Source: an uncultured Clostridia bacterium
GTDB lineage: Bacteria > Bacillota > Clostridia > Oscillospirales > Ruminococcaceae
Reading direction: 5' to 3'
Assembly: GCA_947632025.1 (NCBI GenBank)
Contig: CANRNN010000001.1
Span: forward strand, 310,001-374,000
DNA: 64,000 bases
Below the pieces are notes generated by a model. That model worked only from the letters and a program-made list of their open reading frames with translations. It did no database searches and had not been told where the DNA came from. Below are positions 1-64,000 of this stretch, one piece after another; position 1 is the stretch's first letter, and every line of letters begins with the position of its first letter. The position numbers and the translations under genes are program-made.

Positions 1-658
1 ATCCTGTTTCGAGAATTTTTCCGTTGTCCATAAAAACGGCGTAATCGGTGGCGTTTTCCATATCGGCAATATTGTGCGTCGAAAAGATTATTGATTTTTC
101 TCCGTCGCCGCGGTCGAGATATTCGCGGAATTTATCGCACAGCCTGTCGCGCATTAACGGGTCGAGGGAGCTTCCCGGCTCGTCGAGAATAAGAACGTCT
201 GTTTCCCGCGCGAAAACCGCCGCGAGAGCCGTTCTCATACGGTTTCCGTCGGAGAGTTTGTACATCGGGAGCTGTTTTTTTGCCGGATGCGAATCAACGC
301 CCAGTTCATCGCAAATCCGCACGAATTTTTCGCGGTCAAAATTCTTGTACGCTATCTCAAACGAGGACACGATATTTTTCGGCTTCCAGTTTGTCGGAAA
401 AAATCCCGACGCGGCACAATATCCCACCCGCTCGCGAATTTCGGGAGAATCGGGGTCGTCGCTTTCGCCGAAATAATTTATCTTCCCCGCAGACGCGTGG
501 ATAACTCCGCACATAAGGTCGATAAGCGTTGTTTTGCCCGCGCCGTTCGCGCCGATAAGAGCAGTGGAAAATCCCTTCGGTATGCCGAAATTAAGCTCAC
601 CGAGCGTGAATTTCCCGTATATCTTTTTAAGTCCCGAAACAGAAATGATATCTTCCAT
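1..658 (-). CDS. ABC transporter ATP-binding protein (3' end outside window)
   Basis: Nucleotide-binding subunit of an ABC transporter, read leftward and cut by the window edge after about 219 codons. The translation starts MEDIISVSGLKKIYG and contains a Walker A motif GANGAGKT near residues 36-43, a signature-like stretch LSDGNRMRTALA in place of the usual LSGGQ, a Walker B/D-loop LILDEPGSSLD and an H-loop STHNIAD. A GGAGGA ribosome site sits just before the ATG at 658. The gene follows a GntR-type regulator by 8 bases, the usual arrangement of YtrA-regulator/ABC-2 exporter operons, where the permease gene normally comes next, here beyond position 1. Substrate cannot be told. The altered signature motif (D for the second G) is common in this small ABC-2 ATPase group. 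Confidence 0.9.
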   Translation of the reverse strand, partial: MEDIISVSGLKKIYGKFTLGELNFGIPKGFSTALIGANGAGKTTLIDLMCGVIHASAGKINYFGESDDPDSPEIRERVGYCAASGFFPTNWKPKNIVSSFEIAYKNFDREKFVRICDELGVDSHPAKKQLPMYKLSDGNRMRTALAAVFARETDVLILDEPGSSLDPLMRDRLCDKFREYLDRGDGEKSIIFSTHNIADMENATDYAVFMDNGKILETG

Positions 659-666
659 AATTCCTC

Positions 667-1032
667 CTAAACCTCATAAAGCACATCTATCATTTTTACA
701 AGCTCCTCACGGGAGATTCCGCAAAGTCTTGCCGCCTCCATGGCGTTCTGCAAATGCTGTTCGAGCAGGCGCAGATGCTGCTCTCTTACCATTTCCGTAT
801 CCTGCGGATTTACAACATAGCCCTTTCCCTGCACCGCCGAGATAAGTCCCTCCTCGGTCATAAGTTCGTATGCCTTCATAGTAGTTATAACGCTTATTTT
901 CAAGTCCCTAGCAAGCCCGCGTATTGACGGCAGAAAGTCCCCCTCGGATATTTCGCCGCTCATTATCTTTTCCTTAAACTGTGCCGCTATTTGTTTATAG
1001 ATCGGCACATCGCTGTTCTGCACGATTTTCAT
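667..1032 (-). CDS. GntR-family transcriptional regulator, YtrA-like
   Basis: A 121-residue DNA-binding regulator. Residues 8-75 form a GntR winged helix (PIYKQIAAQFKEKIMSGE, then LPSIRGLARDLKISVITTMKAYELM and an EGLI-GKGYVV wing). The tail after residue 78 is only about 40 residues of helix, as in the YtrA subfamily, not the large ligand domains of FadR or HutC types. It lies 8 bases upstream of, and surely co-transcribed with, an ABC ATPase, so its likely role is to repress this exporter until an envelope or antibiotic stress relieves it. A 14-base perfect palindrome overlaps its own -10 region, which fits autorepression. The inducer is unknown. Confidence 0.92.
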   Translation of the reverse strand: MKIVQNSDVPIYKQIAAQFKEKIMSGEISEGDFLPSIRGLARDLKISVITTMKAYELMTEEGLISAVQGKGYVVNPQDTEMVREQHLRLLEQHLQNAMEAARLCGISREELVKMIDVLYEV

Positions 1033-1067
1033 TACAGCACCTCCGCAGCTGTTTATATGTTATATAT

Positions 1068-1081
1068 ACAGTATATACTGT
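1068..1081. promoter_or_regulatory. Palindromic operator, probably for the GntR regulator
   Basis: ACAGTATATACTGT is a perfect 14-base palindrome that contains the -10 hexamer of the leftward promoter. YtrA-type GntR proteins bind short AT-rich palindromes as dimers, so a repressor bound here would block the GntR/ABC operon. It lies about 50 bases upstream of the -35 of the rightward TIR gene, which it could also influence. Confidence 0.6.
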
Positions 1082-1098
1082 TTATCATCTTTTGTCAA
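1070..1098 (-). promoter_or_regulatory. Sigma-A promoter of the GntR/ABC operon
   Basis: On the minus strand TTGACA (1098-1093) is followed after 17 bases by TATACT (1075-1070), close to consensus and correctly placed ahead of the GTG/ATG start region at 1032. Confidence 0.8.
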
Positions 1099-1130
1099 GG
1101 GGGTTTTTGATTTTTTTTGAATTAAATTTG

Positions 1131-1159
1131 TTGACAAAGGGCGTTTGGTGTGGTATAAT
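1131..1159 (+). promoter_or_regulatory. Consensus sigma-A promoter of the TIR-protein gene
   Basis: TTGACA at 1131-1136, a 17-base spacer and TATAAT at 1154-1159, a perfect consensus promoter. Transcription would begin near 1166, giving a leader of about 50 bases before the ATG at 1215. Confidence 0.9.
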
Positions 1160-1214
1160 AAGGTATGGTATAGGTTTTTGTACTTTTTATCTTTTTATTA
1201 TTCGGAGGAAAAAT

Positions 1215-3218
1215 ATGGCGGTTTTTAAATGCAAAATGTGCGACGGCACTCTCGATATAACCGAGGGTTCAAATATCTGCACCTGCTCCTACTGCGGTAC
1301 GTCGCAGACGGTGCCGGTGTTTGACGACGACAAAAAATTGGCTCTCTTTACAAAAGCCAACGAGCTTCGCAAAAAATGCGACTACGACAAGGCAGCAAAT
1401 ATGTACGAAAATATCGTCGCGGAATTCCCGCTTGAATCGGAGGCGTACTGGGGACTGTGCCTGTGCAACTACGGCATAGAATATGTGGACGACCCCGTCA
1501 CGCAAAAAAAGATCCCGACCTGCCACCGCACCGTCGTGGAAAGCATTTTCGACGACGAAAACTTTGAACAGGCAAACGAATACGCCACCCCCGAAGCACG
1601 GGATATCTTCTACGCCGAGGCAAAGGAAATAGACAGAATACAGAGGAGTATTCTGGAAATCGTCAAAAACGAAGAGCCTTACGACATTTTCATCTGCTAT
1701 AAGGAAACCGATGAAAACGGCGACCGCACCAAGGATTCCGTTATGGGTCAGGATATCTACAATGCCCTGACGCATGAGGGATATAAGGTATTTTTTTCAA
1801 GGATCTCGCTTGAGGACAAAATCGGGCAACAGTACGAGCCGTACATATTCGCAGCGCTGACTTCGGCGAAGGTCATGCTGGTGCTGGGTACTCACCGCGA
1901 ACATTTCAACGCCGTATGGGTAAAGAACGAATGGAGCAGATTCCTAGATATGATGCGCTCGGACAACTCTAAAACCATTATTCCGTGCTTCGCCGATATA
2001 GACGCTTACGATATGCCGCGCGAGTTCAAGAATATTCAGGCACAGGATATGGGAAAAGTCGGCTTTATACAAGATCTTGTTTTCGGAATAAAAAAATTGC
2101 TTCCGAAAAATAAAGAACAGCTGCCCGCAGCGACGATCAAGGACAAGGTAAATGTTTCCGCATTGCTTGAACGGGCGTTTATGTTTCTGGCAAACGGGGA
2201 TTTTTCAAACGCCGACAAGTACTGCGAACGCGTTCTCGATGAGGAGCCGAGAAACGGCAAAGCCTACCTCGGAAAGCTGCTTGCGGAATGCCGCTGCCGC
2301 CGTGAAGAGGAACTGGGCGAATTATACATTGATATTACCGAATCGACAAACTACCGAAGCGCCGTGCAATACGGCTGCGATATTACAAAATACGGCACCA
2401 TGACAATGTACAACAGAGGGTGCAGGCTGTCGGAAAGCGCGGAAACCGTAAAGCAGCTGAACGCGGCAAAATCACTTTTTGAGGGAGCGCACGGATATCA
2501 GGACGCCGACGAAAGACTGGCTTTGGTAAGCAACAAACTTGAAAAAGCAGATTCGCTTACAAACGGCTGCAGAGAGATACTGCGGCGCTATGACGAATCA
2601 AAAACGGAATCGGGAAACTCGGACGCTCTTCAAAAAGTAATAAATCACCGCGAAAGCATAAAAAATAACTTTCCGAGCTTTATCGGCGGAGATATTCCCG
2701 AACCGTTCGACCCGTTAAAGCTGAACGTCTGGTTCATTCCGCTGTCACTGGGACTTATTATTGCTATGGGCGAACGTATTTTAACTGAAGGCTATAATTA
2801 CATGGCTGTGCTTGTTTTATCGTTTATTGCGGCGGGAATAGCGAATTTTGCGGCACGAAAATTTTTCTCTTTGATCGGTTTTGTCGGTATTATCATAGCC
2901 GGATCGACGTATATGGGCATTCTGACGGGTATCATCAACAATCCTGCTATATTCAAGGATTTCTCGAAAGCGGCTCCGGTTATTTTCCTCCTTGTGGGAA
3001 TAGCAATGCTGGCGGTTTCGGTTCTTACAATAGTGAATTACTCCCGCAAAAAGCACAGGATAAGCAACTATTACAAATCGCTTGAAACTCTGGAACAGCT
3101 TAAAACTATGATGGAAGAAGCCCGCAATTGCGAGGTCAATGATATTTGCAACTCCTGCGAGGGACTTAACGATACAATAATCAGCGACTGCTGCAAGATA
3201 GCACAGGCAAGCTATTAA
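1215..3218 (+). CDS. Zinc-ribbon / TPR / TIR-domain protein with C-terminal membrane segments
   Basis: A 667-residue protein. Start chosen at the ATG 1215 because GGAGG precedes it by a normal distance; the frame is open further upstream but runs through the promoter. Residues 6-27 hold a zinc ribbon (C6, C9, C24, C27). Residues 40-150 look like TPR helices. Residues about 153-290 form a TIR domain (PYDIFICYKETDENG, then SLEDKIGQQYEPYIFAAL); E208 is at the position of the NADase glutamate of enzymatic TIR domains. A second helical, TPR-like part follows (about 315-480). Residues about 505-625 contain four hydrophobic membrane segments and the tail is cytoplasmic-like. Bacterial TIR domains cut NAD+ or make cyclic ADP-ribose signals in defence, but others are scaffolds. 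The role here is unknown. The gene stands alone with its own strong promoter. Confidence 0.85.
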   Translation: MAVFKCKMCDGTLDITEGSNICTCSYCGTSQTVPVFDDDKKLALFTKANELRKKCDYDKAANMYENIVAEFPLESEAYWGLCLCNYGIEYVDDPVTQKKIPTCHRTVVESIFDDENFEQANEYATPEARDIFYAEAKEIDRIQRSILEIVKNEEPYDIFICYKETDENGDRTKDSVMGQDIYNALTHEGYKVFFSRISLEDKIGQQYEPYIFAALTSAKVMLVLGTHREHFNAVWVKNEWSRFLDMMRSDNSKTIIPCFADIDAYDMPREFKNIQAQDMGKVGFIQDLVFGIKKLLPKNKEQLPAATIKDKVNVSALLERAFMFLANGDFSNADKYCERVLDEEPRNGKAYLGKLLAECRCRREEELGELYIDITESTNYRSAVQYGCDITKYGTMTMYNRGCRLSESAETVKQLNAAKSLFEGAHGYQDADERLALVSNKLEKADSLTNGCREILRRYDESKTESGNSDALQKVINHRESIKNNFPSFIGGDIPEPFDPLKLNVWFIPLSLGLIIAMGERILTEGYNYMAVLVLSFIAAGIANFAARKFFSLIGFVGIIIAGSTYMGILTGIINNPAIFKDFSKAAPVIFLLVGIAMLAVSVLTIVNYSRKKHRISNYYKSLETLEQLKTMMEEARNCEVNDICNSCEGLNDTIISDCCKIAQASY

Positions 3219-3259
3219 AAACGGCATTGTTCCGGAAATGTACGATGAAGAGATAAAAG

Positions 3260-3305
3260 TTACAAAAAATTACAAAAGGTTACAAATAGTTACAATTTGG
3301 TTACA
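3260..3305 (+). promoter_or_regulatory. Phased TTACA direct-repeat array (response-regulator-type binding site)
   Basis: TTACA occurs at 3260, 3270, 3280, 3290 and 3301, so the steps are 10, 10, 10 and 11 bases, one helical turn each. The last copy ends 15 bases before a -35 box at 3321. Arrays of TT-ACA repeats on one DNA face are the classic target of OmpR/PhoP-family response regulators (Pho boxes in Bacillus and Clostridium). The regulator is not encoded next to it. Confidence 0.6.
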
Positions 3306-3320
3306 GTTTTGTAATAAATA

Positions 3321-3349
3321 TTGAAATATATTCCGCAACGTGTTATAAT
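3321..3349 (+). promoter_or_regulatory. Sigma-A promoter of the lipoprotein gene
   Basis: TTGAAA at 3321-3326, a 17-base spacer, TATAAT at 3344-3349. Transcription would start near 3356. Confidence 0.8.
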
Positions 3350-3353
3350 AAAT

Positions 3354-3396
3354 AAAAGCTCCGAACAGGACATAAAAACTGAACGGAGCTTTTTAT
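3354..3396 (+). terminator. Terminator-like hairpin at the start of the lipoprotein transcript
   Basis: AAAAGCTCCG (3354-3363) pairs with CGGAGCTTTT (3384-3393) around a 20-base loop and runs into a T-rich tail. The stem starts at the predicted transcription start. It could end the upstream TIR transcript, act as a 5' stabilising stem, or attenuate the lipoprotein gene 30 bases downstream. Confidence 0.55.
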
Positions 3397-3422
3397 TAAC
3401 TATATTTAACGGAGGAACAATT

Positions 3423-4280
3423 ATGAAAAAATTCTTATCGGCAATTTTAGCATCAACAATGATACTGTCGCTTACGGCGTGCAACAATGTCCGGAACACA
3501 AGCAGCAATTCCGAGGACAATTCAAGTTCACAAAGCACAGAATCTTCGGCAAAATCGGAAAACACGGAAAGTATTGAAAGCTCAACAAACTCGGAAAACT
3601 CCGAAAGCCCGGAAAGCTCCGAAAGCTCCAAAAGCAATAATCTCCCCGATTTTACAGAAGAGGATATTGAGTTTCAGAAAATTTTCGCGGAACTTGTAGA
3701 CGGGGTTAACGAAATCGACTGCCTTAATTCCGACGAAATGTTTTCCACAAATGAAAATCATCTTGAGCTGAAATTCCCCGAAATTGACCCCGAAGAAACT
3801 TTTACCTACGACAGAATTCCCGACGGCTATATGTACGGGGGTATTCTCGTTCCGACAACGCGTGAGGAATTGGCGGAGAGGGTACATAAATGCATAGCCG
3901 AGGAGCAGGCGAATTCGTGGATAGATGTGGTGGGAACGGGCAGTTTGACCGAAAATCCCGACGGCACATTGTCCGTCAACGGAATTTCTGAAATTCACAA
4001 ATGGCTGGAACTTGACGGCAGGCTTTACTGCTTTATAGGCGCGAAAACAGGCGGTACTCTGATTGCTCCCGAAAGCGCGAAAATCGAATCCCGCACCGAC
4101 GACGAGATAAATTTCACCTACTCGCTTTATGCAGACCTATCGGGCGAATCCTACGAGTCTGAGCGCATTGACGGGAAGCTGGTTCTCGAAAACGACGGCT
4201 GGAAATTCTGCTATGAAAACAAATATTATAATGGAATGACAATAGACGTGAACGGAAAAAAAATCCCGTACATTGCTTAA
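3423..4280 (+). CDS. Secreted lipoprotein with serine-rich linker
   Basis: A 285-residue protein. The ATG at 3423 follows GGAGGA by 6 bases and gives a textbook lipoprotein signal: MKKFLSAILASTMILS then the lipobox LTAC with the lipidated cysteine at residue 20. Residues 21-80 are a Ser/Glu/Asn-rich spacer with repeated SSESSE-type units that would hold the folded part away from the membrane. The rest (about 85-285) is an acidic beta-rich domain with no motif I recognise. It has its own promoter and a possible PhoP-like array upstream, so its expression may answer an environmental signal. No function is claimed. Confidence 0.85.
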   Translation: MKKFLSAILASTMILSLTACNNVRNTSSNSEDNSSSQSTESSAKSENTESIESSTNSENSESPESSESSKSNNLPDFTEEDIEFQKIFAELVDGVNEIDCLNSDEMFSTNENHLELKFPEIDPEETFTYDRIPDGYMYGGILVPTTREELAERVHKCIAEEQANSWIDVVGTGSLTENPDGTLSVNGISEIHKWLELDGRLYCFIGAKTGGTLIAPESAKIESRTDDEINFTYSLYADLSGESYESERIDGKLVLENDGWKFCYENKYYNGMTIDVNGKKIPYIA

Positions 4281-4314
4281 AGCGGAAATATTTATTATGT
4301 TTTTGCTGTTCGGA

Positions 4315-6303
4315 CTACAGCACGAAAACGCCCGTCATATTCTTAAGCTCGACCGCTTCCTCGTTGAGCGTTACGCTTGAAGCAGCGCTTTGCTCGGCGG
4401 TGGCAGTATTGCTCTGAACAACAGAGGAAATGGAATCCATTTCGGCGCTTATGCGTTTAAGCTCTTTCTCCTCGTCGACAGCGTCGGCTGCGATATTGTT
4501 GACAAGCTCGATGGTATTGTTGGTTCCCGAAACGAGAGTTTCAAGCGAAACCGCTGTAGCTTTCGTAAGCTGTACGCCTTTTTCGACAGCCTCGACTGCC
4601 TCGATGATAAGCTTTGTCGTCGTCGCTGACGCTTCGGCGGATTTGGAGGCGAGATTTCTTACCTCGTCGGCGACGACCGCGAAGCCCTTGCCCGCGTCAC
4701 CCGCACGCGACGCTTCTATAGCGGCGTTCAGGGCGAGTATATTCGTCTGGAACGCGATATCGGCAACAGTCTTGTTGATGTTCTTTATCTCCTCGGAAGT
4801 GGAGTTGATATGCTTCATAGCGTCGATAAGCTGCTCCATACTGCTGTTGCTTTCGGCGACGTTCTTTCCCATTTCGGTGACTATTTCGGCTGCACTGCCT
4901 GCGTTTCCTGCGGTATTCTGTATTTTGGAGGAAACGGACTCTATCGCTCCGGAAAGCTCGTCCACGGCGCTTGCCTGTCTGGAAGCTCCCTCTGACAGAA
5001 GCGACGCCGCGCCCGAAAGCTGGTCTGAACCGCTTGCGACCTGTCCCGCGATATCGTTTATTCTCGTAAGGGTATTTCTCAGCGAATCCTGTATACGCTC
5101 CATAGATGTCTTGATATTGGCGAAATCGCCGATATACTCGATATTCATCTCGTTATTGAATTTTCCCTGTGACATATTGCTGAGATTCTCGTCGATATCC
5201 TTGACATAGAGAAGTATCTTCTTCATCGCCTGTTCGGTGGAAACGCACGCAGAGCCTATCTCGTCGGGTACTCTGTAGTTGCTTGTATAGGAAAGCTCTC
5301 CCGAAAGCATAGCGTCGGACGCTGCTTTAAGCTCGCTGAGAGGTTTCAGCTTTTTGACGATTATCGTTACGAGAATCGCCGTATCAGCGAAAAGGAAGAT
5401 AAGAAAGAACATTCCGAACATAATGGAAATAGAGATGGTTTCACGGTAAAATTTCCCCGAAGGTGTTACAAGAGTAAGCGTCCAGCCCGTTTCTCCGACG
5501 GGCTGTTTTACAAAGACCGAGGAGATTTTGTCGTAGTCGCGGCTCTTGAAGATCGAAGCGTTTTCGGCGTCGGTAAAGCCCGTGACATTCATATCCGCGG
5601 CGTTGGTGATAATATCGTTTTCATTTTCGTCTACTTTAGGGAGAAAATCGGGATTTTTATGCACGACGATACCGTTGTCGGAATCAGTAAGTATCGGGTA
5701 GAAATCCTCGCCGTCGGCGGTTCTGTCGGCGATATCAATAACGGAAGTCACGAAAATATCCGACGCGAACACTGCTGTGACCTCGCCGTTCGAGCGGATA
5801 GCCTTGGAAATTGTGATGACCATTTTCTTGGTGCTGACATCTGTGTACGGCGCGGAAATGACCACGCCCTCTGTATTGAGCGCCTCGGTGTACCACTCAC
5901 GGGTTGTAGGGTCATAGTTTTCGGAAGCCGCGTCCCAGCCGTCCGAGAAAACGCAGGACTTATCGGGTCTGCCCATATACAGGCAATAGATATCGCTGTC
6001 TACTCCCAAAAGATCCACAAGGTACTCCTCGCTCTGAGAAAAGAGCGTTGTATCGTAACCGCCGGCATGTATCGCCTCGACGCAGCTGTCGACCGTCCTT
6101 GTCTGAACGTCGAACCAGTCCGACATCTCTCTTGACGTGGATTCCGCCGTCGCGATATAATTAAGTTCTGTGCTTCTGCGCATTTTTGTTATTGTCGTAG
6201 CGCCCGACACGACCGCGAAAATGAGGTTGGAAATTCCGATAACAAGAAGCACATAAATCGCTATCGTCCTTTTGATGCTCTGTTTTTTCTGTGTTTGCGC
6301 CAT
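4315..6303 (-). CDS. Methyl-accepting chemotaxis protein (dCache-type)
   Basis: A 662-residue transmembrane chemoreceptor. TM1 spans about residues 12-38, an extracellular double-Cache-like sensor about 40-285 (with the typical [13 protein letters not shown] and [12 protein letters not shown] elements), TM2 about 290-318, then a HAMP domain and a long signalling coiled coil. The hairpin tip, which contacts CheA and CheW, is clear: [16 protein letters not shown] followed by [21 protein letters not shown]. It probably binds an amino acid or other small molecule, as dCache sensors usually do, and steers flagellar motility, but no che or fli genes lie in the window. It converges on the lipoprotein gene with 34 bases between the stops. 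The promoter is 140 bases upstream with a structured leader. Confidence 0.95.
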
Positions 6304-6336
6304 AACCGAAGATCCTTTCTTTTATTTGATTTTTAG

Positions 6337-6380
6337 AATTGCCGAAAAGCCGCGGGCTTTTATGGGCAATTTTTTTTTAC
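6337..6380 (+). terminator. Rightward terminator-like hairpin inside the chemoreceptor leader
   Basis: On the plus strand ATTGCC pairs with GGCAAT around an inner AAAAGCC/GGCTTTT stem and is followed by nine T. No rightward gene ends here: the element lies in the 5' leader of the leftward chemoreceptor gene, so it would stop antisense transcription. On the minus strand it forms the same stem without a T-run. Confidence 0.5.
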
Positions 6381-6445
6381 ATCACAAATTCTTTTCGCAG
6401 GAAAGCTTACGGCGAAGCCGTGTATTTGCGAAGCAAACTAACTTT

Positions 6446-6474
6446 ATTATAACACAAACTCTTCCCGATTTCAA
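6446..6474 (-). promoter_or_regulatory. Sigma-A promoter of the chemoreceptor gene
   Basis: On the minus strand TTGAAA (6474-6469), a 17-base spacer and TATAAT (6451-6446). The leader to the ATG at 6303 is about 135 bases and carries two small GCGAAGC-loop hairpins (6411-6423 and 6426-6438). I see no known riboswitch in it. Confidence 0.8.
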
Positions 6475-6490
6475 TACAAAAATGCTTTTT

Positions 6491-6513
6491 CCGACAAAAA
6501 TTTCTTTTGTCGG
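6491..6513 (-). terminator. Hairpin after galE
   Basis: CCGACAAAA and TTTTGTCGG pair around a 5-base loop just after the galE stop. The following minus-strand bases are A-rich before a T5 run, so this is a weak or non-canonical terminator. Confidence 0.4.
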
Positions 6514-6524
6514 AAATGGTAATA

Positions 6525-7514
6525 TCATTCGGCATAGCCGTCGGGGTGGGCGCTGTGCCAGCGCCACGCGTCGGAAATTATCTCCTCAAGGTCGGGAATA
6601 CGCGGCTGCCAGCCGAGTACGGAGCGCGCCTTTTCTCCAGACGCTACAAGCCTTGCGGGGTCGCCTGCCCGCCTTGGAGCTTCCCTTGCGGGAATGGGCT
6701 TTCCCGTGACCCTGCGCGCTGCTTCGAGTACCTCGCGGACGGAATATCCCACGCCGTTTCCGAGGTTGAAAATGTCGCTTTTGCCGCCGCCTTCAAGATA
6801 TTCAAGCGCCGATATATGCGCTCCTGCAAGGTCGGTAACATGGATATAATCCCTCACGCAGGTGCCGTCGGGGGTGTCGTAATCCGTTCCGAAAACAGAA
6901 ATTTCCTTGCGCTTTCCGTTCGCGCACTCCAGCAAAATAGGGATAAGGTGGGTTTCGGGAGAATGGGCTTCGCCTATACTGCCCGATCTGTCAGCTCCGC
7001 AGGCGTTGAAATACCGCAGCGAAACATATTCAAGACCGCAGGCTCTTGCCGTCCAGTAAAACATTTTTTCCATAGCGAGCTTGGTTTCGCCGTATGGATT
7101 CAAGGGAACCGTGCGGTCGGTTTCTAAGATCGGGATATTTTCCGGTTCTCCGTAGACCGCTGCCGTTGACGAAAAGACTATTTTTCCGATGTTATGTTCC
7201 GTCATAGACGACAAAAGCACCCGTGTTCCGCAAAGATTGTTGTCGTAATACTTAAGCGGGTTTTCGACGCTTTCCCCGACAAGGGAATAAGCCGCGAAAT
7301 GGATAACAGCGTCGATTTTTTCGCACTCGAAAAGTCCGTCTAAAAACGCCCTGTCACGCAGGTCGCCCTTGTAAAACTTCGCGCCGTCGGGGACAGCAGC
7401 GATATGACCCGTCGAAAGGTCGTCCGCAACGACGACTCTTTTTCCCGCTCTCACCAGTTCCAGAGCCGTATGCGAGCCGATATAGCCCGCTCCGCCCAAA
7501 ACAAGGATACTCAT
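6525..7514 (-). CDS. galE: UDP-glucose 4-epimerase
   Basis: A 329-residue cytoplasmic short-chain dehydrogenase-type epimerase that interconverts UDP-glucose and UDP-galactose using bound NAD+, in the Leloir pathway and for surface sugar supply. The NAD-binding GGAGYIGSH motif is at residues 7-15, the catalytic serine region SSTAAVYG near 115-122, and the YGETK (YxxxK) motif near 142. Conserved substrate segments RYFNACGAD and TCVRDYIHVTDLA are present. The length is normal for GalE. GAAAGGAATTG gives the ribosome site. It lies 23 bases after the hybrid kinase gene with no terminator between, so it is probably the last gene of that operon; the link between the sugar enzyme and the two-component pair is unexplained. 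Confidence 0.96.
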   Translation of the reverse strand: MSILVLGGAGYIGSHTALELVRAGKRVVVADDLSTGHIAAVPDGAKFYKGDLRDRAFLDGLFECEKIDAVIHFAAYSLVGESVENPLKYYDNNLCGTRVLLSSMTEHNIGKIVFSSTAAVYGEPENIPILETDRTVPLNPYGETKLAMEKMFYWTARACGLEYVSLRYFNACGADRSGSIGEAHSPETHLIPILLECANGKRKEISVFGTDYDTPDGTCVRDYIHVTDLAGAHISALEYLEGGGKSDIFNLGNGVGYSVREVLEAARRVTGKPIPAREAPRRAGDPARLVASGEKARSVLGWQPRIPDLEEIISDAWRWHSAHPDGYAE

Positions 7515-7537
7515 TTTTCAATTCCTTTCAGTTTAAA

Positions 7538-10240
7538 TCAAAGCAGGCTTAACCATTTTCCGGAAATATTTCCGCAAAGCTCGATATCGGTGTTCTCGGC
7601 GGCGGAGCGAAGATCCTCAAAGAGGGATAACTGCTCTTCCTCGTACACGAAATCCGACATTTTCTCGATAACATCGTCCACCTGAAGTGTATCGAAATTA
7701 TCGAGGGCAGCGTTAAGCTCGCCGAGCATATTGCGTATCTCGTCGGGGGTTGCGGCACGCTTTTCGGTCTTGACGTCACATTCCGGAAAGAGCGGCGCGA
7801 GTACTTCCTTGTAATGTCTGTACTGTTCGAGCAGCGGAGGAGTTTTCTTTTCGATAAACTCGATATTATTGTCGTTGCCTGCCTTTTCAAGGTCGGCAGC
7901 TAATGCCGAAAGGCTGTCCGCGCCTATCTGGCGCGAGCTGCTTTTAAGTGCGTGGACCTCGATGGTGTAATCGCGTATTCTGTTTTCGCGGAAATGCCCC
8001 TCGATTATATCGGATTTCTTGTCAATGGAAATATAGTACTCTTTCAAAACGCTGACAAAGAGCTTCTCGTTTCCGAGCAGCTTCAGAGCCTCCGCTATAT
8101 TCAGACCCTCGATTTTTTCGGGGAGTATGGAATCCTTATTCTCGGTATTAACCTTTCCCGAAGTTAAAACTATTTTTTCGGGAGGCAGCCAGAGCTTAAG
8201 TTTTGAGGTTATATCCATTATTTCTATGGGCTTCGGCACGAAGTCGTTCATTCCCTCTTTTATGAACATATCACGCGTGCCGCTTATGGCGTTCGCCGTA
8301 AGGGCGATTATCGGGACATTGTCGTAATTTCTCATAAGACGGCGGATTATATGTGTTGCCTCCACGCCGTCGACTTCGGGCATCATATGATCCATAAAGA
8401 TAAGGTCGTACTGCTTTTTATGCAGCATTTCTATTGCCTTGCCCGCGCTTTCGGCGGTATCTATCTGCATTTGCAGCGGCTCTAAAAGTCCCTTGGCGAC
8501 GGTGAGGTTTACAGAATTATCGTCGACGATAAGGATATTGGCGGAGGGCGCTGTGAACGTGAAAGCGTTCTCCTCGGTGTTGTCGGCTTCAAGCTCGACC
8601 TCGGCTATTCCCATGGCGTTGCAAAGACCGAGCGAATAAACGGGCTTTCGCAATATTCTTATGTTCGGAACGTCAGACACGGTATTCCTGTAAGTATAGC
8701 CCGCGATCCCTATGCAGACAATATCTGGGTGTCCTGCCAGAAAATCTAACAGCTTCTGCGTAATGAATTTTTCCTCGACAATGACAAAATCGGGCGTGAT
8801 ATGCGGAGCGTCCTTGATGTTTTCTATTTCGGTGTACTCGACGTTAATACTTGAAAGATCCTTGAATATCTGCTTTCTGACATATTGATTCTCGACAAGC
8901 ACGGCTGCGTGCTTCTTTTCGGAAAGCGGCGGGATACTGTATGCGCCGTCGACTATCTTCTGCGGCAGGACGAACGTGAAAGTAGTTCCCTTTTCGTACT
9001 CGCTCTCGACGGAGATAGTGCCGTTCATCATCTTCAAAAGCTGCTGAGAAATGGCAAGACCAAGCCCCGTGCCCTCGATATTTCTATTGCGCTTGCTGTC
9101 GACCTGCTGGAACGAATTGAAAAGCTTGCCGATATCCTCTTTTTTTATTCCTATTCCAGTATCGGAGATAGAGGTCGTGATTATGGCGTATTCCGGATTC
9201 TTCGGGTAGACCTCGCAGTCGACGGTGAGATGTACCTCGCCTTTTTTCGTGAATTTAACGGCGTTATTAAGCAGATTGATAAGTATCTGATGTATGCGGT
9301 AATTATCGCCGAACAGCTTTTTCGGGAGTTTCGGCGAAATATCCATCGTAAACTCTATCGGCTTTATTCCTATTCTGCTGTTTACTATTCCGGCAACGTC
9401 ATTTATTACCGACAGCGGCTCGTATTCCGCCTCGATGATATCCATTTTTCCCGCTTCTATTTTGGAGAAGTCGAGTATATCATTTATGATGACAAGCAGG
9501 TTTTTCCCCGAAATTTTTATCTGTTTTATAAAATCCCTCGCGGCGGGTGACATATCCTCACGCAGGGCGAGATCGACCATTCCGAGGATAGCGTTCATAG
9601 GAGTGCGTATCTCGTGGCTCATATTCGCAAGAAAATCGCTTTTCATATTCGAGGCTTTTTCAATCTCGATATTGCTCTGGTAAAGACGATAGCTTTTGTA
9701 CGCGATATTCGAGAGTGTGTTCGCTATTGTACACAGCGACTGCGCAGCCTTGTCTATGCTTGCCTTATCGGTTATGCGAACCTTTTTTACGGCTTCCTTG
9801 TACTGTTCGGGGTCGATGTCAAGCTCTTTTGCGATAAGCTCGAATTTCTGCAGCTTCGGGCAGCGTGTCAGCACCTGTCCGCCGATAAAGCTGCCCACCA
9901 TAACACCGTTTGCCATAATAGGAGCCGCGAAATCAACAAGTCCCGCGTGGCAGTAATATGTAACAGCCTTTCCGCTTTCGAGAGTCATCTCCGCGCCGTG
10001 CTTGTCGCACTGTTCGCAGCGTTCGCTCCCAAGCTTTGACTTTCTCGTATAATCCATGCAAAATTCCGTAAAGTTGCTTCCCTTTGTTACGGGATTGCCC
10101 TCCGCGTCTGTGGTAAGCGCCGCCATTCCCGTCATATTTGAGAACGCGTCCTGTATCTGCTGTAAAATTTCAACGTCGATAAGATCCGTCAGCGCCAGAC
10201 TCGGCTCGGAGCTTTCATTGATATTTCTTTCTTCAGGCAT
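7538..10240 (-). CDS. Hybrid sensor histidine kinase with PocR domain, receiver and Hpt domain
   Basis: A 900-residue soluble phosphorelay protein; no membrane segments. The ATG at 10240 was chosen because GGTGGAG lies 4 bases upstream; a GTG nine bases earlier falls in that site. Order: PocR-type sensory domain (about 18-180, with cysteines in ERCEQCDKHG and TYYCHAG typical of this ligand/redox-sensing fold), HisKA with phosphorylated His209 (ANMSHEIRTPMNAI), HATPase with N box NLLNNAVKF and G boxes DTGIGI and GTGLGLA, a degenerate receiver (about 440-545), a true receiver with phospho-Asp617 (LIFMDHMMP), and an Hpt domain with His763 (EVHALKSSS). The gene follows a two-receiver response regulator by 28 bases and the two presumably exchange phosphate. 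There is no DNA-binding output in either protein. The signal is unknown. Confidence 0.94.
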   Translation of the reverse strand: MPEERNINESSEPSLALTDLIDVEILQQIQDAFSNMTGMAALTTDAEGNPVTKGSNFTEFCMDYTRKSKLGSERCEQCDKHGAEMTLESGKAVTYYCHAGLVDFAAPIMANGVMVGSFIGGQVLTRCPKLQKFELIAKELDIDPEQYKEAVKKVRITDKASIDKAAQSLCTIANTLSNIAYKSYRLYQSNIEIEKASNMKSDFLANMSHEIRTPMNAILGMVDLALREDMSPAARDFIKQIKISGKNLLVIINDILDFSKIEAGKMDIIEAEYEPLSVINDVAGIVNSRIGIKPIEFTMDISPKLPKKLFGDNYRIHQILINLLNNAVKFTKKGEVHLTVDCEVYPKNPEYAIITTSISDTGIGIKKEDIGKLFNSFQQVDSKRNRNIEGTGLGLAISQQLLKMMNGTISVESEYEKGTTFTFVLPQKIVDGAYSIPPLSEKKHAAVLVENQYVRKQIFKDLSSINVEYTEIENIKDAPHITPDFVIVEEKFITQKLLDFLAGHPDIVCIGIAGYTYRNTVSDVPNIRILRKPVYSLGLCNAMGIAEVELEADNTEENAFTFTAPSANILIVDDNSVNLTVAKGLLEPLQMQIDTAESAGKAIEMLHKKQYDLIFMDHMMPEVDGVEATHIIRRLMRNYDNVPIIALTANAISGTRDMFIKEGMNDFVPKPIEIMDITSKLKLWLPPEKIVLTSGKVNTENKDSILPEKIEGLNIAEALKLLGNEKLFVSVLKEYYISIDKKSDIIEGHFRENRIRDYTIEVHALKSSSRQIGADSLSALAADLEKAGNDNNIEFIEKKTPPLLEQYRHYKEVLAPLFPECDVKTEKRAATPDEIRNMLGELNAALDNFDTLQVDDVIEKMSDFVYEEEQLSLFEDLRSAAENTDIELCGNISGKWLSLL

Positions 10241-10268
10241 AATCTCCACCTCGGATAAGATTTAAGAT

Positions 10269-11180
10269 TCAGATAAGATTCTCGATAGCGGTCATCAACA
10301 CTTCAAGGTCAAGCGGCTTCAGAAGATAGCTGTCCGGACGCAGCGACATAATTTCCATGACCTTTTCCTTATCGGAAACTCCCGTAAGGAAGCATATCGG
10401 AATATTCGCGTATTCGGGCTTTGCCTTTATTTTGCGGTAGACCTCCGCGCCCGTCATGATGGGCATTTCGTAATCAAGCACTATAAGGTCTATTTTCTTT
10501 GTAGCAAGCACTTTTTCAACGATAAGACCGTTAAGGGTGGACGTTACCTCGTATTTTTCCTCAAGGGCGGTCTTAAGCATTTTGAGGACGTTTCTGTCAT
10601 CGTCCACGACGAGTATCTGCTTCTTTGCGGGTCCGGAAGCAGCGGGCTGTTCTTGCTTTGCGGGAGCGGCAGGTGCAGGAGCGGGAGTAGGTGCGGCGGG
10701 AGCCTTTGGCGCTTCGGGTACGGGCTGTACGGGAGCAGCGGGCATAGCCTCCTCATATACCGCAGTATCTTCCGCGAACTGCGGCATAACGTCTTCAGCC
10801 GAACCTATCGCTTTATCGAGATAGCCCATGGTGCGAAGGATTATATTATCGCTTGAAATTGGGCGGTAGAGCGTAAAGTCCACCAATCCCTTGTCGCCCT
10901 GTATTTCAAGCTCTCTGATCACTTCTTCCTTCGTGATGAAGATAACGGGGATACTGTTATATCTGCGGTCGGACTTGAACTGATGAAGCGTATCGACCAG
11001 TCCGCTGTAAAGTCTGTCAACGAAGAACAGTATGGCGTTCGGCTCGAAGAGCCTGCAATGCTTGCACAGGTCGCCGAAACCGTCCGTGGTGCTCAGGCAG
11101 TCAAAGCTGTTCTCCATAAGTCCGAGGAACTCCTTGACCATACTAAGGTTGCTGCCGTTTACGAGTAGCTTATAAGTCAT
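10269..11180 (-). CDS. Response regulator with two receiver domains and no output domain
   Basis: A 303-residue protein. The first receiver-like domain (about 3-125) is divergent but keeps an aspartate near residue 55 (FFVDRLYSG). A proline/alanine-rich linker (about 145-180, repeated PAPA/PEAPKAP units) joins it to a standard CheY-like receiver (about 187-303) with acid pocket DDD, phospho-acceptor Asp236 (IVLDYEMP), FLTG and the late lysine in LLKPLD. With no effector domain it probably works by protein contact or as a phosphate relay for the hybrid kinase encoded next. It is first in the operon, behind its own promoter. Confidence 0.93.
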   Translation of the reverse strand: MTYKLLVNGSNLSMVKEFLGLMENSFDCLSTTDGFGDLCKHCRLFEPNAILFFVDRLYSGLVDTLHQFKSDRRYNSIPVIFITKEEVIRELEIQGDKGLVDFTLYRPISSDNIILRTMGYLDKAIGSAEDVMPQFAEDTAVYEEAMPAAPVQPVPEAPKAPAAPTPAPAPAAPAKQEQPAASGPAKKQILVVDDDRNVLKMLKTALEEKYEVTSTLNGLIVEKVLATKKIDLIVLDYEMPIMTGAEVYRKIKAKPEYANIPICFLTGVSDKEKVMEIMSLRPDSYLLKPLDLEVLMTAIENLI

Positions 11181-11237
11181 AATATAACCTCTTTTCTTTT
11201 TTGATATTTCAGGAATTACGAAGTATACTTTAATTTT

Positions 11238-11266
11238 ATTTTAACACAATAATTAAATTCTGTCAA
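11238..11266 (-). promoter_or_regulatory. Sigma-A promoter of the response regulator/kinase/galE operon
   Basis: On the minus strand TTGACA (11266-11261), a 17-base spacer and TAAAAT (11243-11238). The start codon follows about 50 bases downstream of the expected transcription start, with AAGAGGT as ribosome site. Confidence 0.8.
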
Positions 11267-11287
11267 TAGGTTTTAAAATATAGTACA

Positions 11288-11320
11288 AAAAAGCCCCAAA
11301 GCGAGATTTGGGGCTTTTTG
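11288..11320 (-). terminator. Rho-independent terminator of the CIS operon
   Basis: A 13-base-pair stem (AAAAAGCCCCAAA with TTTGGGGCTTTTT, loop of 6) directly after the stop of the giant last gene, with T-runs on both strands. It would end the 35-kb leftward operon. Confidence 0.9.
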
Positions 11321-11327
11321 TTGGGAA

Positions 11328-14300
11328 TTATGCTGTTTGTTTAAGCAGCTCCTCGACAGACTCAGGGGGCTTTTTCGGGATAGCCTTTTCGGTTTCGTCG
11401 GTCTTGTTTACGGCGTCGATTATCTTCTCGCTTTCAATGCTCAGAGCTTTGGCTGATTTGAACGAGCTGAAATCCACTTTCATAAGCGATTCGGTGGTTT
11501 GCATATTCACTTTAAGAAGCTCGAAGAAATTTGTTATGCTGCCGTTTATGTTGTTATAGGCGTTTTTCAGGCGCGTATACTCCGAGGCGGCGTTCTTTTT
11601 GCCTGTGAACTGCGACCCTCTGCCTTTTATGCTGAACGAACTGAACCCGTAGGAATTTTTCAGGTCGTCCTCGAACCATTCTCCCCTTTCGAGAGCATTC
11701 CGGCGTTTGGAAGCCTGCTCGAGCGTGTTTCTCAATGTTTTTTCAAACCCCGCCCAGTTGGTTACCTCGAATTCCGGGGTTAAATAGTTTTTCGCAGCGT
11801 TGTAATAGGAGTCTGTCAGATTGCCGAGAATTCCTTTAAGCCATGTTTTCCGCGCCGACAATACATTTTCGGTAAGAGCGACGTTTTCTACGGACTTGTA
11901 CTGATCCGCCTTTGCTGAAATCATACTCTGAACATGCCTGTTCTGAACCGACAAAAACTCCGTAAAGCCGCCTATGCTCGACGACATCTGCACTCCCTCG
12001 ACCTCGGTTTTTAAAAGCTTTTCCTTTTGTTTTTGCTTTTCTTCAAGAAATTTTTGGTATTCCTGCTTCTGCTTGGCGTTTTTCGACTGACGTTTTGAGT
12101 TGTCATTGTCAAGAGCTTTGATTTTTTCTTCTGTATCGTCAATTTCCATCTGAACGTCTGCAAGCTTGTTGTAACAGTTATCCTGAAGCGCGGAAAGCGA
12201 CTCTAAAGCTTCCTTGAAAATTTTATCGTCGTTGGTTTTGCTTTTGCTCTTGGAAGCGGCAGCTTTGGGGTCTTTTGCAAGCATTTTATGAAACGCCGTA
12301 AGCGAACCCTGACTTTCGTTCAGTCGAAAACTCTCCCAACTTTTGCTGCCTTTTAGTTTGTACACCTTAAGCATATTTGTAACCGCAACAGGGTCAAGCT
12401 CCGACAGCTTATTTATCGCGGGATCGTTGGGGTCGTCAAGCATTGCTTTTACGCGCTTCATAAATTCCGCATATTCTTTCGCAGTAATTCCGGTTTCGGT
12501 GACCGCAGAATTTTCCGCTTCGGCTTCGGTGTTTTCGCTCTCGCTTTCGGGTTGTTTTTCGGCGCGCTGTTTGCCTAGGATAACATCGTTTGCCTGCTGC
12601 GACTGCAGTTCGATATTTTCGAGAGCCTCGACTTCCTTAAGGTTTTTCTCGCCCTCGTCAGCCTTGTTCGCCAGACGCTTTTTAATCAACGCCATAAGCT
12701 TATAGGCTTCCATGGAATTATCCATACCCTGCTTGCGTATATCTTTCAGCTTCTCATACAGCGAACCTAAGCCGGTTATGGTCTTGTCGTTCATAAGCGC
12801 GTCAAGACCTATGACGTTGCCTTCCGTCACCTTCGAGCAGATATACTGCACCGATTCCATATCCCTTTTCAGAGAATCGTAAGTTGTGCCGAATTCATTT
12901 ATCTGCTCCTCAACATGGTCGATATGGAATTTTCTGAGAAAATCATTTTCTTCGCTGTGGATAAATTTCCACATGTTATCTTCGTACTTCACGTTTCCGT
13001 TGAACATGACTTTACCGAGTTCCAAGGTCATAATATTCCACGAATGATACACTGAAAGCGACTTGTCCTTTGCAATAAATGCGGGAATTCCTGCTTTTGC
13101 GCCCGCAATCACTTCCAGCGCGAACTTAAGCGCGGCTTCAACATTGTAATTGACGGTAGTTTGCTCACGGTCAAGCGCGAAACTATGAAAAAACGGCAGC
13201 GACGGGTCGTGCGTAAACTGCGAATTTGCAGTTAATGAAGCGTTTCCGTCGGCGATAATATTTCCCTCAAGTTTTACAAAGGTGTTAAAATCTTTAATCC
13301 CGAGCGTAAGCGTTAATCCGATGCCCGCTCCGACCGCACCGGAAACTTTTCCGCCAATTGAACCTTTGAACGTGGTAATTCCCGATTCGCCCTTTGAAAC
13401 GTTAGCCGCCGCACCCATCGAAGCCTTAAATCCCGCGTCGGCATGAAAATTCACTCCTGCCGACAAGCACGGCACTATCGGGAAATTAAGTTCCAATTCG
13501 GCAATGCGCCCCATGGACGTCTTGCCTTCTTCTTGTTCTTCCGGAAAACTCTTTTCCGCTTTAAGACCGACGCCAAGCCCGTTTGTGGAGTCGTATTTAA
13601 AATCGCCTGTTATGCCGTCGGCAAATTTGAATGTCTTATTAAAACTCTGAATGGAAAAATCTTCCGGATGTATGGTATCAATACCGTCTTTGGTGATATT
13701 AAGCGTTTCAAGGCGAATTTTCATGTCGGGCATTTGTTTTAAAAATCCCGCAAGAACGGGACTCATTCCCTTAAACTGCATCAGGTCATCAGACGCCTCG
13801 TGCGCTAGCGTAACTCCCGTAAGCGTAATCCCTTGTTCGGTTTTTTTTGCGGATTCCACCCCGCCTTTTCCCCAGCTTCCGAAGTCAAGCGCGAAATCCG
13901 ACAGTTCGTTCACCGTGATATTGTCCTTGCCGATGGAAAGCGACATTGTCCCGCTGAGAGCTTTAAGCAACGAGCTGTCGCCGCTCTCGTAAGAAAGCGT
14001 GAAATCAAGCCCGAGGCTTTTATTGACAAGATCGTAAGAAACTTTCGGATCTACCAGATGAACATTTTTGAAAAGCTTTGCGTCGCCGGTGAACTGCATA
14101 CCCAGCCCCTCGACCGAAAAACCGTCCGTGCCGAATTTGAGTTTATCGAGAGTAAACGCCGCGCTGTCCATACCGCAGAATGCCGCGATACGCCCACCTA
14201 ACTCATCGTTTGATACGCTGAGTGTTTCAAAACTGCTGCTGAAACCCGTCGTTGACAGCGTTATAACGGCGTTTTCGGCTTCCACCGCAAATGGACCGAT

Positions 14301-16328
14301 ATTTGTCGAAAAAGTGCTTGCCTCAATATCCAAAGAGGGCTGGTCGATATTAAGCGTGAACGAAAGCTTTTGAAGATCTGCGTTGGTGTTTGCGTCAAGC
14401 GGAACCTGAACACTGCCGTCGGCGGGAGTTTTCTCCGGCGCGCCGCCCTTGTTTACCTTGACGGTGATTTCCGGCAGCTCTTTTCCTTTGAATTTCGCCT
14501 TTTCGAGAGTTACAGAAAGGTTAGCAAAATCAAAATTACTGTTGCCGTAGGTAAGATTTTCCGCATGGAAAACGCCGATTCCGCCGAGAGACGGGAATAA
14601 TTTTGAAATATCCGCCGAAAGATCGAACTCTCCGAACGTCGTAACTCCGCCCCCATAGGAAAAATTGGTTACCGCGGCAGTGGCAATTTCTTTATTATTT
14701 ATTACAAAAGCTGCCGAAAGCCCGCCTTCAAGCGATGCGGAGATACTCGACCCCGACGCGTCGGCAGTGCTTACCTCGTTTCCTGCCGAATTGCCCTCGG
14801 CAGCCGCACCGCCGCCCCCGCCCGCGCTTTTATGGTACGAAACCGTTGCGGTTGCACCCTCCGGAGCATGTATCTTAAACATATCGCCATCATAATCCAC
14901 AATCACTCCGACAGTTGCGGAAAGGTCCATTCCCGACTCGTTTACCGAGCCCGAAAATTTTCCTCCCAAAAACGTAAAATTGTCGGAAACGGTAATTTGG
15001 GGAACATCCGCGCTGATACTTTCAACCGTAAACTTCTCCGCGGCACAGTTTAAATTCGTTATATTCGCCGTGGCTTTCGGAGTGTCCTCTCCCTCGCCCA
15101 TAGCAAGTTCGCCGCTTGCCTGCGCTATGGAAAATCCTGCGGCGTATACTGTTATCGCGGTCTGACCGACGGTAAGAGGAATATTCTCAAATGTCGCGCC
15201 ATCCGTGTCCAGCGACAGCGATTTTTCCGAGAAATTTATGTTTACCGAAGCATTTGCGGCAGTCATCGGACCTACCGTGACAGATGGAAATTTCAAGGTG
15301 AAATTGTCGGCGGATATTTTCCCGTTTGCGTAGGTAAGGTCAAAGTTTACGGGAATATCATTTGCCGCAAGCTCTTTTCCGAAAGCCGTAACGGAATATT
15401 TTCCGTCTCTGACGTGATAGATATAATTGCCGTCGTCTTTAATTTCACCAACAGCCGGAGTTTTGCCGATAATGGAGAATACGTTCCCTATCGAATAATC
15501 TATCGTGGCGTCGGACATATCAATTTTATAACTCAAGCCTCTTTCGCCTTTGAAAAGGACATACTTCTTCTGCACGGATTGTATAATATCCGCCGCAGAG
15601 TCGGCAAATCCAAGCGCGTTTTTTGTAGACTCCCCGACAATGCCCTCGGGGGTTATTTTAAGAGTACCCTCAAACGGATCGTCGTTGGCATTCGGGATTG
15701 CCGGGGACTTTATAGCAAGCTTCCGCGGGACAATCTCGTCAAGCGAAAGCGTGCCGCCTATTCCCGTGGCGAGAGTTATGTTGTTTTCGGTGTATAAAAT
15801 TCCGTCGGGACCGTCTACCGATATCGACGACATACCGCTGTTCACGCCTATGACAACTTCTTCACCGAAATCAAGCTTTTCGTGCCGAAATTTCACCTTG
15901 CCATAGGCTAGAATCTGGTTATTATTGTCGCGCCGGAGAACTATAGGCTCAACCGCCGTCCAATTGACATTCGCTCCGAGAACGGACACAGTACCCTCTG
16001 TCGCAATGGCTTTGCCGTTTTCGTTCTTCACCATGAACGTCAGCATTCCGATTGTAAGATTGCCGTCGGGAACAGCGTTTGACCCGCCCGCAGAAGCTCC
16101 CGAAGCTCCTGCTCCTCCTGCTCCTCCTGCTCCTCTTGCTCCTCCCGCGGACTGTCTGCCTATCTCGTTATTCTTCTCGTTTGCCCAGTCGCGCGCCTCC
16201 TCAACCGTTTTCGTAGGGTCGTCGTCGGGCGGCAGCTGCCGTTTTCCCGTATTCTGCGCCGAAGCGGGGGCTTTTTCTTCGGAGGATTTTCCCACCCCGA
16301 AAATTTTTTTCAATCTTTCAAAAGCCAT
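11328..16328 (-). CDS. Giant CIS-linked protein: disordered N-terminus, beta-repeat body, helical C-terminus (candidate cargo)
   Basis: A 1666-residue protein, last gene of the CIS operon, 9 bases after the AAA+ gene, with GAGGTGAGTCT before its ATG. I recognise no family. Visible parts: a basic start (MAFERLKKIFGVGK), a charged disordered stretch, a Gly/Ala/Ser low-complexity linker at about 62-84, then nearly 950 residues of short beta strands with repeating phrases such as VTVGPMTAANASVNI and LTVGQTAITVYAAGFSI. Residues about 960-1110 are glycine-rich, amphipathic and strand-like (VSGAVGAGIGLTLTLGI). From about 1170 to the end it is charged alpha helix and coiled coil. No signal peptide or TM helix is seen. 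In other CIS loci large proteins at the operon end with disordered N-termini are often loaded cargo, so an effector is a reasonable guess. A structural role cannot be excluded. Confidence 0.7.
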   Translation of the reverse strand: MAFERLKKIFGVGKSSEEKAPASAQNTGKRQLPPDDDPTKTVEEARDWANEKNNEIGRQSAGGARGAGGAGGAGASGASAGGSNAVPDGNLTIGMLTFMVKNENGKAIATEGTVSVLGANVNWTAVEPIVLRRDNNNQILAYGKVKFRHEKLDFGEEVVIGVNSGMSSISVDGPDGILYTENNITLATGIGGTLSLDEIVPRKLAIKSPAIPNANDDPFEGTLKITPEGIVGESTKNALGFADSAADIIQSVQKKYVLFKGERGLSYKIDMSDATIDYSIGNVFSIIGKTPAVGEIKDDGNYIYHVRDGKYSVTAFGKELAANDIPVNFDLTYANGKISADNFTLKFPSVTVGPMTAANASVNINFSEKSLSLDTDGATFENIPLTVGQTAITVYAAGFSIAQASGELAMGEGEDTPKATANITNLNCAAEKFTVESISADVPQITVSDNFTFLGGKFSGSVNESGMDLSATVGVIVDYDGDMFKIHAPEGATATVSYHKSAGGGGGAAAEGNSAGNEVSTADASGSSISASLEGGLSAAFVINNKEIATAAVTNFSYGGGVTTFGEFDLSADISKLFPSLGGIGVFHAENLTYGNSNFDFANLSVTLEKAKFKGKELPEITVKVNKGGAPEKTPADGSVQVPLDANTNADLQKLSFTLNIDQPSLDIEASTFSTNIGPFAVEAENAVITLSTTGFSSSFETLSVSNDELGGRIAAFCGMDSAAFTLDKLKFGTDGFSVEGLGMQFTGDAKLFKNVHLVDPKVSYDLVNKSLGLDFTLSYESGDSSLLKALSGTMSLSIGKDNITVNELSDFALDFGSWGKGGVESAKKTEQGITLTGVTLAHEASDDLMQFKGMSPVLAGFLKQMPDMKIRLETLNITKDGIDTIHPEDFSIQSFNKTFKFADGITGDFKYDSTNGLGVGLKAEKSFPEEQEEGKTSMGRIAELELNFPIVPCLSAGVNFHADAGFKASMGAAANVSKGESGITTFKGSIGGKVSGAVGAGIGLTLTLGIKDFNTFVKLEGNIIADGNASLTANSQFTHDPSLPFFHSFALDREQTTVNYNVEAALKFALEVIAGAKAGIPAFIAKDKSLSVYHSWNIMTLELGKVMFNGNVKYEDNMWKFIHSEENDFLRKFHIDHVEEQINEFGTTYDSLKRDMESVQYICSKVTEGNVIGLDALMNDKTITGLGSLYEKLKDIRKQGMDNSMEAYKLMALIKKRLANKADEGEKNLKEVEALENIELQSQQANDVILGKQRAEKQPESESENTEAEAENSAVTETGITAKEYAEFMKRVKAMLDDPNDPAINKLSELDPVAVTNMLKVYKLKGSKSWESFRLNESQGSLTAFHKMLAKDPKAAASKSKSKTNDDKIFKEALESLSALQDNCYNKLADVQMEIDDTEEKIKALDNDNSKRQSKNAKQKQEYQKFLEEKQKQKEKLLKTEVEGVQMSSSIGGFTEFLSVQNRHVQSMISAKADQYKSVENVALTENVLSARKTWLKGILGNLTDSYYNAAKNYLTPEFEVTNWAGFEKTLRNTLEQASKRRNALERGEWFEDDLKNSYGFSSFSIKGRGSQFTGKKNAASEYTRLKNAYNNINGSITNFFELLKVNMQTTESLMKVDFSSFKSAKALSIESEKIIDAVNKTDETEKAIPKKPPESVEELLKQTA

Positions 16329-16337
16329 AGACTCACC

Positions 16338-18404
16338 TCAGATGTCCGTATTGTCCGAATAAACCGAATATGGTCCAAAATCGGCAGGAGAGATGTTCTT
16401 GCCGAACTTCGCGAACTGTTTTCTCACGGCGCGGACCACGTCCGACATAGAAATGCTGCCGCCGCGCGCCGCTGCCGAAAACGCTGCGGACACGGCTGCT
16501 CCTTTTATCATAGCTCCCGTCATTTCAAAGCGCTCGGCGAGAAAGTTAAGGTCGATGTTCCTGTCGGCGGGAGCCTCTTTCGGGAACGCGTTTTTCCACA
16601 ACTCCATACGAAGTCCCGCGTCAGGCTGCGGAAAGTGGATAATATACGTTATACGGCGCATAAAAGCGTCGTCAATATTCTGCTTGAAATTTGTGGTCAT
16701 AATGATTATCCCGCGGAATTCGTCCATTTTCTGGAGCAAAAACGAAGTTTCAACGTTTGCGTATTTGTCGCGGCTGTCCTTTATCTCGCTGCGTCTGCCA
16801 AAAAGAGCGTCGGTTTCGTCAAATAAAAGCACTGCGCTGCTGCGTTCGGCAATATTGAATACCTCGTCAAGGCTTTTTTCGGTTTCACCGATGTATTTTG
16901 ACATCATCTTTGACAAGTCCACCTTAAAAAGCGCAAGTCCGAGTTCGTTTGCAACTATCGAAGCCGCCATGGTCTTGCCCGTTCCCGGAGAGCCCTCAAA
17001 CAGCATTGAAAGCCCCGTACCCGTTCCTGTTTTCTCCTTGAATTTCCAGCTGTCGTAAACGATGTGGCGATATCTGATATAGTTTATCCCGTCGATTATT
17101 TGCAATTTTTCGCTCTGCGGGAGGATAAGGTCGCAAAGTCTGAACGCCGTCTGTATGCGCGAGGCTTTGTCCTTTAATATCCCCTCCGATTCCGCAAGGC
17201 AGACGGATTTTAAGATCTCGTCCGTTATTTTTTCGCAGCCCAGAAGCCCTGCGGCGCGTTCACATTCAAGAATTATCTTTTTTATCTTCGACGGCGGGAA
17301 ATCGTAGGACGCGGCAAGATTCGCGACCGTTTCGGGATTTTCCACCGGAACGGAAAATCTGTCCCATATCCTCTGCTTATCCTCGAACGGCAGATCCTCC
17401 AGACGCAGCCTGCACACGGAAAGACTGCCAAGCTTTACGGGGCTTTCCGCTGTCATAAAAATGAGCTTCTGTGAGGAAATAAGCCCACGCGCCGCACGCT
17501 CGGCTTTTTCGGAATTCTTCTCGGTAACGCCGACAAAGCAGCAGACTGCCCGCTGCAATATCGTTTCGCGTTCAAGCTCAGATATGGCGAGAGAAAGCTC
17601 GTTTTCGGGAATTTTGTCGACATCGGCGAATATCACGTTCTTGCGGCAGATAATTCCGCAGTGTTTTACAAAAAACCTCTTGCCCGTACCCTTTGCGCCC
17701 TCTATCAGAAGCACCCCGCAGTTCTCGTCCGAAAACGCTCTCTGCGCGGCGGAAAGCTCCTTTTCCCTGCCGCAGATCTCGTCCGTCTGCTCGTTCACGG
17801 CAAATGTGTGCGAATACGGAAGATCGTGAAGAAACTCCATTCCGAGAAGCAGGTCAAGCACGCGGCGGCGGGGTTTCAGCTCCACACAGGAAAGGTCGGT
17901 TTCACCCGCTTTGACCTCAAAAAGCATCGGGACATAGCTTGTAAGCGCGTTGTACGCGGCGCGTTCATCGCCCGATAAAAATACCGAGCATACGCTTGAA
18001 AGCGTCGGGAAAGTCATATTTATGTCATTGTTGATATACGCGAATACCTCGGCAAGCTCCGAGTGCAGCGACCGCAGAAAACACGCGGCAAACGCGAGCC
18101 GTTCTCCCTCGCTCATGGAAAACGCCGAACATACATAATCAAGCGGGAGGAATATCTCGGTGTTTTTCGTTTTCTCAGAAATTTCCGAGAGCAGAGTGTC
18201 AAATTTGCGGCACTCCTCTCCCGCGAGAACGAACGGAAGCCCGTCAAGACCGCTCTCCGAACGTACCGCACGAGCAGCGCGACTGTAAAGCCTTTCTTCG
18301 GGAGCGGCAGCTTTCAGGCGCTCAACATACGCGCCGAGAATTATCCGCACCGCGTCGTAATAATCGCGATATTCGCCATAAACCGAGTTATACCCGCCGC
18401 TCAT
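16338..18404 (-). CDS. CIS-associated AAA+ ATPase (Afp15/Pvc15-like)
   Basis: A 688-residue cytoplasmic ATPase. The C-terminal half is a complete AAA+ module: Walker A GSPGTGKT at 471-478, Walker B LLFDETD near 525-531, sensor-type MTTNFKQNID and arginine-finger region DDAFMRRI. The N-terminal half has a helical domain and a second, decayed P-loop domain (IEGAKGTGKRFF, about 234-245) without a clear Walker B. This two-part layout is that of the AAA+ ATPases of extracellular contractile injection systems, which are needed for assembly or cargo loading. GAGGAATAAGCC precedes the ATG. It sits 3 bases after the YbjN-like gene and 9 before the giant gene, consistent with acting on that product. 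Confidence 0.9.
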   Translation of the reverse strand: MSGGYNSVYGEYRDYYDAVRIILGAYVERLKAAAPEERLYSRAARAVRSESGLDGLPFVLAGEECRKFDTLLSEISEKTKNTEIFLPLDYVCSAFSMSEGERLAFAACFLRSLHSELAEVFAYINNDINMTFPTLSSVCSVFLSGDERAAYNALTSYVPMLFEVKAGETDLSCVELKPRRRVLDLLLGMEFLHDLPYSHTFAVNEQTDEICGREKELSAAQRAFSDENCGVLLIEGAKGTGKRFFVKHCGIICRKNVIFADVDKIPENELSLAISELERETILQRAVCCFVGVTEKNSEKAERAARGLISSQKLIFMTAESPVKLGSLSVCRLRLEDLPFEDKQRIWDRFSVPVENPETVANLAASYDFPPSKIKKIILECERAAGLLGCEKITDEILKSVCLAESEGILKDKASRIQTAFRLCDLILPQSEKLQIIDGINYIRYRHIVYDSWKFKEKTGTGTGLSMLFEGSPGTGKTMAASIVANELGLALFKVDLSKMMSKYIGETEKSLDEVFNIAERSSAVLLFDETDALFGRRSEIKDSRDKYANVETSFLLQKMDEFRGIIIMTTNFKQNIDDAFMRRITYIIHFPQPDAGLRMELWKNAFPKEAPADRNIDLNFLAERFEMTGAMIKGAAVSAAFSAAARGGSISMSDVVRAVRKQFAKFGKNISPADFGPYSVYSDNTDI

Positions 18405-18407
18405 GGC

Positions 18408-18833
18408 TTATTCCTCACTGTCGGAGCAGGCAGCCTTTATCATTTCAGCCGCGAACGCGTCCATAATCCCCTCGTGAAGCGTAAGAACGCTGTCCATAAG
18501 TTCTGTGAAAGCGCCGCCGTCAAGACTTTCTGGGACAAATACCGACGTTCTGCAGCGCGCCTCACCCGCACCCTCGCCGTCGGTGACAAGCTCGAAGCTA
18601 CCGTAGCGGATATTGACGTTCAGAGCGTTTAATGCTTTTATAAACGTGTCATATCTTCCGACAGGTACCTTTGTCGGAATTATCGAATAGATGTTGATTA
18701 TACTGTCGTCGTCTGTTCTTACAGCAGTCGTCCAAAATGTGTCCTTTCCGTTCACGCCGAAGCTCAAGATATTATCGTTCTCGATATATCTGATATTTTT
18801 GCTTTCATAGTACGCTTTGATCTTTTCTTTCAT
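18408..18833 (-). CDS. YbjN-like (type III chaperone-fold) protein
   Basis: A 141-residue acidic protein of about 6 strands between helices (MKEKIKAYYESKNIRYIE ... FWTTAVRTDDDSIINIYSI ... FELVTDGEGAGEARCRTSVFV). The pattern of N-terminal helix, antiparallel sheet and a long C-terminal helix is that of YbjN/CesT-like folds, some of which are secretion chaperones. Its ATG overlaps the stop of the upstream TPR gene (ATGA) and it is 3 bases ahead of the AAA+ gene. A chaperone for a CIS cargo such as the giant protein is a plausible but unproved role. Confidence 0.6.
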   Translation of the reverse strand: MKEKIKAYYESKNIRYIENDNILSFGVNGKDTFWTTAVRTDDDSIINIYSIIPTKVPVGRYDTFIKALNALNVNIRYGSFELVTDGEGAGEARCRTSVFVPESLDGGAFTELMDSVLTLHEGIMDAFAAEMIKAACSDSEE

Positions 18834-19447
18834 TGAACATTCTCACTTTCTGATGTGATTTGGTCGGAATTGTTGCTATTGTTCCCGCCGTTTACGGAAA
18901 TATCGGAGGTATCGTGGGTATCGGGAGCGGGCGCTACGGACGGAATAACGACGGTTATCTCGCTCTCGGCGGGATAGGGAGCAGTATATTCTGTCCTGTT
19001 CTGAGGATCTTTAACTTGATCGGACTGCCCGCCGCTTTCGGGAGCGCCGAACACGCCATTTCCCGAAGTCTCGAAAAATTCGGGAGAAGAAATCGTTAAT
19101 GGAAAATTCTCCTCACGGAATTCCGAAAGCGACCCGCTGCCCGTTTGTTTATAGCCGAATTCTACCGTTCCGAGCGCCTTTTCCTCATCTCCCGCAAGCA
19201 GATAAGCCTGTGCCTTTTTGAGATACAGCTCTGCATCGTTCGGATATTTTTCAAGACCCTCCGAACATTTATCGGCGGCGGAGGTGTACTCGCCGATATT
19301 TATCAGCCGCTCCGCCTCGGCTATGTACTCGAATGCAGAGGACGCTTTTCGCAGGTTGATCTCAACGAGCGTAAATATTATCGCCGCTGTCAGCAGCACT
19401 GCCGCCGATATCAGAATTATCAGCGTCCTTCGGCGACGTATTCTCAT
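18830..19447 (-). CDS. Membrane-anchored TPR protein of the CIS operon
   Basis: A 205-residue protein. The ATG at 19447 is chosen because AGGTG lies 6 bases upstream; a GTG nine bases earlier falls within that site. After an Arg-rich start (MRIRRRRT) residues about 8-28 form one TM helix, followed by about two TPR units (about 40-105: ASSAFEYIAEAERLINIGEY, YPNDAELYLKKAQAYLLAGD). The tail from about 115 is Ser/Pro/Asn-rich and disordered. The inside-positive rule puts the TPR part outside. The gene lies inside the last 86 bases of the upstream sensor gene in another frame, implying translational coupling. It may be an envelope adaptor for the sensors or the docked machine. Confidence 0.75.
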   Translation of the reverse strand: MRIRRRRTLIILISAAVLLTAAIIFTLVEINLRKASSAFEYIAEAERLINIGEYTSAADKCSEGLEKYPNDAELYLKKAQAYLLAGDEEKALGTVEFGYKQTGSGSLSEFREENFPLTISSPEFFETSGNGVFGAPESGGQSDQVKDPQNRTEYTAPYPAESEITVVIPSVAPAPDTHDTSDISVNGGNNSNNSDQITSESENVQ

Positions 19448-21779
19448 AGAGTTCACCTGCCTTTACCTCAAAATATTCCGAGCCGTTCAGCGTCACGGTA
19501 TTATATTCCGCGTCGGGAAGCCACTGTTTGCATCTTACGGAAATAATAATACGGGACGCTCCTGCGCTTTTAAAGCATATCCTGTCGAATTCGGCAAGCT
19601 CGTCGGACAGTGCCGCAAGCCACGCGTTTTTGCTGTCGCCCGCGCTTCCGGCGCAAAGCTCACCGTATGACGCGAGTATCTCATACGGGAAATCAAGCTC
19701 GGACAGCGCTTTAAGCACGGCGGGAAAACTCTCCGGCTCCGGAAAGCACACGTCAGCTTTTCGGCTGCTAAAGCTTAAAACTCCGCCGCCGAACGTATCG
19801 GCGAACAACCCGATACTTTCGAGAACGGACGTGTCACCGCAGACCATAAATCTCACAAGGAGAACGTTTTTCGTAACATACTCGCCGAAATTTATTTTTG
19901 AAGCCTCGTCCGTGCCGAGCAGCCGCAAAACGCCCTCGGACATAAGCCGCCTGTACTTGCGGTTTCCTACGCTTAGGTCACGCTGGTGGACGCGTATGCT
20001 TTCGGTCATAAGCGCGATAGCACTGCCTGTCGCGGAAACCTCGTCATTTCCGGAAATCAGGAATTCGGCGGGGTCCTTATCGGTCTTGTACTTCCCGAAT
20101 GCGTTTTTAAGGCGTTTGAGCCGCCGAAGATTTGATCTTAACATTATATTCGTTATAATAAGCAGCAGCACCGTGACAGCAAGAATAGCCGCCGCCGTAA
20201 ACGCTGCTGCCGAAACACGGCTTTGATAGCTGTGGTAGGAATCCGAACGAACGCAGACGCAGACCCCTGTGAATTTGTTACCGAATAAAGCGCTGAACGG
20301 CTGAACGGTCATTTTGGAAATTCCGGAAGTCTTTCTGTCGATAAATGTCACGGCAGAGTTTTCATTGATACTTTCAGCAATTTTCTCCGCGGAATCGAGA
20401 GTGACCGTGTACATAACGGGAACAGGTTCGTGCCGTCCGCTTCGGTAAACGCAATAGGGAACATCGTCCTTACCCATTGCGCAGACGAAAAAATCGCACC
20501 GATCCAAGCCGCTTTCGGGAAGCTTTTCATTGTATTCCGACAGCATATCGTCAAGGCACTTTGCGTCCTCTTCCGTGAAATACGGGACATCGCCGTCCTC
20601 AAGTATAAAATTTGCCCTTATATATCCCGCGAAAAACCGCGAGCCATTTTCGTCGGAGAAGCCGCTGCGATAGTCGTTTAATCGTATCACTGTCTTGTAA
20701 ACGAGCGGGCAGAGCGCCCCCGCGAGCAGCAGCGATATTCCCGCCGAAAGTGCTGTCGCCGAGGACGCAGCCGAACGGTACACCGATTTGTTTTTGCGCC
20801 TTATGAAGATAATTCTGTAAAGCAGGAAAATTATCCCCGAAAACACAGACGCGGCAAGGAAAATTCCCACAAAGATCTTAAAAGAAAACCTGCCGTGAAG
20901 CTTTGAATAAACGACAGCGTTCCCCGAACGCTCAAAACTCTTTCCGAGAAGCCTGTCGTTGCTCTCGAACGAGCAGACTATCCCGCCGTCGGGGTAAGTA
21001 CTTATACCCTGCATATACCGAAAATCGGCATAGGAGCAGTCGTTTTCGGAAAAAACTCCCGTTTTGGTATCATAGAAGAGCAGCTTCTGCGTTCCGATAT
21101 CCACAAAGCTCAAAATACCGTTTTCGTAATGAAAGCCGTTGACGTTTGCCGTGCCGCTTTCGGGATAGAGGAGTTTTCCGTCTTTAAAGACCCCGACTTG
21201 CTCGGCGCAGGCGTACTCCGAGCCGTCAATGAACATAATATTTTTATACTCGATATTATCGGGGCATTTTGTGTTCAACTTTCCGAGAACACCGCCGCTG
21301 TACTCGAAAAATTCCGTAGAACCGTCCGCTGCGGAAATAATAAGGATCCGTCCGTCGGACACCTGCGCCCGAAAGCTATCCGTAAAGGCGTTTTCTTCGG
21401 AGCGCCACACAAGTCTTGGTATCCCGAATTTGAAATCAAGCCTATACACCTCGGCAAAAACTTTGTTGTTATTCCCGTAAACCGTGCAGGATATGTAAAT
21501 ATCGCCGTTTTCGTCTGCCGAAAGGTCGTGAAAGCGTCTGTAGGTAAGCCCGAACGGATTCGCACAAAAAAGCGGCACACAGTCGGTTATCGTTCCCGTG
21601 CCGTCGATCTTAAGCACGGAGGAATGATAGTCTTTCTCGCTGAGAAGATAAATTTCGCCGTTTTCGCGGATAACGCTTTTGCAGAAGCTGACGTTCTCGC
21701 CCGATAAGAGCAGCGCCGCAACAGCAGACGCTATAAGCAACACCACTGCGCACACGAGAAATTTAATTTTTCCTCCCAT
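19362..21779 (-). CDS. Multi-TM sensor with propeller-like ectodomain and degenerate cyclase-like domain (copy 2)
   Basis: An 805-residue membrane protein, start at ATG 21779 behind AAGGAGGTG. Visible order: N-terminal TM (about 5-24); extracellular repeats with beta-propeller phrases (ADENGDIYISCTVYG, NGILSFVDIGTQKLLFYD; about 35-295); TM2 and TM3 (about 300-365); a second extracellular Cache-like region (about 370-505); TM4 (about 515-540); a HAMP-like linker with NDEVSATGSAIALM; then NRKYRRLMSEGVLRLLGTDE, the lead-in typical of class III adenylate cyclases. The following alpha/beta region (about 625-770) lacks the paired metal aspartates of an active cyclase. It is a paralogue of the next gene upstream. 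Likely an envelope sensor that signals by protein contact. No exact family is claimed. Confidence 0.75.
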   Translation of the reverse strand: MGGKIKFLVCAVVLLIASAVAALLLSGENVSFCKSVIRENGEIYLLSEKDYHSSVLKIDGTGTITDCVPLFCANPFGLTYRRFHDLSADENGDIYISCTVYGNNNKVFAEVYRLDFKFGIPRLVWRSEENAFTDSFRAQVSDGRILIISAADGSTEFFEYSGGVLGKLNTKCPDNIEYKNIMFIDGSEYACAEQVGVFKDGKLLYPESGTANVNGFHYENGILSFVDIGTQKLLFYDTKTGVFSENDCSYADFRYMQGISTYPDGGIVCSFESNDRLLGKSFERSGNAVVYSKLHGRFSFKIFVGIFLAASVFSGIIFLLYRIIFIRRKNKSVYRSAASSATALSAGISLLLAGALCPLVYKTVIRLNDYRSGFSDENGSRFFAGYIRANFILEDGDVPYFTEEDAKCLDDMLSEYNEKLPESGLDRCDFFVCAMGKDDVPYCVYRSGRHEPVPVMYTVTLDSAEKIAESINENSAVTFIDRKTSGISKMTVQPFSALFGNKFTGVCVCVRSDSYHSYQSRVSAAAFTAAAILAVTVLLLIITNIMLRSNLRRLKRLKNAFGKYKTDKDPAEFLISGNDEVSATGSAIALMTESIRVHQRDLSVGNRKYRRLMSEGVLRLLGTDEASKINFGEYVTKNVLLVRFMVCGDTSVLESIGLFADTFGGGVLSFSSRKADVCFPEPESFPAVLKALSELDFPYEILASYGELCAGSAGDSKNAWLAALSDELAEFDRICFKSAGASRIIISVRCKQWLPDAEYNTVTLNGSEYFEVKAGELYENTSPKDADNSDIGGSAADSGDNIYAR

Positions 21780-21799
21780 TCGGTCACACCTCCTTTGGC

Positions 21800-24376
21800 T
21801 TAATTTTCAGCTTCGTCAATCAGTGCTATGTAATACCTTGCGGTACTGTTTTTCGGTCGCAGCTTAAGCACCCTTATGAACATCTCCCTTGACGGCTTGT
21901 ATTTTCCGTTGAAGTAAAGCTCCACACCCTCCCGAAGATAACCGCAGACAGCGTCGGAGATATGCTCTCTCATTATTTCGTATATCATCTCGTTGTCAGC
22001 CATTCCTATCGGGATCTTCGTAAATTCGTACTCGTTTTCCTCCAAAGCCCGTTCGGTCACTGCCGAGCCTGCTCCCGTGCTTAACATTGTGTTTACGACG
22101 ATATTTTCCCGTGCCTCGTCCTCGAAAGACACATCAAAGCTGCGGCGTTCGCCCATTCGCATACCGCCCGCGTTGAGATAGCATCTGTCGAATGCCGTTT
22201 TAATGCGGCTGTCGTATTCTTTCAAGAAAAACAGGATATTTATGGATTTGGGGCTTTCGGAATATATCTGAAGTGCCGTTGCGCCGACCTCGGTCATAAA
22301 GGCGTTGTACTCGGAAAGTCTTTCACTTAGCGCCGTCAAAAGCCCGTTCATAGCCCGAAAATCACTGTATTCCTCCGGAAGCACGGCAATAAGACAATAG
22401 ATGCTTTCGCAGGCTTTTTCCGTGAAACTTACGGCGGAGATATTCTTTCTGCCAAGGAGCTTCAACACTGCGTCGGGAAAATACGCCCTGTTCATTACGC
22501 GGAAATTCATCATCTCGGCGTTATTGGCGTTGACGTCGGCGACAAGCTCGTCAAATTCGTCGGAAATTATCGTTATTTCGTTTGACACGCGCCTTTTTTT
22601 CTTTTGAATATCAAGCTCTGAGGACCAGCCCTTGTCGACGAAATCGGCTGCTTTTGCCCGAAGTTTTCTCAATCCGCGAAGATATGCCGCAGCGGACGCT
22701 ATCGACGCAGCCATTACCGCTGCGCATAGGATTATCTGATATGACAGGAATATCATTATCAGTTCAATACCTCGGTACTGTGCCTCAACGGAAATGCTGC
22801 TGAACAGATAAAAGCCCGTTATCTTCCCCGACGGCGACCTTACGGGAGATATCATATATACAGTAATGCAGTTGCTGCCGTAAAAGCTGTCGGTGCGGCG
22901 TTGTCCGTCGGACAGACAGAGCTGAAGCTTATCTAAAAGCGATTCGGGGAAAGTGTCCTCAGGCGGGTTGTCGTAAATTTCCCACACTGCGTCCTCCCAG
23001 TTTACATAATTTCCCGCTTTTTCGGAATATCCAAAATAATCAACCGTCACGCTCGTATCCGCGTCAGCAGCGCCGACACCTCGGATAACGTCAAAAGTAT
23101 AGCATGCCCGTAAAGTTTCCTCGGCATCTTTTCCGTTAATGCTGAAATCCTCTATCTCGTTCACAATACCCATTGACTCGTACCGCAGCGACACCTCGCC
23201 GAGGTCATCCAACATATTAAGCGTCTGTTCAAGCAACAGGAACACAAATTCCCCGAAATAAAGCACTGTGCAGAACACACAGAACACCGGCACGGATACA
23301 GCCGCAAATCTTAAAACGGAGCTTCCCGAAACCTTTATCCCGTAAACGGCAAGTGCGATAAGCCACGCTGCTGCAAAGCCCGCTGCCGCAAGCCCCAGAC
23401 ATTTCAGTATAAGCGCCGCTGTGCTGTCAGCGAAAAGGTATCCGCGCATTATACCGTCAGCCGTATTTATCAGTGAATATTTATCCGATTTGTTCACGCA
23501 AAGCCATATTTCGCCGTTTTCGGAGAAAATTCCCGAAATGTTCTGTCTTTTCAGACCATAGGCGTTCATTGCGTTTTGTATATCGGGGCAAAGAGTTTCG
23601 GTGCGCTCTCTCGTATTTATGACATTGTAGGATTTTTTCGTGTTATTGTAACATATGACGGTATTTTCACCCAGCGAGTAAAGCTCTCGATAAACGTCGC
23701 CTGAAAATCTTTCGTCGTTTAGGAAAAGCCCGCCGTCCTCGTGTATTATCCGAAGCACATCGCTGCCAACAGGGAGGAAAACATCATTCTCCATACCGGA
23801 AAACAGGCGGTCGGCTTCAAATCCGCCGCCGCTTCGGCGAAGCCTGAACAGCGTATCGGTCAGACCCTCGCCCGCCGAAATGTAAAAGCAGACATCTCCG
23901 TTTTCTACGCTGAAATAAATATCGTATATCATTAAAGCTTCCGGATTTCCTGCTGCAGCCGAAAGAGCTTCCCCTATCTCGTCCCGCGACATTGAAAACA
24001 CGGGCAGCAGCTTTTTTTTGCCGAAATCCGCGATGCTTATCTCGTATACAGGGACAGTGCTTCCTGAAACGACGCTGCTTTTGACGAAATATATCTTTCC
24101 GCCGTCCTCGCATATTGCAGCGGGAGAATTTATGCGAAGCTTGTCGTTTTCAAGTTCGTCTACGCGGTCTATTTTTATTTTCCCGTCGATATGCGAGCCG
24201 TTTTTTCTTATAAGAGTTATATCCGAAATATCCATCTCGGCTATGACTGTGCCGAAGCTTGTCGCCGAAGCAAGGACGACAGGGTCAAAGCTCTGCGTAT
24301 ATCCCATGAAGATATAGATCACCACACACGCCGCCGCCAGAACCGCGCCGAGAATATTTATAAGCTTCCTGTTCAA
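21800..24376 (-). CDS. Multi-TM sensor with propeller-like ectodomain and degenerate cyclase-like domain (copy 1)
   Basis: About 858 residues. A TTG at 24376 fits the AGAGG site best (8 bases); a GTG at 24385 touches that site. Order: TM1 (about 8-27, LINILGAVLAAACVVIYIFM); extracellular strand repeats (ICEDGGKIYFVKSS, FSENGEIWLCVNKS; about 40-320); TM2 and TM3 (about 328-395); an extracellular Cache-like region ending ISPVRSPSGKITGFYLFSSI; TM4 (about 545-570); HAMP-like linker; then NRAYFPDAVLKLLGRKNIS, the class III cyclase lead-in, and an alpha/beta region without the catalytic metal aspartates. The C-terminus adds a TPR-like hairpin (ELYFNGKYKPSREMFIRVLKL) seen after many real adenylate cyclases. 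It shares this layout with the next gene, so the two arose by duplication or act as a heteromer. Confidence 0.75.
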   Translation of the reverse strand: MNRKLINILGAVLAAACVVIYIFMGYTQSFDPVVLASATSFGTVIAEMDISDITLIRKNGSHIDGKIKIDRVDELENDKLRINSPAAICEDGGKIYFVKSSVVSGSTVPVYEISIADFGKKKLLPVFSMSRDEIGEALSAAAGNPEALMIYDIYFSVENGDVCFYISAGEGLTDTLFRLRRSGGGFEADRLFSGMENDVFLPVGSDVLRIIHEDGGLFLNDERFSGDVYRELYSLGENTVICYNNTKKSYNVINTRERTETLCPDIQNAMNAYGLKRQNISGIFSENGEIWLCVNKSDKYSLINTADGIMRGYLFADSTAALILKCLGLAAAGFAAAWLIALAVYGIKVSGSSVLRFAAVSVPVFCVFCTVLYFGEFVFLLLEQTLNMLDDLGEVSLRYESMGIVNEIEDFSINGKDAEETLRACYTFDVIRGVGAADADTSVTVDYFGYSEKAGNYVNWEDAVWEIYDNPPEDTFPESLLDKLQLCLSDGQRRTDSFYGSNCITVYMISPVRSPSGKITGFYLFSSISVEAQYRGIELIMIFLSYQIILCAAVMAASIASAAAYLRGLRKLRAKAADFVDKGWSSELDIQKKKRRVSNEITIISDEFDELVADVNANNAEMMNFRVMNRAYFPDAVLKLLGRKNISAVSFTEKACESIYCLIAVLPEEYSDFRAMNGLLTALSERLSEYNAFMTEVGATALQIYSESPKSINILFFLKEYDSRIKTAFDRCYLNAGGMRMGERRSFDVSFEDEARENIVVNTMLSTGAGSAVTERALEENEYEFTKIPIGMADNEMIYEIMREHISDAVCGYLREGVELYFNGKYKPSREMFIRVLKLRPKNSTARYYIALIDEAEN

Positions 24377-24416
24377 GGTCCTCACCTCTTTCGTTTCGGA
24401 TTTTTTGGAAAAGCGT

Positions 24417-24803
24417 TTACGGAACGTTTATTGTCGTCTGCCCCGCAACGTTTATGGAAATTACCCCGCCATAAGCGCACATAAGCTTTGAGGAATTGTT
24501 CAGCGCGGGATTTCCGCCTATCATCACCGTCGGCGAGCCGGGAGCCCACGGCGCTGTCGTCACGGGAATGCACGGCATAGGCGTCAGTACTCCCAGCGCT
24601 GCGGCAGTCGCCGCTGCCACCATAGGATTTGACAAGCTCGTACACATACCGAACGGCGGTATGTTCACTATTGGTTTATTGTCCATTATCGTCGCCGCTG
24701 CCATAACGTTCATCACTTTCGCCTGCGGCAGGACATTCAGCACTGACGGCGCCGCTCCGAACGCGCATTGAATATTCGCGCCGCCGCATACCAGCATTCC
24801 CAT
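24417..24803 (-). CDS. DUF4280 PAAR-like spike tip protein
   Basis: A 128-residue glycine/proline/methionine-rich protein. The ATG at 24803 is preferred because GGGGAGAG lies about 9 bases upstream. Features of the DUF4280/PAAR-like family: MGMLVCGGANIQCAFG at the start, conserved NIPPFGMCTSLSNP, PMPCIPVTTAPW and SPTVMIGGNPALNNSSKLMCAYGG. These proteins form a small cone that caps the central spike of contractile injection systems and can carry cargo (the place of Afp10). The conserved cysteines and histidine-poor ends suggest a tip that differs from metal-bound PAAR. It is unusual in lying between the cap/unknown pair and the two sensor genes, not beside the spike. Confidence 0.9.
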   Translation of the reverse strand: MGMLVCGGANIQCAFGAAPSVLNVLPQAKVMNVMAAATIMDNKPIVNIPPFGMCTSLSNPMVAAATAAALGVLTPMPCIPVTTAPWAPGSPTVMIGGNPALNNSSKLMCAYGGVISINVAGQTTINVP

Positions 24804-24825
24804 AATTACATTCTCTCCCCGCAAA

Positions 24826-25512
24826 TCAAAAATCGAATCTGTTTTCGCCGCTGTGAAGCTCCAGTGTGGTAAGCCGACCGTTTACCCTCGCTAACGCCGT
24901 TTCAAAGCGACCCCTCACGGCAAGGAAATATTCGCCGCCGACATTCGGCAAAAGCTCGTAAATAACGCCTATTTTGCTGTCCGCGCCGATTTTTTTCTTA
25001 AGCGGCTCGGACAGCTCAAATTCGGAAACGGAAATTTTCTTCAGGCGATACTCCGCGCCGTCTATCGAAAGCTCGGCATTCGTCCGAAGGAGCATATCCG
25101 ACAGGAAGGCGTTTATTACGGTTTCGCCCTTTTTGTACTCGCCGATTATCCTTGCCGCAGAATTTCCAACGGGAAAAATTATCTCGACCTTTCCTGCGCC
25201 CTCGGTTATCCTGCCCGACAGCTTTGTCACCTCACTGCCAAAACGGTAATTTCTAGATGGCATAAGCGTAAGTTCCGCTGTCTGACACTCATCGCCGGTT
25301 TCAAGTGTAAGCGTTTTTGAAATGTAACTCTCGCCGCCGACCGTTATCTCATACTTGCCGTCTGCAAGCCCGAAAAACACCAGACACCCGTCTTTTTTCA
25401 AGGCATACTTTCCCTCGGATGTTCTCGCGAAATATCCTCCCGTGAGAGCCTCTCCCGTAAATCCGTCGACGGGCACTATGACGAAATTCACCTTTACGCT
25501 GATAACGTCCAT
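24826..25512 (-). CDS. Beta-rich CIS-operon protein of unknown function
   Basis: A 228-residue protein with no recognised family. Residues 1-85 look like a carboxypeptidase-regulatory/prealbumin-type beta sandwich (IVPVDGFTGEALTGGYFARTS, GLADGKYEITVGGESYISKTLTL). Such domains occur in Pvc16/Afp16-type proteins after the DUF4255 part, and this gene directly follows the DUF4255 gene by 3 bases, so the two may be one cap protein split in two. The second half (about 90-228) is also strand-rich, ending in TTLELHSGENRFDF. GGAGC is the ribosome site. No signal peptide or TM segment. Confidence 0.6.
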   Translation of the reverse strand: MDVISVKVNFVIVPVDGFTGEALTGGYFARTSEGKYALKKDGCLVFFGLADGKYEITVGGESYISKTLTLETGDECQTAELTLMPSRNYRFGSEVTKLSGRITEGAGKVEIIFPVGNSAARIIGEYKKGETVINAFLSDMLLRTNAELSIDGAEYRLKKISVSEFELSEPLKKKIGADSKIGVIYELLPNVGGEYFLAVRGRFETALARVNGRLTTLELHSGENRFDF

Positions 25513-25515
25513 AGC

Positions 25516-26064
25516 CTAGCTCCGTTTCTGCCGCGCGGCAATGGTAACATCGGTCACTCTCGCGACCTTTTCGGTCATAAGCGACTCGATTATTACTGCC
25601 TTTGCCTCGATAAATATCGAAGTGCGGTAACTGCTGTCGGAGTTCCAAATACGCTGTTTTTCCTCGACGTCGGGGAAAACTGACTGAAGCTCCACGGGCT
25701 CGTTGGTATCCGTAAAAACGCGGTTGTTGTCGTTTATCGCCTGAATGACCTTGCCGAAAAGAAGCTGTTCCTGCTCCGCGAGAAATTTCACGTCAGTCTT
25801 GAAATACGGCGTGAGCATATAGTATAAATCCAGCACGACAGGCGGGTGCTTTTGCAGGAAAAGTCCCTCGTTCTGCTTGCCGCTTAGTCTTAAGCTGTCG
25901 GAAAGCTCAATGCTGTAAAGATAAAGTCCCACAGCGTAATCCCCGTGGTTCGCAGGAGAACACAAGCCGATATCTTCGGGTTTCGCGATAATGTCGGGTA
26001 TGGTCTTTTCCCGTATAAGCTCCAGCAAAGCGCGGCTTACGTCGTAAATTGCAGTATATTTCAT
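25516..26064 (-). CDS. DUF4255 tail-cap protein (Afp16/Pvc16-like)
   Basis: A 182-residue protein of the DUF4255 family. The signature is clear: an N-terminal helix (YDVSRALLELIREK), then GLCSPANHGDYAVGLYLYSIEL, and the conserved HPPVVLDLYYMLTPYF followed by LLGKVIQAI-like sequence (LFGKVIQAINDNNRVF). In contractile injection particles this protein closes the top of the tube and sheath and fixes their length. CGGAGC precedes the ATG. It lies 16 bases after the MORN gene and 3 before the beta-rich unknown. Confidence 0.92.
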   Translation of the reverse strand: MKYTAIYDVSRALLELIREKTIPDIIAKPEDIGLCSPANHGDYAVGLYLYSIELSDSLRLSGKQNEGLFLQKHPPVVLDLYYMLTPYFKTDVKFLAEQEQLLFGKVIQAINDNNRVFTDTNEPVELQSVFPDVEEKQRIWNSDSSYRTSIFIEAKAVIIESLMTEKVARVTDVTIAARQKRS

Positions 26065-26080
26065 TCAAATCAGCTCCGTA

Positions 26081-27796
26081 TCAATGAATTTCGCCGTCCG
26101 GATACAAAAACTTGCCATTTAAGAAAGTCCCGCTTCGGATAAGCACACCGTTTTCGTCGTAAACAGAGCCCTCACCGTTAAGTTCGCCCTTGAGGACGCC
26201 GCCCTCGTAGCGTTTCACGCCGCTTTCCCTATCGTAGATGACGCAGTTTCCGTATGGCAGACCCTCTGCAAAATCTCCCTCAATGTACTTTATGCCGTTT
26301 TCCTCGTTGTAGAGCGTTCCGTTTCCGTGGTATTTTCCCATTTTGAATTCGCCGGAATAAACGAGGTTTCCCGTATCGGGCGAATATTTGTCACCCGTGC
26401 CGCTGTAGACGTTCTCGGAAAAAGAGCCGCTGTAGATAAGTTTTCCATTAAGGCTGACCTTTCCTGTGCCGCTTTTCACGCCGTCCTTGAATTCGCCGTC
26501 GTAGACCTCGGTTTTGCCGCCCGCATAGTATGTGTAAAGTTTTCCCGCGCCGTTGTATTTTCCCTTTGAGAACGCTCCCTCGTAGATAACATCGCCGTTT
26601 TCATTATAGAGAATTCCCGTGCCGTCATATTCGCCGTCGGACACCGTGCCGCTGTATTTTAGAGTACCGTCGGGATAATATAGACTGACCGTTCCCGCAC
26701 CTGCAGGCGCGCCGTCCTTGAATTCGCCGCTGTAAAGCACGTCGCCGCTTTCGGAATAAAGCACGCCGAAACCGCTATAGACACCGTCGGAAAACTCCCC
26801 TTCATAGCACAGACTGCCGCTTTCATAGTAAAGTTTTCCCGTTCCGGAATATTTCCCGTCCGAAACGCCGCCTTCGTATTTTATTTTATCGAAATCGCCG
26901 TAATAAATGACGGCGTTTCCGCTCTTGAATTCGTTGTTTTCAAACTCGCCGTCAAGCACGGCGACACCGTTTTTGTATTCCTTGCCCGTTCCCGAACGCA
27001 CTCCGTCCGAAAAGCCGCCTCGATACGCCAGAACGCCGTTGTTGTAAAGCTCTCCCTCGCCCGAATAGACGCCGTTTTCAAAGCCGCCCGAATACAGGAG
27101 CGTACCGTCTGCGGAAAACAGCCTGCCCGCTCCCGAAAAAACACCATCGGAAAATTCGCCTTTATATTCCGAAACGCCGTTTTCATAAAAAAGCTCGCCG
27201 TTTTCGCTGTAGAGATTTTTATCGAAAGAACCCGCGTATTTCGTGTTTCCGTTCGCGTAATACAGAGTTCCCTCGCCGCTGTAGAGGGAATCCGAAAATT
27301 CGCCCTTATAGACGAGATTCCCGCAGTAGTCGAAAAGTTCTCCTTCGCCGCTTACCGCGCCGTTTACGAGCCTTCCCTCAAAGATAACGCCGCCGCTGTC
27401 GGAAAGCAGCCGCACTTTTCCGCTGTAGCCGCTCATGCCGTCCGTCGAGAGGTAAATATCCTTTGTAAAGAGTTTCGACACCAGAAACGGCACAAGGAAT
27501 TTCACGACCGCAGCAGCCGCGAATATTGTAACGACCACGATTATAAGCACCAGAATTTTCGATATGTAAAATCTCCCGAACGAGAAATAGTCCTTTTCAG
27601 ATTTCGGGCGGCTGTTTTTCAGGCTTTTTTCGGCATCGGCGGCAAGGGAATTTACCTCCTTGTCGAGTGTGCGAAGCCCGAACGCCCGACGAAGCTTTCT
27701 TTCCACGCCTGTTACGGACTGCTCCGCTTTTCTCTGCATGGAACGCGACGCGAATTTTACTGTTCTTCCGAGGTCGAACGTATTTCTGAACTTCAA
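26081..27796 (-). CDS. MORN-repeat protein with membrane anchor
   Basis: A 571-residue protein with TTG start (GGGAGGG 7 bases upstream). Residues 1-68 are basic and helical, 72-105 hold one long hydrophobic segment (ISKILVLIIVVVTIFAAAAV), and from about 115 to the end there are about 20 MORN-type repeats of 22-25 residues built on YxGEFxxGxxxGxGxLY. MORN arrays form extended beta sheets that bind membrane lipids or act as scaffolds. The positive N-terminus suggests the repeats lie outside. Nothing like it occurs in the Afp or PVC particle gene sets, so it is an accessory that could attach the machine to, or mark the place of firing in, the cell envelope. Antisense open frames here are codon shadows. 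Confidence 0.85.
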   Translation of the reverse strand: MKFRNTFDLGRTVKFASRSMQRKAEQSVTGVERKLRRAFGLRTLDKEVNSLAADAEKSLKNSRPKSEKDYFSFGRFYISKILVLIIVVVTIFAAAAVVKFLVPFLVSKLFTKDIYLSTDGMSGYSGKVRLLSDSGGVIFEGRLVNGAVSGEGELFDYCGNLVYKGEFSDSLYSGEGTLYYANGNTKYAGSFDKNLYSENGELFYENGVSEYKGEFSDGVFSGAGRLFSADGTLLYSGGFENGVYSGEGELYNNGVLAYRGGFSDGVRSGTGKEYKNGVAVLDGEFENNEFKSGNAVIYYGDFDKIKYEGGVSDGKYSGTGKLYYESGSLCYEGEFSDGVYSGFGVLYSESGDVLYSGEFKDGAPAGAGTVSLYYPDGTLKYSGTVSDGEYDGTGILYNENGDVIYEGAFSKGKYNGAGKLYTYYAGGKTEVYDGEFKDGVKSGTGKVSLNGKLIYSGSFSENVYSGTGDKYSPDTGNLVYSGEFKMGKYHGNGTLYNEENGIKYIEGDFAEGLPYGNCVIYDRESGVKRYEGGVLKGELNGEGSVYDENGVLIRSGTFLNGKFLYPDGEIH

Positions 27797-27831
27797 GCAC
27801 TTACCCTCCCCGCTTTAGTTTTTTCGCACTG

Positions 27832-28665
27832 TCAGCTATGATATTCCTCAATTTTCACGCTGCCTATCTGCTGATAGATCCCGCCCTCGGACGGTTTTTC
27901 CGAAAACAGCGCCAGCCCCAGCGTGAACAGCGCTATTCCCAACACCGCCGCAGCAAGGACAGTTTTGCCGATCTTCACCACTTTCATGGCTATGCGCTTG
28001 GCGCGCTGCTTTGGCGTTTCTCCCAGTCCCATGGCAGAAAACGGCTCTACGCACTGTTCATACCTGCTGAAAAGCTCCATTATATCGGCGGGCGGAGCTT
28101 TCACAAGCCCGTCGCAAAGCTCCTCCACAGCCGTTGTTCGTTTCGAGCGTCCGACGCTTTCAAACGCCGTCCGAAGCTTTTTTTCAAACGCCTCGGAAAA
28201 ACTCGCTCTGTCGCTGCTGTTTTCCGTAAGAAACTTAAGCTCGTATCTGCATTCGGGATTCCCATCGGAAGTAAGCCCCACGTTGTCGTTCTCGATAAGG
28301 TCAGCCGCGATATCTTCCGGCACAGCGTGTATACACAACGCCGCGAGCATATCCCCGAAAAAGCGCACCTTTCCCGCTTCGGTCGAATCACCGTCAGAGT
28401 AGAACGCAGCCGTTTCACTAAGCTCGTGATAACGAAAAACTATTATAAGGTCGTCACCCGACGTGAATATTTCCTCCAACCCGTCAAAATCCGTGTTTCT
28501 TATCCTCTCGAAACGTTCGCACGCGTCACGCTTCAGCTCTTCATCGGTCAGCTGATAGAGAACATATTCCCTGCCGTCACGTCTGCACCTGTAAACGCGC
28601 AGACGCTGCTGCTTTGCCGTGAGATTGACGACTTCGTATACTCCCGAAACACTCTCAAAGATCAT
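27832..28665 (-). CDS. CIS-operon protein with one C-terminal TM helix
   Basis: A 277-residue protein I cannot assign. Residues 1-205 are soluble and acidic, starting with strands that resemble the N-lobe of kinase-like folds (GVYEVVNLTAKQQRLRVYRC, REYVLYQLTDEEL), but I see no catalytic HRD or DFG, so at most a pseudokinase. One TM helix lies at about 235-256 (TVLAAAVLGIALFTLGLALF), after a basic stretch (KQRAKRIAMKVVKIGK), which places the large N-terminal part in the cytoplasm. It sits between the fibre-like gene and the MORN gene. A cytoplasm-facing tail-anchored protein next to baseplate genes is a good candidate for a membrane dock of the machine. Confidence 0.6.
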   Translation of the reverse strand: MIFESVSGVYEVVNLTAKQQRLRVYRCRRDGREYVLYQLTDEELKRDACERFERIRNTDFDGLEEIFTSGDDLIIVFRYHELSETAAFYSDGDSTEAGKVRFFGDMLAALCIHAVPEDIAADLIENDNVGLTSDGNPECRYELKFLTENSSDRASFSEAFEKKLRTAFESVGRSKRTTAVEELCDGLVKAPPADIMELFSRYEQCVEPFSAMGLGETPKQRAKRIAMKVVKIGKTVLAAAVLGIALFTLGLALFSEKPSEGGIYQQIGSVKIEEYHS

Positions 28666-28707
28666 TTCAATTTACCTGCTTACCTGTTTGCTTGTTTATC
28701 GGCAGCT

Positions 28708-30381
28708 CTACGGCTTTACGACAATATATGCCGCCGCAAAAACGCTTTCGTCCTCGGCGCAGACGGCTCGTATCTTGAACACGCCGCTGTGGTTAGGAGC
28801 GGTATAGCAACCGTTATCGTCGATGCTGCCGCCGTTTTCGCTCACTACAGACCAGCGTATCCCGCACGGCGGGAGATTGACAAATTTCACCGTAAAATAC
28901 GCCGATTCCAGCACTCCGAGAGTTTTTGTGCCGTTGTCTATGATTATTCTTCTGTCGGCGGCTGCTCGGACCTCGCTGCGCTTTATCGCCGTCCAGTGTA
29001 CCACTGCGCTGTCCGCGGCAGCGGCTTCAAGCAGGCGTATGCCTATTTTGAATGTTCCCGTCGCGGAATTTACCCTTACGGCGACCTCGGCTTTCACGCC
29101 GCTGTCGCCCTCATCAAATATCTCCGAAGAGCCGTAAACAAAGCTGCAGTCGGTAACGTTCTCGTCACGCAGTCCTGCCACGACCAGAACATTTCCCAGT
29201 CCCAGACCGTGAGATATTTCCTCCGAAAAGAACCTCTTTCCCGCCTTTCCGCCTATGCCGAGGTCTATTACTGTTTCTCCGGAGGAAACTTCCGTCAGAA
29301 CATCGGGACGCTTTTCATCATCGGAAACCGTTTTTTCCGGATGCGACGTTTTTTCCAGCACTCGTATTCTGTCTTTCAGCGCCAGATTTTCTATCTCAAG
29401 CTCGGCGTTGGTCGAAAATCCGAAATCGGACGGAATCTCGCGTATACCTGTGATAACAAGGTCGTCTACCGTTATTCTCGCAAGGCAGACGTCCACCTGC
29501 GACGCGGAGCTTACAAGGCTCAAAAGCTCGGCGCAGTATTCATCACGCGCCTGATCGCACGGTTCGCCGTTTATCATCTCGGAGCGCAGCTCTATTTCAT
29601 TTTCATTGGAGAATTGCCGCTCGTCGGCGGTGACGCTCAAAGCTCCCACTTCGATAACGAACTGTGCCGTGTCGTTGGAAATATTCATACCGTCCAGAAT
29701 ATATGTAAGCGAATAGTACCCGTCCCTTATCCTCTCGGAGCGAGAATCAAAGTCGACGCTTATATTATCCGCTCCGTTATAACGGACGCATTTAAGATCT
29801 ACCGAAATCCTTGCTTTAAGCGTACATTCCGTGTTTCGTGGGATCATGCGCAGCTCGGCAGGAAATCTGCTGTTCGCTTTAATGAATCTCGGAACATAAA
29901 GGCTTATCTCGGCATCCTCGTTCTCGAAAATGACAGCCGACTGCTTATAATACGACCCTACGCCGCGCCTTTGAGCTTCCGACGCTTCCGCGAGATAGAG
30001 GGAATACCCCTCCTTCACCATATCCGAAAGCGTTCCGGAGGAATCAGTGTTCTCGGCGTATTCAAGGCAGAGATAGTACTCCCCTTTAAGCTTGTTTGCG
30101 TCGTAGCCCTTAAGCTCGGAAAGCTTCGCTGTATGCGGCACGGGAACGACTATCTCCCGTCCCAGACCGTCAACGGCGACTCCCGCCTCGACGGAGATCT
30201 TATCGTCGGCGACTGCCACTGTATCCAGTCCGCACACTACCCCATATCCTCCCGCCAGACGGTTCATAAGGCGGCGCTTGTCGTTATAATAGAGCTGCTC
30301 CGCCTTAAAGCTCTCGGCGCTCATTACCTTGCCCTTAAAATAATTGTTCCGTTCAAACGGGAAAAACTTTATATTGTACAT
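28708..30381 (-). CDS. Baseplate-attached fibre-like protein with C-terminal Ig-like domain
   Basis: A 557-residue protein, ATG behind GGAGG. The N-terminus (FFPFERNNYFKGKVMSAESF ... YNDKRRLMNRLAGGYGVVCG) resembles the N-terminal module of CIS baseplate/fibre proteins that start by docking on the baseplate rim; a short beta domain follows (ISVEAGVAVDGLGREIVVP). The middle is beta-rich, with a short coiled coil near 325-345 (ELEIENLALKDRIRVLEK) that could trimerise. The last 55 residues form an Ig-like fold of the GxIDDxGxYTAPxxxG type. It follows the tail protein I gene by 12 bases, the normal place of receptor-binding fibres. Target unknown. Confidence 0.65.
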   Translation of the reverse strand: MYNIKFFPFERNNYFKGKVMSAESFKAEQLYYNDKRRLMNRLAGGYGVVCGLDTVAVADDKISVEAGVAVDGLGREIVVPVPHTAKLSELKGYDANKLKGEYYLCLEYAENTDSSGTLSDMVKEGYSLYLAEASEAQRRGVGSYYKQSAVIFENEDAEISLYVPRFIKANSRFPAELRMIPRNTECTLKARISVDLKCVRYNGADNISVDFDSRSERIRDGYYSLTYILDGMNISNDTAQFVIEVGALSVTADERQFSNENEIELRSEMINGEPCDQARDEYCAELLSLVSSASQVDVCLARITVDDLVITGIREIPSDFGFSTNAELEIENLALKDRIRVLEKTSHPEKTVSDDEKRPDVLTEVSSGETVIDLGIGGKAGKRFFSEEISHGLGLGNVLVVAGLRDENVTDCSFVYGSSEIFDEGDSGVKAEVAVRVNSATGTFKIGIRLLEAAAADSAVVHWTAIKRSEVRAAADRRIIIDNGTKTLGVLESAYFTVKFVNLPPCGIRWSVVSENGGSIDDNGCYTAPNHSGVFKIRAVCAEDESVFAAAYIVVKP

Positions 30382-30393
30382 AAAACGCCTCCG

Positions 30394-31428
30394 TCACACG
30401 AGAGTTATGCCGTCGCCGAGAATTATCTCGCCGTCCGCACCCTGCGTGCCCTCACGCGGGATAATTATAATATTCGCGGTCATATACGCGGGCTTGAAGT
30501 CGTCGACTATCCGCAAAAGCCCGCTGTATTTTTCCTCGGAAAGCGGACCGCACGGCAATATCAGCGCGAACTCGTAAGGGCTTGTAAAAAGCCGCTCTTT
30601 GGGAATAGAATATCGGTTGACAAAGCTGCCGTCCTCGGATCGGTAATATTCAGCTATATCCGCTTCGCAGCCGAGATACAGCCCGCAAAGCTCGGCTAAT
30701 ATCTCCCGCGTACCCACACGCCCGAATATCCTTGGAGCGTTTTTCAGTATATACCGCAGCTGCTCCTCATTCCACAGACCGACAGTTTTTATCCCGAAGC
30801 AGCCGCATATCCACCTCAAAAAATCCCCGTCGGCGCAGTCTTGAGAATAGTACTCGGCTGCACAGTCTATATCAGACTCGGTATGCTCAAAAAGGCTCTG
30901 AAATATAGCCAGATACCGCTCTAAAAATGAATCGTCGCCTCGGTACAGCTCCGGCAGGAAATTCGTCCACATATACGGGTCGAACATCAGCCTCATCAGC
31001 CGTATTTCGGGACATTCCCCATCGGGACAGACGGCGTGTATCACAAAGAACAGGTATCTTGCCCTTATCCTTGTCAGCAGCAGCTCTTTCGAGAGCGGTC
31101 CCGTAAAACGCAGGAGCGGTGAAAGCAGGCGCAGTTTTTCGTCCGGCTTTTCGGACGAGCGCAAAAGCTCCGTGATATTGACGTTCCTACCGCCGACATC
31201 AAGCTCTTCACTCTCGGAGCTGTAAAACGACACCTGAACCGAGCAGTTCACGGGAAGCGAGAACTCGGTTTCAAGCTTGTACCAGCGCGTTTCCCGCTCA
31301 CCGCTGTCGAAAAGCTCCGAAAAATACAAGCCGTTTGCTTTGAGCGTGTCGCCATGCACCTCGCCGCCGCAGCCGCGCAGAAAGTCGCTTTTTTTGTTCA
31401 GAATAAAAAACCTCGGCACATTCCTCAA
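30394..31428 (-). CDS. Phage tail protein I-like baseplate component
   Basis: A 344-residue protein with TTG start (AAAGGGGTGAG upstream). Residues about 145-300 carry the tail-protein-I/TIGR02242 pattern: FDPYMWTNFLPELYRGDDSF, LERYLAIFQSLFEHTESDID, LRWICGCFGI and FGRVGTREILAELCGLYLG. In phage P2 gpI and CIS relatives this protein sits at the edge of the baseplate and links wedge to fibre. The N-terminal 140 residues are an extra beta-sandwich-like part also seen in CIS versions. It directly follows the two J-type genes. Confidence 0.88.
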   Translation of the reverse strand: MRNVPRFFILNKKSDFLRGCGGEVHGDTLKANGLYFSELFDSGERETRWYKLETEFSLPVNCSVQVSFYSSESEELDVGGRNVNITELLRSSEKPDEKLRLLSPLLRFTGPLSKELLLTRIRARYLFFVIHAVCPDGECPEIRLMRLMFDPYMWTNFLPELYRGDDSFLERYLAIFQSLFEHTESDIDCAAEYYSQDCADGDFLRWICGCFGIKTVGLWNEEQLRYILKNAPRIFGRVGTREILAELCGLYLGCEADIAEYYRSEDGSFVNRYSIPKERLFTSPYEFALILPCGPLSEEKYSGLLRIVDDFKPAYMTANIIIIPREGTQGADGEIILGDGITLV

Positions 31429-31461
31429 CCTGTTCTCACCCCTTTCGCTTTTACGATTTTT

Positions 31462-33405
31462 TTAATGTTCAACGACTACCGAAATTTTCCCCGCTGTCGG
31501 CAGGCAGACGTTTTTCAGTCTTACATCGCCGCTCGGAAGCCGTTCGCCGTCGCTTGCGGATACCGAAAGATCCACACTCAGCACGGCGCTTACCCACGGA
31601 GCTTCATAGACGTACCGTGAAAACTCGTTTATGCTTATCGTGCCGCCGAAATTCACCCTGTCACTGTCGAAAAAGCCCCGTACAGCCTTTTCGGTAAGCT
31701 CCTTACTGTCGGCGGAATATGTATTTGTACTTATGTTTATGTAAACGTTCACGGGGGCGTATCTTACGGCGGGAAACTCCACCTTTGTGCCCAGCTGCAC
31801 CCTCGGAAGTATCCTGCGCTTAAGATTCCGCATAAGACCGCTGCTCGGAGCGGAATTTCCGATAAAGTGTTCCAGCGCTATACACACGCAGTTTTCTTTA
31901 AGCTCGCTGACATACGCCCTTATGTGCTTGTGCGGCATTCCGGGAGTAGTCCTCACGGCGTTTTCATAATCTTCGAGAGTTACACAGCAGCGCGGAGAAT
32001 CCATAGCGGCTCTCACATCGGCATAACATTCATCAACGGTCTGCCTTGCGGCTCCGCCCTCCGACGGCAGGATATTTACGGCGGAAATGCCGTTCTCGTT
32101 TGTGGAGCTTACCGCGCCCGCCCTGACGTTGCCGCCGTTTTTAAGTGACACAACACACCCGAAAAGGTAAATGTCCCCTCTCGGCGGCATACCCTTTTCG
32201 CCGTTTCCGAAAACTATCTCTCCCGTATCGGGATCGTAAACAAAGCAGCGGCTGTATTTGTCGGCACCGTCAAAATCCTTCACGGGATTCCACCTGCGAA
32301 AGACACCGTCCTCGCAGACATACACCCGCGCCGAATTTTCAAGCATATTCCCGACTTCGGACTTTATCCTGAAATTGCATACGCCGCACGCCCTGCCAAG
32401 ACAGCACCGCTCCTCAAAGCCCTCGCCGCACACCACAACCTCGAAGCACCTCGCCGTGCTGTTTACGGTTATCCTTTTTCCGTCTGCTTTGAAATCCTCT
32501 AAAAGTGTCCTTTCCTCTCCGCTTAAAGCAAACAGGAACGCAGGCTTTACGGGTGTGCGGATAGTGCCGTTTTCGACGTTATCAAACCGCAGTATCCGCG
32601 AAAGCGTCCGTTGTTGGAGCGCCGGTACGGCGTTTATCACAGCCGCCGTGACAATAGGCATTGCGGCGAATTCTCCGCTTTCCACTGAAAAAATAAGCTC
32701 TGCTGCCGCAGTATCTCCCGTGCGGAGCATTATCACGCCGCTTTTTGTAAAACCCATGGTTTCATCGAGAAGTATCTCGACAGGAAGATCCCCCGTGAAA
32801 GCGCTGACAGACACAATACAATCGTCCCTGTTCGTTATTTCGGTACATGGATTTTCGAGCCGTATCCCGAAATATATCCCGACCACGCTTTTTGCAGGCA
32901 GCGGATTTTTAAGGCACACACGGAATTTCGTGTACGGCTGTCCCTTTCCGAACGGAAAAACGAGCGTGTTCGCAAAGCTCCTCAGGCTGTCCGAGAGAAT
33001 ATCATCCCTGTTCGTTACAAGGCGTTCGTCCGTGCCGAACGACAGTATCTCATTGTCTGCCGCCGAGCAGCCGTATTCCGTTTCAAACGGGATATCATCG
33101 GCATAAAAGACGCTCCCTCTCGGAGCGAACCCGCCGCCGCTGAGATTTAAGTAGGTCCTTGCGGGAACGGACGGCGACGGCGTGCAGCCCAAAAGTTTCA
33201 GATATCTCGAAAAATGCCGCTCGTTGACGGAGTTGAGATGATAACGCTGCACCTCCGAAAGCCACGACATAAGCTCCAGTATGGTGATACCGGGGTCGGA
33301 GGCATTGTGGTCGGTCCATTCGGGGCATAATTTCACTGCCTCCGCCGTTGCCGTTTTCAGGATATCCTCAAAGCTGTCGCGGCTAAGATCTTCCGACCGA
33401 AGCAT
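31462..33405 (-). CDS. Baseplate J-like wedge protein (second, Afp12-like)
   Basis: A 647-residue baseplate wedge protein, ATG behind AAGGAGG. The family start is typical: CPEWTDHNASDPGITILELM ... SWLSEVQRYHLNSVNERH, followed by YLKLLGCTPSPSVPARTYL. The middle has GEIVFGNGEKGMPPRGDIYL, the usual J-protein FGDG-type loop, and the C-terminal part has VRTTPGMPHKHIRAYV and a beta domain. In CIS particles the two J-like proteins build the wedge that joins hub to sheath, as gp6 does in T4. Confidence 0.92.
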   Translation of the reverse strand: MLRSEDLSRDSFEDILKTATAEAVKLCPEWTDHNASDPGITILELMSWLSEVQRYHLNSVNERHFSRYLKLLGCTPSPSVPARTYLNLSGGGFAPRGSVFYADDIPFETEYGCSAADNEILSFGTDERLVTNRDDILSDSLRSFANTLVFPFGKGQPYTKFRVCLKNPLPAKSVVGIYFGIRLENPCTEITNRDDCIVSVSAFTGDLPVEILLDETMGFTKSGVIMLRTGDTAAAELIFSVESGEFAAMPIVTAAVINAVPALQQRTLSRILRFDNVENGTIRTPVKPAFLFALSGEERTLLEDFKADGKRITVNSTARCFEVVVCGEGFEERCCLGRACGVCNFRIKSEVGNMLENSARVYVCEDGVFRRWNPVKDFDGADKYSRCFVYDPDTGEIVFGNGEKGMPPRGDIYLFGCVVSLKNGGNVRAGAVSSTNENGISAVNILPSEGGAARQTVDECYADVRAAMDSPRCCVTLEDYENAVRTTPGMPHKHIRAYVSELKENCVCIALEHFIGNSAPSSGLMRNLKRRILPRVQLGTKVEFPAVRYAPVNVYINISTNTYSADSKELTEKAVRGFFDSDRVNFGGTISINEFSRYVYEAPWVSAVLSVDLSVSASDGERLPSGDVRLKNVCLPTAGKISVVVEH

Positions 33406-33452
33406 TTTCCCCGCCTCCTTGTAAAATAAAATACAAAAATTCTAAAAATTAT

Positions 33453-36374
33453 TCAAAGCACCTTTATCGTGACAAAAACGTTTCCTGCCGCGGCGGCAGC
33501 CATTCCCGTCTGTTTCAGGGCTTCAAAAGCCGAAACGTTAAGCACCTCGTTATTTTCGCCCAGCATTGTAAGCTCGAAATTCTCCAGTCCCTCCACCTCG
33601 TCCGTGCCGACCAGATATCCGTATATCATCGGCTTGTCGGGGAGCTGACCTATTTCCCAGCCCTTTTTGTCAATGTTGCCGTTTTCAGCGTCTAAATATT
33701 CCCTGAATCTTTCGGTAAGCCGAGTTCGCACGCGGCTCGCGGCTTCGGGGCTTCTCACGAACGCCGTAACGGAAATATCGCACGTCACCGTATACGGCTT
33801 TACGATTTCGGGCTTTTCGCCGCGCATAAGCGGACTGCACATACCCCGCAGCAGCTTTTCTAAGCGGGCGCTTTTTTCGGGAAATCCCTCCTGCTCTCTG
33901 AAAAGCACGGCTATCGTCAGCGCTCCCGACAAATTCTCGCCGCGGGCGTTTTTCCCGCCGAAAGCCTTTACCCGAAGCACGCTTCTGTCGGCGGTTTTTA
34001 CAGCCGCTTCAAAGTCGCTTTCCGAACGTGCGCGGGCGTTAAGTCTAAGCTCTGCCGCGCAGCGTTCAAGTGTTCCGTTAAGTGTTTCCTTGCCCGCGCC
34101 GCCTGTCATTCTCAGCGGGTTGTATATTCTTGAAATAAGCCCCGCATTCTCGTTTGCGGTAAAGTCTGTATTTTTCGGGAGATTTCCCCTGTCACCGCAC
34201 GAGGTGGTGTAGCTTACGGAAACATTCACCCCGTCAGACTTCGGAGGCATCGACCCCGCGCCGTTCTCGCCGAATATGACGCAGGAACCGTCCCTGTCGA
34301 GGACATAGGAGTGCTGCTTTTCGCCGCCGCTGTACTCGTTCCACAAAACGAAAAGTGATACAAGGTTGCCGTTTTCGTCGTAGACGGGCTTTGAATCCTT
34401 GCTTTTCGCCATGGCGTCCGCTTCGGCGGGAGATGCCGACGGCAGCTCGTCAACATAGACGTTCGCGCTGTAAACTCCGCTTTGAGTAAGGTGACAAACT
34501 CTGTCGGGATCGGTAACTGTAAAAAACTCTTCGGGGCGCTGTTCAATATTGCGCGCACGGGCGCAGTTTATGAACACCCTCACCGACGCCCGATCGGGGA
34601 AGTACTCTGCTTTCCCGAACCGCAGCCTTATCCAGTATCCTCTGTGACCGTACCTTTCTTTGTATACGAAACCGCTGTTTTCTCCGAAAACCAGAAGTCC
34701 CGTTTCCGACAGACCGTTTGTTCCGTCACGGCAGTCGAGCGCCTTCCAACCGTTTTTAGTAAGATACTCCCATTCGTATATCTTGTTGTTCCCGCCGCCC
34801 TCGACCTCGAAAAGGATACCGATATCCTCCCTGTCGAGCGGTGCCGTGAACGCCAATTCAAGAGTTTTCCCCTCGTCGGGCAAAAGCCGCGCCGCCTGAG
34901 CCGAGCCGTTTTTCAGCGTATGCTCACGAATCTCCAGACAGTTTTCCGTGAACACGGTATACACTCTCGGAAGTTCCTTATAGCTATATGAAAATGTCGG
35001 CATATACACCTGCGGCACGATATAGTCGCCGTACTGCCTGAGGTAATTCTCCACAAGCTCCGCACGCGCCCTTATAGCGTAACACTGCCCTGACGGGAGG
35101 TTTACGGGAGCGATGTCGTTCGGACAGGTGAAAGTAATTCTCACGGGAGAGCCGTCGTTTTTCCCGTTGAAAACGTCGCCGAACCTGTCGTCGGGAAAAA
35201 GCCTTACCCACCCCGAACCGCCGAAATATTCCCACACGACGTTTTTCACGAAAACGTCATACTTTTTCGGCTTTTTGAGATCGGACCTCTTCATGACATA
35301 CTTCCAGTCGATATTGTCGTCCTCGGCTTCGTTTATAGGTATACGGGAATAATGGCTGCGGAATTCCAGAGTGACCTCGCTGCCCTTTCTTCCAAGCACT
35401 CCGCCGCACGCAAAATACACCGAGCTGTACGGCATAAGCGTTCTTCCGAACGGATAGACCGCCGTCGCGGCAAGCTGTGAAAAATCGTCAAAAATGCCAT
35501 CGGGCTGCACTCCGAAAGCGCTGCTGCCCGCTCTTACTTCCTCGATATATACCCTCGCGGCGTCGGCAGCGGATATTTCCCCTTCAAACGGGATCTTAAA
35601 CCACATTCCTTCCTGCCCGAAAAGCTCTGTTTTTTCGGGCGGAAATTCCGAAGCGTACCCGAATTCAAAGCAGCCGTTCTTTTTCGTAAGTTCCTCGCCC
35701 CGACAAAATCCGTCCGCCGTGCTGTAGTAAATTCCCGAACGCAGAACGGCGTTCTCGAAATTTTCGACAGAAATACCGTCCGCCTTGTCAAGCGTGAACG
35801 AAAGCATCATTTTCGCTCCGGCAGCGGCTTCTCCATCGTATTTTATGTACAGGACGTGCCTTTGAAGATCGTCGTCCGGACGGCAGACCGTGCTGAATTC
35901 CGCCTGCTCAGCGTTGTCGGAATAATGGGAATAAAGGCTGTGTATGCTGTCATGCTCGGAATCGGCGCAGACCGCTCCGCAAAGGTCTGAATTTACGGCG
36001 TAAAGGTCGTTTGAAAGCGTAAAGACCACGTCCGAAGTTCCCGCTGCGGTGTAGGTGCTGCCCGCTTTTACGCTTTCGCCTGCGACGTTTTCGCGGTTTC
36101 CCGAAACCTCAAAGCAGAGATATCCGCCTGCAGGCTGAAAGCACAGCCGCGACGCTCCAAGCTTATTGAAAAACTCGATAAGATTCTTTTCGGGAGTACG
36201 GTTGAACTTATCCGCCGTGTCCTTCGCGAGTCTTGCATATGCCATAGCCGCTGCCGAACCCATATCGGGCTTTACGCTGCTGAAATTCCATTCGGGCGTA
36301 AACGAGCGGGACAGCTCGGCTATTTCGCCGACTATTTCTTCATATGTTCTTTTGTCGATCTTAGGAATCTCCAA
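33453..36374 (-). CDS. Baseplate J-like wedge protein (first, Afp11-like, large)
   Basis: A 973-residue protein with TTG start behind GGGGGCGG. N-terminal helical part (residues about 8-85: SFTPEWNFSSVKPDMGSAAA, KFNRTPEKNLIEFFNKLG) is diagnostic of the large CIS baseplate proteins. A conserved CVIFGENGAGSMPPKSDGV loop and SYTTSCGDRGNLPKNTDFTA (GxxGN) follow near 690-740, with ADRSVLRVKAFGG in the C-terminal J domain. It probably spans from the hub to the rim. It follows the gp25-like gene by 37 bases, the order of Afp9-Afp11-Afp12. Confidence 0.92.
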   Translation of the reverse strand: MEIPKIDKRTYEEIVGEIAELSRSFTPEWNFSSVKPDMGSAAAMAYARLAKDTADKFNRTPEKNLIEFFNKLGASRLCFQPAGGYLCFEVSGNRENVAGESVKAGSTYTAAGTSDVVFTLSNDLYAVNSDLCGAVCADSEHDSIHSLYSHYSDNAEQAEFSTVCRPDDDLQRHVLYIKYDGEAAAGAKMMLSFTLDKADGISVENFENAVLRSGIYYSTADGFCRGEELTKKNGCFEFGYASEFPPEKTELFGQEGMWFKIPFEGEISAADAARVYIEEVRAGSSAFGVQPDGIFDDFSQLAATAVYPFGRTLMPYSSVYFACGGVLGRKGSEVTLEFRSHYSRIPINEAEDDNIDWKYVMKRSDLKKPKKYDVFVKNVVWEYFGGSGWVRLFPDDRFGDVFNGKNDGSPVRITFTCPNDIAPVNLPSGQCYAIRARAELVENYLRQYGDYIVPQVYMPTFSYSYKELPRVYTVFTENCLEIREHTLKNGSAQAARLLPDEGKTLELAFTAPLDREDIGILFEVEGGGNNKIYEWEYLTKNGWKALDCRDGTNGLSETGLLVFGENSGFVYKERYGHRGYWIRLRFGKAEYFPDRASVRVFINCARARNIEQRPEEFFTVTDPDRVCHLTQSGVYSANVYVDELPSASPAEADAMAKSKDSKPVYDENGNLVSLFVLWNEYSGGEKQHSYVLDRDGSCVIFGENGAGSMPPKSDGVNVSVSYTTSCGDRGNLPKNTDFTANENAGLISRIYNPLRMTGGAGKETLNGTLERCAAELRLNARARSESDFEAAVKTADRSVLRVKAFGGKNARGENLSGALTIAVLFREQEGFPEKSARLEKLLRGMCSPLMRGEKPEIVKPYTVTCDISVTAFVRSPEAASRVRTRLTERFREYLDAENGNIDKKGWEIGQLPDKPMIYGYLVGTDEVEGLENFELTMLGENNEVLNVSAFEALKQTGMAAAAAGNVFVTIKVL

Positions 36375-36411
36375 CTCGCCGCCCCCTTTGAATTTGAATT
36401 ATTTCGGAATA

Positions 36412-36813
36412 TCAGCCGCCGTTCAGATAGAACGGATAAACAAGATTATACGCGCTGTTGGTGCTTCGTATCACATACGAAACGTCCACATACAGCACTG
36501 CGTCCTCGGCGTGACATTTTACTTCGATGTCGGTTATGCGCGGCTCCCACGCTCCAAGAGAGCTTTGAACGTCGCGTTCTATCTCCGACAGCACCGTGTA
36601 GCTCATCTGCGAGAAAGCGTAGCTTTTAAGCCCGCAGCCGAATTCGGGACGCATTACCCGCTCTCCTCTGGCAGTCGAGAGGATAACGCGTATACTCTGC
36701 GCTACGCTCTCCTCGTAGGACACGTCCTCGAACGTGCCGCTTACTCTGTTCACACCGACGGGAAACTGCCAGCCTTTTCCCAGAAATTCATTATTCTGAC
36801 GCGTGATCCTCAC
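36412..36813 (-). CDS. gp25-like baseplate wedge protein (gpW/Afp9-like)
   Basis: A 133-residue protein with GTG start and an overlapping AGGGGGTGAGG region as ribosome site. The gp25 lysozyme-like family pattern is plain: GKGWQFPVGVNR, EESVAQSIRVILSTARGERVM and RPEFGCGLKSYAFSQ. In T4 and CIS particles gp25 nucleates sheath assembly and bridges hub and wedge. The last residues YPFYLNGG match the usual short C-terminal strand. It is 9 bases after the spike gene. Confidence 0.94.
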   Translation of the reverse strand: MRITRQNNEFLGKGWQFPVGVNRVSGTFEDVSYEESVAQSIRVILSTARGERVMRPEFGCGLKSYAFSQMSYTVLSEIERDVQSSLGAWEPRITDIEVKCHAEDAVLYVDVSYVIRSTNSAYNLVYPFYLNGG

Positions 36814-36822
36814 CCCCTGTCA

Positions 36823-37593
36823 TCAGTTGAGCTTCAGCATACTTCCCTTTATAGCCGCCATTCCCGACGACTGAATATTCAGATTGCTTGAAGCCTTTAT
36901 ATCCACCGCCGCTCCGTCCACTTTGGTCTGCTGTCCTTTAAGCTCCAGCGAATCGCATTGCAGCGTTACACTTGACGCTTTTATCGTCACGCCCTTTGAA
37001 TCGGCTTTCAGGCATTCCGACTCACCTATTTTAAGGCTTATCTCGCTTTTTGCTTTGACGTTTACTGCTCCCGTTTTCTTTTCGAGAGAAACCGTGCTTG
37101 CGCCGTCGGATACCTCTATTTTCTCGTTGATATCGTCAAGCTTTACGGAAAGTTTCTTGCCCGAAATTATCTCCACTGACTGTTTGTCGGGACTTTCATC
37201 GAATTTTATCATATGACCCTTTGCCGTGGAAAAGACCTTTATTGTGTTCTGTTGGTCAGCGGTATTTTGCGGAAGCTCGGTCTTGCCCTTGCCCGTTTTG
37301 TTCCACAAAGACCCGACAACCACGGGCGTGACGGAATTATCGTCGATATATCCTATAATCACCGTCGCCCCCACTTCGGGCAGGAGATACATTCCGCAGC
37401 CGTTCGCGGCATACGGAGTGCAAACGGGCATCCATTCGCTTTCAAGCTCCTTGCCGCCCTCTACGAGAATGTTCACTTTTACCATTCCGGGGTGCAGCGC
37501 GTCAAAATTATCCTTTACTATCCCCAGCGCAAGGCTTGCGGGGATATTCGTGTCCCCCTGCCGCGCACCGTGTACGCTTTCTCCTATGCTCAT
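36823..37593 (-). CDS. gp5/gpV-like central spike protein
   Basis: A 256-residue protein. Residues about 15-115 form the OB-fold of phage baseplate protein V/VgrG (LALGIVKDNFDALHPGMVKV, WMPVCTPYAANGCGMYLLPE, VGATVIIGYIDDNSVTPVVVGSLW). From about 130 a repetitive strand region (VEIISGKKLSVKLDD, VSLEKKTGAVNVKAKSEISL, VTLQCDSLELKGQQTKVDG) would build the triple-stranded beta-helix needle. The hub part is encoded by the gene before it, so the VgrG function is split in two as in T4 gp27 and gp5. The DUF4280 protein encoded 12 kb further on presumably caps it. Confidence 0.93.
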   Translation of the reverse strand: MSIGESVHGARQGDTNIPASLALGIVKDNFDALHPGMVKVNILVEGGKELESEWMPVCTPYAANGCGMYLLPEVGATVIIGYIDDNSVTPVVVGSLWNKTGKGKTELPQNTADQQNTIKVFSTAKGHMIKFDESPDKQSVEIISGKKLSVKLDDINEKIEVSDGASTVSLEKKTGAVNVKAKSEISLKIGESECLKADSKGVTIKASSVTLQCDSLELKGQQTKVDGAAVDIKASSNLNIQSSGMAAIKGSMLKLN

Positions 37594-37645
37594 ACGCCGA
37601 ATTATTCACCGCCCTTTCCGAAAATTCAAAAAACTCCGACAGCCG

Positions 37646-38734
37646 CTAACTCCAGCCCTTTGTGGTAAACGACACTGTGTACCCCGAAGAATTCAGCGTA
37701 TGCGTTGCCGTGTCAACATAGTAGGTCTTGTTGTCCCACTGCGGGTCAACGTCGACATAGCCTATCCCCACGCCCGGCACGAGGTCGGGAATACCCACGC
37801 ACGTCCCGCGGCTCACACGGACATCGCGGACTGCGTCATTCACGAGCCTGTCGGCGTAAGCCTTGCAGTCCGCCGCGTTGTCAAACGGAGCCTGCTTTGA
37901 GATCTCCGTCGGATTGTTCATAGTGCTTGAAGTCGGCACTCCCGTCGTTATCGAGCTTTCGGCGTAGACGTTTTTCAACTTGTCGCCCGTGACGACAGCC
38001 TTGACTTTCATATATCCCGATTCCACCGAAACACTCAACAACCCGTTTGAAGGACCCAGATCGGTAAGTTTTCCGAACTTTGTCTTGTAATTGACAAGAT
38101 ACGCGTAGCCGTTTTTCATAATAAGGTCGCGGTCGCAATACTTGCACAAAACGTCCTTTATATAGGCATAATCGTTGGAATTCTGCTTCATAAGCCCATG
38201 CTTTTTCATTGTCATATCAATATTTGTCGGAAGCAGCGGACACGCGTCGGAATACTTGCTCATAATTTCCGTTATGGTGGAAACGTACATTCCCTCGTTT
38301 TCCCACGTCCGCTCGGTCGTGCCGCTTTCCATCATCAGCTTCACGCCGTCAAACGCCGTGACCGTCATTCTGGGGACGTCGGAAAACTCGTAGGAAACCG
38401 AATCCACATACCCTGCAAACACAGTAGCGGTCTTGCTGCCGTAGCCGAGCTTTATTATTATTCTAGAACCTATGGACAGGTTTCTGTTAAATTTATGATT
38501 TTTGAAGTCATAACAGTTCATAACGCTGAACGTGGCGCTTGATGCGGAATCCTTGTTGAGCGTCACGGACACTCCGTCCGTCAGAATCCCGTTTGCTCCC
38601 GCGGGCGCAAACGATTTTAACAGCAGCGTTATAAGGTCGTTTCCCGTCTGAACGCTTACCGTGGGCGCAAGAAAACCATCGTACTTCGCGGAAAGCGCCT
38701 TGAAATTAAGATAAGAAACGCTCGGAACACCCAT
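37646..38734 (-). CDS. gp27/gpD-like baseplate hub protein
   Basis: A 362-residue protein of the phage late-control D/VgrG N-terminal type. Evidence: GILTDGVSVTLNKDSASSATF, LGYGSKTATVFAGYVDSVSY (the GY-F-G pattern), MTVTAFDGVKLMM, then an IKDVLCKYCDRDLIMKNGYA domain and the closing ASSTMNNPTEISKQAPF-type and DLVPGVGIGYVDVDPQW segments. It should form the trimeric ring between tube and spike. GGGGAG lies about 10 bases upstream of the ATG. It starts 18 bases after the LysM gene. Confidence 0.9.
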   Translation of the reverse strand: MGVPSVSYLNFKALSAKYDGFLAPTVSVQTGNDLITLLLKSFAPAGANGILTDGVSVTLNKDSASSATFSVMNCYDFKNHKFNRNLSIGSRIIIKLGYGSKTATVFAGYVDSVSYEFSDVPRMTVTAFDGVKLMMESGTTERTWENEGMYVSTITEIMSKYSDACPLLPTNIDMTMKKHGLMKQNSNDYAYIKDVLCKYCDRDLIMKNGYAYLVNYKTKFGKLTDLGPSNGLLSVSVESGYMKVKAVVTGDKLKNVYAESSITTGVPTSSTMNNPTEISKQAPFDNAADCKAYADRLVNDAVRDVRVSRGTCVGIPDLVPGVGIGYVDVDPQWDNKTYYVDTATHTLNSSGYTVSFTTKGWS

Positions 38735-38752
38735 AGCGGCAGCACTCCCCGT

Positions 38753-39421
38753 TTACCACAATTTCGGAATTTTTATCTTCAGACCCGACACAATATCGTT
38801 TAGCGGATTTACGATATTGTTCGCCGACGCAAGCGATTTCCACTTGTCCGCATCGCCGCATTCCTCGAACGCTATCTGCCACAGCGATGTGCTTTCGTCC
38901 ACGGCACGGACCTTGGTATTTCTCGACCCGCCGAACGCGTCGGATTTCGTGAGTTTTGACGCGTCAAGCACCGACTTGAACGTAACGTCCACTGCCGCTC
39001 TCACAGGCTTTCCGCTCGGCAAAAACATTGTAAATTTCTGCGTTACGTCCGTCACCACGCCCTTGAATTGCAGCGACCCCCACTTGAATGTGCATACGGG
39101 CGGGCGGTTAAGCGAGGTATCCGTTTTCGTGAGCTTGTAGATCTTTTCAGTAAGCGCCGTCACGTCCGTCATATCGCTGTCCTTTACGGGAACGACTTTC
39201 TTTTGTGACGGGTCGTATGTCGGCGGCTCGTAGGTGCTGAACATAAGCTGTATCGTAAGAGTATCCTGCGAACCCGAAATATACTGTGTTATCGGGCTGT
39301 CAAGCCCCGGAACGCTTACCGAGCTGTAATTCACGCTTGTCGAAAGACTGTACTCCGACGGATTGAACATCACCCGAATATCGCCGCCCGTTTCTTTGCT
39401 TATCACCGCTTTTTCCAGCAA
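38753..39421 (-). CDS. LysM-domain tube-initiator/baseplate protein (Afp7-like, CIS tube protein family)
   Basis: A 222-residue protein with TTG start behind GAGAGGTG. Residues about 8-165 have the CIS tube protein fold (VMFNPSEYSLSTSVNYSSV, DTLTIQLMFSTYEPPTYD, PPVCTFKWGSLQFKGVVTDV). The last about 50 residues are a LysM domain (STSLWQIAFEECGDADKWKS, NPLNDIVSGLKIKIP). In Afp/PVC and related particles this protein joins the tube to the hub and its LysM contacts the baseplate. It lies between the candidate ruler and the hub gene, as usual. Confidence 0.93.
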   Translation of the reverse strand: MLEKAVISKETGGDIRVMFNPSEYSLSTSVNYSSVSVPGLDSPITQYISGSQDTLTIQLMFSTYEPPTYDPSQKKVVPVKDSDMTDVTALTEKIYKLTKTDTSLNRPPVCTFKWGSLQFKGVVTDVTQKFTMFLPSGKPVRAAVDVTFKSVLDASKLTKSDAFGGSRNTKVRAVDESTSLWQIAFEECGDADKWKSLASANNIVNPLNDIVSGLKIKIPKLW

Positions 39422-39435
39422 TCAGATCACCTCTC

Positions 39436-42400
39436 TCAGTATATTCCGTGACGCTTTCCCGCAAGCGTAATGTCCTGTTCAATGCTGCTTTTAATTTCCT
39501 TTTCGAGGACGGCGCGTTCGCTTTTCAGCATAAAGCGCTTAGTCATTTCCTCCTCGGAGGTCTTGACGCTTTCAAGCTGACGGCTTACGTCGTCGAGCTT
39601 ACTTTTAAGCCCCGAAAGCCGCCCGACCACCTCGTCTGAATTATCGGAGAAGCCCTTTGGCTGCACGGCGTAATTTACCGTTATAGCGCTCCCTGACGAG
39701 TCGAAATACTCTTCCGTATAGAACAGCTCTGCCGCGGAATAGTCCGTCCGCTCGGTCTGCTCGGAGGTCTGCCTGAATATTCGTTCGGTCGGCGAATTTG
39801 CCGATTTTGTAAGATGTATAAGTAGCTCCCGCTCGGCGCGTGTCGTCTGGCGCTCGACGGAATTCCTCCTCAAAGCGATAAAGCTCATTTTCGGCAAAAT
39901 TTTTTCAATATCCCGCTCCCGCAAAATTTCCCGTGAGAGATTTGAGAAATTTAAGGAATTTGAGAAATTTGATAATGCCGAGTACGATGAAAACTTTGAA
40001 AGCTCCGACAACTCCGAAACGCCGTATACAAGCCGTCCAGAAAACTCCCTGTCTGCGGGAGAATACTCTCCAAAATTTGTCAGAAACGTCAAATCTCTCT
40101 CGCTGCCCGTATAAGGGTAAGCAAGCCGCAGAACATTCAGCGTTTCTCCTATGCTTTGCACCGCCGTGCTGTCGGAGAACGCCCCGAAAAGCTCCCGCGT
40201 AAAACGCTCCCGCACGCCCGTGTCGGACTTTTCCGAAAATCTCCGCTTGGACAGCGTTTTTGCAAGCTCCGACAGCCGCGAAATATAAAGCCTTTGCATT
40301 TCGGAAACACCCTCTGTGTTCGACACACTATCGGAAAGGCGCGATATTCTTTCGAGAAAACGCCCGATGTCTGACACGTCGTTTGACGTGACCGATGCGT
40401 TTGACGCAACTGACGCGCTCTCCGTGCCGTTTAGAACGGAATTTCTAAGCTCGTAAAGCTCCCGCCGAAGAGATCTTATCTCACTTTGCACAGCATTATC
40501 CCGCGCGTTCGGCGCTTCGGAATATTCCAACTCCGTTTTTTCCGCAAGCTCGTAGAGTTTGTTTTCAAGTGCGGAAAACCTTTCAGACGAAAACTGCTCC
40601 TCGGAGGAAATTTCCGAAAGCTCCTCGGAAATCTCTTTAAGCTGCGAAAAATACCGCCCCTCGGACTTTTCCGAAAATCTCCGCTCGGAAAGCGTTTTTG
40701 CAAGCTCCGACAGCCGCGAAATATAAAGCCTTTGCATTTCGGAAACACCCTCTGTGTTCGACACACTATCGGAAAGGCGCGATATTCTTTCGAGAAAACG
40801 CCCGATGTCTGACACGTCGTTTGACGTGACCGATGCGTTTGACGCAACTGACGCGCTCTCCGTGCCGTTTAGAACGGAATTTCTAAGCTCGTAAAGCTCC
40901 CGCCGAAGAGATTTTATCTCGCTTTGTGCCAAATTATTCCCAGCGTTCGGCGTATCGGAATATTCAAGCCGCACTTTTTCCGCAAGCTCGTAGAATTTGT
41001 TTTCGAGCGCGGAAAACCTTTCAGACGAAAACTGCTCCTCGGAGGAAATTTCCGAAAGCTCGTCGGAAATCGCCTTAAGTTCAGAAGAATATCGCCCCTC
41101 GGTCTTTTCCGATAAACTTCGCTCGGAAAGCGTTTTCGCAAGCTCCGATGCGGTTTGCCGCCGTATATCCGCGCTCTCAAAGCGGCGTGTTTTTTCGAGC
41201 GATTCCGCTATCTTTACTAACGTTTCGGGCAGCTCACCGCTGTGATTTTCGCACAGCTCCAGAACCGAAAGCAATCCGCCTGCTGTTTGCTCAAACTCCG
41301 ATAAATTCTCCGAAAAAATTTCGGTTCGGCTCGAATTTTCCGTTTCCGAAAGCGCACTTTCAAACTCCCGCAAAAGCCCTCTGCTATCAGAAAAAGAACG
41401 CAGACGTTCAAGCGTTTTGGTAAGCGTCCTGCCGTCATACTCGGAGAACAATTTTCCCACGCGCTCTGAAAAACGCTCGTACTCCGAGCCGTTTTCAGCG
41501 GTGAAAAGCGCTTCGAGCTTGGAATATCCGCCCGAACGCTCAAGAATTTCGCGGAAGCTGCCGCTGCCGTTTTTCGCCGTAAAATCAGCTATCTCCGTCA
41601 AGAGCGTCCGTGCCTCGGCATTTTCCGAAGCTGCCGAGGAAAGCAGCACCCGAATAGCTTCAAGGCGGTTTTCGGGCTTGACGCTTTCGGCGGCAGAGCG
41701 CATTTCACGAAGTATCCGCTCCGTGCTGCCTACGCCGGTAAATTCCGCATACAACCGTGACAATTCCTTTATCTCATGGTCGGCGGCAGTGCTTATCAGC
41801 CTGCGTATTTCGGCGCATTTTACGGAAATTTCCGACTGACCGTAGTACAGTATCCTTTCGAGCTTTTCAGCCGTGTCAAGGGAAATTCCCGACGGCACAG
41901 CACCGCCTTGAACTTCCCGCAGCTCGCGCACCTTGTTTACGGCAAATTCCGCGAACGACAGCACAAGCTCGCTGTCCGCGCTGTAAAGCTCGTTGGAAAC
42001 ATTCTGAACATCGGGCATGACGTACTCCCTGAAAAGCTCGGACGAGCGTATTTTCTCGCGGATCTGCTCCCACGAAAGCTCCTCCTTGCTTACCTGCCGC
42101 TCCAGAACGGAAAATGCACGTTTTACAAGTTCCTCGGACATTTCCGAAAGTCTTTCGTACTCCCTTTCCGCTTCGCGCAGGACGTTAACCTCGCCCTGCG
42201 ACCGCTCCGAAAGCTGCTCACAGAGCCGCTCCACGCTTTTCAGATCGGCAGCTTCAAAAAACTCGCGCATATCCTTTTCCGACGAGAATACCGAGGACAC
42301 CGTTCCGGCGTTCCCGTAAAAGGAACGCACACTGTTGCTGTCCCTCGATTCCCGACCAAGCTCCCGATAAAACTCACGGAAAAACCTGTTAAGCTCCCTT

Positions 42401-43269
42401 TCGGACGAACGCTCCGCCAGATACTTCAAATCACTTGCCGAGTCTGCGGGAACATTAAGTACTCCGTCCGCTCCCGAACCGTCACGCTCTTTCAATATCG
42501 AGGAAAACAATCCTCTCTCGCGGATAAACCGTCCGATAAAATCGCTCTGACGCTCATTTAAATTCGCGATAAGCACGGAAAATCCGCGGCGAAGCTCCGA
42601 GCCTCGCCGCCGCAATTCTTCGCACCTTAATGCAAGCTCCAAGAACGAGCGGTTGGATTTTACCGTTTTCATCAATTCGGGGTCGCGCTCTGCCATACGC
42701 AGCAGCCAAAAACCCGACGCGCCGAGCGCTCTTGCCGCGGGCAGCACTCGTCCCGCTGCAGTGTATTCACGGACAGACAATGCGCTGCTGCGTGTTTTTT
42801 CGGCATTTTTAATAAGTAGGATATTCTCGCGCAGTTTTTCTCTCAGAGTTTCCAAAGCGTCCGTCGCTTCAACCCTGTTTTCCGACGCTTTTTCGGAAAA
42901 AACGCCATCTGACAGCCGTTCGCAAAGCTCATTATATATTGCCGCGGCAGTACGGTATTCGGGAGAATTTCCGCCGACGCTCAATATATTCCGCACAAGC
43001 GACAGCGTTCCTCTGACATACAGTGAAAGCTGCCCACCGCGCGTTCCGAGTCCGTTTTTCAAAGCGTCAAGGACATTCTCCAGAAGCTCCAGAACGGACA
43101 TTATATCCCCGCGCTCTCCAGCCGCTCCGACGGCGAAAATCAAATCGCCATAGGACGGCTCATACAGCCTGCGTGCCGCGCCGCGCTCCAGTATCCTGCG
43201 GGCAAAATCAAGCCCCGTGCCGCCCGTAATATACCTTTTCGGCTTTATCGGTTTCAGCAATTTATCCAC
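39436..43269 (-). CDS. 1277-residue helical repeat protein, candidate tape measure
   Basis: A very long Ser/Glu/Arg/Leu-rich protein, almost wholly predicted helix, with GTG start (weak AGGG site). I recognise no family. The N-terminus (LDFARRILERGAARRLYEPS) precedes hundreds of residues of heptad-like LSERLSE and ELSEISSE phrases. Residues about 780-1075 contain two nearly perfect tandem copies of a 146-residue unit and the start of a third. The C-terminus (GLKSKLDDVSRQLESVKTSEEEMTKRF) is a coiled coil. It lies between tube 2 and the LysM gene, and the operon has no other long helical protein except the end of the giant last gene. That makes it my candidate for the ruler that sets tube length (the role of Afp14), although Afp14 is normally encoded after the fibre gene. 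Confidence 0.6.
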   Translation of the reverse strand: MDKLLKPIKPKRYITGGTGLDFARRILERGAARRLYEPSYGDLIFAVGAAGERGDIMSVLELLENVLDALKNGLGTRGGQLSLYVRGTLSLVRNILSVGGNSPEYRTAAAIYNELCERLSDGVFSEKASENRVEATDALETLREKLRENILLIKNAEKTRSSALSVREYTAAGRVLPAARALGASGFWLLRMAERDPELMKTVKSNRSFLELALRCEELRRRGSELRRGFSVLIANLNERQSDFIGRFIRERGLFSSILKERDGSGADGVLNVPADSASDLKYLAERSSERELNRFFREFYRELGRESRDSNSVRSFYGNAGTVSSVFSSEKDMREFFEAADLKSVERLCEQLSERSQGEVNVLREAEREYERLSEMSEELVKRAFSVLERQVSKEELSWEQIREKIRSSELFREYVMPDVQNVSNELYSADSELVLSFAEFAVNKVRELREVQGGAVPSGISLDTAEKLERILYYGQSEISVKCAEIRRLISTAADHEIKELSRLYAEFTGVGSTERILREMRSAAESVKPENRLEAIRVLLSSAASENAEARTLLTEIADFTAKNGSGSFREILERSGGYSKLEALFTAENGSEYERFSERVGKLFSEYDGRTLTKTLERLRSFSDSRGLLREFESALSETENSSRTEIFSENLSEFEQTAGGLLSVLELCENHSGELPETLVKIAESLEKTRRFESADIRRQTASELAKTLSERSLSEKTEGRYSSELKAISDELSEISSEEQFSSERFSALENKFYELAEKVRLEYSDTPNAGNNLAQSEIKSLRRELYELRNSVLNGTESASVASNASVTSNDVSDIGRFLERISRLSDSVSNTEGVSEMQRLYISRLSELAKTLSERRFSEKSEGRYFSQLKEISEELSEISSEEQFSSERFSALENKLYELAEKTELEYSEAPNARDNAVQSEIRSLRRELYELRNSVLNGTESASVASNASVTSNDVSDIGRFLERISRLSDSVSNTEGVSEMQRLYISRLSELAKTLSKRRFSEKSDTGVRERFTRELFGAFSDSTAVQSIGETLNVLRLAYPYTGSERDLTFLTNFGEYSPADREFSGRLVYGVSELSELSKFSSYSALSNFSNSLNFSNLSREILRERDIEKILPKMSFIALRRNSVERQTTRAERELLIHLTKSANSPTERIFRQTSEQTERTDYSAAELFYTEEYFDSSGSAITVNYAVQPKGFSDNSDEVVGRLSGLKSKLDDVSRQLESVKTSEEEMTKRFMLKSERAVLEKEIKSSIEQDITLAGKRHGIY
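40225..41160 (-). repeat. 438-bp in-frame tandem duplication inside the candidate tape measure gene
   Basis: The same sequence recurs with a period of exactly 438 bases: GCAAGCTCCGA at 40262, 40700 and 41138. About 220 bases after the first two of these points are almost identical; the rest of each unit is diverged but alignable. 438 is 146 codons, so the frame is kept. The near-identity of part of the unit implies a recent duplication or gene conversion. Confidence 0.92.
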
Positions 43270-43283
43270 ACCCTAAACTAAAC

Positions 43284-43691
43284 TCAGGAGATACGTATAC
43301 CCGTATGTGCCAGAGTAAATTTCCTGATAAGAACACCGCCGCCCAGAGCGTTCAGCTCGCCCAGTTCCCACGCCGTAACTATCCCGCTCTCAATGGAATA
43401 GCGCTCGGCGGCGCTGCCGTTTTTCATAAGCGTCACCGTGATGTCGCGCAGCTTTACGCCGAGCGAAAAGCACCCCGCCTGCGCCCATTTCGAGCTTGTA
43501 ACGCCCTTTTCAAACGTTAACGTTCCCGCCGAAGTCGAGGGCTTGGGCATTATGACTATCCCACCGCCGCCTTCGGGGTAAGCGTCGTATTCCACCGACT
43601 GTGAAAGTCCGGAAACTCTCGAAAAATTAAGCTCCATTCCGTACAGCGTCACGCTGAACACACCGTTTGACAGATATTCCTCCGCGCCCAC
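43284..43691 (-). CDS. Second tail tube protein (T4 gp19-like)
   Basis: A 135-residue tube protein. The GTG at 43691 is the likely start because AAAGGAGG lies 7 bases upstream; the open frame extends 7 codons further through that site. The gp19-type pattern is present: NGVFSVTLYGMELNFSRVSGL, EYDAYPEGGGG, and the late KWAQAGCFSLGVKLRDITVTLM and FTLAHTGIRIS. CIS operons usually have two tube paralogues, one main and one near the baseplate. This one, encoded next to the LysM/ruler genes, is probably the baseplate-proximal ring protein. Confidence 0.88.
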   Translation of the reverse strand: MGAEEYLSNGVFSVTLYGMELNFSRVSGLSQSVEYDAYPEGGGGIVIMPKPSTSAGTLTFEKGVTSSKWAQAGCFSLGVKLRDITVTLMKNGSAAERYSIESGIVTAWELGELNALGGGVLIRKFTLAHTGIRIS

Positions 43692-43715
43692 AGCCGTACC
43701 TCCTTTAAACACGCG

Positions 43716-43973
43716 CTAGACGGAAAAGATGTTTTTCTTCTCCTCGCCGCCCGATGCAGCGTTTATTTTAGAGTTTATTTTTGAGATCTCGCCGCACCAG
43801 CGATTGCGGTCGGTATGCGACAACTGCATTATCTCCTCGCGGCTCCAGTGCGTGTAATATGCCAGAAATGCACATTCCTCGTACAAACGCTCTTTCGGAT
43901 ACAGCCTCAGTCGGCGGCTTCCATAAAATTTACGGGAACGTCCACCTCCTGCCCGCAGTTCGGGCATACGCAC
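43716..43973 (-). CDS. DUF6760-like small CIS protein, possibly made by -1 frameshift
   Basis: The conserved part (LYPKERLYEECAFLAYYTHW ... REEIMQLSHTDRNRWCGEIS) is the short helical DUF6760-type protein found after the tube genes in many CIS operons. The given coordinates are the open frame limit. Its first 67 bases overlap the upstream gene in the -1 frame and encode an Arg-rich, non-domain-like stretch. Possible starts are GTG 43973 and ATG 43967 inside the neighbour (GAGG nearby), or entry by -1 frameshift at the AAATTTT heptamer 43931-43925, which joins the two frames exactly. In the second case it is the C-terminal part of a gpG-GT-like fusion. Confidence 0.75.
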   Translation of the reverse strand: MRMPELRAGGGRSRKFYGSRRLRLYPKERLYEECAFLAYYTHWSREEIMQLSHTDRNRWCGEISKINSKINAASGGEEKKNIFSV

Positions 43974-44278
43974 CTGTACCTCGGCATTTCCATAGAGTTT
44001 ATCCTCTCGTAGAAATCCTGAAGATACGCAAGATCCATCGTGAACAGTCCCTCAATGGTCTTGGTGGTTATCATCGGCAGCGTCCCCAGCCGCGTGATAA
44101 CTCTCGTAAGCAATATTATCGTCAGATACCCCGGATTTTGCTGGACTTTCGGGTCGCGCAGCGGCAGTATCTCGTCCGCCGCGTTCGCAAGACGCATAAC
44201 GCCCTCCCGATGAACATTCCCTTCATGGTCGACGTATCCTCTCGGAAGAACAAAGTTAAATTCCGTTTCAAATGCCAT
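43907..44278 (-). CDS. CIS tail assembly chaperone-like protein with C-terminal zinc ribbon
   Basis: A 123-residue protein. The ATG at 44278 has GGAGG 8 bases upstream (a TTG at 44284 is too close to it). The body (FETEFNFVLPRGYVDHEGNV, VMRLANAADEILPLRDPKVQ, NPGYLTIILLTRVITRLGTL) matches the conserved small protein between the tube genes of CIS operons, related to T4-type baseplate/assembly proteins. The C-terminus carries a two-cysteine knuckle with neighbours (RYRCVCPNCGQEVDVPV), as in many such proteins. The position, size and the overlapping -1 frame after it recall phage tail assembly chaperones (lambda gpG/gpGT), which load onto the tape measure. Confidence 0.75.
   Translation of the reverse strand: MAFETEFNFVLPRGYVDHEGNVHREGVMRLANAADEILPLRDPKVQQNPGYLTIILLTRVITRLGTLPMITTKTIEGLFTMDLAYLQDFYERINSMEMPRYRCVCPNCGQEVDVPVNFMEAAD
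43925..43950 (-). promoter_or_regulatory. Candidate programmed -1 frameshift site with upstream SD-like stimulator
   Basis: In the zero frame GTA-AAT-TTT contains the X-XXY-YYZ heptamer A-AAT-TTT (43931-43925), five codons before the TGA. A -1 slip continues as TAT-GGA-AGC into the DUF6760-like frame. AGGAGG (43950-43945) ends 13 bases upstream, the arrangement that stimulates -1 shifting in dnaX. No valid start codon for the second frame lies at initiation distance from this AGGAGG. Confidence 0.5.
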
Positions 44279-44340
44279 TTTCAAAGCCTCCGCATCTGGT
44301 CATTCAAAAATTCGCGCTCCTGCAGCCGCAAAGACCACAT

Positions 44341-44425
44341 TCAATGAAAAGCGACCGCCATCAATTTAAAACCGCCTGCCCTCAACGGCAAACTATTGCT
44401 CTCAATGAAAAACTGCCCGCCCTTG
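44341..44425. repeat. Degenerate 20-21-bp repeats in the tube 1 / chaperone spacer
   Basis: TCAAT-type cores followed by AAAA and a GCC-rich end recur at 44341, 44361, 44382 and 44402. The spacer (44285-44476, 192 bases) is the longest within the operon; its other content is the hairpin at 44413-44439. Confidence 0.5.
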
Positions 44426-44440
44426 AACGGGACGGGCAGC
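44408..44440 (-). terminator. Intra-operon terminator/attenuator after sheath and tube 1
   Basis: On the minus strand CTGCCCG pairs with CGGGCAG around an inner CCC/GGG stem and GTTCAA loop, followed by TTTTTC. It lies 37 bases after the tube 1 stop and before all baseplate genes. Partial termination here would give more sheath and tube than baseplate mRNA, or the stem would protect the 3' end of a processed sheath-tube mRNA. Confidence 0.75.
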
Positions 44441-44476
44441 CGAGAAGCAGAGCTATCTCTGCGGCAGATTTGCCTA

Positions 44477-44908
44477 TCACAAAATTCTGGTCATACCCTC
44501 GTGGGCAAGCTCGATAGTTTCGAGAGCCGCCTCGGACGCGGTCGCGTTGAAATCGGGAGCGGTGTACTTTACGGGCCACGCTTCCTCGACCTGCCATGTT
44601 GCCACGTCGTTTCCGTCGTTGTCCATAAGTGTTATTGCCAGAGTTTTCCGCTCAGGCTCTTTATCGTAGGCTATCGTCCACCAGTCCCACAGCTCGGTTG
44701 CGTTCTGCTCGGAAACAGCGCGCTTAAGAGTGATATTGCCGTATTTGCGCAGACCCGACACCTTAAGCGGGGTAGTTTTCTGACTTCCCTCGCGGTATTC
44801 GTAAACATCAACGTTCGCGTCAAAGCCCGTCACTTCCGAAAAGAACTCCGACAAGCCGTCACATTCAACTCTGAATCTGAATTTTCCGTAAGGATAAATT
44901 CCAGCCAT
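44477..44908 (-). CDS. Main tail tube protein (T4 gp19-like, Hcp-fold)
   Basis: A 143-residue tube protein, ATG with AAAGGAT about 10 bases upstream. Family pattern: YPYGKFRFRVECDGLSEFFS, EVTGFDANVDVYEYREGSQK, LRKYGNITLKRAVSEQNATE, LWDWW, and LTLMDNDGNDVATWQVEEAWPVK-type strand pair ending LAHEGMTRIL. The subunits stack as hexameric rings into the inner tube pushed out when the sheath contracts. It follows the sheath gene by 23 bases and precedes an attenuator, in line with a need for many copies. Confidence 0.95.
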   Translation of the reverse strand: MAGIYPYGKFRFRVECDGLSEFFSEVTGFDANVDVYEYREGSQKTTPLKVSGLRKYGNITLKRAVSEQNATELWDWWTIAYDKEPERKTLAITLMDNDGNDVATWQVEEAWPVKYTAPDFNATASEAALETIELAHEGMTRIL

Positions 44909-44931
44909 AATATCAGTATCCTTTCTTTAAT

Positions 44932-46668
44932 TTATTCGGAACCGCCCGTTTTCTGCGTTATTCTGAAGATAACGAACTCAGCGGGCTTTACGGGTGCTAC
45001 GCCGATAACGCAGATAAGTCTGCCGTTGTCGATGTCCGCCTGCGACATGGTAGAAGGACCTATTTCGCAGTAAAACGCCTCTGCTTCGGTCGTGCCCGCA
45101 AGAGCGCCGTCCCTCCAGACGCTGCGCAAAAATCCGTCTATGGTTCTCTTTACGCGTGACCAGAGCTTTTCATCGTTAGGCTCGAACACTACCCAGTTGG
45201 TGTTCGCTTTTATTGACTCTTCAAGGAAGATGAACAGTCTGCGGACGTTAACATACTTCCAGCTCGGATCGGACGATGCCGTTCTCGCGCCCCACACTCT
45301 TATTCCCTGTCCGGGGAAGGAGCGGATAAGGTTTACGCCCTTGGGATTCAAAATATCCTGCTCGCCCTTGTTGAACGGAACGGAAAGTCCCGTACAGCCG
45401 CGAACGACCTCGTTCGCTGGAGCTTTATGTACTCCTCTGGAGTTATCGCTTCTCGCGTAGATACCTATGACCGATCCCGACGGCGGAATATTGATATTCT
45501 TCTTGTCAAGCGGATCGTACACCGTCAGCCACGGGTGGTACATCGCAGCGTAGGTGCTGTCGATAACGTTGCGTGCGGTTATCATCTCGTCCGTTTTGGA
45601 GAGCTCCTCGTCCATATCCAGCACGGCAAAGCGGCTTCCTAAGCTCTCGCAGTGAGCGACGAGCGTAAGCTGAACATTCGGGTCGGTTATACCCGGCACC
45701 GCCATAATGGACACCACGTCATTATCGAGGAATGCCTGTATGCCCGTGCGCTTGCCCGGACCGTTGTCAACTCCCATAAACGTATCGGGAGTTACGCTCG
45801 CATTCGAGCCGTTCGAGCCGCCCTTAAGCTCCACGGAAATCACGTCCGCTCCGTCCGACAAAGCCGTAAACGGATCATTTTCGGGCATACCCTCCGCCGA
45901 TGCTTTTATGACAGCGGACCTTGCCGTTTTATTCTCGATAAAATTCGGCGAGGTTACGTTAAACGAGCATTCGGCATAAAACTCGTCGATGTCGTCGTAT
46001 TTAGCTTCAAGGTTGAACTCGCAGGTGGAAATGGTAATTTTCGGCACGAGAGCCGTATCGACAGCCTCTCCTGCGAAAGCGCTCTCGAACTCTATCACAT
46101 TATCCTGACTTTTAACAACCTTGTTGTAGGAAACATTCGCGCCGTCCGACAGCGCCACCACATCGCCCGCGTCGAATCCGACGGACTTTTTCACCTTATA
46201 TTTTCCCTCGCCAAGATCCTCAAGTATCTGAGTTTTCGCCTTAGAGGCAGGAGTGATGATTACCTTTATATCGTCGCCCCATGCGCCCTCGTCGGCAGCT
46301 GTTATCTTCAATATAGGACTGTCCGCGGGTACGCACCCTTCCGACGCCTTAGCGTCTGCGGGAGCGACTCTCGAAATGAACGCCCTCGACCCGCCGTTCA
46401 GGAAGAAATGCTCTACGGCATATGCCAGAAAGCGGTTTTTCCCGAATTCCGAAGCGGAGAGATACCCGCCGTATTTTCTCTTGAAATCCGCGAAATTTGT
46501 CACAAGCTGCGGCACCCCGCCCACGGGACCCCGCACAGCCAATCCCACGAAGCCCGCCGTACTTGTTCCGACGCCCTCCATAGGCTTGCCACCCGATTCA
46601 AATTCCTCCACATACACACCCGGTGATAAATATTCCGCCATAATCGCCGATCCGTCCGCACGGCGCAC
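44932..46668 (-). CDS. Contractile tail sheath protein
   Basis: A 578-residue sheath protein, the only one in the operon. GTG at 46668 is chosen since AAGGAGG lies 8 bases upstream; the classical family start (MAEYLSPGVYVEEFESGG) is an ATG at 46641, nine codons later, which has no good ribosome site. Typical segments: STAGFVGLAVRGPVGG, NFADFKRKYGGYL, AYAVEHFFLNGGSRAFISRV, and the conserved C-terminal domain (RSFPGQGIRVWGARTASSDP, WKYVNVRRLFIFLEESI, WVVFEPNDEKLWSRVKR, DGALAGTTEAEAFYC). Residues about 110-330 are the variable surface domain. Contraction drives the tube through a membrane. It is the first gene of the operon, about 150 bases after the predicted transcription start. Confidence 0.96.
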   Translation of the reverse strand: MRRADGSAIMAEYLSPGVYVEEFESGGKPMEGVGTSTAGFVGLAVRGPVGGVPQLVTNFADFKRKYGGYLSASEFGKNRFLAYAVEHFFLNGGSRAFISRVAPADAKASEGCVPADSPILKITAADEGAWGDDIKVIITPASKAKTQILEDLGEGKYKVKKSVGFDAGDVVALSDGANVSYNKVVKSQDNVIEFESAFAGEAVDTALVPKITISTCEFNLEAKYDDIDEFYAECSFNVTSPNFIENKTARSAVIKASAEGMPENDPFTALSDGADVISVELKGGSNGSNASVTPDTFMGVDNGPGKRTGIQAFLDNDVVSIMAVPGITDPNVQLTLVAHCESLGSRFAVLDMDEELSKTDEMITARNVIDSTYAAMYHPWLTVYDPLDKKNINIPPSGSVIGIYARSDNSRGVHKAPANEVVRGCTGLSVPFNKGEQDILNPKGVNLIRSFPGQGIRVWGARTASSDPSWKYVNVRRLFIFLEESIKANTNWVVFEPNDEKLWSRVKRTIDGFLRSVWRDGALAGTTEAEAFYCEIGPSTMSQADIDNGRLICVIGVAPVKPAEFVIFRITQKTGGSE

Positions 46669-46700
46669 GGACCGAACCTCCTTCCGAAAAAGTGTAGATA

Positions 46701-46806
46701 CGCGGGCTGTCCGCGAATATCCCGAACTGATGACTTAAACAGATATACCCGAAGCCTGACTTAACAATACAGATACCCAAAACCGGACTTTAAGTTTTAA
46801 CTTAAA
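46701..46806 (-). promoter_or_regulatory. CIS operon leader: two direct repeats, a palindrome and a hairpin
   Basis: The 325-base gap between sheath and sigK holds no gene that I can support. On the plus strand TGACTTAAACAGATATACCC (46731-46750) and a variant with a 2-base insertion (46757-46778) form direct repeats. TTTAAGTT-TT-AACTTAAA (46789-46806) is a perfect 8-base-arm palindrome with partly matching CGG/CCG flanks. CGCGG-GCTGT-CCGCG (46701-46715) is a short hairpin ahead of the ribosome site. All lie downstream of the predicted promoter, so they act on the mRNA or as roadblock operators. Confidence 0.6.
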
Positions 46807-46827
46807 CCGACTGTTTATCATGGTTAG

Positions 46828-46857
46828 ATTTTATCACACTTACAACCGATTTGTCAA
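46828..46857 (-). promoter_or_regulatory. Predicted sigma-A promoter of the CIS operon
   Basis: On the minus strand TTGACA (46857-46852), an 18-base spacer and TAAAAT (46833-46828). The start point would be near 46821. The region upstream to 46993 is AT-rich with A/T tracts and no other feature I can name. Confidence 0.65.
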
Positions 46858-46993
46858 GGGTTTTTTCTCAATTTTTTTGATTTTTTGTAAATCTGCACAA
46901 AAAAATTGAAATTTTCCGTCGTATTTCACAAAAAACACAGTGAAGTTTTTTCTATTATAGTGGAAAATGTGCAAAAAAGTCCCAAAAACCATA

Positions 46994-47695
46994 TTATTCA
47001 TTCTCGAAACGAGCTTTTAATTTTTCGAGAGCGTGCTTTTCTATCCTTGAAATATACGAACGGGAAATACCCATACTTTCGGCGATCTCCCGTTGAGTGA
47101 GGGGCTTGCAGACCGAGCCGTCCGTGTCGGATATGCCGTAGCGCTTGCAGATTATTTCACGCTCGCGGTCGGTAAGCTCCTCGCGTATAAATCTGTACAG
47201 CTTTTCGGAATCAATTTTAAGCTCCACGTCGCTTTCGACGTTCACGCCGCTGTTGTAGATATCGGCTATAGTAAGTGCGTTTCCCTCCGCGTCATGCTCG
47301 ATGGGGTCGTTTATGTAGACCTCGGTCAGCTGGTGCTTTATCTTGCGGAAGTGCATTTTTATCTGATTGTCTATGCACTTCGACGCGTATGTGCAGAACC
47401 GCCTGCCTTTCTTGTAATCGAACGTTTCTGCCGCACGGATAAGCCCTATCGTACCGATTGAAACAAGGTCGTCGGCATCTCTCGCGTCGGGATAGTTTTT
47501 CCTCACGATATACGCCACAAGCCGCAGATTGTGGATTATAAGTTTATCCCTCGCCTGAATGTCCCCCTCAGCCGCCAGCCGCACACATTCCTCCTCTTCT
47601 TTCGGAGAGAGCTGCTTCGGAAAATTGTTCTTCCCCTCAAAATGCAGCCCGAAAAACAGCATATTCGTCAAAGCGAACTTCAATAAAAAAAACAT
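46994..47695 (-). CDS. sigK: RNA polymerase sporulation sigma factor, SigK-type
   Basis: A 233-residue sigma-70-family factor, ATG behind GGAGGGG. The N-terminus MFFLLKFALTNMLFFGLHFE is the short hydrophobic pro-sequence known from SigK proteins, removed at the membrane in spore formers. Region 2: LIIHNLRLVAYIVRKNY, DADDLVSIGTIGLIRAAETF, FCTYASKCIDNQIKMHFR. Region 4: ELTDREREIICKRYGI and the helix-turn-helix TQREIAESMGISRSYISRIE. In Bacillus it drives late mother-cell genes. It is upstream of and in the same direction as the CIS operon, 325 bases apart; the CIS promoter looks like sigma-A, so a link is not shown. I see no clear promoter for it between here and hisS. Confidence 0.9.
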   Translation of the reverse strand: MFFLLKFALTNMLFFGLHFEGKNNFPKQLSPKEEEECVRLAAEGDIQARDKLIIHNLRLVAYIVRKNYPDARDADDLVSIGTIGLIRAAETFDYKKGRRFCTYASKCIDNQIKMHFRKIKHQLTEVYINDPIEHDAEGNALTIADIYNSGVNVESDVELKIDSEKLYRFIREELTDREREIICKRYGISDTDGSVCKPLTQREIAESMGISRSYISRIEKHALEKLKARFENE

Positions 47696-47813
47696 ATTCC
47701 CCTCCGTCCGTCCCGTCCTTTCCGATAATTTCGGGACTTATTCAATTTTATTCGACACAGCCTGCCCTTATTACCACAGCCGCGTCCTTTGATTTCAGGT
47801 GACGCTTTTGCTA

Positions 47814-47842
47814 TTGACAAAGCCTGTAAAAAATGGTATAAT
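47814..47842 (+). promoter_or_regulatory. Consensus sigma-A promoter of the hisS-addBA operon
   Basis: TTGACA at 47814-47819, a 17-base spacer and TATAAT at 47837-47842, a perfect consensus. The ATG of hisS follows about 59 bases after the expected start. No T-box-like leader is seen in that short stretch. Confidence 0.9.
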
Positions 47843-47907
47843 TTAAAGTGTATTACTGTGCTTATTGTGCGTTTTACGGAATTTTTTGTTCTAAAGAAGA
47901 GGTAGTT

Positions 47908-49134
47908 ATGAAAATAAAATGTGTCAAGGGTACCCGCGATTATCTTCCGAAAGAGGCGCTTCTCCGTGAAAAAATAAGAAGCACCATCTTCGGTATCTAC
48001 CGTGAAAACGGCTTCTCAATGATAATGACGCCCGCCGTCGAGGATATTGAAAACCTCAACAAAAGCGACGGAGGCGACAACCTCAATCTTATCTTCAAAA
48101 TACTAAAACGGGGCGAAAAATTGCAAAAAGCCCTCGGAAGCGCCGACGAAAACGAACTGTGCGATATGGGGCTGAGATATGACCTGACGCTGCCGCTGAC
48201 AAGATATTTCGCGGCGAACAGAAACGACCTGCCGCTGCCGTTCAAGGCAATACAGATGGACAAGGTGTACCGTGCTGAAAATCCGCAGAAAGGTCGCCTG
48301 CGCGAGTTTACACAGTGCGATATCGACGTTATCGGCGACCCCAATCCCGAATGTGAAACAGAGCTTATCGCCGTGACGGCAAAGGCTCTGAGGGCGCTTG
48401 ATATAGGGGAATTTTCGGTGAGGATAAACGACCGGTCGGTGCTGCTGGAACTGCTTTCAAAGCTGGGCTTCGATAAAGACGAACTTGCAAGCGTGTGCGT
48501 GACATTCGACAAGCTGGACAAGGTCGGCGCTGAGGGCGTATGTGCAGAACTTCGCGAAAAAGGTTTCGACGGATCCGCCGTCGATAATCTGGCAGGAGTT
48601 CTCCAAAAATTACCTCTTACAATAGAGGACGCGGAGAAAATAGTCGGCGGCGAAAAAACAGCTCGTCTGCGCCGTATCCTTGACGACAGCACAGCGATAG
48701 CGGACGGAAAATACGGCATAGAATTCGACATCTCGCTCGTGCGGGGGCAGGGCTACTACACCGGAACGGTATTCGAGGTGCGTTCGGAAAAATTCGGCGG
48801 AACGGTCGCGGGCGGCGGACGCTACGACAATCTTATCGGGAAATTCATCGGCGAGGATATTCCCGCATGCGGCTTCTCAATAGGTTTCGAGCGTATCTTT
48901 TCTATACTTTCCGAGGAGAACTCTGCCGCGGGGGAACGCGAGAGAATAGCCATTTTCTACGAGGACAATTTTTCGGAAGTCTATACGAAAGCGGAGGAGC
49001 TTCGGGAAAGTTTCGACGTGTCGGTATTCAAACTGCCGAAAAAGCTGGGTAACTTTCTCAATCGGCTTCAGGGCGCGGGATTTTCGGGATATGCTTACGC
49101 TGACGGAAAAGTCAGAAAATTCGGCGAAAAATGA
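47908..49134 (+). CDS. hisS: Histidine--tRNA ligase (short form)
   Basis: A 408-residue class II aminoacyl-tRNA synthetase that charges tRNA-His. ATG 47908 is chosen with AGAAGAGG upstream; the frame is open further back but crosses the promoter. KCVKGTRDYLPKEALLREKI is the family start; motif 2 is VYRAENPQKGRLREFTQCDI; the histidine-binding HisA region reads LVRGQGYYTGTVFEV, with the catalytic arginine kept but LDYY altered to QGYY; motif 3 area is GGGRYDNLIGKF and GFSIGFERIF. The C-terminal anticodon domain is short (about 65 residues against about 90). This subclass is known from gut Clostridia. A second, standard hisS elsewhere or a HisZ role cannot be excluded. Confidence 0.88.
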   Translation: MKIKCVKGTRDYLPKEALLREKIRSTIFGIYRENGFSMIMTPAVEDIENLNKSDGGDNLNLIFKILKRGEKLQKALGSADENELCDMGLRYDLTLPLTRYFAANRNDLPLPFKAIQMDKVYRAENPQKGRLREFTQCDIDVIGDPNPECETELIAVTAKALRALDIGEFSVRINDRSVLLELLSKLGFDKDELASVCVTFDKLDKVGAEGVCAELREKGFDGSAVDNLAGVLQKLPLTIEDAEKIVGGEKTARLRRILDDSTAIADGKYGIEFDISLVRGQGYYTGTVFEVRSEKFGGTVAGGGRYDNLIGKFIGEDIPACGFSIGFERIFSILSEENSAAGERERIAIFYEDNFSEVYTKAEELRESFDVSVFKLPKKLGNFLNRLQGAGFSGYAYADGKVRKFGEK

Positions 49135-49174
49135 TCCTTACGATTTTTTTCACACTTAAAAACCGAGGTGCTTT

Positions 49175-50011
49175 ATGGATCTGTATGTCACCGATTTGGA
49201 CGGCACACTTTTGCGGAGCAACAAAACGCTTTCGGAGTTTACCGTAAGCACGCTTAATTCGCTGATAGACGGCGGCGTGAAAATAGCCTACGCAACGGCA
49301 CGCTCGTTCAACAGCGCCTCGAAACTCGTCCGCGATATACACTTTTCCGAGCCGTGCGCCGTTTACAACGGCGTAATGACCGTCGACCCGAAAAGCGGCA
49401 GCGTACTCTCGACGGCGCGTTTCTCCGACAACGCGGCAAAGCTTGCGAGGGAACTTTTCGAGCTTGAAAAAATATTCCCCATAGTTTACTCCTATATCGG
49501 CGGAGAGCATAAAATTTCCTATGTTCCGAGCGGGTCGCGGGCTGCGAAATTCTACCTCGACGACCATAGGGACGACCCGCGTATGCGCTGCGTAAACAGC
49601 TTTGACGAGCTTTTTGAAGGAGAGATGTTTTATTTTACGGTAATATCCGAAAAAGCCGACGAGCGTATCACGAAGCATTTTACTGCGGAAAACGGCTTTT
49701 TCGTAAACGTCCAGAAAGACAGTTACGACGAGATGATATGGCACGAGATATGCGACGCGTCCTGCTCAAAAGCGAGCGCGGCACTGCGGCTGAAAACGCT
49801 GTGCGGCGCGGACAGGCTGGTGTGTATAGGAGATAATTTCAACGATATCCCGATGATGCGTGCCGCAGATATTTCGGCGGCAGTGGAGAACGCTCCCGAC
49901 GAAGTAAAAAGCGCCGCCGACATTGTTATTGGAGCCAACGACAGCGACGGCTGCGCCGAATTTATCGCCGGACGTGAAAAGCAGAAAAACAGCTCGGCTT
50001 TAGAAAAATGA
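49175..50011 (+). CDS. HAD-superfamily hydrolase, Cof type
   Basis: A 278-residue phosphatase of the Cof/YbjI kind, soluble and cytoplasmic. Motif I is YVTDLDGTLLRS (nucleophile D near residue 7), motif II is IAYATARS, motif III includes the lysine in CSKASAALRLK, and motif IV is CIGDNFNDIPMMRAADISAA. The C2 cap lies between (about 85-185). These enzymes remove phosphate from sugar phosphates or flavin and pyridoxal phosphates; the substrate is not readable. The gene is 40 bases after hisS with GAGGTG before its ATG, and its stop overlaps the next start (ATGA). Confidence 0.93.
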   Translation: MDLYVTDLDGTLLRSNKTLSEFTVSTLNSLIDGGVKIAYATARSFNSASKLVRDIHFSEPCAVYNGVMTVDPKSGSVLSTARFSDNAAKLARELFELEKIFPIVYSYIGGEHKISYVPSGSRAAKFYLDDHRDDPRMRCVNSFDELFEGEMFYFTVISEKADERITKHFTAENGFFVNVQKDSYDEMIWHEICDASCSKASAALRLKTLCGADRLVCIGDNFNDIPMMRAADISAAVENAPDEVKSAADIVIGANDSDGCAEFIAGREKQKNSSALEK

Positions 50012-50799
50012 TGGAGAATGAACGTTTCACACAGGCTGTAAGCCGCGCCGCCGAACGGGAGCGCGGACTTCACGGTTCGGTCGGCACACAGAACGAAAAG
50101 CTTGTTCACGCTGCTCTGAAAAACTATTACGCTCCGTTTTCCGATGAGCAGGAGGTGCGAGTCGGAAATTTTATCGCCGACGCTCTGGGTGAGGACGGAA
50201 TATACGAGATCCAGACCAAAAACCTCTACAGGCTCAAAAAAAAGCTGGAGCTGTTTCTTGAAATATCACGGGTGAATCTGGTGCTGCCCATTATACGGGA
50301 GTGCGGGAATTTCTATGTGGATTCCATTTCGGGCGAGGTGATAAAGAGCTCTCCTCCGCGAAAACACCGCTCGATGACGCGGATTTTCGAGGAGCTTTAC
50401 TCGATAAGGGAATTTCTCGCAAACGAACGGCTGCAAATTATAATTGCCGAGCTTAAATGCGACAAGATAATTTACATAGACGGCGGGGAGATACCGAAAA
50501 AGCGCAGGCGCTACGACAAAAAGCCGCCGTTTTCGATAATCCCGAAGGAGCTTACGGGCGAGGTACGGCTTTGCGGAAAGCGCGACTACAGACAATTTCT
50601 GCCCGAAAACGCGCCGGACGAATTCACGAAAAAGGAGCTGTCCGAGCTTGTCGGCGAGGCGAAAAGCTCGCTGCGGTGCGAGGTGCTGCGGTCGGTCGGG
50701 ATACTGAAAACCGTAGGAAAAGTCAAGAACGCAAATCTATATTCTTTGAATGGAGAAAACGAAAATGATCGAATTTCTGACGGGCAGCGCCGAGTATGA
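50008..50799 (+). CDS. Unassigned protein with nuclease-like core and C-terminal winged helix
   Basis: A 263-residue protein with ATGA overlap to the HAD gene and 35-base overlap with addB. No family recognised with certainty. Residues about 22-90 show GTQNEKLVHAALKNYYAP, then VGNFIADALGEDGIYEIQTK and NLYRLKKKLELFL. The spacing of D (ADA), E-x-Q (EIQ) and K resembles the PD-(D/E)XK nuclease core. The last 60 residues (EFTKKELSELVGEAKSSLRC, then VLRSVGILKTVGKVKNANLY) look like a winged helix. Its tight linkage to addB/addA suggests a part in DNA repair or a DNA-binding partner, but this is inference. Confidence 0.65.
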   Translation: MMENERFTQAVSRAAERERGLHGSVGTQNEKLVHAALKNYYAPFSDEQEVRVGNFIADALGEDGIYEIQTKNLYRLKKKLELFLEISRVNLVLPIIRECGNFYVDSISGEVIKSSPPRKHRSMTRIFEELYSIREFLANERLQIIIAELKCDKIIYIDGGEIPKKRRRYDKKPPFSIIPKELTGEVRLCGKRDYRQFLPENAPDEFTKKELSELVGEAKSSLRCEVLRSVGILKTVGKVKNANLYSLNGENENDRISDGQRRV

Positions 50800-53700
50800 T
50801 ATTACGGCGGGTATGCGCGGGAGAATGTGCGCTGCGCTCGGTTCGGACAGCAATAAAAAAAATATCGTGTACATAGTTCCCGAACAATTTGAATACGAAA
50901 CCGAACGCGCTGTTTACAGGCTTATGAAGCGGAAAAATATCCTTCCGAGAATAAGCGAGATAAACGTCACGACATTTTCGCGCATATCCGAGAAAATCCT
51001 TTCGGAGTGCGGCGAGTCACGTCCGAAAGCAGACGATGTGGTGAAAAATATCGTTATGCACAAGGCAGTGTCGGAGTGCGCGGGCTCGCTTGAAGTGTTG
51101 GCGGGGATCGCGTCCAAAAACGGCTTCTGCGGGAAAATGGTAAAAACCGTTTCGAGCCTTAAGGGCGCGGGCTTTACCGCAAGGGGCTTGGAGGAATTCG
51201 GGAACATTATCGCTGGCTCGGACGAATTCGCAAAGAAAAACGTTCTCCTTTTAAAAAAGACAAGCGAAGTCGCACGGCTGTACTATGCGTATGAAAGCGG
51301 TCTGTCGGAATATCTGGACGGGGCGGATATAACAGCGCCTGCGGTCGAGCTTATTCTCAAAAACAAATACAGCGGCTTGGACGGAGCGGATATTTTCGTC
51401 GACTGCTTCAATGATTTCACGGGAAGTCAGCTGAAACTGCTTAAGGCGCTTATGCCGAGGGCTGAAAATATGACGTTCGGGTTCTCGACAAAGAGAAATT
51501 CAGACAACAACGCCTTTCGTACCGCAAATTCCTATATAAGCAGGCTTGCGGACGAAGCGCGTGCCGCAGGCTGCGAGATTAGCTTTTTTTCGGGAGAGAT
51601 ACCGCAGAAGTATCCCGATAATTCCCCGCTGCGCGAGGTCGCAGACAAGATTTTTTCGGGAGAAAAAGCAGCTGTCCCCTCCGGAGAAAATATAGAGCTT
51701 ATAAGCCTTCCGACAGTTTACGACGAAGCGGATTTCGTCGCCTCTAAGATAATCGAGCTTACCGAAAAAAAAGGCTTGCGATACAACGAAACCGCCGTGC
51801 TGTGTACCGACTTTTCCACTTACGGACGCTATATAGAGGGTGCGTTCAGAAAATACGGGATACCGATGTTTTCCGATTCGCAGGAAGCTGTCATAACGCA
51901 GCCGATGATAAACTGCGTCCTCTGTACGCTGAACGCTGCGAGGGATTTTTCCGTCGAAAACGTCCTTTCTTGCGTGAAGTCGGGCTTTTTCAGCAGGTTC
52001 TCCGAGGAAAAGAACAAAAACGAGGGTATCTCGAATTACTATGCCAACGTTTTTGAGGACTACATCTACGAATGGGCACTTGAGGAGTGCCATCTTAAAA
52101 AGCCGTTCACGTTCGGAGCAGGCTCGAATCCGCACCGCACAAAGGACGCTGAAAGCGTAAGAAAAAGTGTTGCAATGCCGCTTTACGAGCTTTCCGAAAA
52201 AGTAAAAAAAGCCGCGGACGGCGCGGAGATGACCGAACTTGTATACAATTTTCTGATAGAAAACGTCGGCGTGGAACGAATGATATTCAAGATAGAAAGC
52301 TCCCACGAAACGGACGATGACGGCGATGTCGACGACATAAAAGCCGCGGGCGTGACGTTCGACGCGGGCAAAACGGCACTCTGCCAGAGGCTGTGGGATA
52401 CACTTGTGAGAATATTCAACGCTCTTCATAAGGAGCTTAAAAACGTCAAGATCTCAATTGGCGATTACTACAATATCTTCCGCGACATCTGCGCGGGAAC
52501 GACGCTTGCGACACCGCCGCAGACCGTTGACAGCGTGCTTGTCGGAGATATCGACAGGACGCGTGCGGACGGCGTGAAGGCTGCGTTTATCGTGGGAGCA
52601 GGATACGACGCGTTCCCGACCCCGGCTCCGCAGACGGGAATTTTCTCGCAGTACGAAACCGAGATCCTAAGCCGTGAGGCTTCACGAATAAAAGAAATGC
52701 CCGACGTTTTCTCGCTTAAATCCTCGGAGGAGCATTACCGTCTGTCGCTTTACAGAGCGTATCGGGCGCTGACGCTGCCGTCGGAGTATCTGTGCGTGTC
52801 AGTGCCGGATATTCTTCCGGACGGCGAGGAATCGGAAAAGTCGACGGTTTTCGGCGAGCTTGAAAGAATGTTCCCCGACCTTAAATTCAGAAAAATAAAC
52901 GAGCTTTCGGAGCGCTACGGCGAGGAATTCTTCTGCCGCTCGATAAAAGCCGCAAAACTCAGATACGCGCTGCGGCTGGGCGACGGCTCGCACAGTGCCG
53001 CGCTGCTTAAGCGGTCGCTTGCGGATTCGGGCGAAGAGGAATTTGTAAAAAGACTGGACGAGATACGCAAAAACCGCCGTTCGGGCAGCGAGCCGATAAA
53101 CTCGCTTCACGTCATTCCTAAGCGGTTCGCTTCCCTGCTGTTCCCGACATCTATGGGCGCGACAGACGCCGAAAAAATGCTTAAATGCCGATTTGGCTTT
53201 TTCTGCGACCACGGTCTGGGCGTAAAGGAAAAGACCAGACGCGAGTTTTCCCGAACGCTTCGCGGTACGGCTGTACATTTCATTCTCGAAAAGACGCTTT
53301 CCGCTTTCGGCGGAAACATCGAACGTCTGTGCGGACTGTCGCGGGCGGAGCTTACGGGAATATGCGGGCATTTTCTCGGCGAATTTATAAAAACAGACAC
53401 CAACAACGATTTCACGGAGGATCCGCGCGGATATTTCCTGTTCGGGAATATCCTGAATTCAGCCGTCGATTCGCTTATTTCCATGCAGTTCGGGTTCAGT
53501 TCGGGACGCTATCGCCCTGCCCTGTTCGAGCTGGATATGAGGAAAAATTCCGAGATAATTCTCGACAGATCAAGAATAACCGGCGAACCGATAAGCACCG
53601 TCCCCCCCGCGTGTGAGCTTGACCCCGATACCGCGGACATTTCGCAGGCAGCGGCATATGATACCATTCTTAACTCGCTTCCGAAAACGGAGGATACGAA

Positions 53701-54409
53701 AAAAATAAAACTCTACGCAGGTCCGCTTAAGCTTGCCCTGAAAAACGGCATTCCGATAAAGCTTCAGGGAATAATCGACAGAGTGGATATGTTCACGGAA
53801 AACGACAGGACATATGTGCGGCTTGTCGACTATAAAAGCTCCGTCAAGAATTTCAACGTAAACAACGCGAAAAACGGCATAAATATACAAATGCTGCTGT
53901 ACCTCGCGGCACTTCTGAAAGCGAACGAGAAAAACAGCGACGTAAAACTTTCGGCGGGAGGTATATTCTATATCCCGACCAAAAGCAGCGGCGCTTCGAG
54001 AGAAGAAAAAAAGCCATTCGAGCTGCTTTCCGTCACTCACCGTGAGAGCGGTCTTATCGTCACCGACGACACCACTGCAAAGGACTACGGCGAGTTTACG
54101 AAAAGGCTCGTGGATCGAGTAAAATCCGAAAGCGGCGAGAAAGCAGCCGACGAGGTGAGAAAGTATTTCGAGCTTGACAGCGCAAATTCCGCCGACCCCG
54201 ATGATTTCAAGGCGATCTGCGGCGACGTTATCGGAAACGTCACCGACAAACTGGATATGCTTTTCGGCGGAGATATAACGGCGCAGCCGCTTGTCTATCA
54301 CGAGCGCGATATTTCAAAAAGCAGCGGGAAAACAGTTTCACCCTGCGATTACTGCCGCTTTACCGACATCTGCGGCGCGAGAACTCCGATAGTTATTGAT
54401 AAAAAATAA
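50765..54409 (+). CDS. addB: ATP-dependent helicase/nuclease subunit B
   Basis: A 1214-residue AddB subunit of the AddAB enzyme, which processes double-strand DNA ends for RecA-dependent repair. ATG 50765 is used, with GGAG 9 bases upstream. Family marks: KNIVYIVPEQFEYETERAVY, TFSRISEKIL, YDEADFVASKIIELTEKKGL, the C-terminal nuclease motif RLVDYKSSVKNFNV, and the iron-sulphur cysteines CRFGFFC (about residue 803-809) and PCDYCRFTDICG (C-x2-C-x5-C). The N-terminal P-loop, GRAGSGKT-like in many AddB proteins, is replaced by TGSAEYDITAGM with no GK[ST], so it should not bind ATP there. addA follows after 20 bases. Confidence 0.95.
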   Translation: MIEFLTGSAEYDITAGMRGRMCAALGSDSNKKNIVYIVPEQFEYETERAVYRLMKRKNILPRISEINVTTFSRISEKILSECGESRPKADDVVKNIVMHKAVSECAGSLEVLAGIASKNGFCGKMVKTVSSLKGAGFTARGLEEFGNIIAGSDEFAKKNVLLLKKTSEVARLYYAYESGLSEYLDGADITAPAVELILKNKYSGLDGADIFVDCFNDFTGSQLKLLKALMPRAENMTFGFSTKRNSDNNAFRTANSYISRLADEARAAGCEISFFSGEIPQKYPDNSPLREVADKIFSGEKAAVPSGENIELISLPTVYDEADFVASKIIELTEKKGLRYNETAVLCTDFSTYGRYIEGAFRKYGIPMFSDSQEAVITQPMINCVLCTLNAARDFSVENVLSCVKSGFFSRFSEEKNKNEGISNYYANVFEDYIYEWALEECHLKKPFTFGAGSNPHRTKDAESVRKSVAMPLYELSEKVKKAADGAEMTELVYNFLIENVGVERMIFKIESSHETDDDGDVDDIKAAGVTFDAGKTALCQRLWDTLVRIFNALHKELKNVKISIGDYYNIFRDICAGTTLATPPQTVDSVLVGDIDRTRADGVKAAFIVGAGYDAFPTPAPQTGIFSQYETEILSREASRIKEMPDVFSLKSSEEHYRLSLYRAYRALTLPSEYLCVSVPDILPDGEESEKSTVFGELERMFPDLKFRKINELSERYGEEFFCRSIKAAKLRYALRLGDGSHSAALLKRSLADSGEEEFVKRLDEIRKNRRSGSEPINSLHVIPKRFASLLFPTSMGATDAEKMLKCRFGFFCDHGLGVKEKTRREFSRTLRGTAVHFILEKTLSAFGGNIERLCGLSRAELTGICGHFLGEFIKTDTNNDFTEDPRGYFLFGNILNSAVDSLISMQFGFSSGRYRPALFELDMRKNSEIILDRSRITGEPISTVPPACELDPDTADISQAAAYDTILNSLPKTEDTKKIKLYAGPLKLALKNGIPIKLQGIIDRVDMFTENDRTYVRLVDYKSSVKNFNVNNAKNGINIQMLLYLAALLKANEKNSDVKLSAGGIFYIPTKSSGASREEKKPFELLSVTHRESGLIVTDDTTAKDYGEFTKRLVDRVKSESGEKAADEVRKYFELDSANSADPDDFKAICGDVIGNVTDKLDMLFGGDITAQPLVYHERDISKSSGKTVSPCDYCRFTDICGARTPIVIDKK

Positions 54410-54429
54410 GACGCGAGGTACGAAAAATA

Positions 54430-57400
54430 ATGACAGCAGACGAAAACAAACTTAACATAGAACAGCAAACCGCCGTCGATTTTCCTTTCGGCGGACGTGC
54501 CGTCGTCACCGCCTCGGCGGGCAGCGGAAAGACTTTCACGCTTTCAAAAAAGGTGGCGGGGATTATTTCCGACCCGAAAAACGACGTTCCTGTCGACGCG
54601 CTTGCCGTGCTGACTTTCACGAAAAATGCCGCGAAAAGTCTGCGAGAAAAAATAATCAAGGCGCTGAACGAGCAAATGTCCGACGCCGCGGAAAACGGCG
54701 ACACCGAACGTGCAGCATACCTCTCCGAACAGCAGGCGCGGCTCAGAAACGCCTACATCTCAACTATCGACGCGTTTTGTATCAGAATAATACGCGAAAA
54801 TCCCGAAGCGTTCGATCTGAGCGTTAATTTTACGATAGCCGACGCGCCGAAGCTTGCCGCTATGCAGCAGCAGGCAATGAAAGCGGCGCTTTCGGAATTC
54901 TACTCCGAAAAGGCGGGCTTTACAGCCGAGGAGCGAAACGCTCTGTTTTACACGTTCGATTTCGAGGACGACAGAGAACTTCAGGAGCGCGTATTTGATG
55001 TGTGCGGCACGCTTTCAAGTTTTGCGGACGCGGAGGGATTTCTTGACAGGAATCTTGAACTCAGCACCGACAGCGGGAAAATGTACGAAAAATATTTCCC
55101 CTCAGTAAAGCCCTACCTCGGACAACTTCGGGAAATTATTGACACACATCTGAAGCTTTACGACGATGTCCTTGAAAATCTTCCATCCGAGATTGACGAG
55201 TTGAAATCCTCCGGAAAAACATCAAAGTCTGACGACAATGCCGAAATTTTGCTTCAAAATATAACCGGTTACATCGCGCTTGACAGAAACCGCTTTGACA
55301 AGATCATCACGGCGCTTGACGAAACTGTCGAAAAGAACGATCCGCAGATACTGAAAAAGGCGCTTGACGTTTGCGCGGACGATACACAGGCGATTGCGGA
55401 TGCGGGCTTTGATTTCAGGAAAGGACCGAAAGTCCAACACAAAAATACATTCATTACGACAAAAAATGACCTTTCGGCTGTTTTAAAGGAACTGGCGGAG
55501 CTGAATTTTGACACGTCAGAAGAAGCTGCCGAAAGGAACGCCCTCGCCGTAGGAGCGTTTACGAAACTTGTGAGAAGCTATCGGAAAAAATTCGGCGAGA
55601 TAAAATCCGAGCAGGCTGCGGCGGAATTCTCCGACTGCGAGATAAAACTGCTTGAAAAGCTGAAAAACGACAGCGCATTCAGGCATGGGCTGTCGTCAAG
55701 ATTCAAGTGCGTCATAGTAGACGAATTTCAGGACTGCAACGACATACAAGCCGAGATCTTCAAACTTCTTGGAGAACACGGCGGACTTTTCTATGTCGGG
55801 GATATAAAGCAGTCGATATACGCTTTCCGCGGTGGAAACCCGAATATTATGATGAAACTTTGCAGCGGAGAGGACGGCTTTTCGGCGCTTCCGATGTATA
55901 ACAACTACCGTTCCCGCGATACCGTCACAAAAACCGTGAACAGCGCCTTTTCGGGGCTTATGACGCGTCATTTCGGCGGAGTGGACTACACGGACGAGAA
56001 CGGACTTCGTGCCGCAAGACACTTTCCCGAAAACGACCTCTCCAATGAGGAAGCCGCGGCAAATATTACTCCCGAACAAAAGCGCCTGTACGAAAATTTG
56101 GACGGAAAATTCAAGAGCGAGGCGGTGTTCCTTTCCGCTAAAAAAAGCGAGGACGACAAGGAGATCGCCGAAGCGCGATACGTCGCGCACCGTATCCGTC
56201 AGATGATGGAGGACGAGAATTTTTACGTCCTAAAAGATGATAAGTATGTCCGTCCCGTGCTGTCGGATTTTGCGATACTTATGCGAAATAAAAAGGAAAT
56301 ACCGCTGTACAGGGAAGCGCTTGCGGAACAGGGCTTTTCGTCTGCTGCGCCGAGGGGGCAGAGCTTTCTCGAATCGGAGGAAATTTCGCTTATACTTAAT
56401 TATTTAAGTGTAGTGGACGACCCGCTTAGGAATGAAGAAACGCTGAAGGTGATGATGTCGCCTATCTACCGGTTCACGTCGGAGGAAATGGCAGCGGTGC
56501 GGCTGGGCGTTCTGGGACTTGACACGGACAAACTCTCCGACAGCGAGATACAAAAAATATATGAGGACAAGGAGTCGGGACTTAAAACAAAATCGCTGTA
56601 CTCGTGCGCGAAGTACTGCCGCGCAAACTCCAAATCGGAAAACGGCATTCCGACGCCAAAACTTGACAACTTCCTTGATGATATTGAGAATTTCCGAAAA
56701 TTTGTGTACACAAACTCCATTTACGAGCTTATCTGCAAGATATACGAGGAAACCGACGCGGTGTCGGTCGTAGCGTCCTTTGAGGACAGCTCAAAGCGCG
56801 TGGCGAACGTTCGGCGGCTTTGCGAGCTGGCAGCGGATTTTGAAGCGAGAGCAGGCGGCAGCATCGGGGATTTCCTGAGATTTATCGAACGCGCCAAGGC
56901 AAGCGGACGCGGCGCTGTCGAAGAGGCTTCCGCGCCGGACGCTGCGGGAAACTCCGTTCGGATAATGACTTTCCACGGAAGCAAGGGGCTTGAAGCGCCA
57001 GTGTGCTTTCTCGTCGGTCTGGACAAGACCATGAACAACAGCGACTACACGGGAAAATTCCTGATGAACCGCGAATACGGATTCGCTTTTGAAACAGTAA
57101 ATGTTAAAAAGCGCGTAAAAACACGCTCGTTTGCGTATGTGGCGCTGAAAAGGATCTGCCGTGAAAAAATGTGCGGCGAGGAGCTTAGACTTCTGTACGT
57201 CGCTATGACGCGGGCTATGGATAAGCTGATAATGGTGACGGATTCGGGACTGTACAGCTCCAAAAAAGAGCCGAACGACTGGTCGGGTTCGCTTCCCGAA
57301 AAAGCCGAAAATGTGTTCAACGGCTCGATTCCGTTCCGCTGGATAATAAAGTCGCTCAACCGGCTGAAAAAGAGCGATGTTCCCGAATTTGAGAACGACT

Positions 57401-58164
57401 TTTTCAGAATGTACGAGGACGATTTTTCGGGGAAAAAGCCGGAATTGCCCGATGAGGATACCGAAAACATCGAACAGGAGATCTCCGAAGAGGAAACGGC
57501 TCGGCTGAAAAAAGCAATGAGCTTTGAATACGGCTTTACGGCAGATACCGTCCGTCAGGCGAAGTTTTCCGTGACGGAGATAGCCCACCGCGGCTCTGTG
57601 CCGCCCGTGAACCTGACAAAGCCCGATTTCGCTGCCGAGAAAAAACTGTCGGGCGCGGAAAAAGGCAACGCTTATCACGGTCTTATGGAACAGCTAGCTC
57701 TCGAACGATTCCGTGATACACAGTCGGAAAGGTATGAGGATATTATTTCCGAGGAAATTTCCAGACTTCACGACGAGGCTCTGTTGAGCGAGGAAGCCTG
57801 CGATACGATAGAACCGAAGCTCGCGGCGGAATTTCTGAGGTCGGAGCTGGGAGAACGGCTGCTGCGGTCGGAATTTCACCGTGAAGTTCCGTTCTATTCG
57901 GAAATGGACGGGAAAATTTTCGGCGAGGAAACACTGGGCGAGATAGCCGTTCAGGGGCGAATAGACCTCTACTTCGAGGAGAGCGACGGACTGGTCATAG
58001 TCGACTACAAGTCCGACAGTATCCCGAATCTCGAAAGAGAACGTGAAAATTACGCGAAGCAGGTGCGCATCTACTGCGCGGCACTTTCGGAAATGACGGG
58101 CAAAAAAGTCAAGGAAGCGTATCTGTACGCGTTTCTGGCGGGAAAGGCTGTAAGGGTTTTATGA
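54430..58164 (+). CDS. addA: ATP-dependent helicase/nuclease subunit A
   Basis: A 1244-residue UvrD/PcrA-type helicase joined to a RecB-type nuclease. Motif I is TASAGSGKTFTLSKKV (K34), motif Ia region ALAVLTFTKNAAKSLREKI, motif II VIVDEFQDCNDIQAE, motif III VGDIKQSIYAFRGGNP, motif V MTFHGSKGLEAPVCFLVGL, motif VI RLLYVAMTRAMDKL. The C-terminal nuclease domain shows GNAYHGLMEQLA, EVPFYSE, GRIDLYFE and LVIVDYKSDS. It pairs with AddB to unwind and trim broken ends and to recognise Chi. Length is normal for AddA. It has GCGAGGT about 10 bases upstream of the ATG and an ATGA overlap with the next gene. Confidence 0.97.
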   Translation: MTADENKLNIEQQTAVDFPFGGRAVVTASAGSGKTFTLSKKVAGIISDPKNDVPVDALAVLTFTKNAAKSLREKIIKALNEQMSDAAENGDTERAAYLSEQQARLRNAYISTIDAFCIRIIRENPEAFDLSVNFTIADAPKLAAMQQQAMKAALSEFYSEKAGFTAEERNALFYTFDFEDDRELQERVFDVCGTLSSFADAEGFLDRNLELSTDSGKMYEKYFPSVKPYLGQLREIIDTHLKLYDDVLENLPSEIDELKSSGKTSKSDDNAEILLQNITGYIALDRNRFDKIITALDETVEKNDPQILKKALDVCADDTQAIADAGFDFRKGPKVQHKNTFITTKNDLSAVLKELAELNFDTSEEAAERNALAVGAFTKLVRSYRKKFGEIKSEQAAAEFSDCEIKLLEKLKNDSAFRHGLSSRFKCVIVDEFQDCNDIQAEIFKLLGEHGGLFYVGDIKQSIYAFRGGNPNIMMKLCSGEDGFSALPMYNNYRSRDTVTKTVNSAFSGLMTRHFGGVDYTDENGLRAARHFPENDLSNEEAAANITPEQKRLYENLDGKFKSEAVFLSAKKSEDDKEIAEARYVAHRIRQMMEDENFYVLKDDKYVRPVLSDFAILMRNKKEIPLYREALAEQGFSSAAPRGQSFLESEEISLILNYLSVVDDPLRNEETLKVMMSPIYRFTSEEMAAVRLGVLGLDTDKLSDSEIQKIYEDKESGLKTKSLYSCAKYCRANSKSENGIPTPKLDNFLDDIENFRKFVYTNSIYELICKIYEETDAVSVVASFEDSSKRVANVRRLCELAADFEARAGGSIGDFLRFIERAKASGRGAVEEASAPDAAGNSVRIMTFHGSKGLEAPVCFLVGLDKTMNNSDYTGKFLMNREYGFAFETVNVKKRVKTRSFAYVALKRICREKMCGEELRLLYVAMTRAMDKLIMVTDSGLYSSKKEPNDWSGSLPEKAENVFNGSIPFRWIIKSLNRLKKSDVPEFENDFFRMYEDDFSGKKPELPDEDTENIEQEISEEETARLKKAMSFEYGFTADTVRQAKFSVTEIAHRGSVPPVNLTKPDFAAEKKLSGAEKGNAYHGLMEQLALERFRDTQSERYEDIISEEISRLHDEALLSEEACDTIEPKLAAEFLRSELGERLLRSEFHREVPFYSEMDGKIFGEETLGEIAVQGRIDLYFEESDGLVIVDYKSDSIPNLERERENYAKQVRIYCAALSEMTGKKVKEAYLYAFLAGKAVRVL

Positions 58165-59456
58165 GCTTTATAAAAAAAATCAAAGTGACGGCGATCTCGG
58201 CTGTTCTAGCGGCTTTGGCAGTTGTTTTTTCGGGAATGCTTTCCGTTTTCGCCTTTGCCGAGGATACGGCGGGATTTAACGACGAAAAAGGCTTCGTGTT
58301 CCCCGCGAAAACGCCGTATGACAAAAGTTCCGTCGAAATAATGTGGCACACCGCAGAGGGCGAAACGGTCGGCGTTCCGCTGTGCGACGCGGAATACGCG
58401 TATCTCCCGACGCTTAACAAGGTGCGTAAGATAGACGGCAAAGGGAGTTTCACGGCGACAGCTGAGCTTTCCGAAAAGGTTTCCGAAAATTATTCCGGAG
58501 CGCTATGCGGCGGCATACTTATCGTGCCTGCCCGCACCTCGCTTTACAAAATAAACACCGAAAATATGGAGATACTCTCGGAAAAAACGTTCGGAGAAAT
58601 ATCCACAAACGTCGGTATTGTCGGGGATCTTGTGTATTTCGGTATCCGCGAGGACGAAAATTACAGATTTATCTGTGCCGATATTTCCGATAATTTCAAG
58701 CAGGTGTGGAGCTTTGTATGTGAGGAAAAAATAACGTCGCCTGCGCTTTTCGGAAAGTTTGTCGTTTTCGGAGCGGGCGGAAAGCTTGTCGTCTGCGACA
58801 AGTCTACGGGAGAATCCCACGAAAATATAATAACGGAAAACGATGCGTCGATAACAAACGTCTACGCGGGAAAATACGCTGTTTTTATGACTTGCTCGGA
58901 CGGAGCGCTGCGAAAATTGCGCCTTGAAAGCGAGGGTTCAGCCGAGGAGGATTCCCTTGAGGAATTGGCTCTGGGAAAAGGTTTGACGGCTATGGCGGAA
59001 TTCAACAACCGAGTTTATCTCGGCTCGGAGGACGGATTTTTCATAGTCGACGGATTGAATATGGAACTGATGAAAAAATATCCGGAGCTTAAAAATTCGT
59101 GTGCGCCTGTCGTGTGCTACGGAAGCGGTCAGCGTGTCTACACTGCCGCGCCGCACCTCGACGAGGGACGCGACGTGTGGTATCTTTACGGTATCCTTGA
59201 CACGGAGGAAGAGCAGAGCGTTTTCGAGATAGCGAAAATACTTGATTTCGAGAACGGCAGGATTGCCGTGTCGCTTTCGGGAATTATGTACTTCCGCGAC
59301 GCCGAAGGTGCGCTCTGGGCGATACAGATACCGAAAAACAACATATTTTTAAGCATTCTCAAAATAGTACTGACGCTTGCTATAATCGTGCTTGCGGTGG
59401 CAACTATCAGCGCTCTGGCGAAGCGGCGCACGCGCAAAACTCCGCCGAAGCTCTGA
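58161..59456 (+). CDS. Exported beta-propeller protein with C-terminal membrane anchor
   Basis: A 431-residue protein, ATGA-coupled to addA. Residues 1-33 are a signal peptide or signal anchor (basic start, AVLAALAVVFSGMLSVFAFA, then EDT). The body (about 40-385) has six to seven PQQ/WD-like repeat units with internal strands (CGGILIVPARTSLYKINTEN, GKFVVFGAGGKLVVCDKSTG, NRVYLGSEDGFFIVDG). A TM helix at about 397-420 (FLSILKIVLTLAIIVLAVAT) and a basic tail anchor it in the membrane with the propeller outside. Ligand unknown. It is not related in an obvious way to addA; co-transcription may be incidental. A similar propeller-like ectodomain is present in the two CIS-operon sensors. Confidence 0.8.
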   Translation: MSFIKKIKVTAISAVLAALAVVFSGMLSVFAFAEDTAGFNDEKGFVFPAKTPYDKSSVEIMWHTAEGETVGVPLCDAEYAYLPTLNKVRKIDGKGSFTATAELSEKVSENYSGALCGGILIVPARTSLYKINTENMEILSEKTFGEISTNVGIVGDLVYFGIREDENYRFICADISDNFKQVWSFVCEEKITSPALFGKFVVFGAGGKLVVCDKSTGESHENIITENDASITNVYAGKYAVFMTCSDGALRKLRLESEGSAEEDSLEELALGKGLTAMAEFNNRVYLGSEDGFFIVDGLNMELMKKYPELKNSCAPVVCYGSGQRVYTAAPHLDEGRDVWYLYGILDTEEEQSVFEIAKILDFENGRIAVSLSGIMYFRDAEGALWAIQIPKNNIFLSILKIVLTLAIIVLAVATISALAKRRTRKTPPKL

Positions 59457-59490
59457 CAAAATAAAATTTAATATTCAGGAGGAAAACACA

Positions 59491-60354
59491 ATGGCAGTCA
59501 CACTTAAAAGCGGAAACGTTTCCGCGACGATCAACGAAAAGGGAGCGGAGCTGAAAAGTCTTGTCATCAACGGACGGGAATTTATGTGGAGCGCCGACCC
59601 GAAATTCTGGGCGAACACAGCGCCCGTTATGTTCCCGATGATAGGCACGCTTAAGGACAACAAGACGCTTATACTGGGCAAGGAGTATTCGCTTCCGAAG
59701 CACGGTTTTGTGCGCGATCTGGAATTAAAGATCGAGAACGTATCGCCGACGTCGGTGACATTTTCGCTGGAGCAGAACGACTACACGAAGCAATTTTATC
59801 CGTTCGACTTCAAATTCTCGCTGACGTACACGCTGAAAGCGGACGGTATAACAGAAACGCATCGTGTAAAGAACAATTCTGACGTTGAGATGGCGTATTG
59901 CATAGGCGGGCATCCTGCGTTTGCGCTGGATTCAAATCTTTCGGACTACAGGCTGGAGTTTGCGAAAGCTGAAACTGCTGCTGCACCGCTGTATGACTTA
60001 TCGGTACATCTTTTTATGCCTGAGCAACGGACGGAGCTGCTTAAGGGAGAGAAAGTTCTTGCGCTGAACCACGAATTATTTCACAAGGACGTGATATACT
60101 TTGACGAATGTGAATCGCGCTCGGTAAGTTTATTGAACAAGGAGAACAAGGGATTGAGGGTAGACTATCCTGACTTCACGTCGCTTGGTGTATGGCAAGC
60201 GAAGGACGCGCCGTTTTTGTGCATAGAGCCGTGGTGTGGAAGTGCGGACTTTGCGGATTGCAGTGGAAGATTTGAGGAGAAGCGCGGAGTAGAGAAGTTA
60301 AAGGCGGGGGAGGAAAAAGCGTATACGTTCACGATAACGAATATAGGCTACTAA
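59491..60354 (+). CDS. Aldose 1-epimerase-family protein (LacX/YeaD-like)
   Basis: A 287-residue mutarotase-fold protein. ATG 59491 follows AGGAGG by 9 bases; the open frame runs upstream into the previous gene. Marks: ISATINEKGAEL-type start (VSATINEKGAELKSLVINGR), MWSADPKFWANTAPVMFPMI, YSLPKHGFVRDLE (first active-site histidine), YCIGGHPAFAL (second), and FLCIEPWCG with the acidic residue. Members interconvert anomers of sugars or sugar phosphates in the cytoplasm. It is the last gene of the hisS operon; a terminator lies about 200 bases on. Confidence 0.92.
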   Translation: MAVTLKSGNVSATINEKGAELKSLVINGREFMWSADPKFWANTAPVMFPMIGTLKDNKTLILGKEYSLPKHGFVRDLELKIENVSPTSVTFSLEQNDYTKQFYPFDFKFSLTYTLKADGITETHRVKNNSDVEMAYCIGGHPAFALDSNLSDYRLEFAKAETAAAPLYDLSVHLFMPEQRTELLKGEKVLALNHELFHKDVIYFDECESRSVSLLNKENKGLRVDYPDFTSLGVWQAKDAPFLCIEPWCGSADFADCSGRFEEKRGVEKLKAGEEKAYTFTITNIGY

Positions 60355-60355
60355 A

Positions 60356-60730
60356 AAAATAAAAAAGAAAAAAAGAAAAAAATCTGCGAGCGAAGCTCGC
60401 GAATCGGGATTCCAAAGGGACTGGTCCCTTTGGCGGGAGAATGGGGGGCGGAGCCCCCGTGACGTGACGACCTGTAAGGAGAAATAAAGAAAAAATGGCA
60501 AGCAATCTCCTTTCCCGACAGGCGCTTTTCACTCACAAGCAGAAAATATTAAGGAGAGCTATGCTGTAGCTCTCCTTTTTCTATGTTCCTAAAATGTATT
60601 ACAGAACACTGTGTTACGAGGGGCGCTGCCCCTCGGACTCCCCGCCAAAGGGGCGCGCCCCTTTGGAATCCCAATTCGCGAGCTTCGCTCGCAGATTTTT
60701 TTCTTTTTTTTATTTTTCTTTTTTCTTCTT
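60356..60730. repeat. Inverted pair of a multi-hairpin intergenic repeat
   Basis: The 376-base gap between two convergent genes holds two facing copies of the same about 100-base element. Left copy about 60372-60465, right copy about 60615-60715 (reverse). Each has, in order: an A-rich run, a GCGAGCGAAGCTCGC hairpin, GGGATTCCAAAGGG paired with CCCTTTGG, and a G/C-rich hairpin. The copies differ mainly in loops. Outward-facing hairpins followed by T-runs make each copy a terminator for the transcript coming from the far side. No ORF. Confidence 0.85.
60551..60583 (+). terminator. Rho-independent terminator after the mutarotase gene
   Basis: AAGGAGAGCTA pairs with TAGCTCTCCTT (11 bp, loop TGCTG) followed by TTTCT-type T-run. 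It lies in the spacer between the two repeat copies and would end the hisS operon. Confidence 0.85.
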
Positions 60731-61678
60731 TTACTTGAACTTCTGTATTATATTCATCAACACTCCTACTCCCACTGCTAATACCCCACTCAACACTATC
60801 GGAAACCATACATTCGCCATCGGTAATCCACCGGCATTCCCGTTCAGATTCATACCGTAAAAACTAAACACTATCGTCGGTACAGTCATTATTATCGTTA
60901 TCGTCGTCATTCGCTTCATTATTATGTTCAAATTGTTGGATATTATCGACGCAAACGTGTCCATCGTACCATTCAGAATGTTGGAATATATGTTCGTCAT
61001 CTCTATCGCTTGCTTAACTTCTATAAGTACATCATCAAGCAGCTCCTGATCCTCCTCGTACAGCTTCAAATACCGTCCGCGCATCAGCTTGTCCAAAACC
61101 GCTTCGTTCGATTTTAATGAGGTCGAAAAGTATACAAGCGATTTCTGAAGCCCCTGAAGCTGTATCAGCCCCTTGTTCTTCATCGAAAGATACATCTGAT
61201 TGCCAACATAATTCGACAGCTTGTCGATCTGCTTCAGATACTGCAAGTACCTCGCAGCTATCCTTAAAAGTATCGTGAATACAAACTGCGTCCTAAGCTG
61301 CGGATTTACGTTCTTCAAAACTCCCGTAGCAAGCTCGTCAAGCACTACGTTGTCTTTCGCACTTACCGTAATGACATTCTTGTCCGTGATTATCATCGAC
61401 ATAGGCGTGGTCGAATAAAACAGCGTCCTGTCAGGATCGTTGTCATTTTCAGCCACCGGATAGTCCACAACTATAAGCGTCACGCCCTCGTCACTCTCAA
61501 TTCGCGACGGCTCTTCCTCGTCCAGCGCTGCCCTCACATAATCACGGTCAACGTTCATATCCTCTTCGAGAATGGATATCTCCGTTTCACTCGGATTTAT
61601 CACGCTTATCCAGCAGCCCGCTTCCGCTTCGCTTATCTCACATAATTTATTTTCAATACGTTTATAGTACTTTATCAT
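60731..61678 (-). CDS. corA: CorA-family Mg2+/divalent cation transporter
   Basis: A 315-residue channel-type cation transporter of the inner membrane. ATG 61678 is used with AGAGGAT upstream; an ATG 18 codons earlier lacks a good ribosome site. The cytoplasmic N-terminal funnel covers about 1-240 with a long stalk helix (LDDVLIEVKQAIEMTNIYSN). Two TM helices end the protein; the pore signature YGMNLNGN closes TM1. The usual C-terminal basic tail is short (NIIQKFK). It is transcribed against the mutarotase gene, and its stop lies at the edge of the inverted repeat. The promoter overlaps the end of cca. Confidence 0.94.
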   Translation of the reverse strand: MIKYYKRIENKLCEISEAEAGCWISVINPSETEISILEEDMNVDRDYVRAALDEEEPSRIESDEGVTLIVVDYPVAENDNDPDRTLFYSTTPMSMIITDKNVITVSAKDNVVLDELATGVLKNVNPQLRTQFVFTILLRIAARYLQYLKQIDKLSNYVGNQMYLSMKNKGLIQLQGLQKSLVYFSTSLKSNEAVLDKLMRGRYLKLYEEDQELLDDVLIEVKQAIEMTNIYSNILNGTMDTFASIISNNLNIIMKRMTTITIIMTVPTIVFSFYGMNLNGNAGGLPMANVWFPIVLSGVLAVGVGVLMNIIQKFK

Positions 61679-61784
61679 ATCCGTTATCCTCTTAAAAGTA
61701 CGCCCACACTGTGACGAAAATACAATTTTCAAAAGCCGATATTTCCTAAAATCTTACTTCTTATCTCTTATATCTTACTTCTAA

Positions 61785-61813
61785 ATTATACAATATTCTG
61801 TTGAAAATGTCAA
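61785..61813 (-). promoter_or_regulatory. Consensus sigma-A promoter of corA
   Basis: On the minus strand TTGACA (61813-61808), a 17-base spacer and TATAAT (61790-61785), a perfect consensus. The -35 box overlaps the TGA stop of the upstream cca gene. The leader of about 100 bases to the ATG could hold a magnesium-responsive element, but I see only pyrimidine-rich TCTTATCTC-type repeats. Confidence 0.9.
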
Positions 61814-63153
61814 CCTTTTTTTAACAATTCGGCGGCGCGTTCCAAAAGAGCCTGTTTTTCGTTCGGAAGTTTCTCCTCTACTACCTCATCAAGCAGCGCC
61901 CTCAGCGTTTTGCCTATAGCGGGTGATTCTTCAGCGAATTTCAAAAGGTCACGCCCCGAAACCGCAAGGTCCTTTAAGGTAAAACAGGGGCGCTCACGTT
62001 CTATCTGCTCTGCTATTTCAATTGCCTTAAGTTCGTCCTGTATACGCGGCTTCACAAAATCCGCCTTGGCGTTATCATCAGCAGTATGCGCAAGCATTAC
62101 GTCACGGTACAGCTCAAAGCCGTATCTTGCAAGCGCCCGCTTCACCGCTTTTTTCGAGAGGTCAACGGGAATATCGTGATAGCGCACTATGGCGCAGACC
62201 CGCTCCCGAAGGGCATTCGGGCATTTGTATTCTCTGAGTATCTCCTCGGCTATACGCGTGCTTTCGTCCGCGTGGGCAGCGTAGTGCCATATTTCGGGGT
62301 CGTTCTCATCTATCGTGCGACGGAACGGCTTTCCGGTATCGTGAAAAAGCATAGCCAGACGCAAGGCGGGGTCTGCGGGCGCTGACTCCACGGCTCTTGC
62401 CGTATGCTCGTACAGGACGCTGTTGTGGTATTTCGAGTGCTGGTCATAGTTTATCTGAAGCTCCAGATACGGCACTATGCCACAAAATATTTCGGGAAAC
62501 TCCATCATTGCCTTTCGGACGTGCTTTCCGCATAAAAGCCTTGTAAGCTCCGCAAATATCCGCTCCTTGGAAACGCTTTTCAGCTCGTCTTTCATCTCGT
62601 GAACGGCAGCGGCAGTCTTTTCCTCGATAGAAAAACCCAGCGTCGCCGAAAATCTCACGGCTCGGAGTATTCTCAGCGGGTCCTCCGAAAAACGCTCCTT
62701 CGGGTCGCCTATACAGCGGATAATGCCGTCTTCTATGTCTTTTCTGCCGCCGAACGGGTCGACAGTGCCGAGGCGCGGATTGACGGCTATGCCGTTCATT
62801 GTGAAGTCGCGCCGCGAAAGGTCGTCCTCTATCCTGCCCGAAAAAGAAACACTGTCGGGGTGACGGTGGTCGGAATATCCGCTCTCGACGCGGAATGTCG
62901 TGACCTCGACGCTGTATTCACCGAACAGCACCGTCACTGTGCCGTGCTTTATTCCCGTTTCGATAACACGGCAGTCGGAAAACACCCGCTCTACTTCTTT
63001 CGGAGCAGCCGACGTTGCAACATCGAAATCATGTGATTCAATATTCATTATTGAATCCCTGACGAAGCCGCCGACTATGTACGCTGCAAAGCCCGCGCCT
63101 TCAAGCCGCAAAAGCAACTCGTCAATTTTCTCCGGTAAATTTGATATTTTCAT
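61810..63153 (-). CDS. cca: CCA tRNA nucleotidyltransferase with HD domain
   Basis: A 447-residue class II tRNA nucleotidyltransferase that builds or repairs the 3' CCA of tRNAs. ATG 63153 follows AAGGAAG; the open frame extends upstream through non-coding repeats. The head domain has GGFVRDSIMN and the metal-binding pair in SHDFDVAT (DxD), then RRDFTMNGIAVNPRLG, DPFGGRKDIEDGIIRCIG, and the base-recognition helix EDPLRILRAVRFSATLGF. After the neck and body, an HD phosphohydrolase domain (AMLFHDTGKPFRR, HYAAHADESTRIAEEI) is present, as in full-length Gram-positive enzymes. It stands alone, with corA downstream under its own promoter. Confidence 0.95.
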   Translation of the reverse strand: MKISNLPEKIDELLLRLEGAGFAAYIVGGFVRDSIMNIESHDFDVATSAAPKEVERVFSDCRVIETGIKHGTVTVLFGEYSVEVTTFRVESGYSDHRHPDSVSFSGRIEDDLSRRDFTMNGIAVNPRLGTVDPFGGRKDIEDGIIRCIGDPKERFSEDPLRILRAVRFSATLGFSIEEKTAAAVHEMKDELKSVSKERIFAELTRLLCGKHVRKAMMEFPEIFCGIVPYLELQINYDQHSKYHNSVLYEHTARAVESAPADPALRLAMLFHDTGKPFRRTIDENDPEIWHYAAHADESTRIAEEILREYKCPNALRERVCAIVRYHDIPVDLSKKAVKRALARYGFELYRDVMLAHTADDNAKADFVKPRIQDELKAIEIAEQIERERPCFTLKDLAVSGRDLLKFAEESPAIGKTLRALLDEVVEEKLPNEKQALLERAAELLKKG

Positions 63154-63227
63154 AACAGCTTCCTTTCCATTTTTACAAATAATGGAATACGGTACACCTC
63201 GTCCACAATATTCACAATACCTGAAAA

Positions 63228-63410
63228 TTATCCACATTATTCTCGCGCAATACTGTTATAAACTTTTGTCACGGCGAGAAGCGAACGCCCGCGGCGGCAG
63301 CCGCCGCCACAAAATTGTCACGTCTGATAATTGTCCACAATATTCTCGCGCAATAATATTATAAACTTTTGTCACGGCGAGAAGCGAACGCCCGCGGCGG
63401 CAGCCGCCGC
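63228..63410. repeat. 80-bp direct repeat pair with DnaA-box-like sequences
   Basis: The 401-base gap between cca and the lacI-family gene contains two copies of an 80-base unit (63228-63307 and 63331-63410, 4 mismatches). Each starts with a DnaA-box-like 9-mer (TTATCCACA, a perfect consensus, and TTGTCCACA), continues TATTCTCGCGCAAT, and ends with a strong GCGGCGGC-AGCC-GCCGC hairpin. A third box-like 9-mer, ATATTCACA, lies at 63208-63216. No ORF spans them. The remaining gap holds the lacI promoter and leader. Confidence 0.8.
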
Positions 63411-63447
63411 TATAAATTGGGACGGCATTTTTTGTGCAAATTGCCTA

Positions 63448-63476
63448 TTGAAAACGGTTACAATTTGGTGTATTAT
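63448..63476 (+). promoter_or_regulatory. Promoter of the lacI-family gene with overlapping cre-like operator
   Basis: TTGAAA (63448-63453), a 17-base spacer and TATTAT (63471-63476). TGAAAACGGTTACA at 63449-63462 fits the catabolite-responsive element consensus TGWAANCGNTNWCA and covers most of the -35 to mid-spacer region. It could be bound by CcpA or by the LacI-family product itself, in either case as a repressor. Confidence 0.7.
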
Positions 63477-63554
63477 ATAAATATAGACAAATTCAGCCCA
63501 AAAAAACTACTCCCTGCATACAAATAATTTCCAAAAACAGGAGCGTGGTCTGAA

Positions 63555-64000
63555 ATGAACGTAACAATAAAAGATGTAGCACGGGAGGCAAATGTTTCAG
63601 TCGCCACCGTGTCAAGAGTACTCAACGAGAAAAAGAACGTGTCCGCCGAAAGCGCGGAGGCGGTAAAACGCGCCGTCGAAAAACTCGGCTATTCGCCGAA
63701 TTTCCTCGGACGCGACCTGCGCAAAAGCGAAACTAAACGTATCCTCGCCATAATCGCGTCGACGGAACAGACGTTCTATAACGACGTTCTTCGCGGAATG
63801 CAGGACGCGGCAAGTGCACAGGGATACGATGTGCTTATCGCAACGTCCGCAAACGATCCGGAACGTGAAATGCATCTGTTGGGTATGATGTTTTCCAGAG
63901 CCGTGGACGCGGCTGTCCTGCTTGCGCCAAAGCTGGATACCGAAACCATCGTCGACCTTGCCTCAAGATACAAGCTTGCCGTTTGCCTTGAACGCGTCGA
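63555..64000 (+). CDS. LacI-family transcriptional regulator (3' end outside window)
   Basis: The first 148 codons of a LacI/GalR-type regulator, running off the window. ATG 63555 has AGGAG 10 bases upstream. The helix-turn-helix and hinge are clear: VTIKDVAREANVSVATVSRV, then LNEKKNVSAESAEAVKRAVE and KLGYSPNFLGRDLRK. The periplasmic-binding-protein-like sensor part begins TKRILAIIASTEQTFYNDVL and RGMQDAASAQGYDVLIATS. Such proteins usually control nearby sugar-use genes, which would lie to the right. A cre-like operator in its own promoter fits autoregulation or CcpA control. Confidence 0.95.
   Translation, partial: MNVTIKDVAREANVSVATVSRVLNEKKNVSAESAEAVKRAVEKLGYSPNFLGRDLRKSETKRILAIIASTEQTFYNDVLRGMQDAASAQGYDVLIATSANDPEREMHLLGMMFSRAVDAAVLLAPKLDTETIVDLASRYKLAVCLERV

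What the first reader, a model, noticed from the sequence alone, without database searches (positions are those of the whole stretch)
11328..46668. Complete contractile injection system operon with unusual membrane and sensor genes
All core parts (sheath, two tubes, LysM initiator, split hub and spike, gp25, two J wedges, tail I, DUF4255 cap, DUF4280 tip, AAA+) are in one 35-kb leftward operon, with no capsid, terminase, integrase or lysis genes. About a quarter of the operon encodes proteins not found in Afp, PVC or MAC sets: two propeller/TM/pseudo-cyclase proteins, a MORN membrane protein, a tail-anchored protein, a membrane TPR protein and a 1666-residue giant. Inference: a membrane-docked, signal-fired machine of Gram-positive gut bacteria.
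Basis: partly seen in the sequence, partly recalled or inferred. Interest (0 to 1): 0.85.

Follow-up and report, generated by a model that had tools for sequence, protein, structure and literature searches.

The report
Membrane-docked injection machine of Clostridia
A Clostridia genome carries a complete spring-loaded, phage-tail-like injection machine together with a conserved set of membrane proteins (a dead kinase, an exchangeable receptor and a surface stalk) that probably hold the machine at the cell's own membrane and tell it when to fire.

Summary
Window 11328-46668 (-) is one tightly packed contractile injection system (CIS) operon. Its 'extra' membrane genes are not decoration. Three families travel with Clostridial CIS: (1) a one-TM pseudokinase, in some relatives with an outside LysM domain, encoded next to the Cis13-like baseplate gene; (2) a one-TM MORN protein; (3) a dead class III cyclase domain, usually fused to a propeller/HAMP four-TM receptor. 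Of 54 loci with at least 9 kb in view downstream, 48 carry at least one part there; in 5 of the other 6 genomes pseudokinase and receptor lie elsewhere. In 295 genomes of the order the pseudokinase occurs (>=39 bits) in 11 of 16 sheath-bearing and 0 of 279 sheath-less genomes. The receptor is swapped between relatives (propeller, Cache-like, SpoIIE phosphatase, MFS) while the dead cyclase domain stays, which points to signal gating. Two CIS loci on Streptomyces and Deinococcus plasmids lack the module. Nearest precedents: CisA (Streptomyces) and the haloarchaeal T6SS-like CIS. The range is wider than gut bacteria.

The parts
46828..46857 (-). Promoter-like site upstream of the sheath gene (TTGACA-18-TAAAAT, 11 of 12)
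   Evidence: consensus match only, 4 promoter-like sites found in the region against 4.0 expected
44932..46668 (-). Sheath (likely true start at the ATG 27 bp in)
   Evidence: Pfam PF04984, PF17482; best PDB match 9ezm, 435 bits
44477..44908 (-). Tube 1
   Evidence: PF06841 E 2.7e-40
44411..44441 (-). Terminator-like 12-bp stem in the 192-bp gap after tube 1
   Evidence: consensus match only, 10 found in the region against 5.0 expected
43907..44284 (-). Tail assembly chaperone-like protein
   Evidence: PHROG 508 E 3.9e-6; present in most relatives
43716..43973 (-). DUF6760 small tail protein
   Evidence: PF20546 E 9.8e-17
43284..43712 (-). Tube 2 / tube initiator layer
   Evidence: PF06841 E 1.8e-11
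39436..43269 (-). 1277-aa E/S/R/L-rich protein, candidate tape measure or scaffold; its slot holds 144-1651-aa proteins in relatives
   Evidence: position between tube 2 and LysM protein in relatives; internal repeat at 146-aa spacing, 92% over 120 aa
38753..39421 (-). LysM tube initiator (Cis7/Afp7 type)
   Evidence: PF19266 E 1.3e-31
37646..38734 (-). Hub
   Evidence: PF24032 E 8.5e-7
36823..37593 (-). Spike
   Evidence: PF04717 E 1.2e-16
36412..36813 (-). gp25 sheath initiator
   Evidence: PF04965 E 4.7e-24
33453..36374 (-). Baseplate wedge J (Cis11 type)
   Evidence: PF04865 E 7.7e-8; TIGR02243 52.3 bits, below cut-off
31462..33405 (-). Second J-type wedge
   Evidence: PHROG 6 baseplate wedge E 2.4e-11
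30394..31428 (-). Tail protein I / Cis12 C-terminal part
   Evidence: TIGR02242 59.2 bits over cut-off 51.85; CIS12_fam 74.7 bits, below cut-off 860
28708..30381 (-). Protein with a Cis13-like N-terminus, probably peripheral baseplate
   Evidence: CIS13_fam E 1.3e-19, 70.7 bits over residues 9-111, below cut-off 370; alignment A1
27832..28665 (-). Module part 1: pseudokinase (res. 1-212), TM about 236-254, outside tail with a conserved IG motif
26081..27796 (-). Module part 2: one-TM MORN-repeat protein (TM about 80-98, repeats predicted outside)
   Evidence: PF02493 E 1.5e-28
25516..26064 (-). DUF4255 cap (Cis16/Pvc16)
   Evidence: PF14065 E 1.3e-16
24826..25512 (-). 228-aa protein found next to the cap gene in relatives; a gene annotated 'carboxypeptidase-like regulatory' holds that place in a Streptomyces CIS (no profile match between them)
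24417..24824 (-). DUF4280 PAAR-like tip
   Evidence: PF14107 E 1.3e-35
21800..24385 (-). Module part 3a: 861-aa receptor: TM, propeller 31-315, TM-TM, sensor domain, TM, HAMP-like region, dead class III cyclase, C-terminal helices (TPR-like by eye, no family hit)
19362..21779 (-). Module part 3b: 805-aa paralogue of the receptor with a divergent C-terminus
   Evidence: orthologue in L053 matches both receptor halves
18830..19456 (-). One-TM TPR protein
   Evidence: PF13431 24.5 bits, cut-off 24.4; TM 13-31
18408..18833 (-). 141-aa soluble protein, no family
   Evidence: among the 80 named loci a hit in L061 only
16338..18404 (-). AAA+ ATPase (Cis15/Afp15 type by place)
   Evidence: PF00004 E 3.2e-29; also in G119, G097, G251, G139, G218, G079, G067, G124, G274
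11328..16328 (-). 1666-aa protein of unknown family; candidate cargo by its place after the AAA gene
   Evidence: no family; 1 of 295 genomes, its own; eCIS_core proteins sit after the AAA/tip genes in G251, G097, G067

Best explanation
This is a CIS of the Streptomyces/haloarchaeal branch (by sheath similarity) that works attached to the producing cell's own membrane and is fired by an outside signal. SHOWN (sequence/fold level): complete operon; three conserved membrane families; predicted topology; dead kinase and dead cyclase; receptor swapping. INFERRED: particles assemble in the cytoplasm; the Cis13-like rim of the baseplate docks on the cytosolic pseudokinase domain of the one-TM protein encoded next door; its outside tail (LysM in several relatives) and the MORN stalk fix the site in the cell wall; the receptor's propeller and second outside domain sense a ligand and, through HAMP and the catalytically dead cyclase domain with its helical tail (in some relatives with a SpoIIE phosphatase), pass a conformational signal to the docked baseplate, which lets the sheath contract and drives tube, DUF4280 tip and cargo out through membrane and wall. 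Direction (into a neighbour, or as lethal self-puncture) is the least certain step.
Against: No experiment and no complex model; docking is inferred from gene neighbourhood, topology and analogy. Five of the 16 sheath-bearing genomes of the order have no pseudokinase hit at >=39 bits (G067, G139, G124, G194, G058); a local profile finds one in G067 and G139. One of the 7 phylum genomes with a pseudokinase, G376, shows no PF17482 sheath (fragmented MAG). L093's genome lacks the pseudokinase and shows only a weak HAMP-type hit (39.9 bits) to the receptor profile (1.1 Mb MAG); L128 and L129 lack the pseudokinase within view. G194 (lone sheath gene) and G058 (distant sheath) lack all three parts in the stretches read. 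LysM is also present in the tube initiator, so LysM alone does not prove wall binding. TM topology rests on a hydropathy scan. Streptomyces CIS fire without being stably anchored, so a membrane protein need not mean a standing dock.
Confidence: 0.6

Rival explanations
1. Cytoplasmic, self-acting CIS as in Streptomyces: particles float freely and the membrane module recruits and fires them into the own membrane under stress, causing regulated cell death. The module is a functional counterpart of CisA.
For: [quoted passage not shown] The Clostridial pseudokinase has a similar place and one-TM topology. The second-closest solved sheath is 8bky, the S. coelicolor sheath (PMC11566945). No fibre family was recognised among the operon proteins scanned.
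Against: No sequence or fold kinship shown: CisA's cytosolic part is described as largely unstructured, this one is a folded kinase domain. Wall-facing LysM and long MORN parts seem unnecessary for self-puncture.
Confidence: 0.22
2. Classical extracellular CIS released by lysis; the membrane proteins regulate expression, assembly or release rather than hold the particle.
For: Core genes are those of eCIS; eCIS_core cargo-type proteins occur in relatives, after the AAA/tip genes in G251, G097, G067 and after the Cis13-like gene in L128; SpoIIE phosphatases can act on gene expression by partner switching (recalled knowledge).
Against: No holin or lysis family among the operon and flanking proteins scanned. 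The module is next to a baseplate gene or lies with cap and AAA genes.
Confidence: 0.13
3. Hitch-hiking: the membrane genes are an unrelated surface-signalling cassette that happens to sit in the cluster.
For: The receptor part varies between relatives.
Against: Co-occurrence even where the module lies apart from the Cis13-like genes and no pseudokinase at >=39 bits in 279 of 279 sheath-less genomes of the order.
Confidence: 0.03

Closest known systems
Haloarchaeal T6SS-like CIS (Halogeometricum borinquense; PMC11566945)
   Same: Closest solved sheath (9ezm, 435 bits; accession tied to this paper); membrane-bound by cryo-ET; a clade-specific membrane gene accompanies the CIS; its Cis11 is reported closest to Bacillota.
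   Different: Its candidate anchor Hbor_38620 has six TM helices and a ~150-residue cytosolic domain; no MORN, LysM or receptor is mentioned in the sections read and 'kinase' does not occur in the text.
Streptomyces cytoplasmic CIS with CisA (PMC12237407)
   Same: One-TM membrane protein encoded just after the baseplate genes, cytosolic N-terminus, proposed sensor and checkpoint for firing; next-closest solved sheath.
   Different: CisA cytosolic part largely unstructured, outside domain solute-binding-like. A Streptomyces clavuligerus plasmid CIS has most of the core and three Cis13-like proteins but none of the three module families in 41 kb; it is not the S. coelicolor locus.
Type VI secretion systems, incl. 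Bacteroidota T6SSiii membrane complex TssNQOPR (PMC10781749)
   Same: Conserved membrane genes next to baseplate genes, at least one with a cytosolic domain that meets the baseplate (found passages).
   Different: Diderm trans-envelope complex; no T6SS membrane-complex family was recognised here; core parts are CIS/eCIS type.
Afp/PVC/MAC extracellular CIS (gene lists recalled)
   Same: Sheath, tubes, LysM initiator, hub, spike, gp25, J wedges, DUF4255 cap, AAA.
   Different: No fibre family recognised; conserved pseudokinase, MORN and receptor genes instead.
Type VII secretion EssB/YukC (recalled)
   Same: Cytosolic pseudokinase domain, one TM helix, outside part (recalled, no call).
   Different: No YukC hit for any of 41 family members at E <= 0.1.

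Membership tests
Contractile injection system (broad) | Sheath, tube, gp25, J wedge, hub/spike, cap, AAA in one cluster | tested here: met
   Pfam; NCBIfam; PHROGs
Tailed phage or prophage remnant | Capsid, portal, terminase, integrase or lysis genes nearby | tested here: not met
   none among the 40 window proteins scanned with Pfam or 10 with PHROGs (one LysM-type 'endolysin' hit to the tube initiator); not every ORF of the 64 kb was scanned
Type VI secretion system | Canonical membrane complex (TssJLM or TssNQOPR) and TssK | tested here: inconclusive
   no such Pfam family among the operon proteins scanned; remote homologues not searched one by one
Type VI secretion system | Works while bound to the producer's cytoplasmic membrane | not testable with these tools
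   needs cryo-tomography
Streptomyces-type cytoplasmic CIS | CisA homologue | not tested
   no CisA sequence was identified in the records held; in the S. clavuligerus plasmid CIS the 19 stretches examined (18 annotated CDS, one unannotated) showed hydropathy peaks only in the sheath and a J protein
Haloarchaeal T6SS-like CIS | Six-TM anchor with small cytosolic domain (Hbor_38620 type) | tested here: inconclusive
   no six-TM protein in the window operon by hydropathy; no sequence comparison made
Protein kinase superfamily | Kinase fold of the 277-aa protein | tested here: met
Active protein kinase | Catalytic HRD Asp and DFG Asp | tested here: not met
   HRD Asp 0 of 41; DFG Asp position D in 2 of 41 (columns placed by eye)
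Class III nucleotidyl cyclase | Fold of the receptor's cytosolic domain | tested here: met
Active class III cyclase | Two metal-binding Asp | tested here: not met
   D in 1 of 33 at each position (columns placed by eye)
T7SS EssB/YukC | YukC family profile PF10140 | tested here: not met
   not among the 22 families matched by any of 41 members at E<=0.1
CIS13 family (NCBIfam NF053767) | Score over the curated cut-off of 370 bits | tested here: not met
   70.7 bits over residues 9-111; so Cis13-like in part, not a member by that cut-off

The most novel reading that the evidence does not exclude
A receptor-gated, wall-spanning secretion machine of monoderm bacteria, the Gram-positive counterpart of the T6SS: a pseudokinase hub holds the baseplate on the membrane, LysM and MORN parts mark the firing site in the peptidoglycan, and exchangeable receptors signal through a dead cyclase adaptor to trigger contraction on a specific outside cue.
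Probability: 0.45. Interest if true: 0.92.

Novelty: new variant of a known kind. Interest (0 to 1): 0.78.

Why it matters
How a contractile machine could dock and be told to fire in a thick-walled cell without an outer membrane is open; among the papers seen here only CisA in Streptomyces and a candidate anchor in haloarchaea are described for such cells. This work names three protein families, present with the CIS across Clostridia including cultured commensals, that make docking and signal gating directly testable by gene deletion and tomography. If right, many Clostridia carry a contact- or signal-triggered injection device of a kind otherwise filed with free 'extracellular' particles. The swapping of receptors over a constant dead-cyclase adaptor would also be a new kind of control for a contractile injector. 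My searches (open-licence papers only; listings, with abstracts or passages of the few papers cited) showed no paper describing such a module.

Tried and rejected
Rejected: prophage or tailocin remnant (no phage head, packaging, integration or lysis families among proteins scanned). Rejected: membrane genes as a quirk of this genome. Rejected after test: 'six loci truly lack the module' - five genomes have pseudokinase and receptor elsewhere. The sigma gene upstream (46994-47695) as a dedicated CIS regulator: G031 and G201, without a sheath, hold a close homologue, and in G067 it is on another contig than its CIS, so neighbourhood looks incidental. Led nowhere: homologues of the 1666-aa protein; families for the 141-aa and 228-aa proteins; hub against the PDB; pseudokinase in phages (no match). 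EssB was not among the 50 rows shown in the fold lists; that is no evidence of absence. No CisA sequence could be identified for a direct comparison. Interaction models were not possible with the tools. Association scans of the MORN family and of the receptor across the whole order were not run.

Pseudokinase models were trained on ORFs taken from beside the Cis13-like gene, so the 72-of-72 figure is partly by construction; the whole-genome scans are not. 26 of the 80 loci were left out of the 54-locus count because less than 9 kb lies downstream. Only the best 80 of 345 relatives were kept by the tool. TM calls use a hydropathy window. The K+R count used 57 of 60 MORN ORFs; one had no TM and two had their first hydropathy peak outside residues 15-110. 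The kinase and cyclase catalytic columns were chosen by eye. 'TPR' for the receptor's C-terminal helices is my reading of the sequence; no family hit shows it. 'Cache' rests on weak Pfam hits below cut-off in single relatives. The outgroup control is two loci of about 41 kb, without AAA hits in view, and their whole genomes were not searched.
Full report
Observation. The window is a 64-kb stretch of a 2.36-Mb, 31-contig genome. On its minus strand, 46668 down to 11328, lie 25 genes with gaps of at most 52 bp apart from one of 192 bp. Pfam identifies the CIS core. A promoter-like site (11 of 12) lies upstream of the sheath gene and a 12-bp terminator-like stem lies in the 192-bp gap after tube 1; an early leaky stop would give more sheath and tube than baseplate, but these are consensus matches, and promoter-like sites in that region are as many as shuffles give. 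Flanks are ordinary chromosome: sigma factor, HisRS-like, HAD and AddB-like genes on one side, response regulator, PocR-type histidine kinase, epimerase and MCP on the other. No phage head, packaging, integration or lysis family was found among the 40 proteins scanned with Pfam.

Do they belong to the CIS? In the order sample, 16 of 295 genomes (own included) have a sheath like this one. Nine of the 15 others carry at least two of the three parts in the sheath cluster itself (G119, G097, G251, G139, G218, G079, G067, G124, G274), in G218 and G079 upstream of the sheath. Four with sheath contigs cut short hold the pseudokinase on another contig (G105, G114, G193, G260). The two without are G194 (lone sheath gene) and G058 (distant sheath). 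The pseudokinase at >=39 bits occurs in 11 of 16 sheath-bearing and 0 of 279 sheath-less genomes (Fisher p 1.4e-16); G067, G139, G124, G194 and G058 fall below that line in the whole-genome scan, though a local profile finds it in G067 and G139. In a phylum sample it occurs at >=66 bits in 7 of 398; 6 of the 7 hold a PF17482 sheath, G376 does not.

A named survey with the Cis13-like protein found 345 relatives; the best 80 were kept, all but two placed in Bacillota by their titles (L071 is labelled Bacteroidales; L066 is an unplaced 'Bacterium D16-51'). Of 54 loci with at least 9 kb downstream, 46 have the pseudokinase, 48 the MORN protein, 46 the dead cyclase domain and 44 all three. The six with none were followed into their own genomes. 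Five have pseudokinase and receptor side by side elsewhere. In G688 (about 120 kb from the Cis13-like gene on the same contig) and G689 (another contig) that cluster also holds MORN, cap, g228-type and AAA genes, with DUF4280 in G688; in G691 (Fusibacter) the same set leads directly into the sheath operon; in G690 the MORN gene follows the receptor; in G692 only pseudokinase and receptor were seen in the stretch read. Only L093's 1.1-Mb MAG lacks it. Apart from L114 (Fusibacter, a long branch), the six lie among module-bearing loci on the tree, in a clade sister to six of them.

Receptor swapping. The dead cyclase domain is constant, the input is not: fused propeller-sensor-HAMP (32 of 57 loci with >=7.6 kb downstream, by size and TM count); two-TM HAMP protein without propeller (L060, L064, L071); a separate soluble cyclase-type protein with a SpoIIE-type phosphatase (11 loci by similarity; Pfam SpoIIE and HAMP shown for L057 and L091; several titles are ruminant-stomach MAGs); or with a propeller-MFS protein (L067, L087; L117 in part) or a substrate-binding protein plus MFS (L063). 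SpoIIE genes also occur near the AAA gene in G124, G274 and G139. An adaptor kept under changing receptors is what one expects if it faces the machine.

Controls. A Streptomyces clavuligerus plasmid CIS has sheaths, tubes, LysM initiator, hub, spike, gp25, J proteins, tail I, cap and three Cis13-like proteins by the same profiles; a Deinococcus psychrotolerans plasmid CIS has most of the core. Neither shows any of the three module families in any ORF of 60 aa or more of about 41 kb each. The AAA gene was not in view in either, and their genomes were not searched. The window's pseudokinase has no match in 50,697 phage records.

Comparison with what is known. The closest solved sheath is 9ezm, deposited with the haloarchaeal CIS paper (PMC11566945; I read the abstract, sections 9, 12 and 13 and found passages), which describes membrane-bound particles, a six-TM candidate anchor and Cis11 nearest to Bacillota. 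CisA (PMC12237407; abstract, found passages, Discussion) is the nearest functional precedent by gene place and topology. TssNQOPR (PMC10781749, found passages) is a precedent for finding a membrane complex from conserved neighbours. The Roseiflexus CIS (PMC12998442, found passages) is free in the cytoplasm and lacks close CisA homologues, showing that modes differ; it is also a warning against assuming docking. Geller et al. (PMC8213781, found passages), the CIS metagenome survey (PMC12210884, found passages) and a review (PMC10598620, found passages) show no mention of such a module in the passages seen.

Mechanism and confidence. I hold the docked, signal-fired model at 0.6, a CisA-like self-acting model at 0.22, regulated release at 0.13, hitch-hiking at 0.03. 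The gene-level association is strong; docking, signal direction and target are inferred. The 1666-aa protein is a candidate cargo only: it is alone in 295 genomes, while eCIS_core proteins follow the AAA/tip genes in G251, G097 and G067.

Noticed in passing
G249:C2:37234-37629 and 85154-85507 (same-genus genome): The homologue of the sigma gene beside the CIS is in two pieces about 47.5 kb apart (70-71% identity each), reminiscent of a sigma-K gene interrupted by a skin-like element (recalled), though the order of the halves is unusual.
   Followed up: no
window 39436-43269: The 1277-aa protein has an internal near-identical repeat at 146-aa spacing (92% over 120 aa); its slot between tube 2 and LysM protein holds 144-1651-aa proteins in relatives, as a length-setting tape measure might.
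   Followed up: partly
window 981-3218: TIR-TPR protein, possibly a defence or signalling gene, on the plus strand.
   Followed up: no
window 7538-11180: PocR-type hybrid histidine kinase and response regulator directly downstream of the 1666-aa gene, same strand; response-regulator/kinase-like hits also lie near the clusters of L109, L118 and L122.
   Followed up: no
L148 11637-16415 (Deinococcus psychrotolerans plasmid): A CIS cluster with an annotated FHA-domain Ser/Thr kinase and a vWA protein beside the sheath: another CIS with phospho-signalling genes; the pseudokinase profile does not match it.
   Followed up: partly
window 44411-44441: Terminator-like 12-bp stem between the sheath/tube genes and the rest of the operon, a possible dosage device.
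   Followed up: no
L093, L104, L112 about 11.8-13.2 kb: In one Clostridia clade a one-TM ~190-aa protein and a two-TM ~265-aa protein (TPM domain found in L093) follow the Cis13-like gene where the pseudokinase usually is.
   Followed up: partly
L071: A record labelled Bacteroidales carries a locus that falls among Clostridia; possibly a mislabelled MAG or a transfer.
   Followed up: no
window 16338-18404: The AAA protein's best NCBIfam match is anti-phage ATPase IteA, far below cut-off (111 against 510 bits).
   Followed up: no
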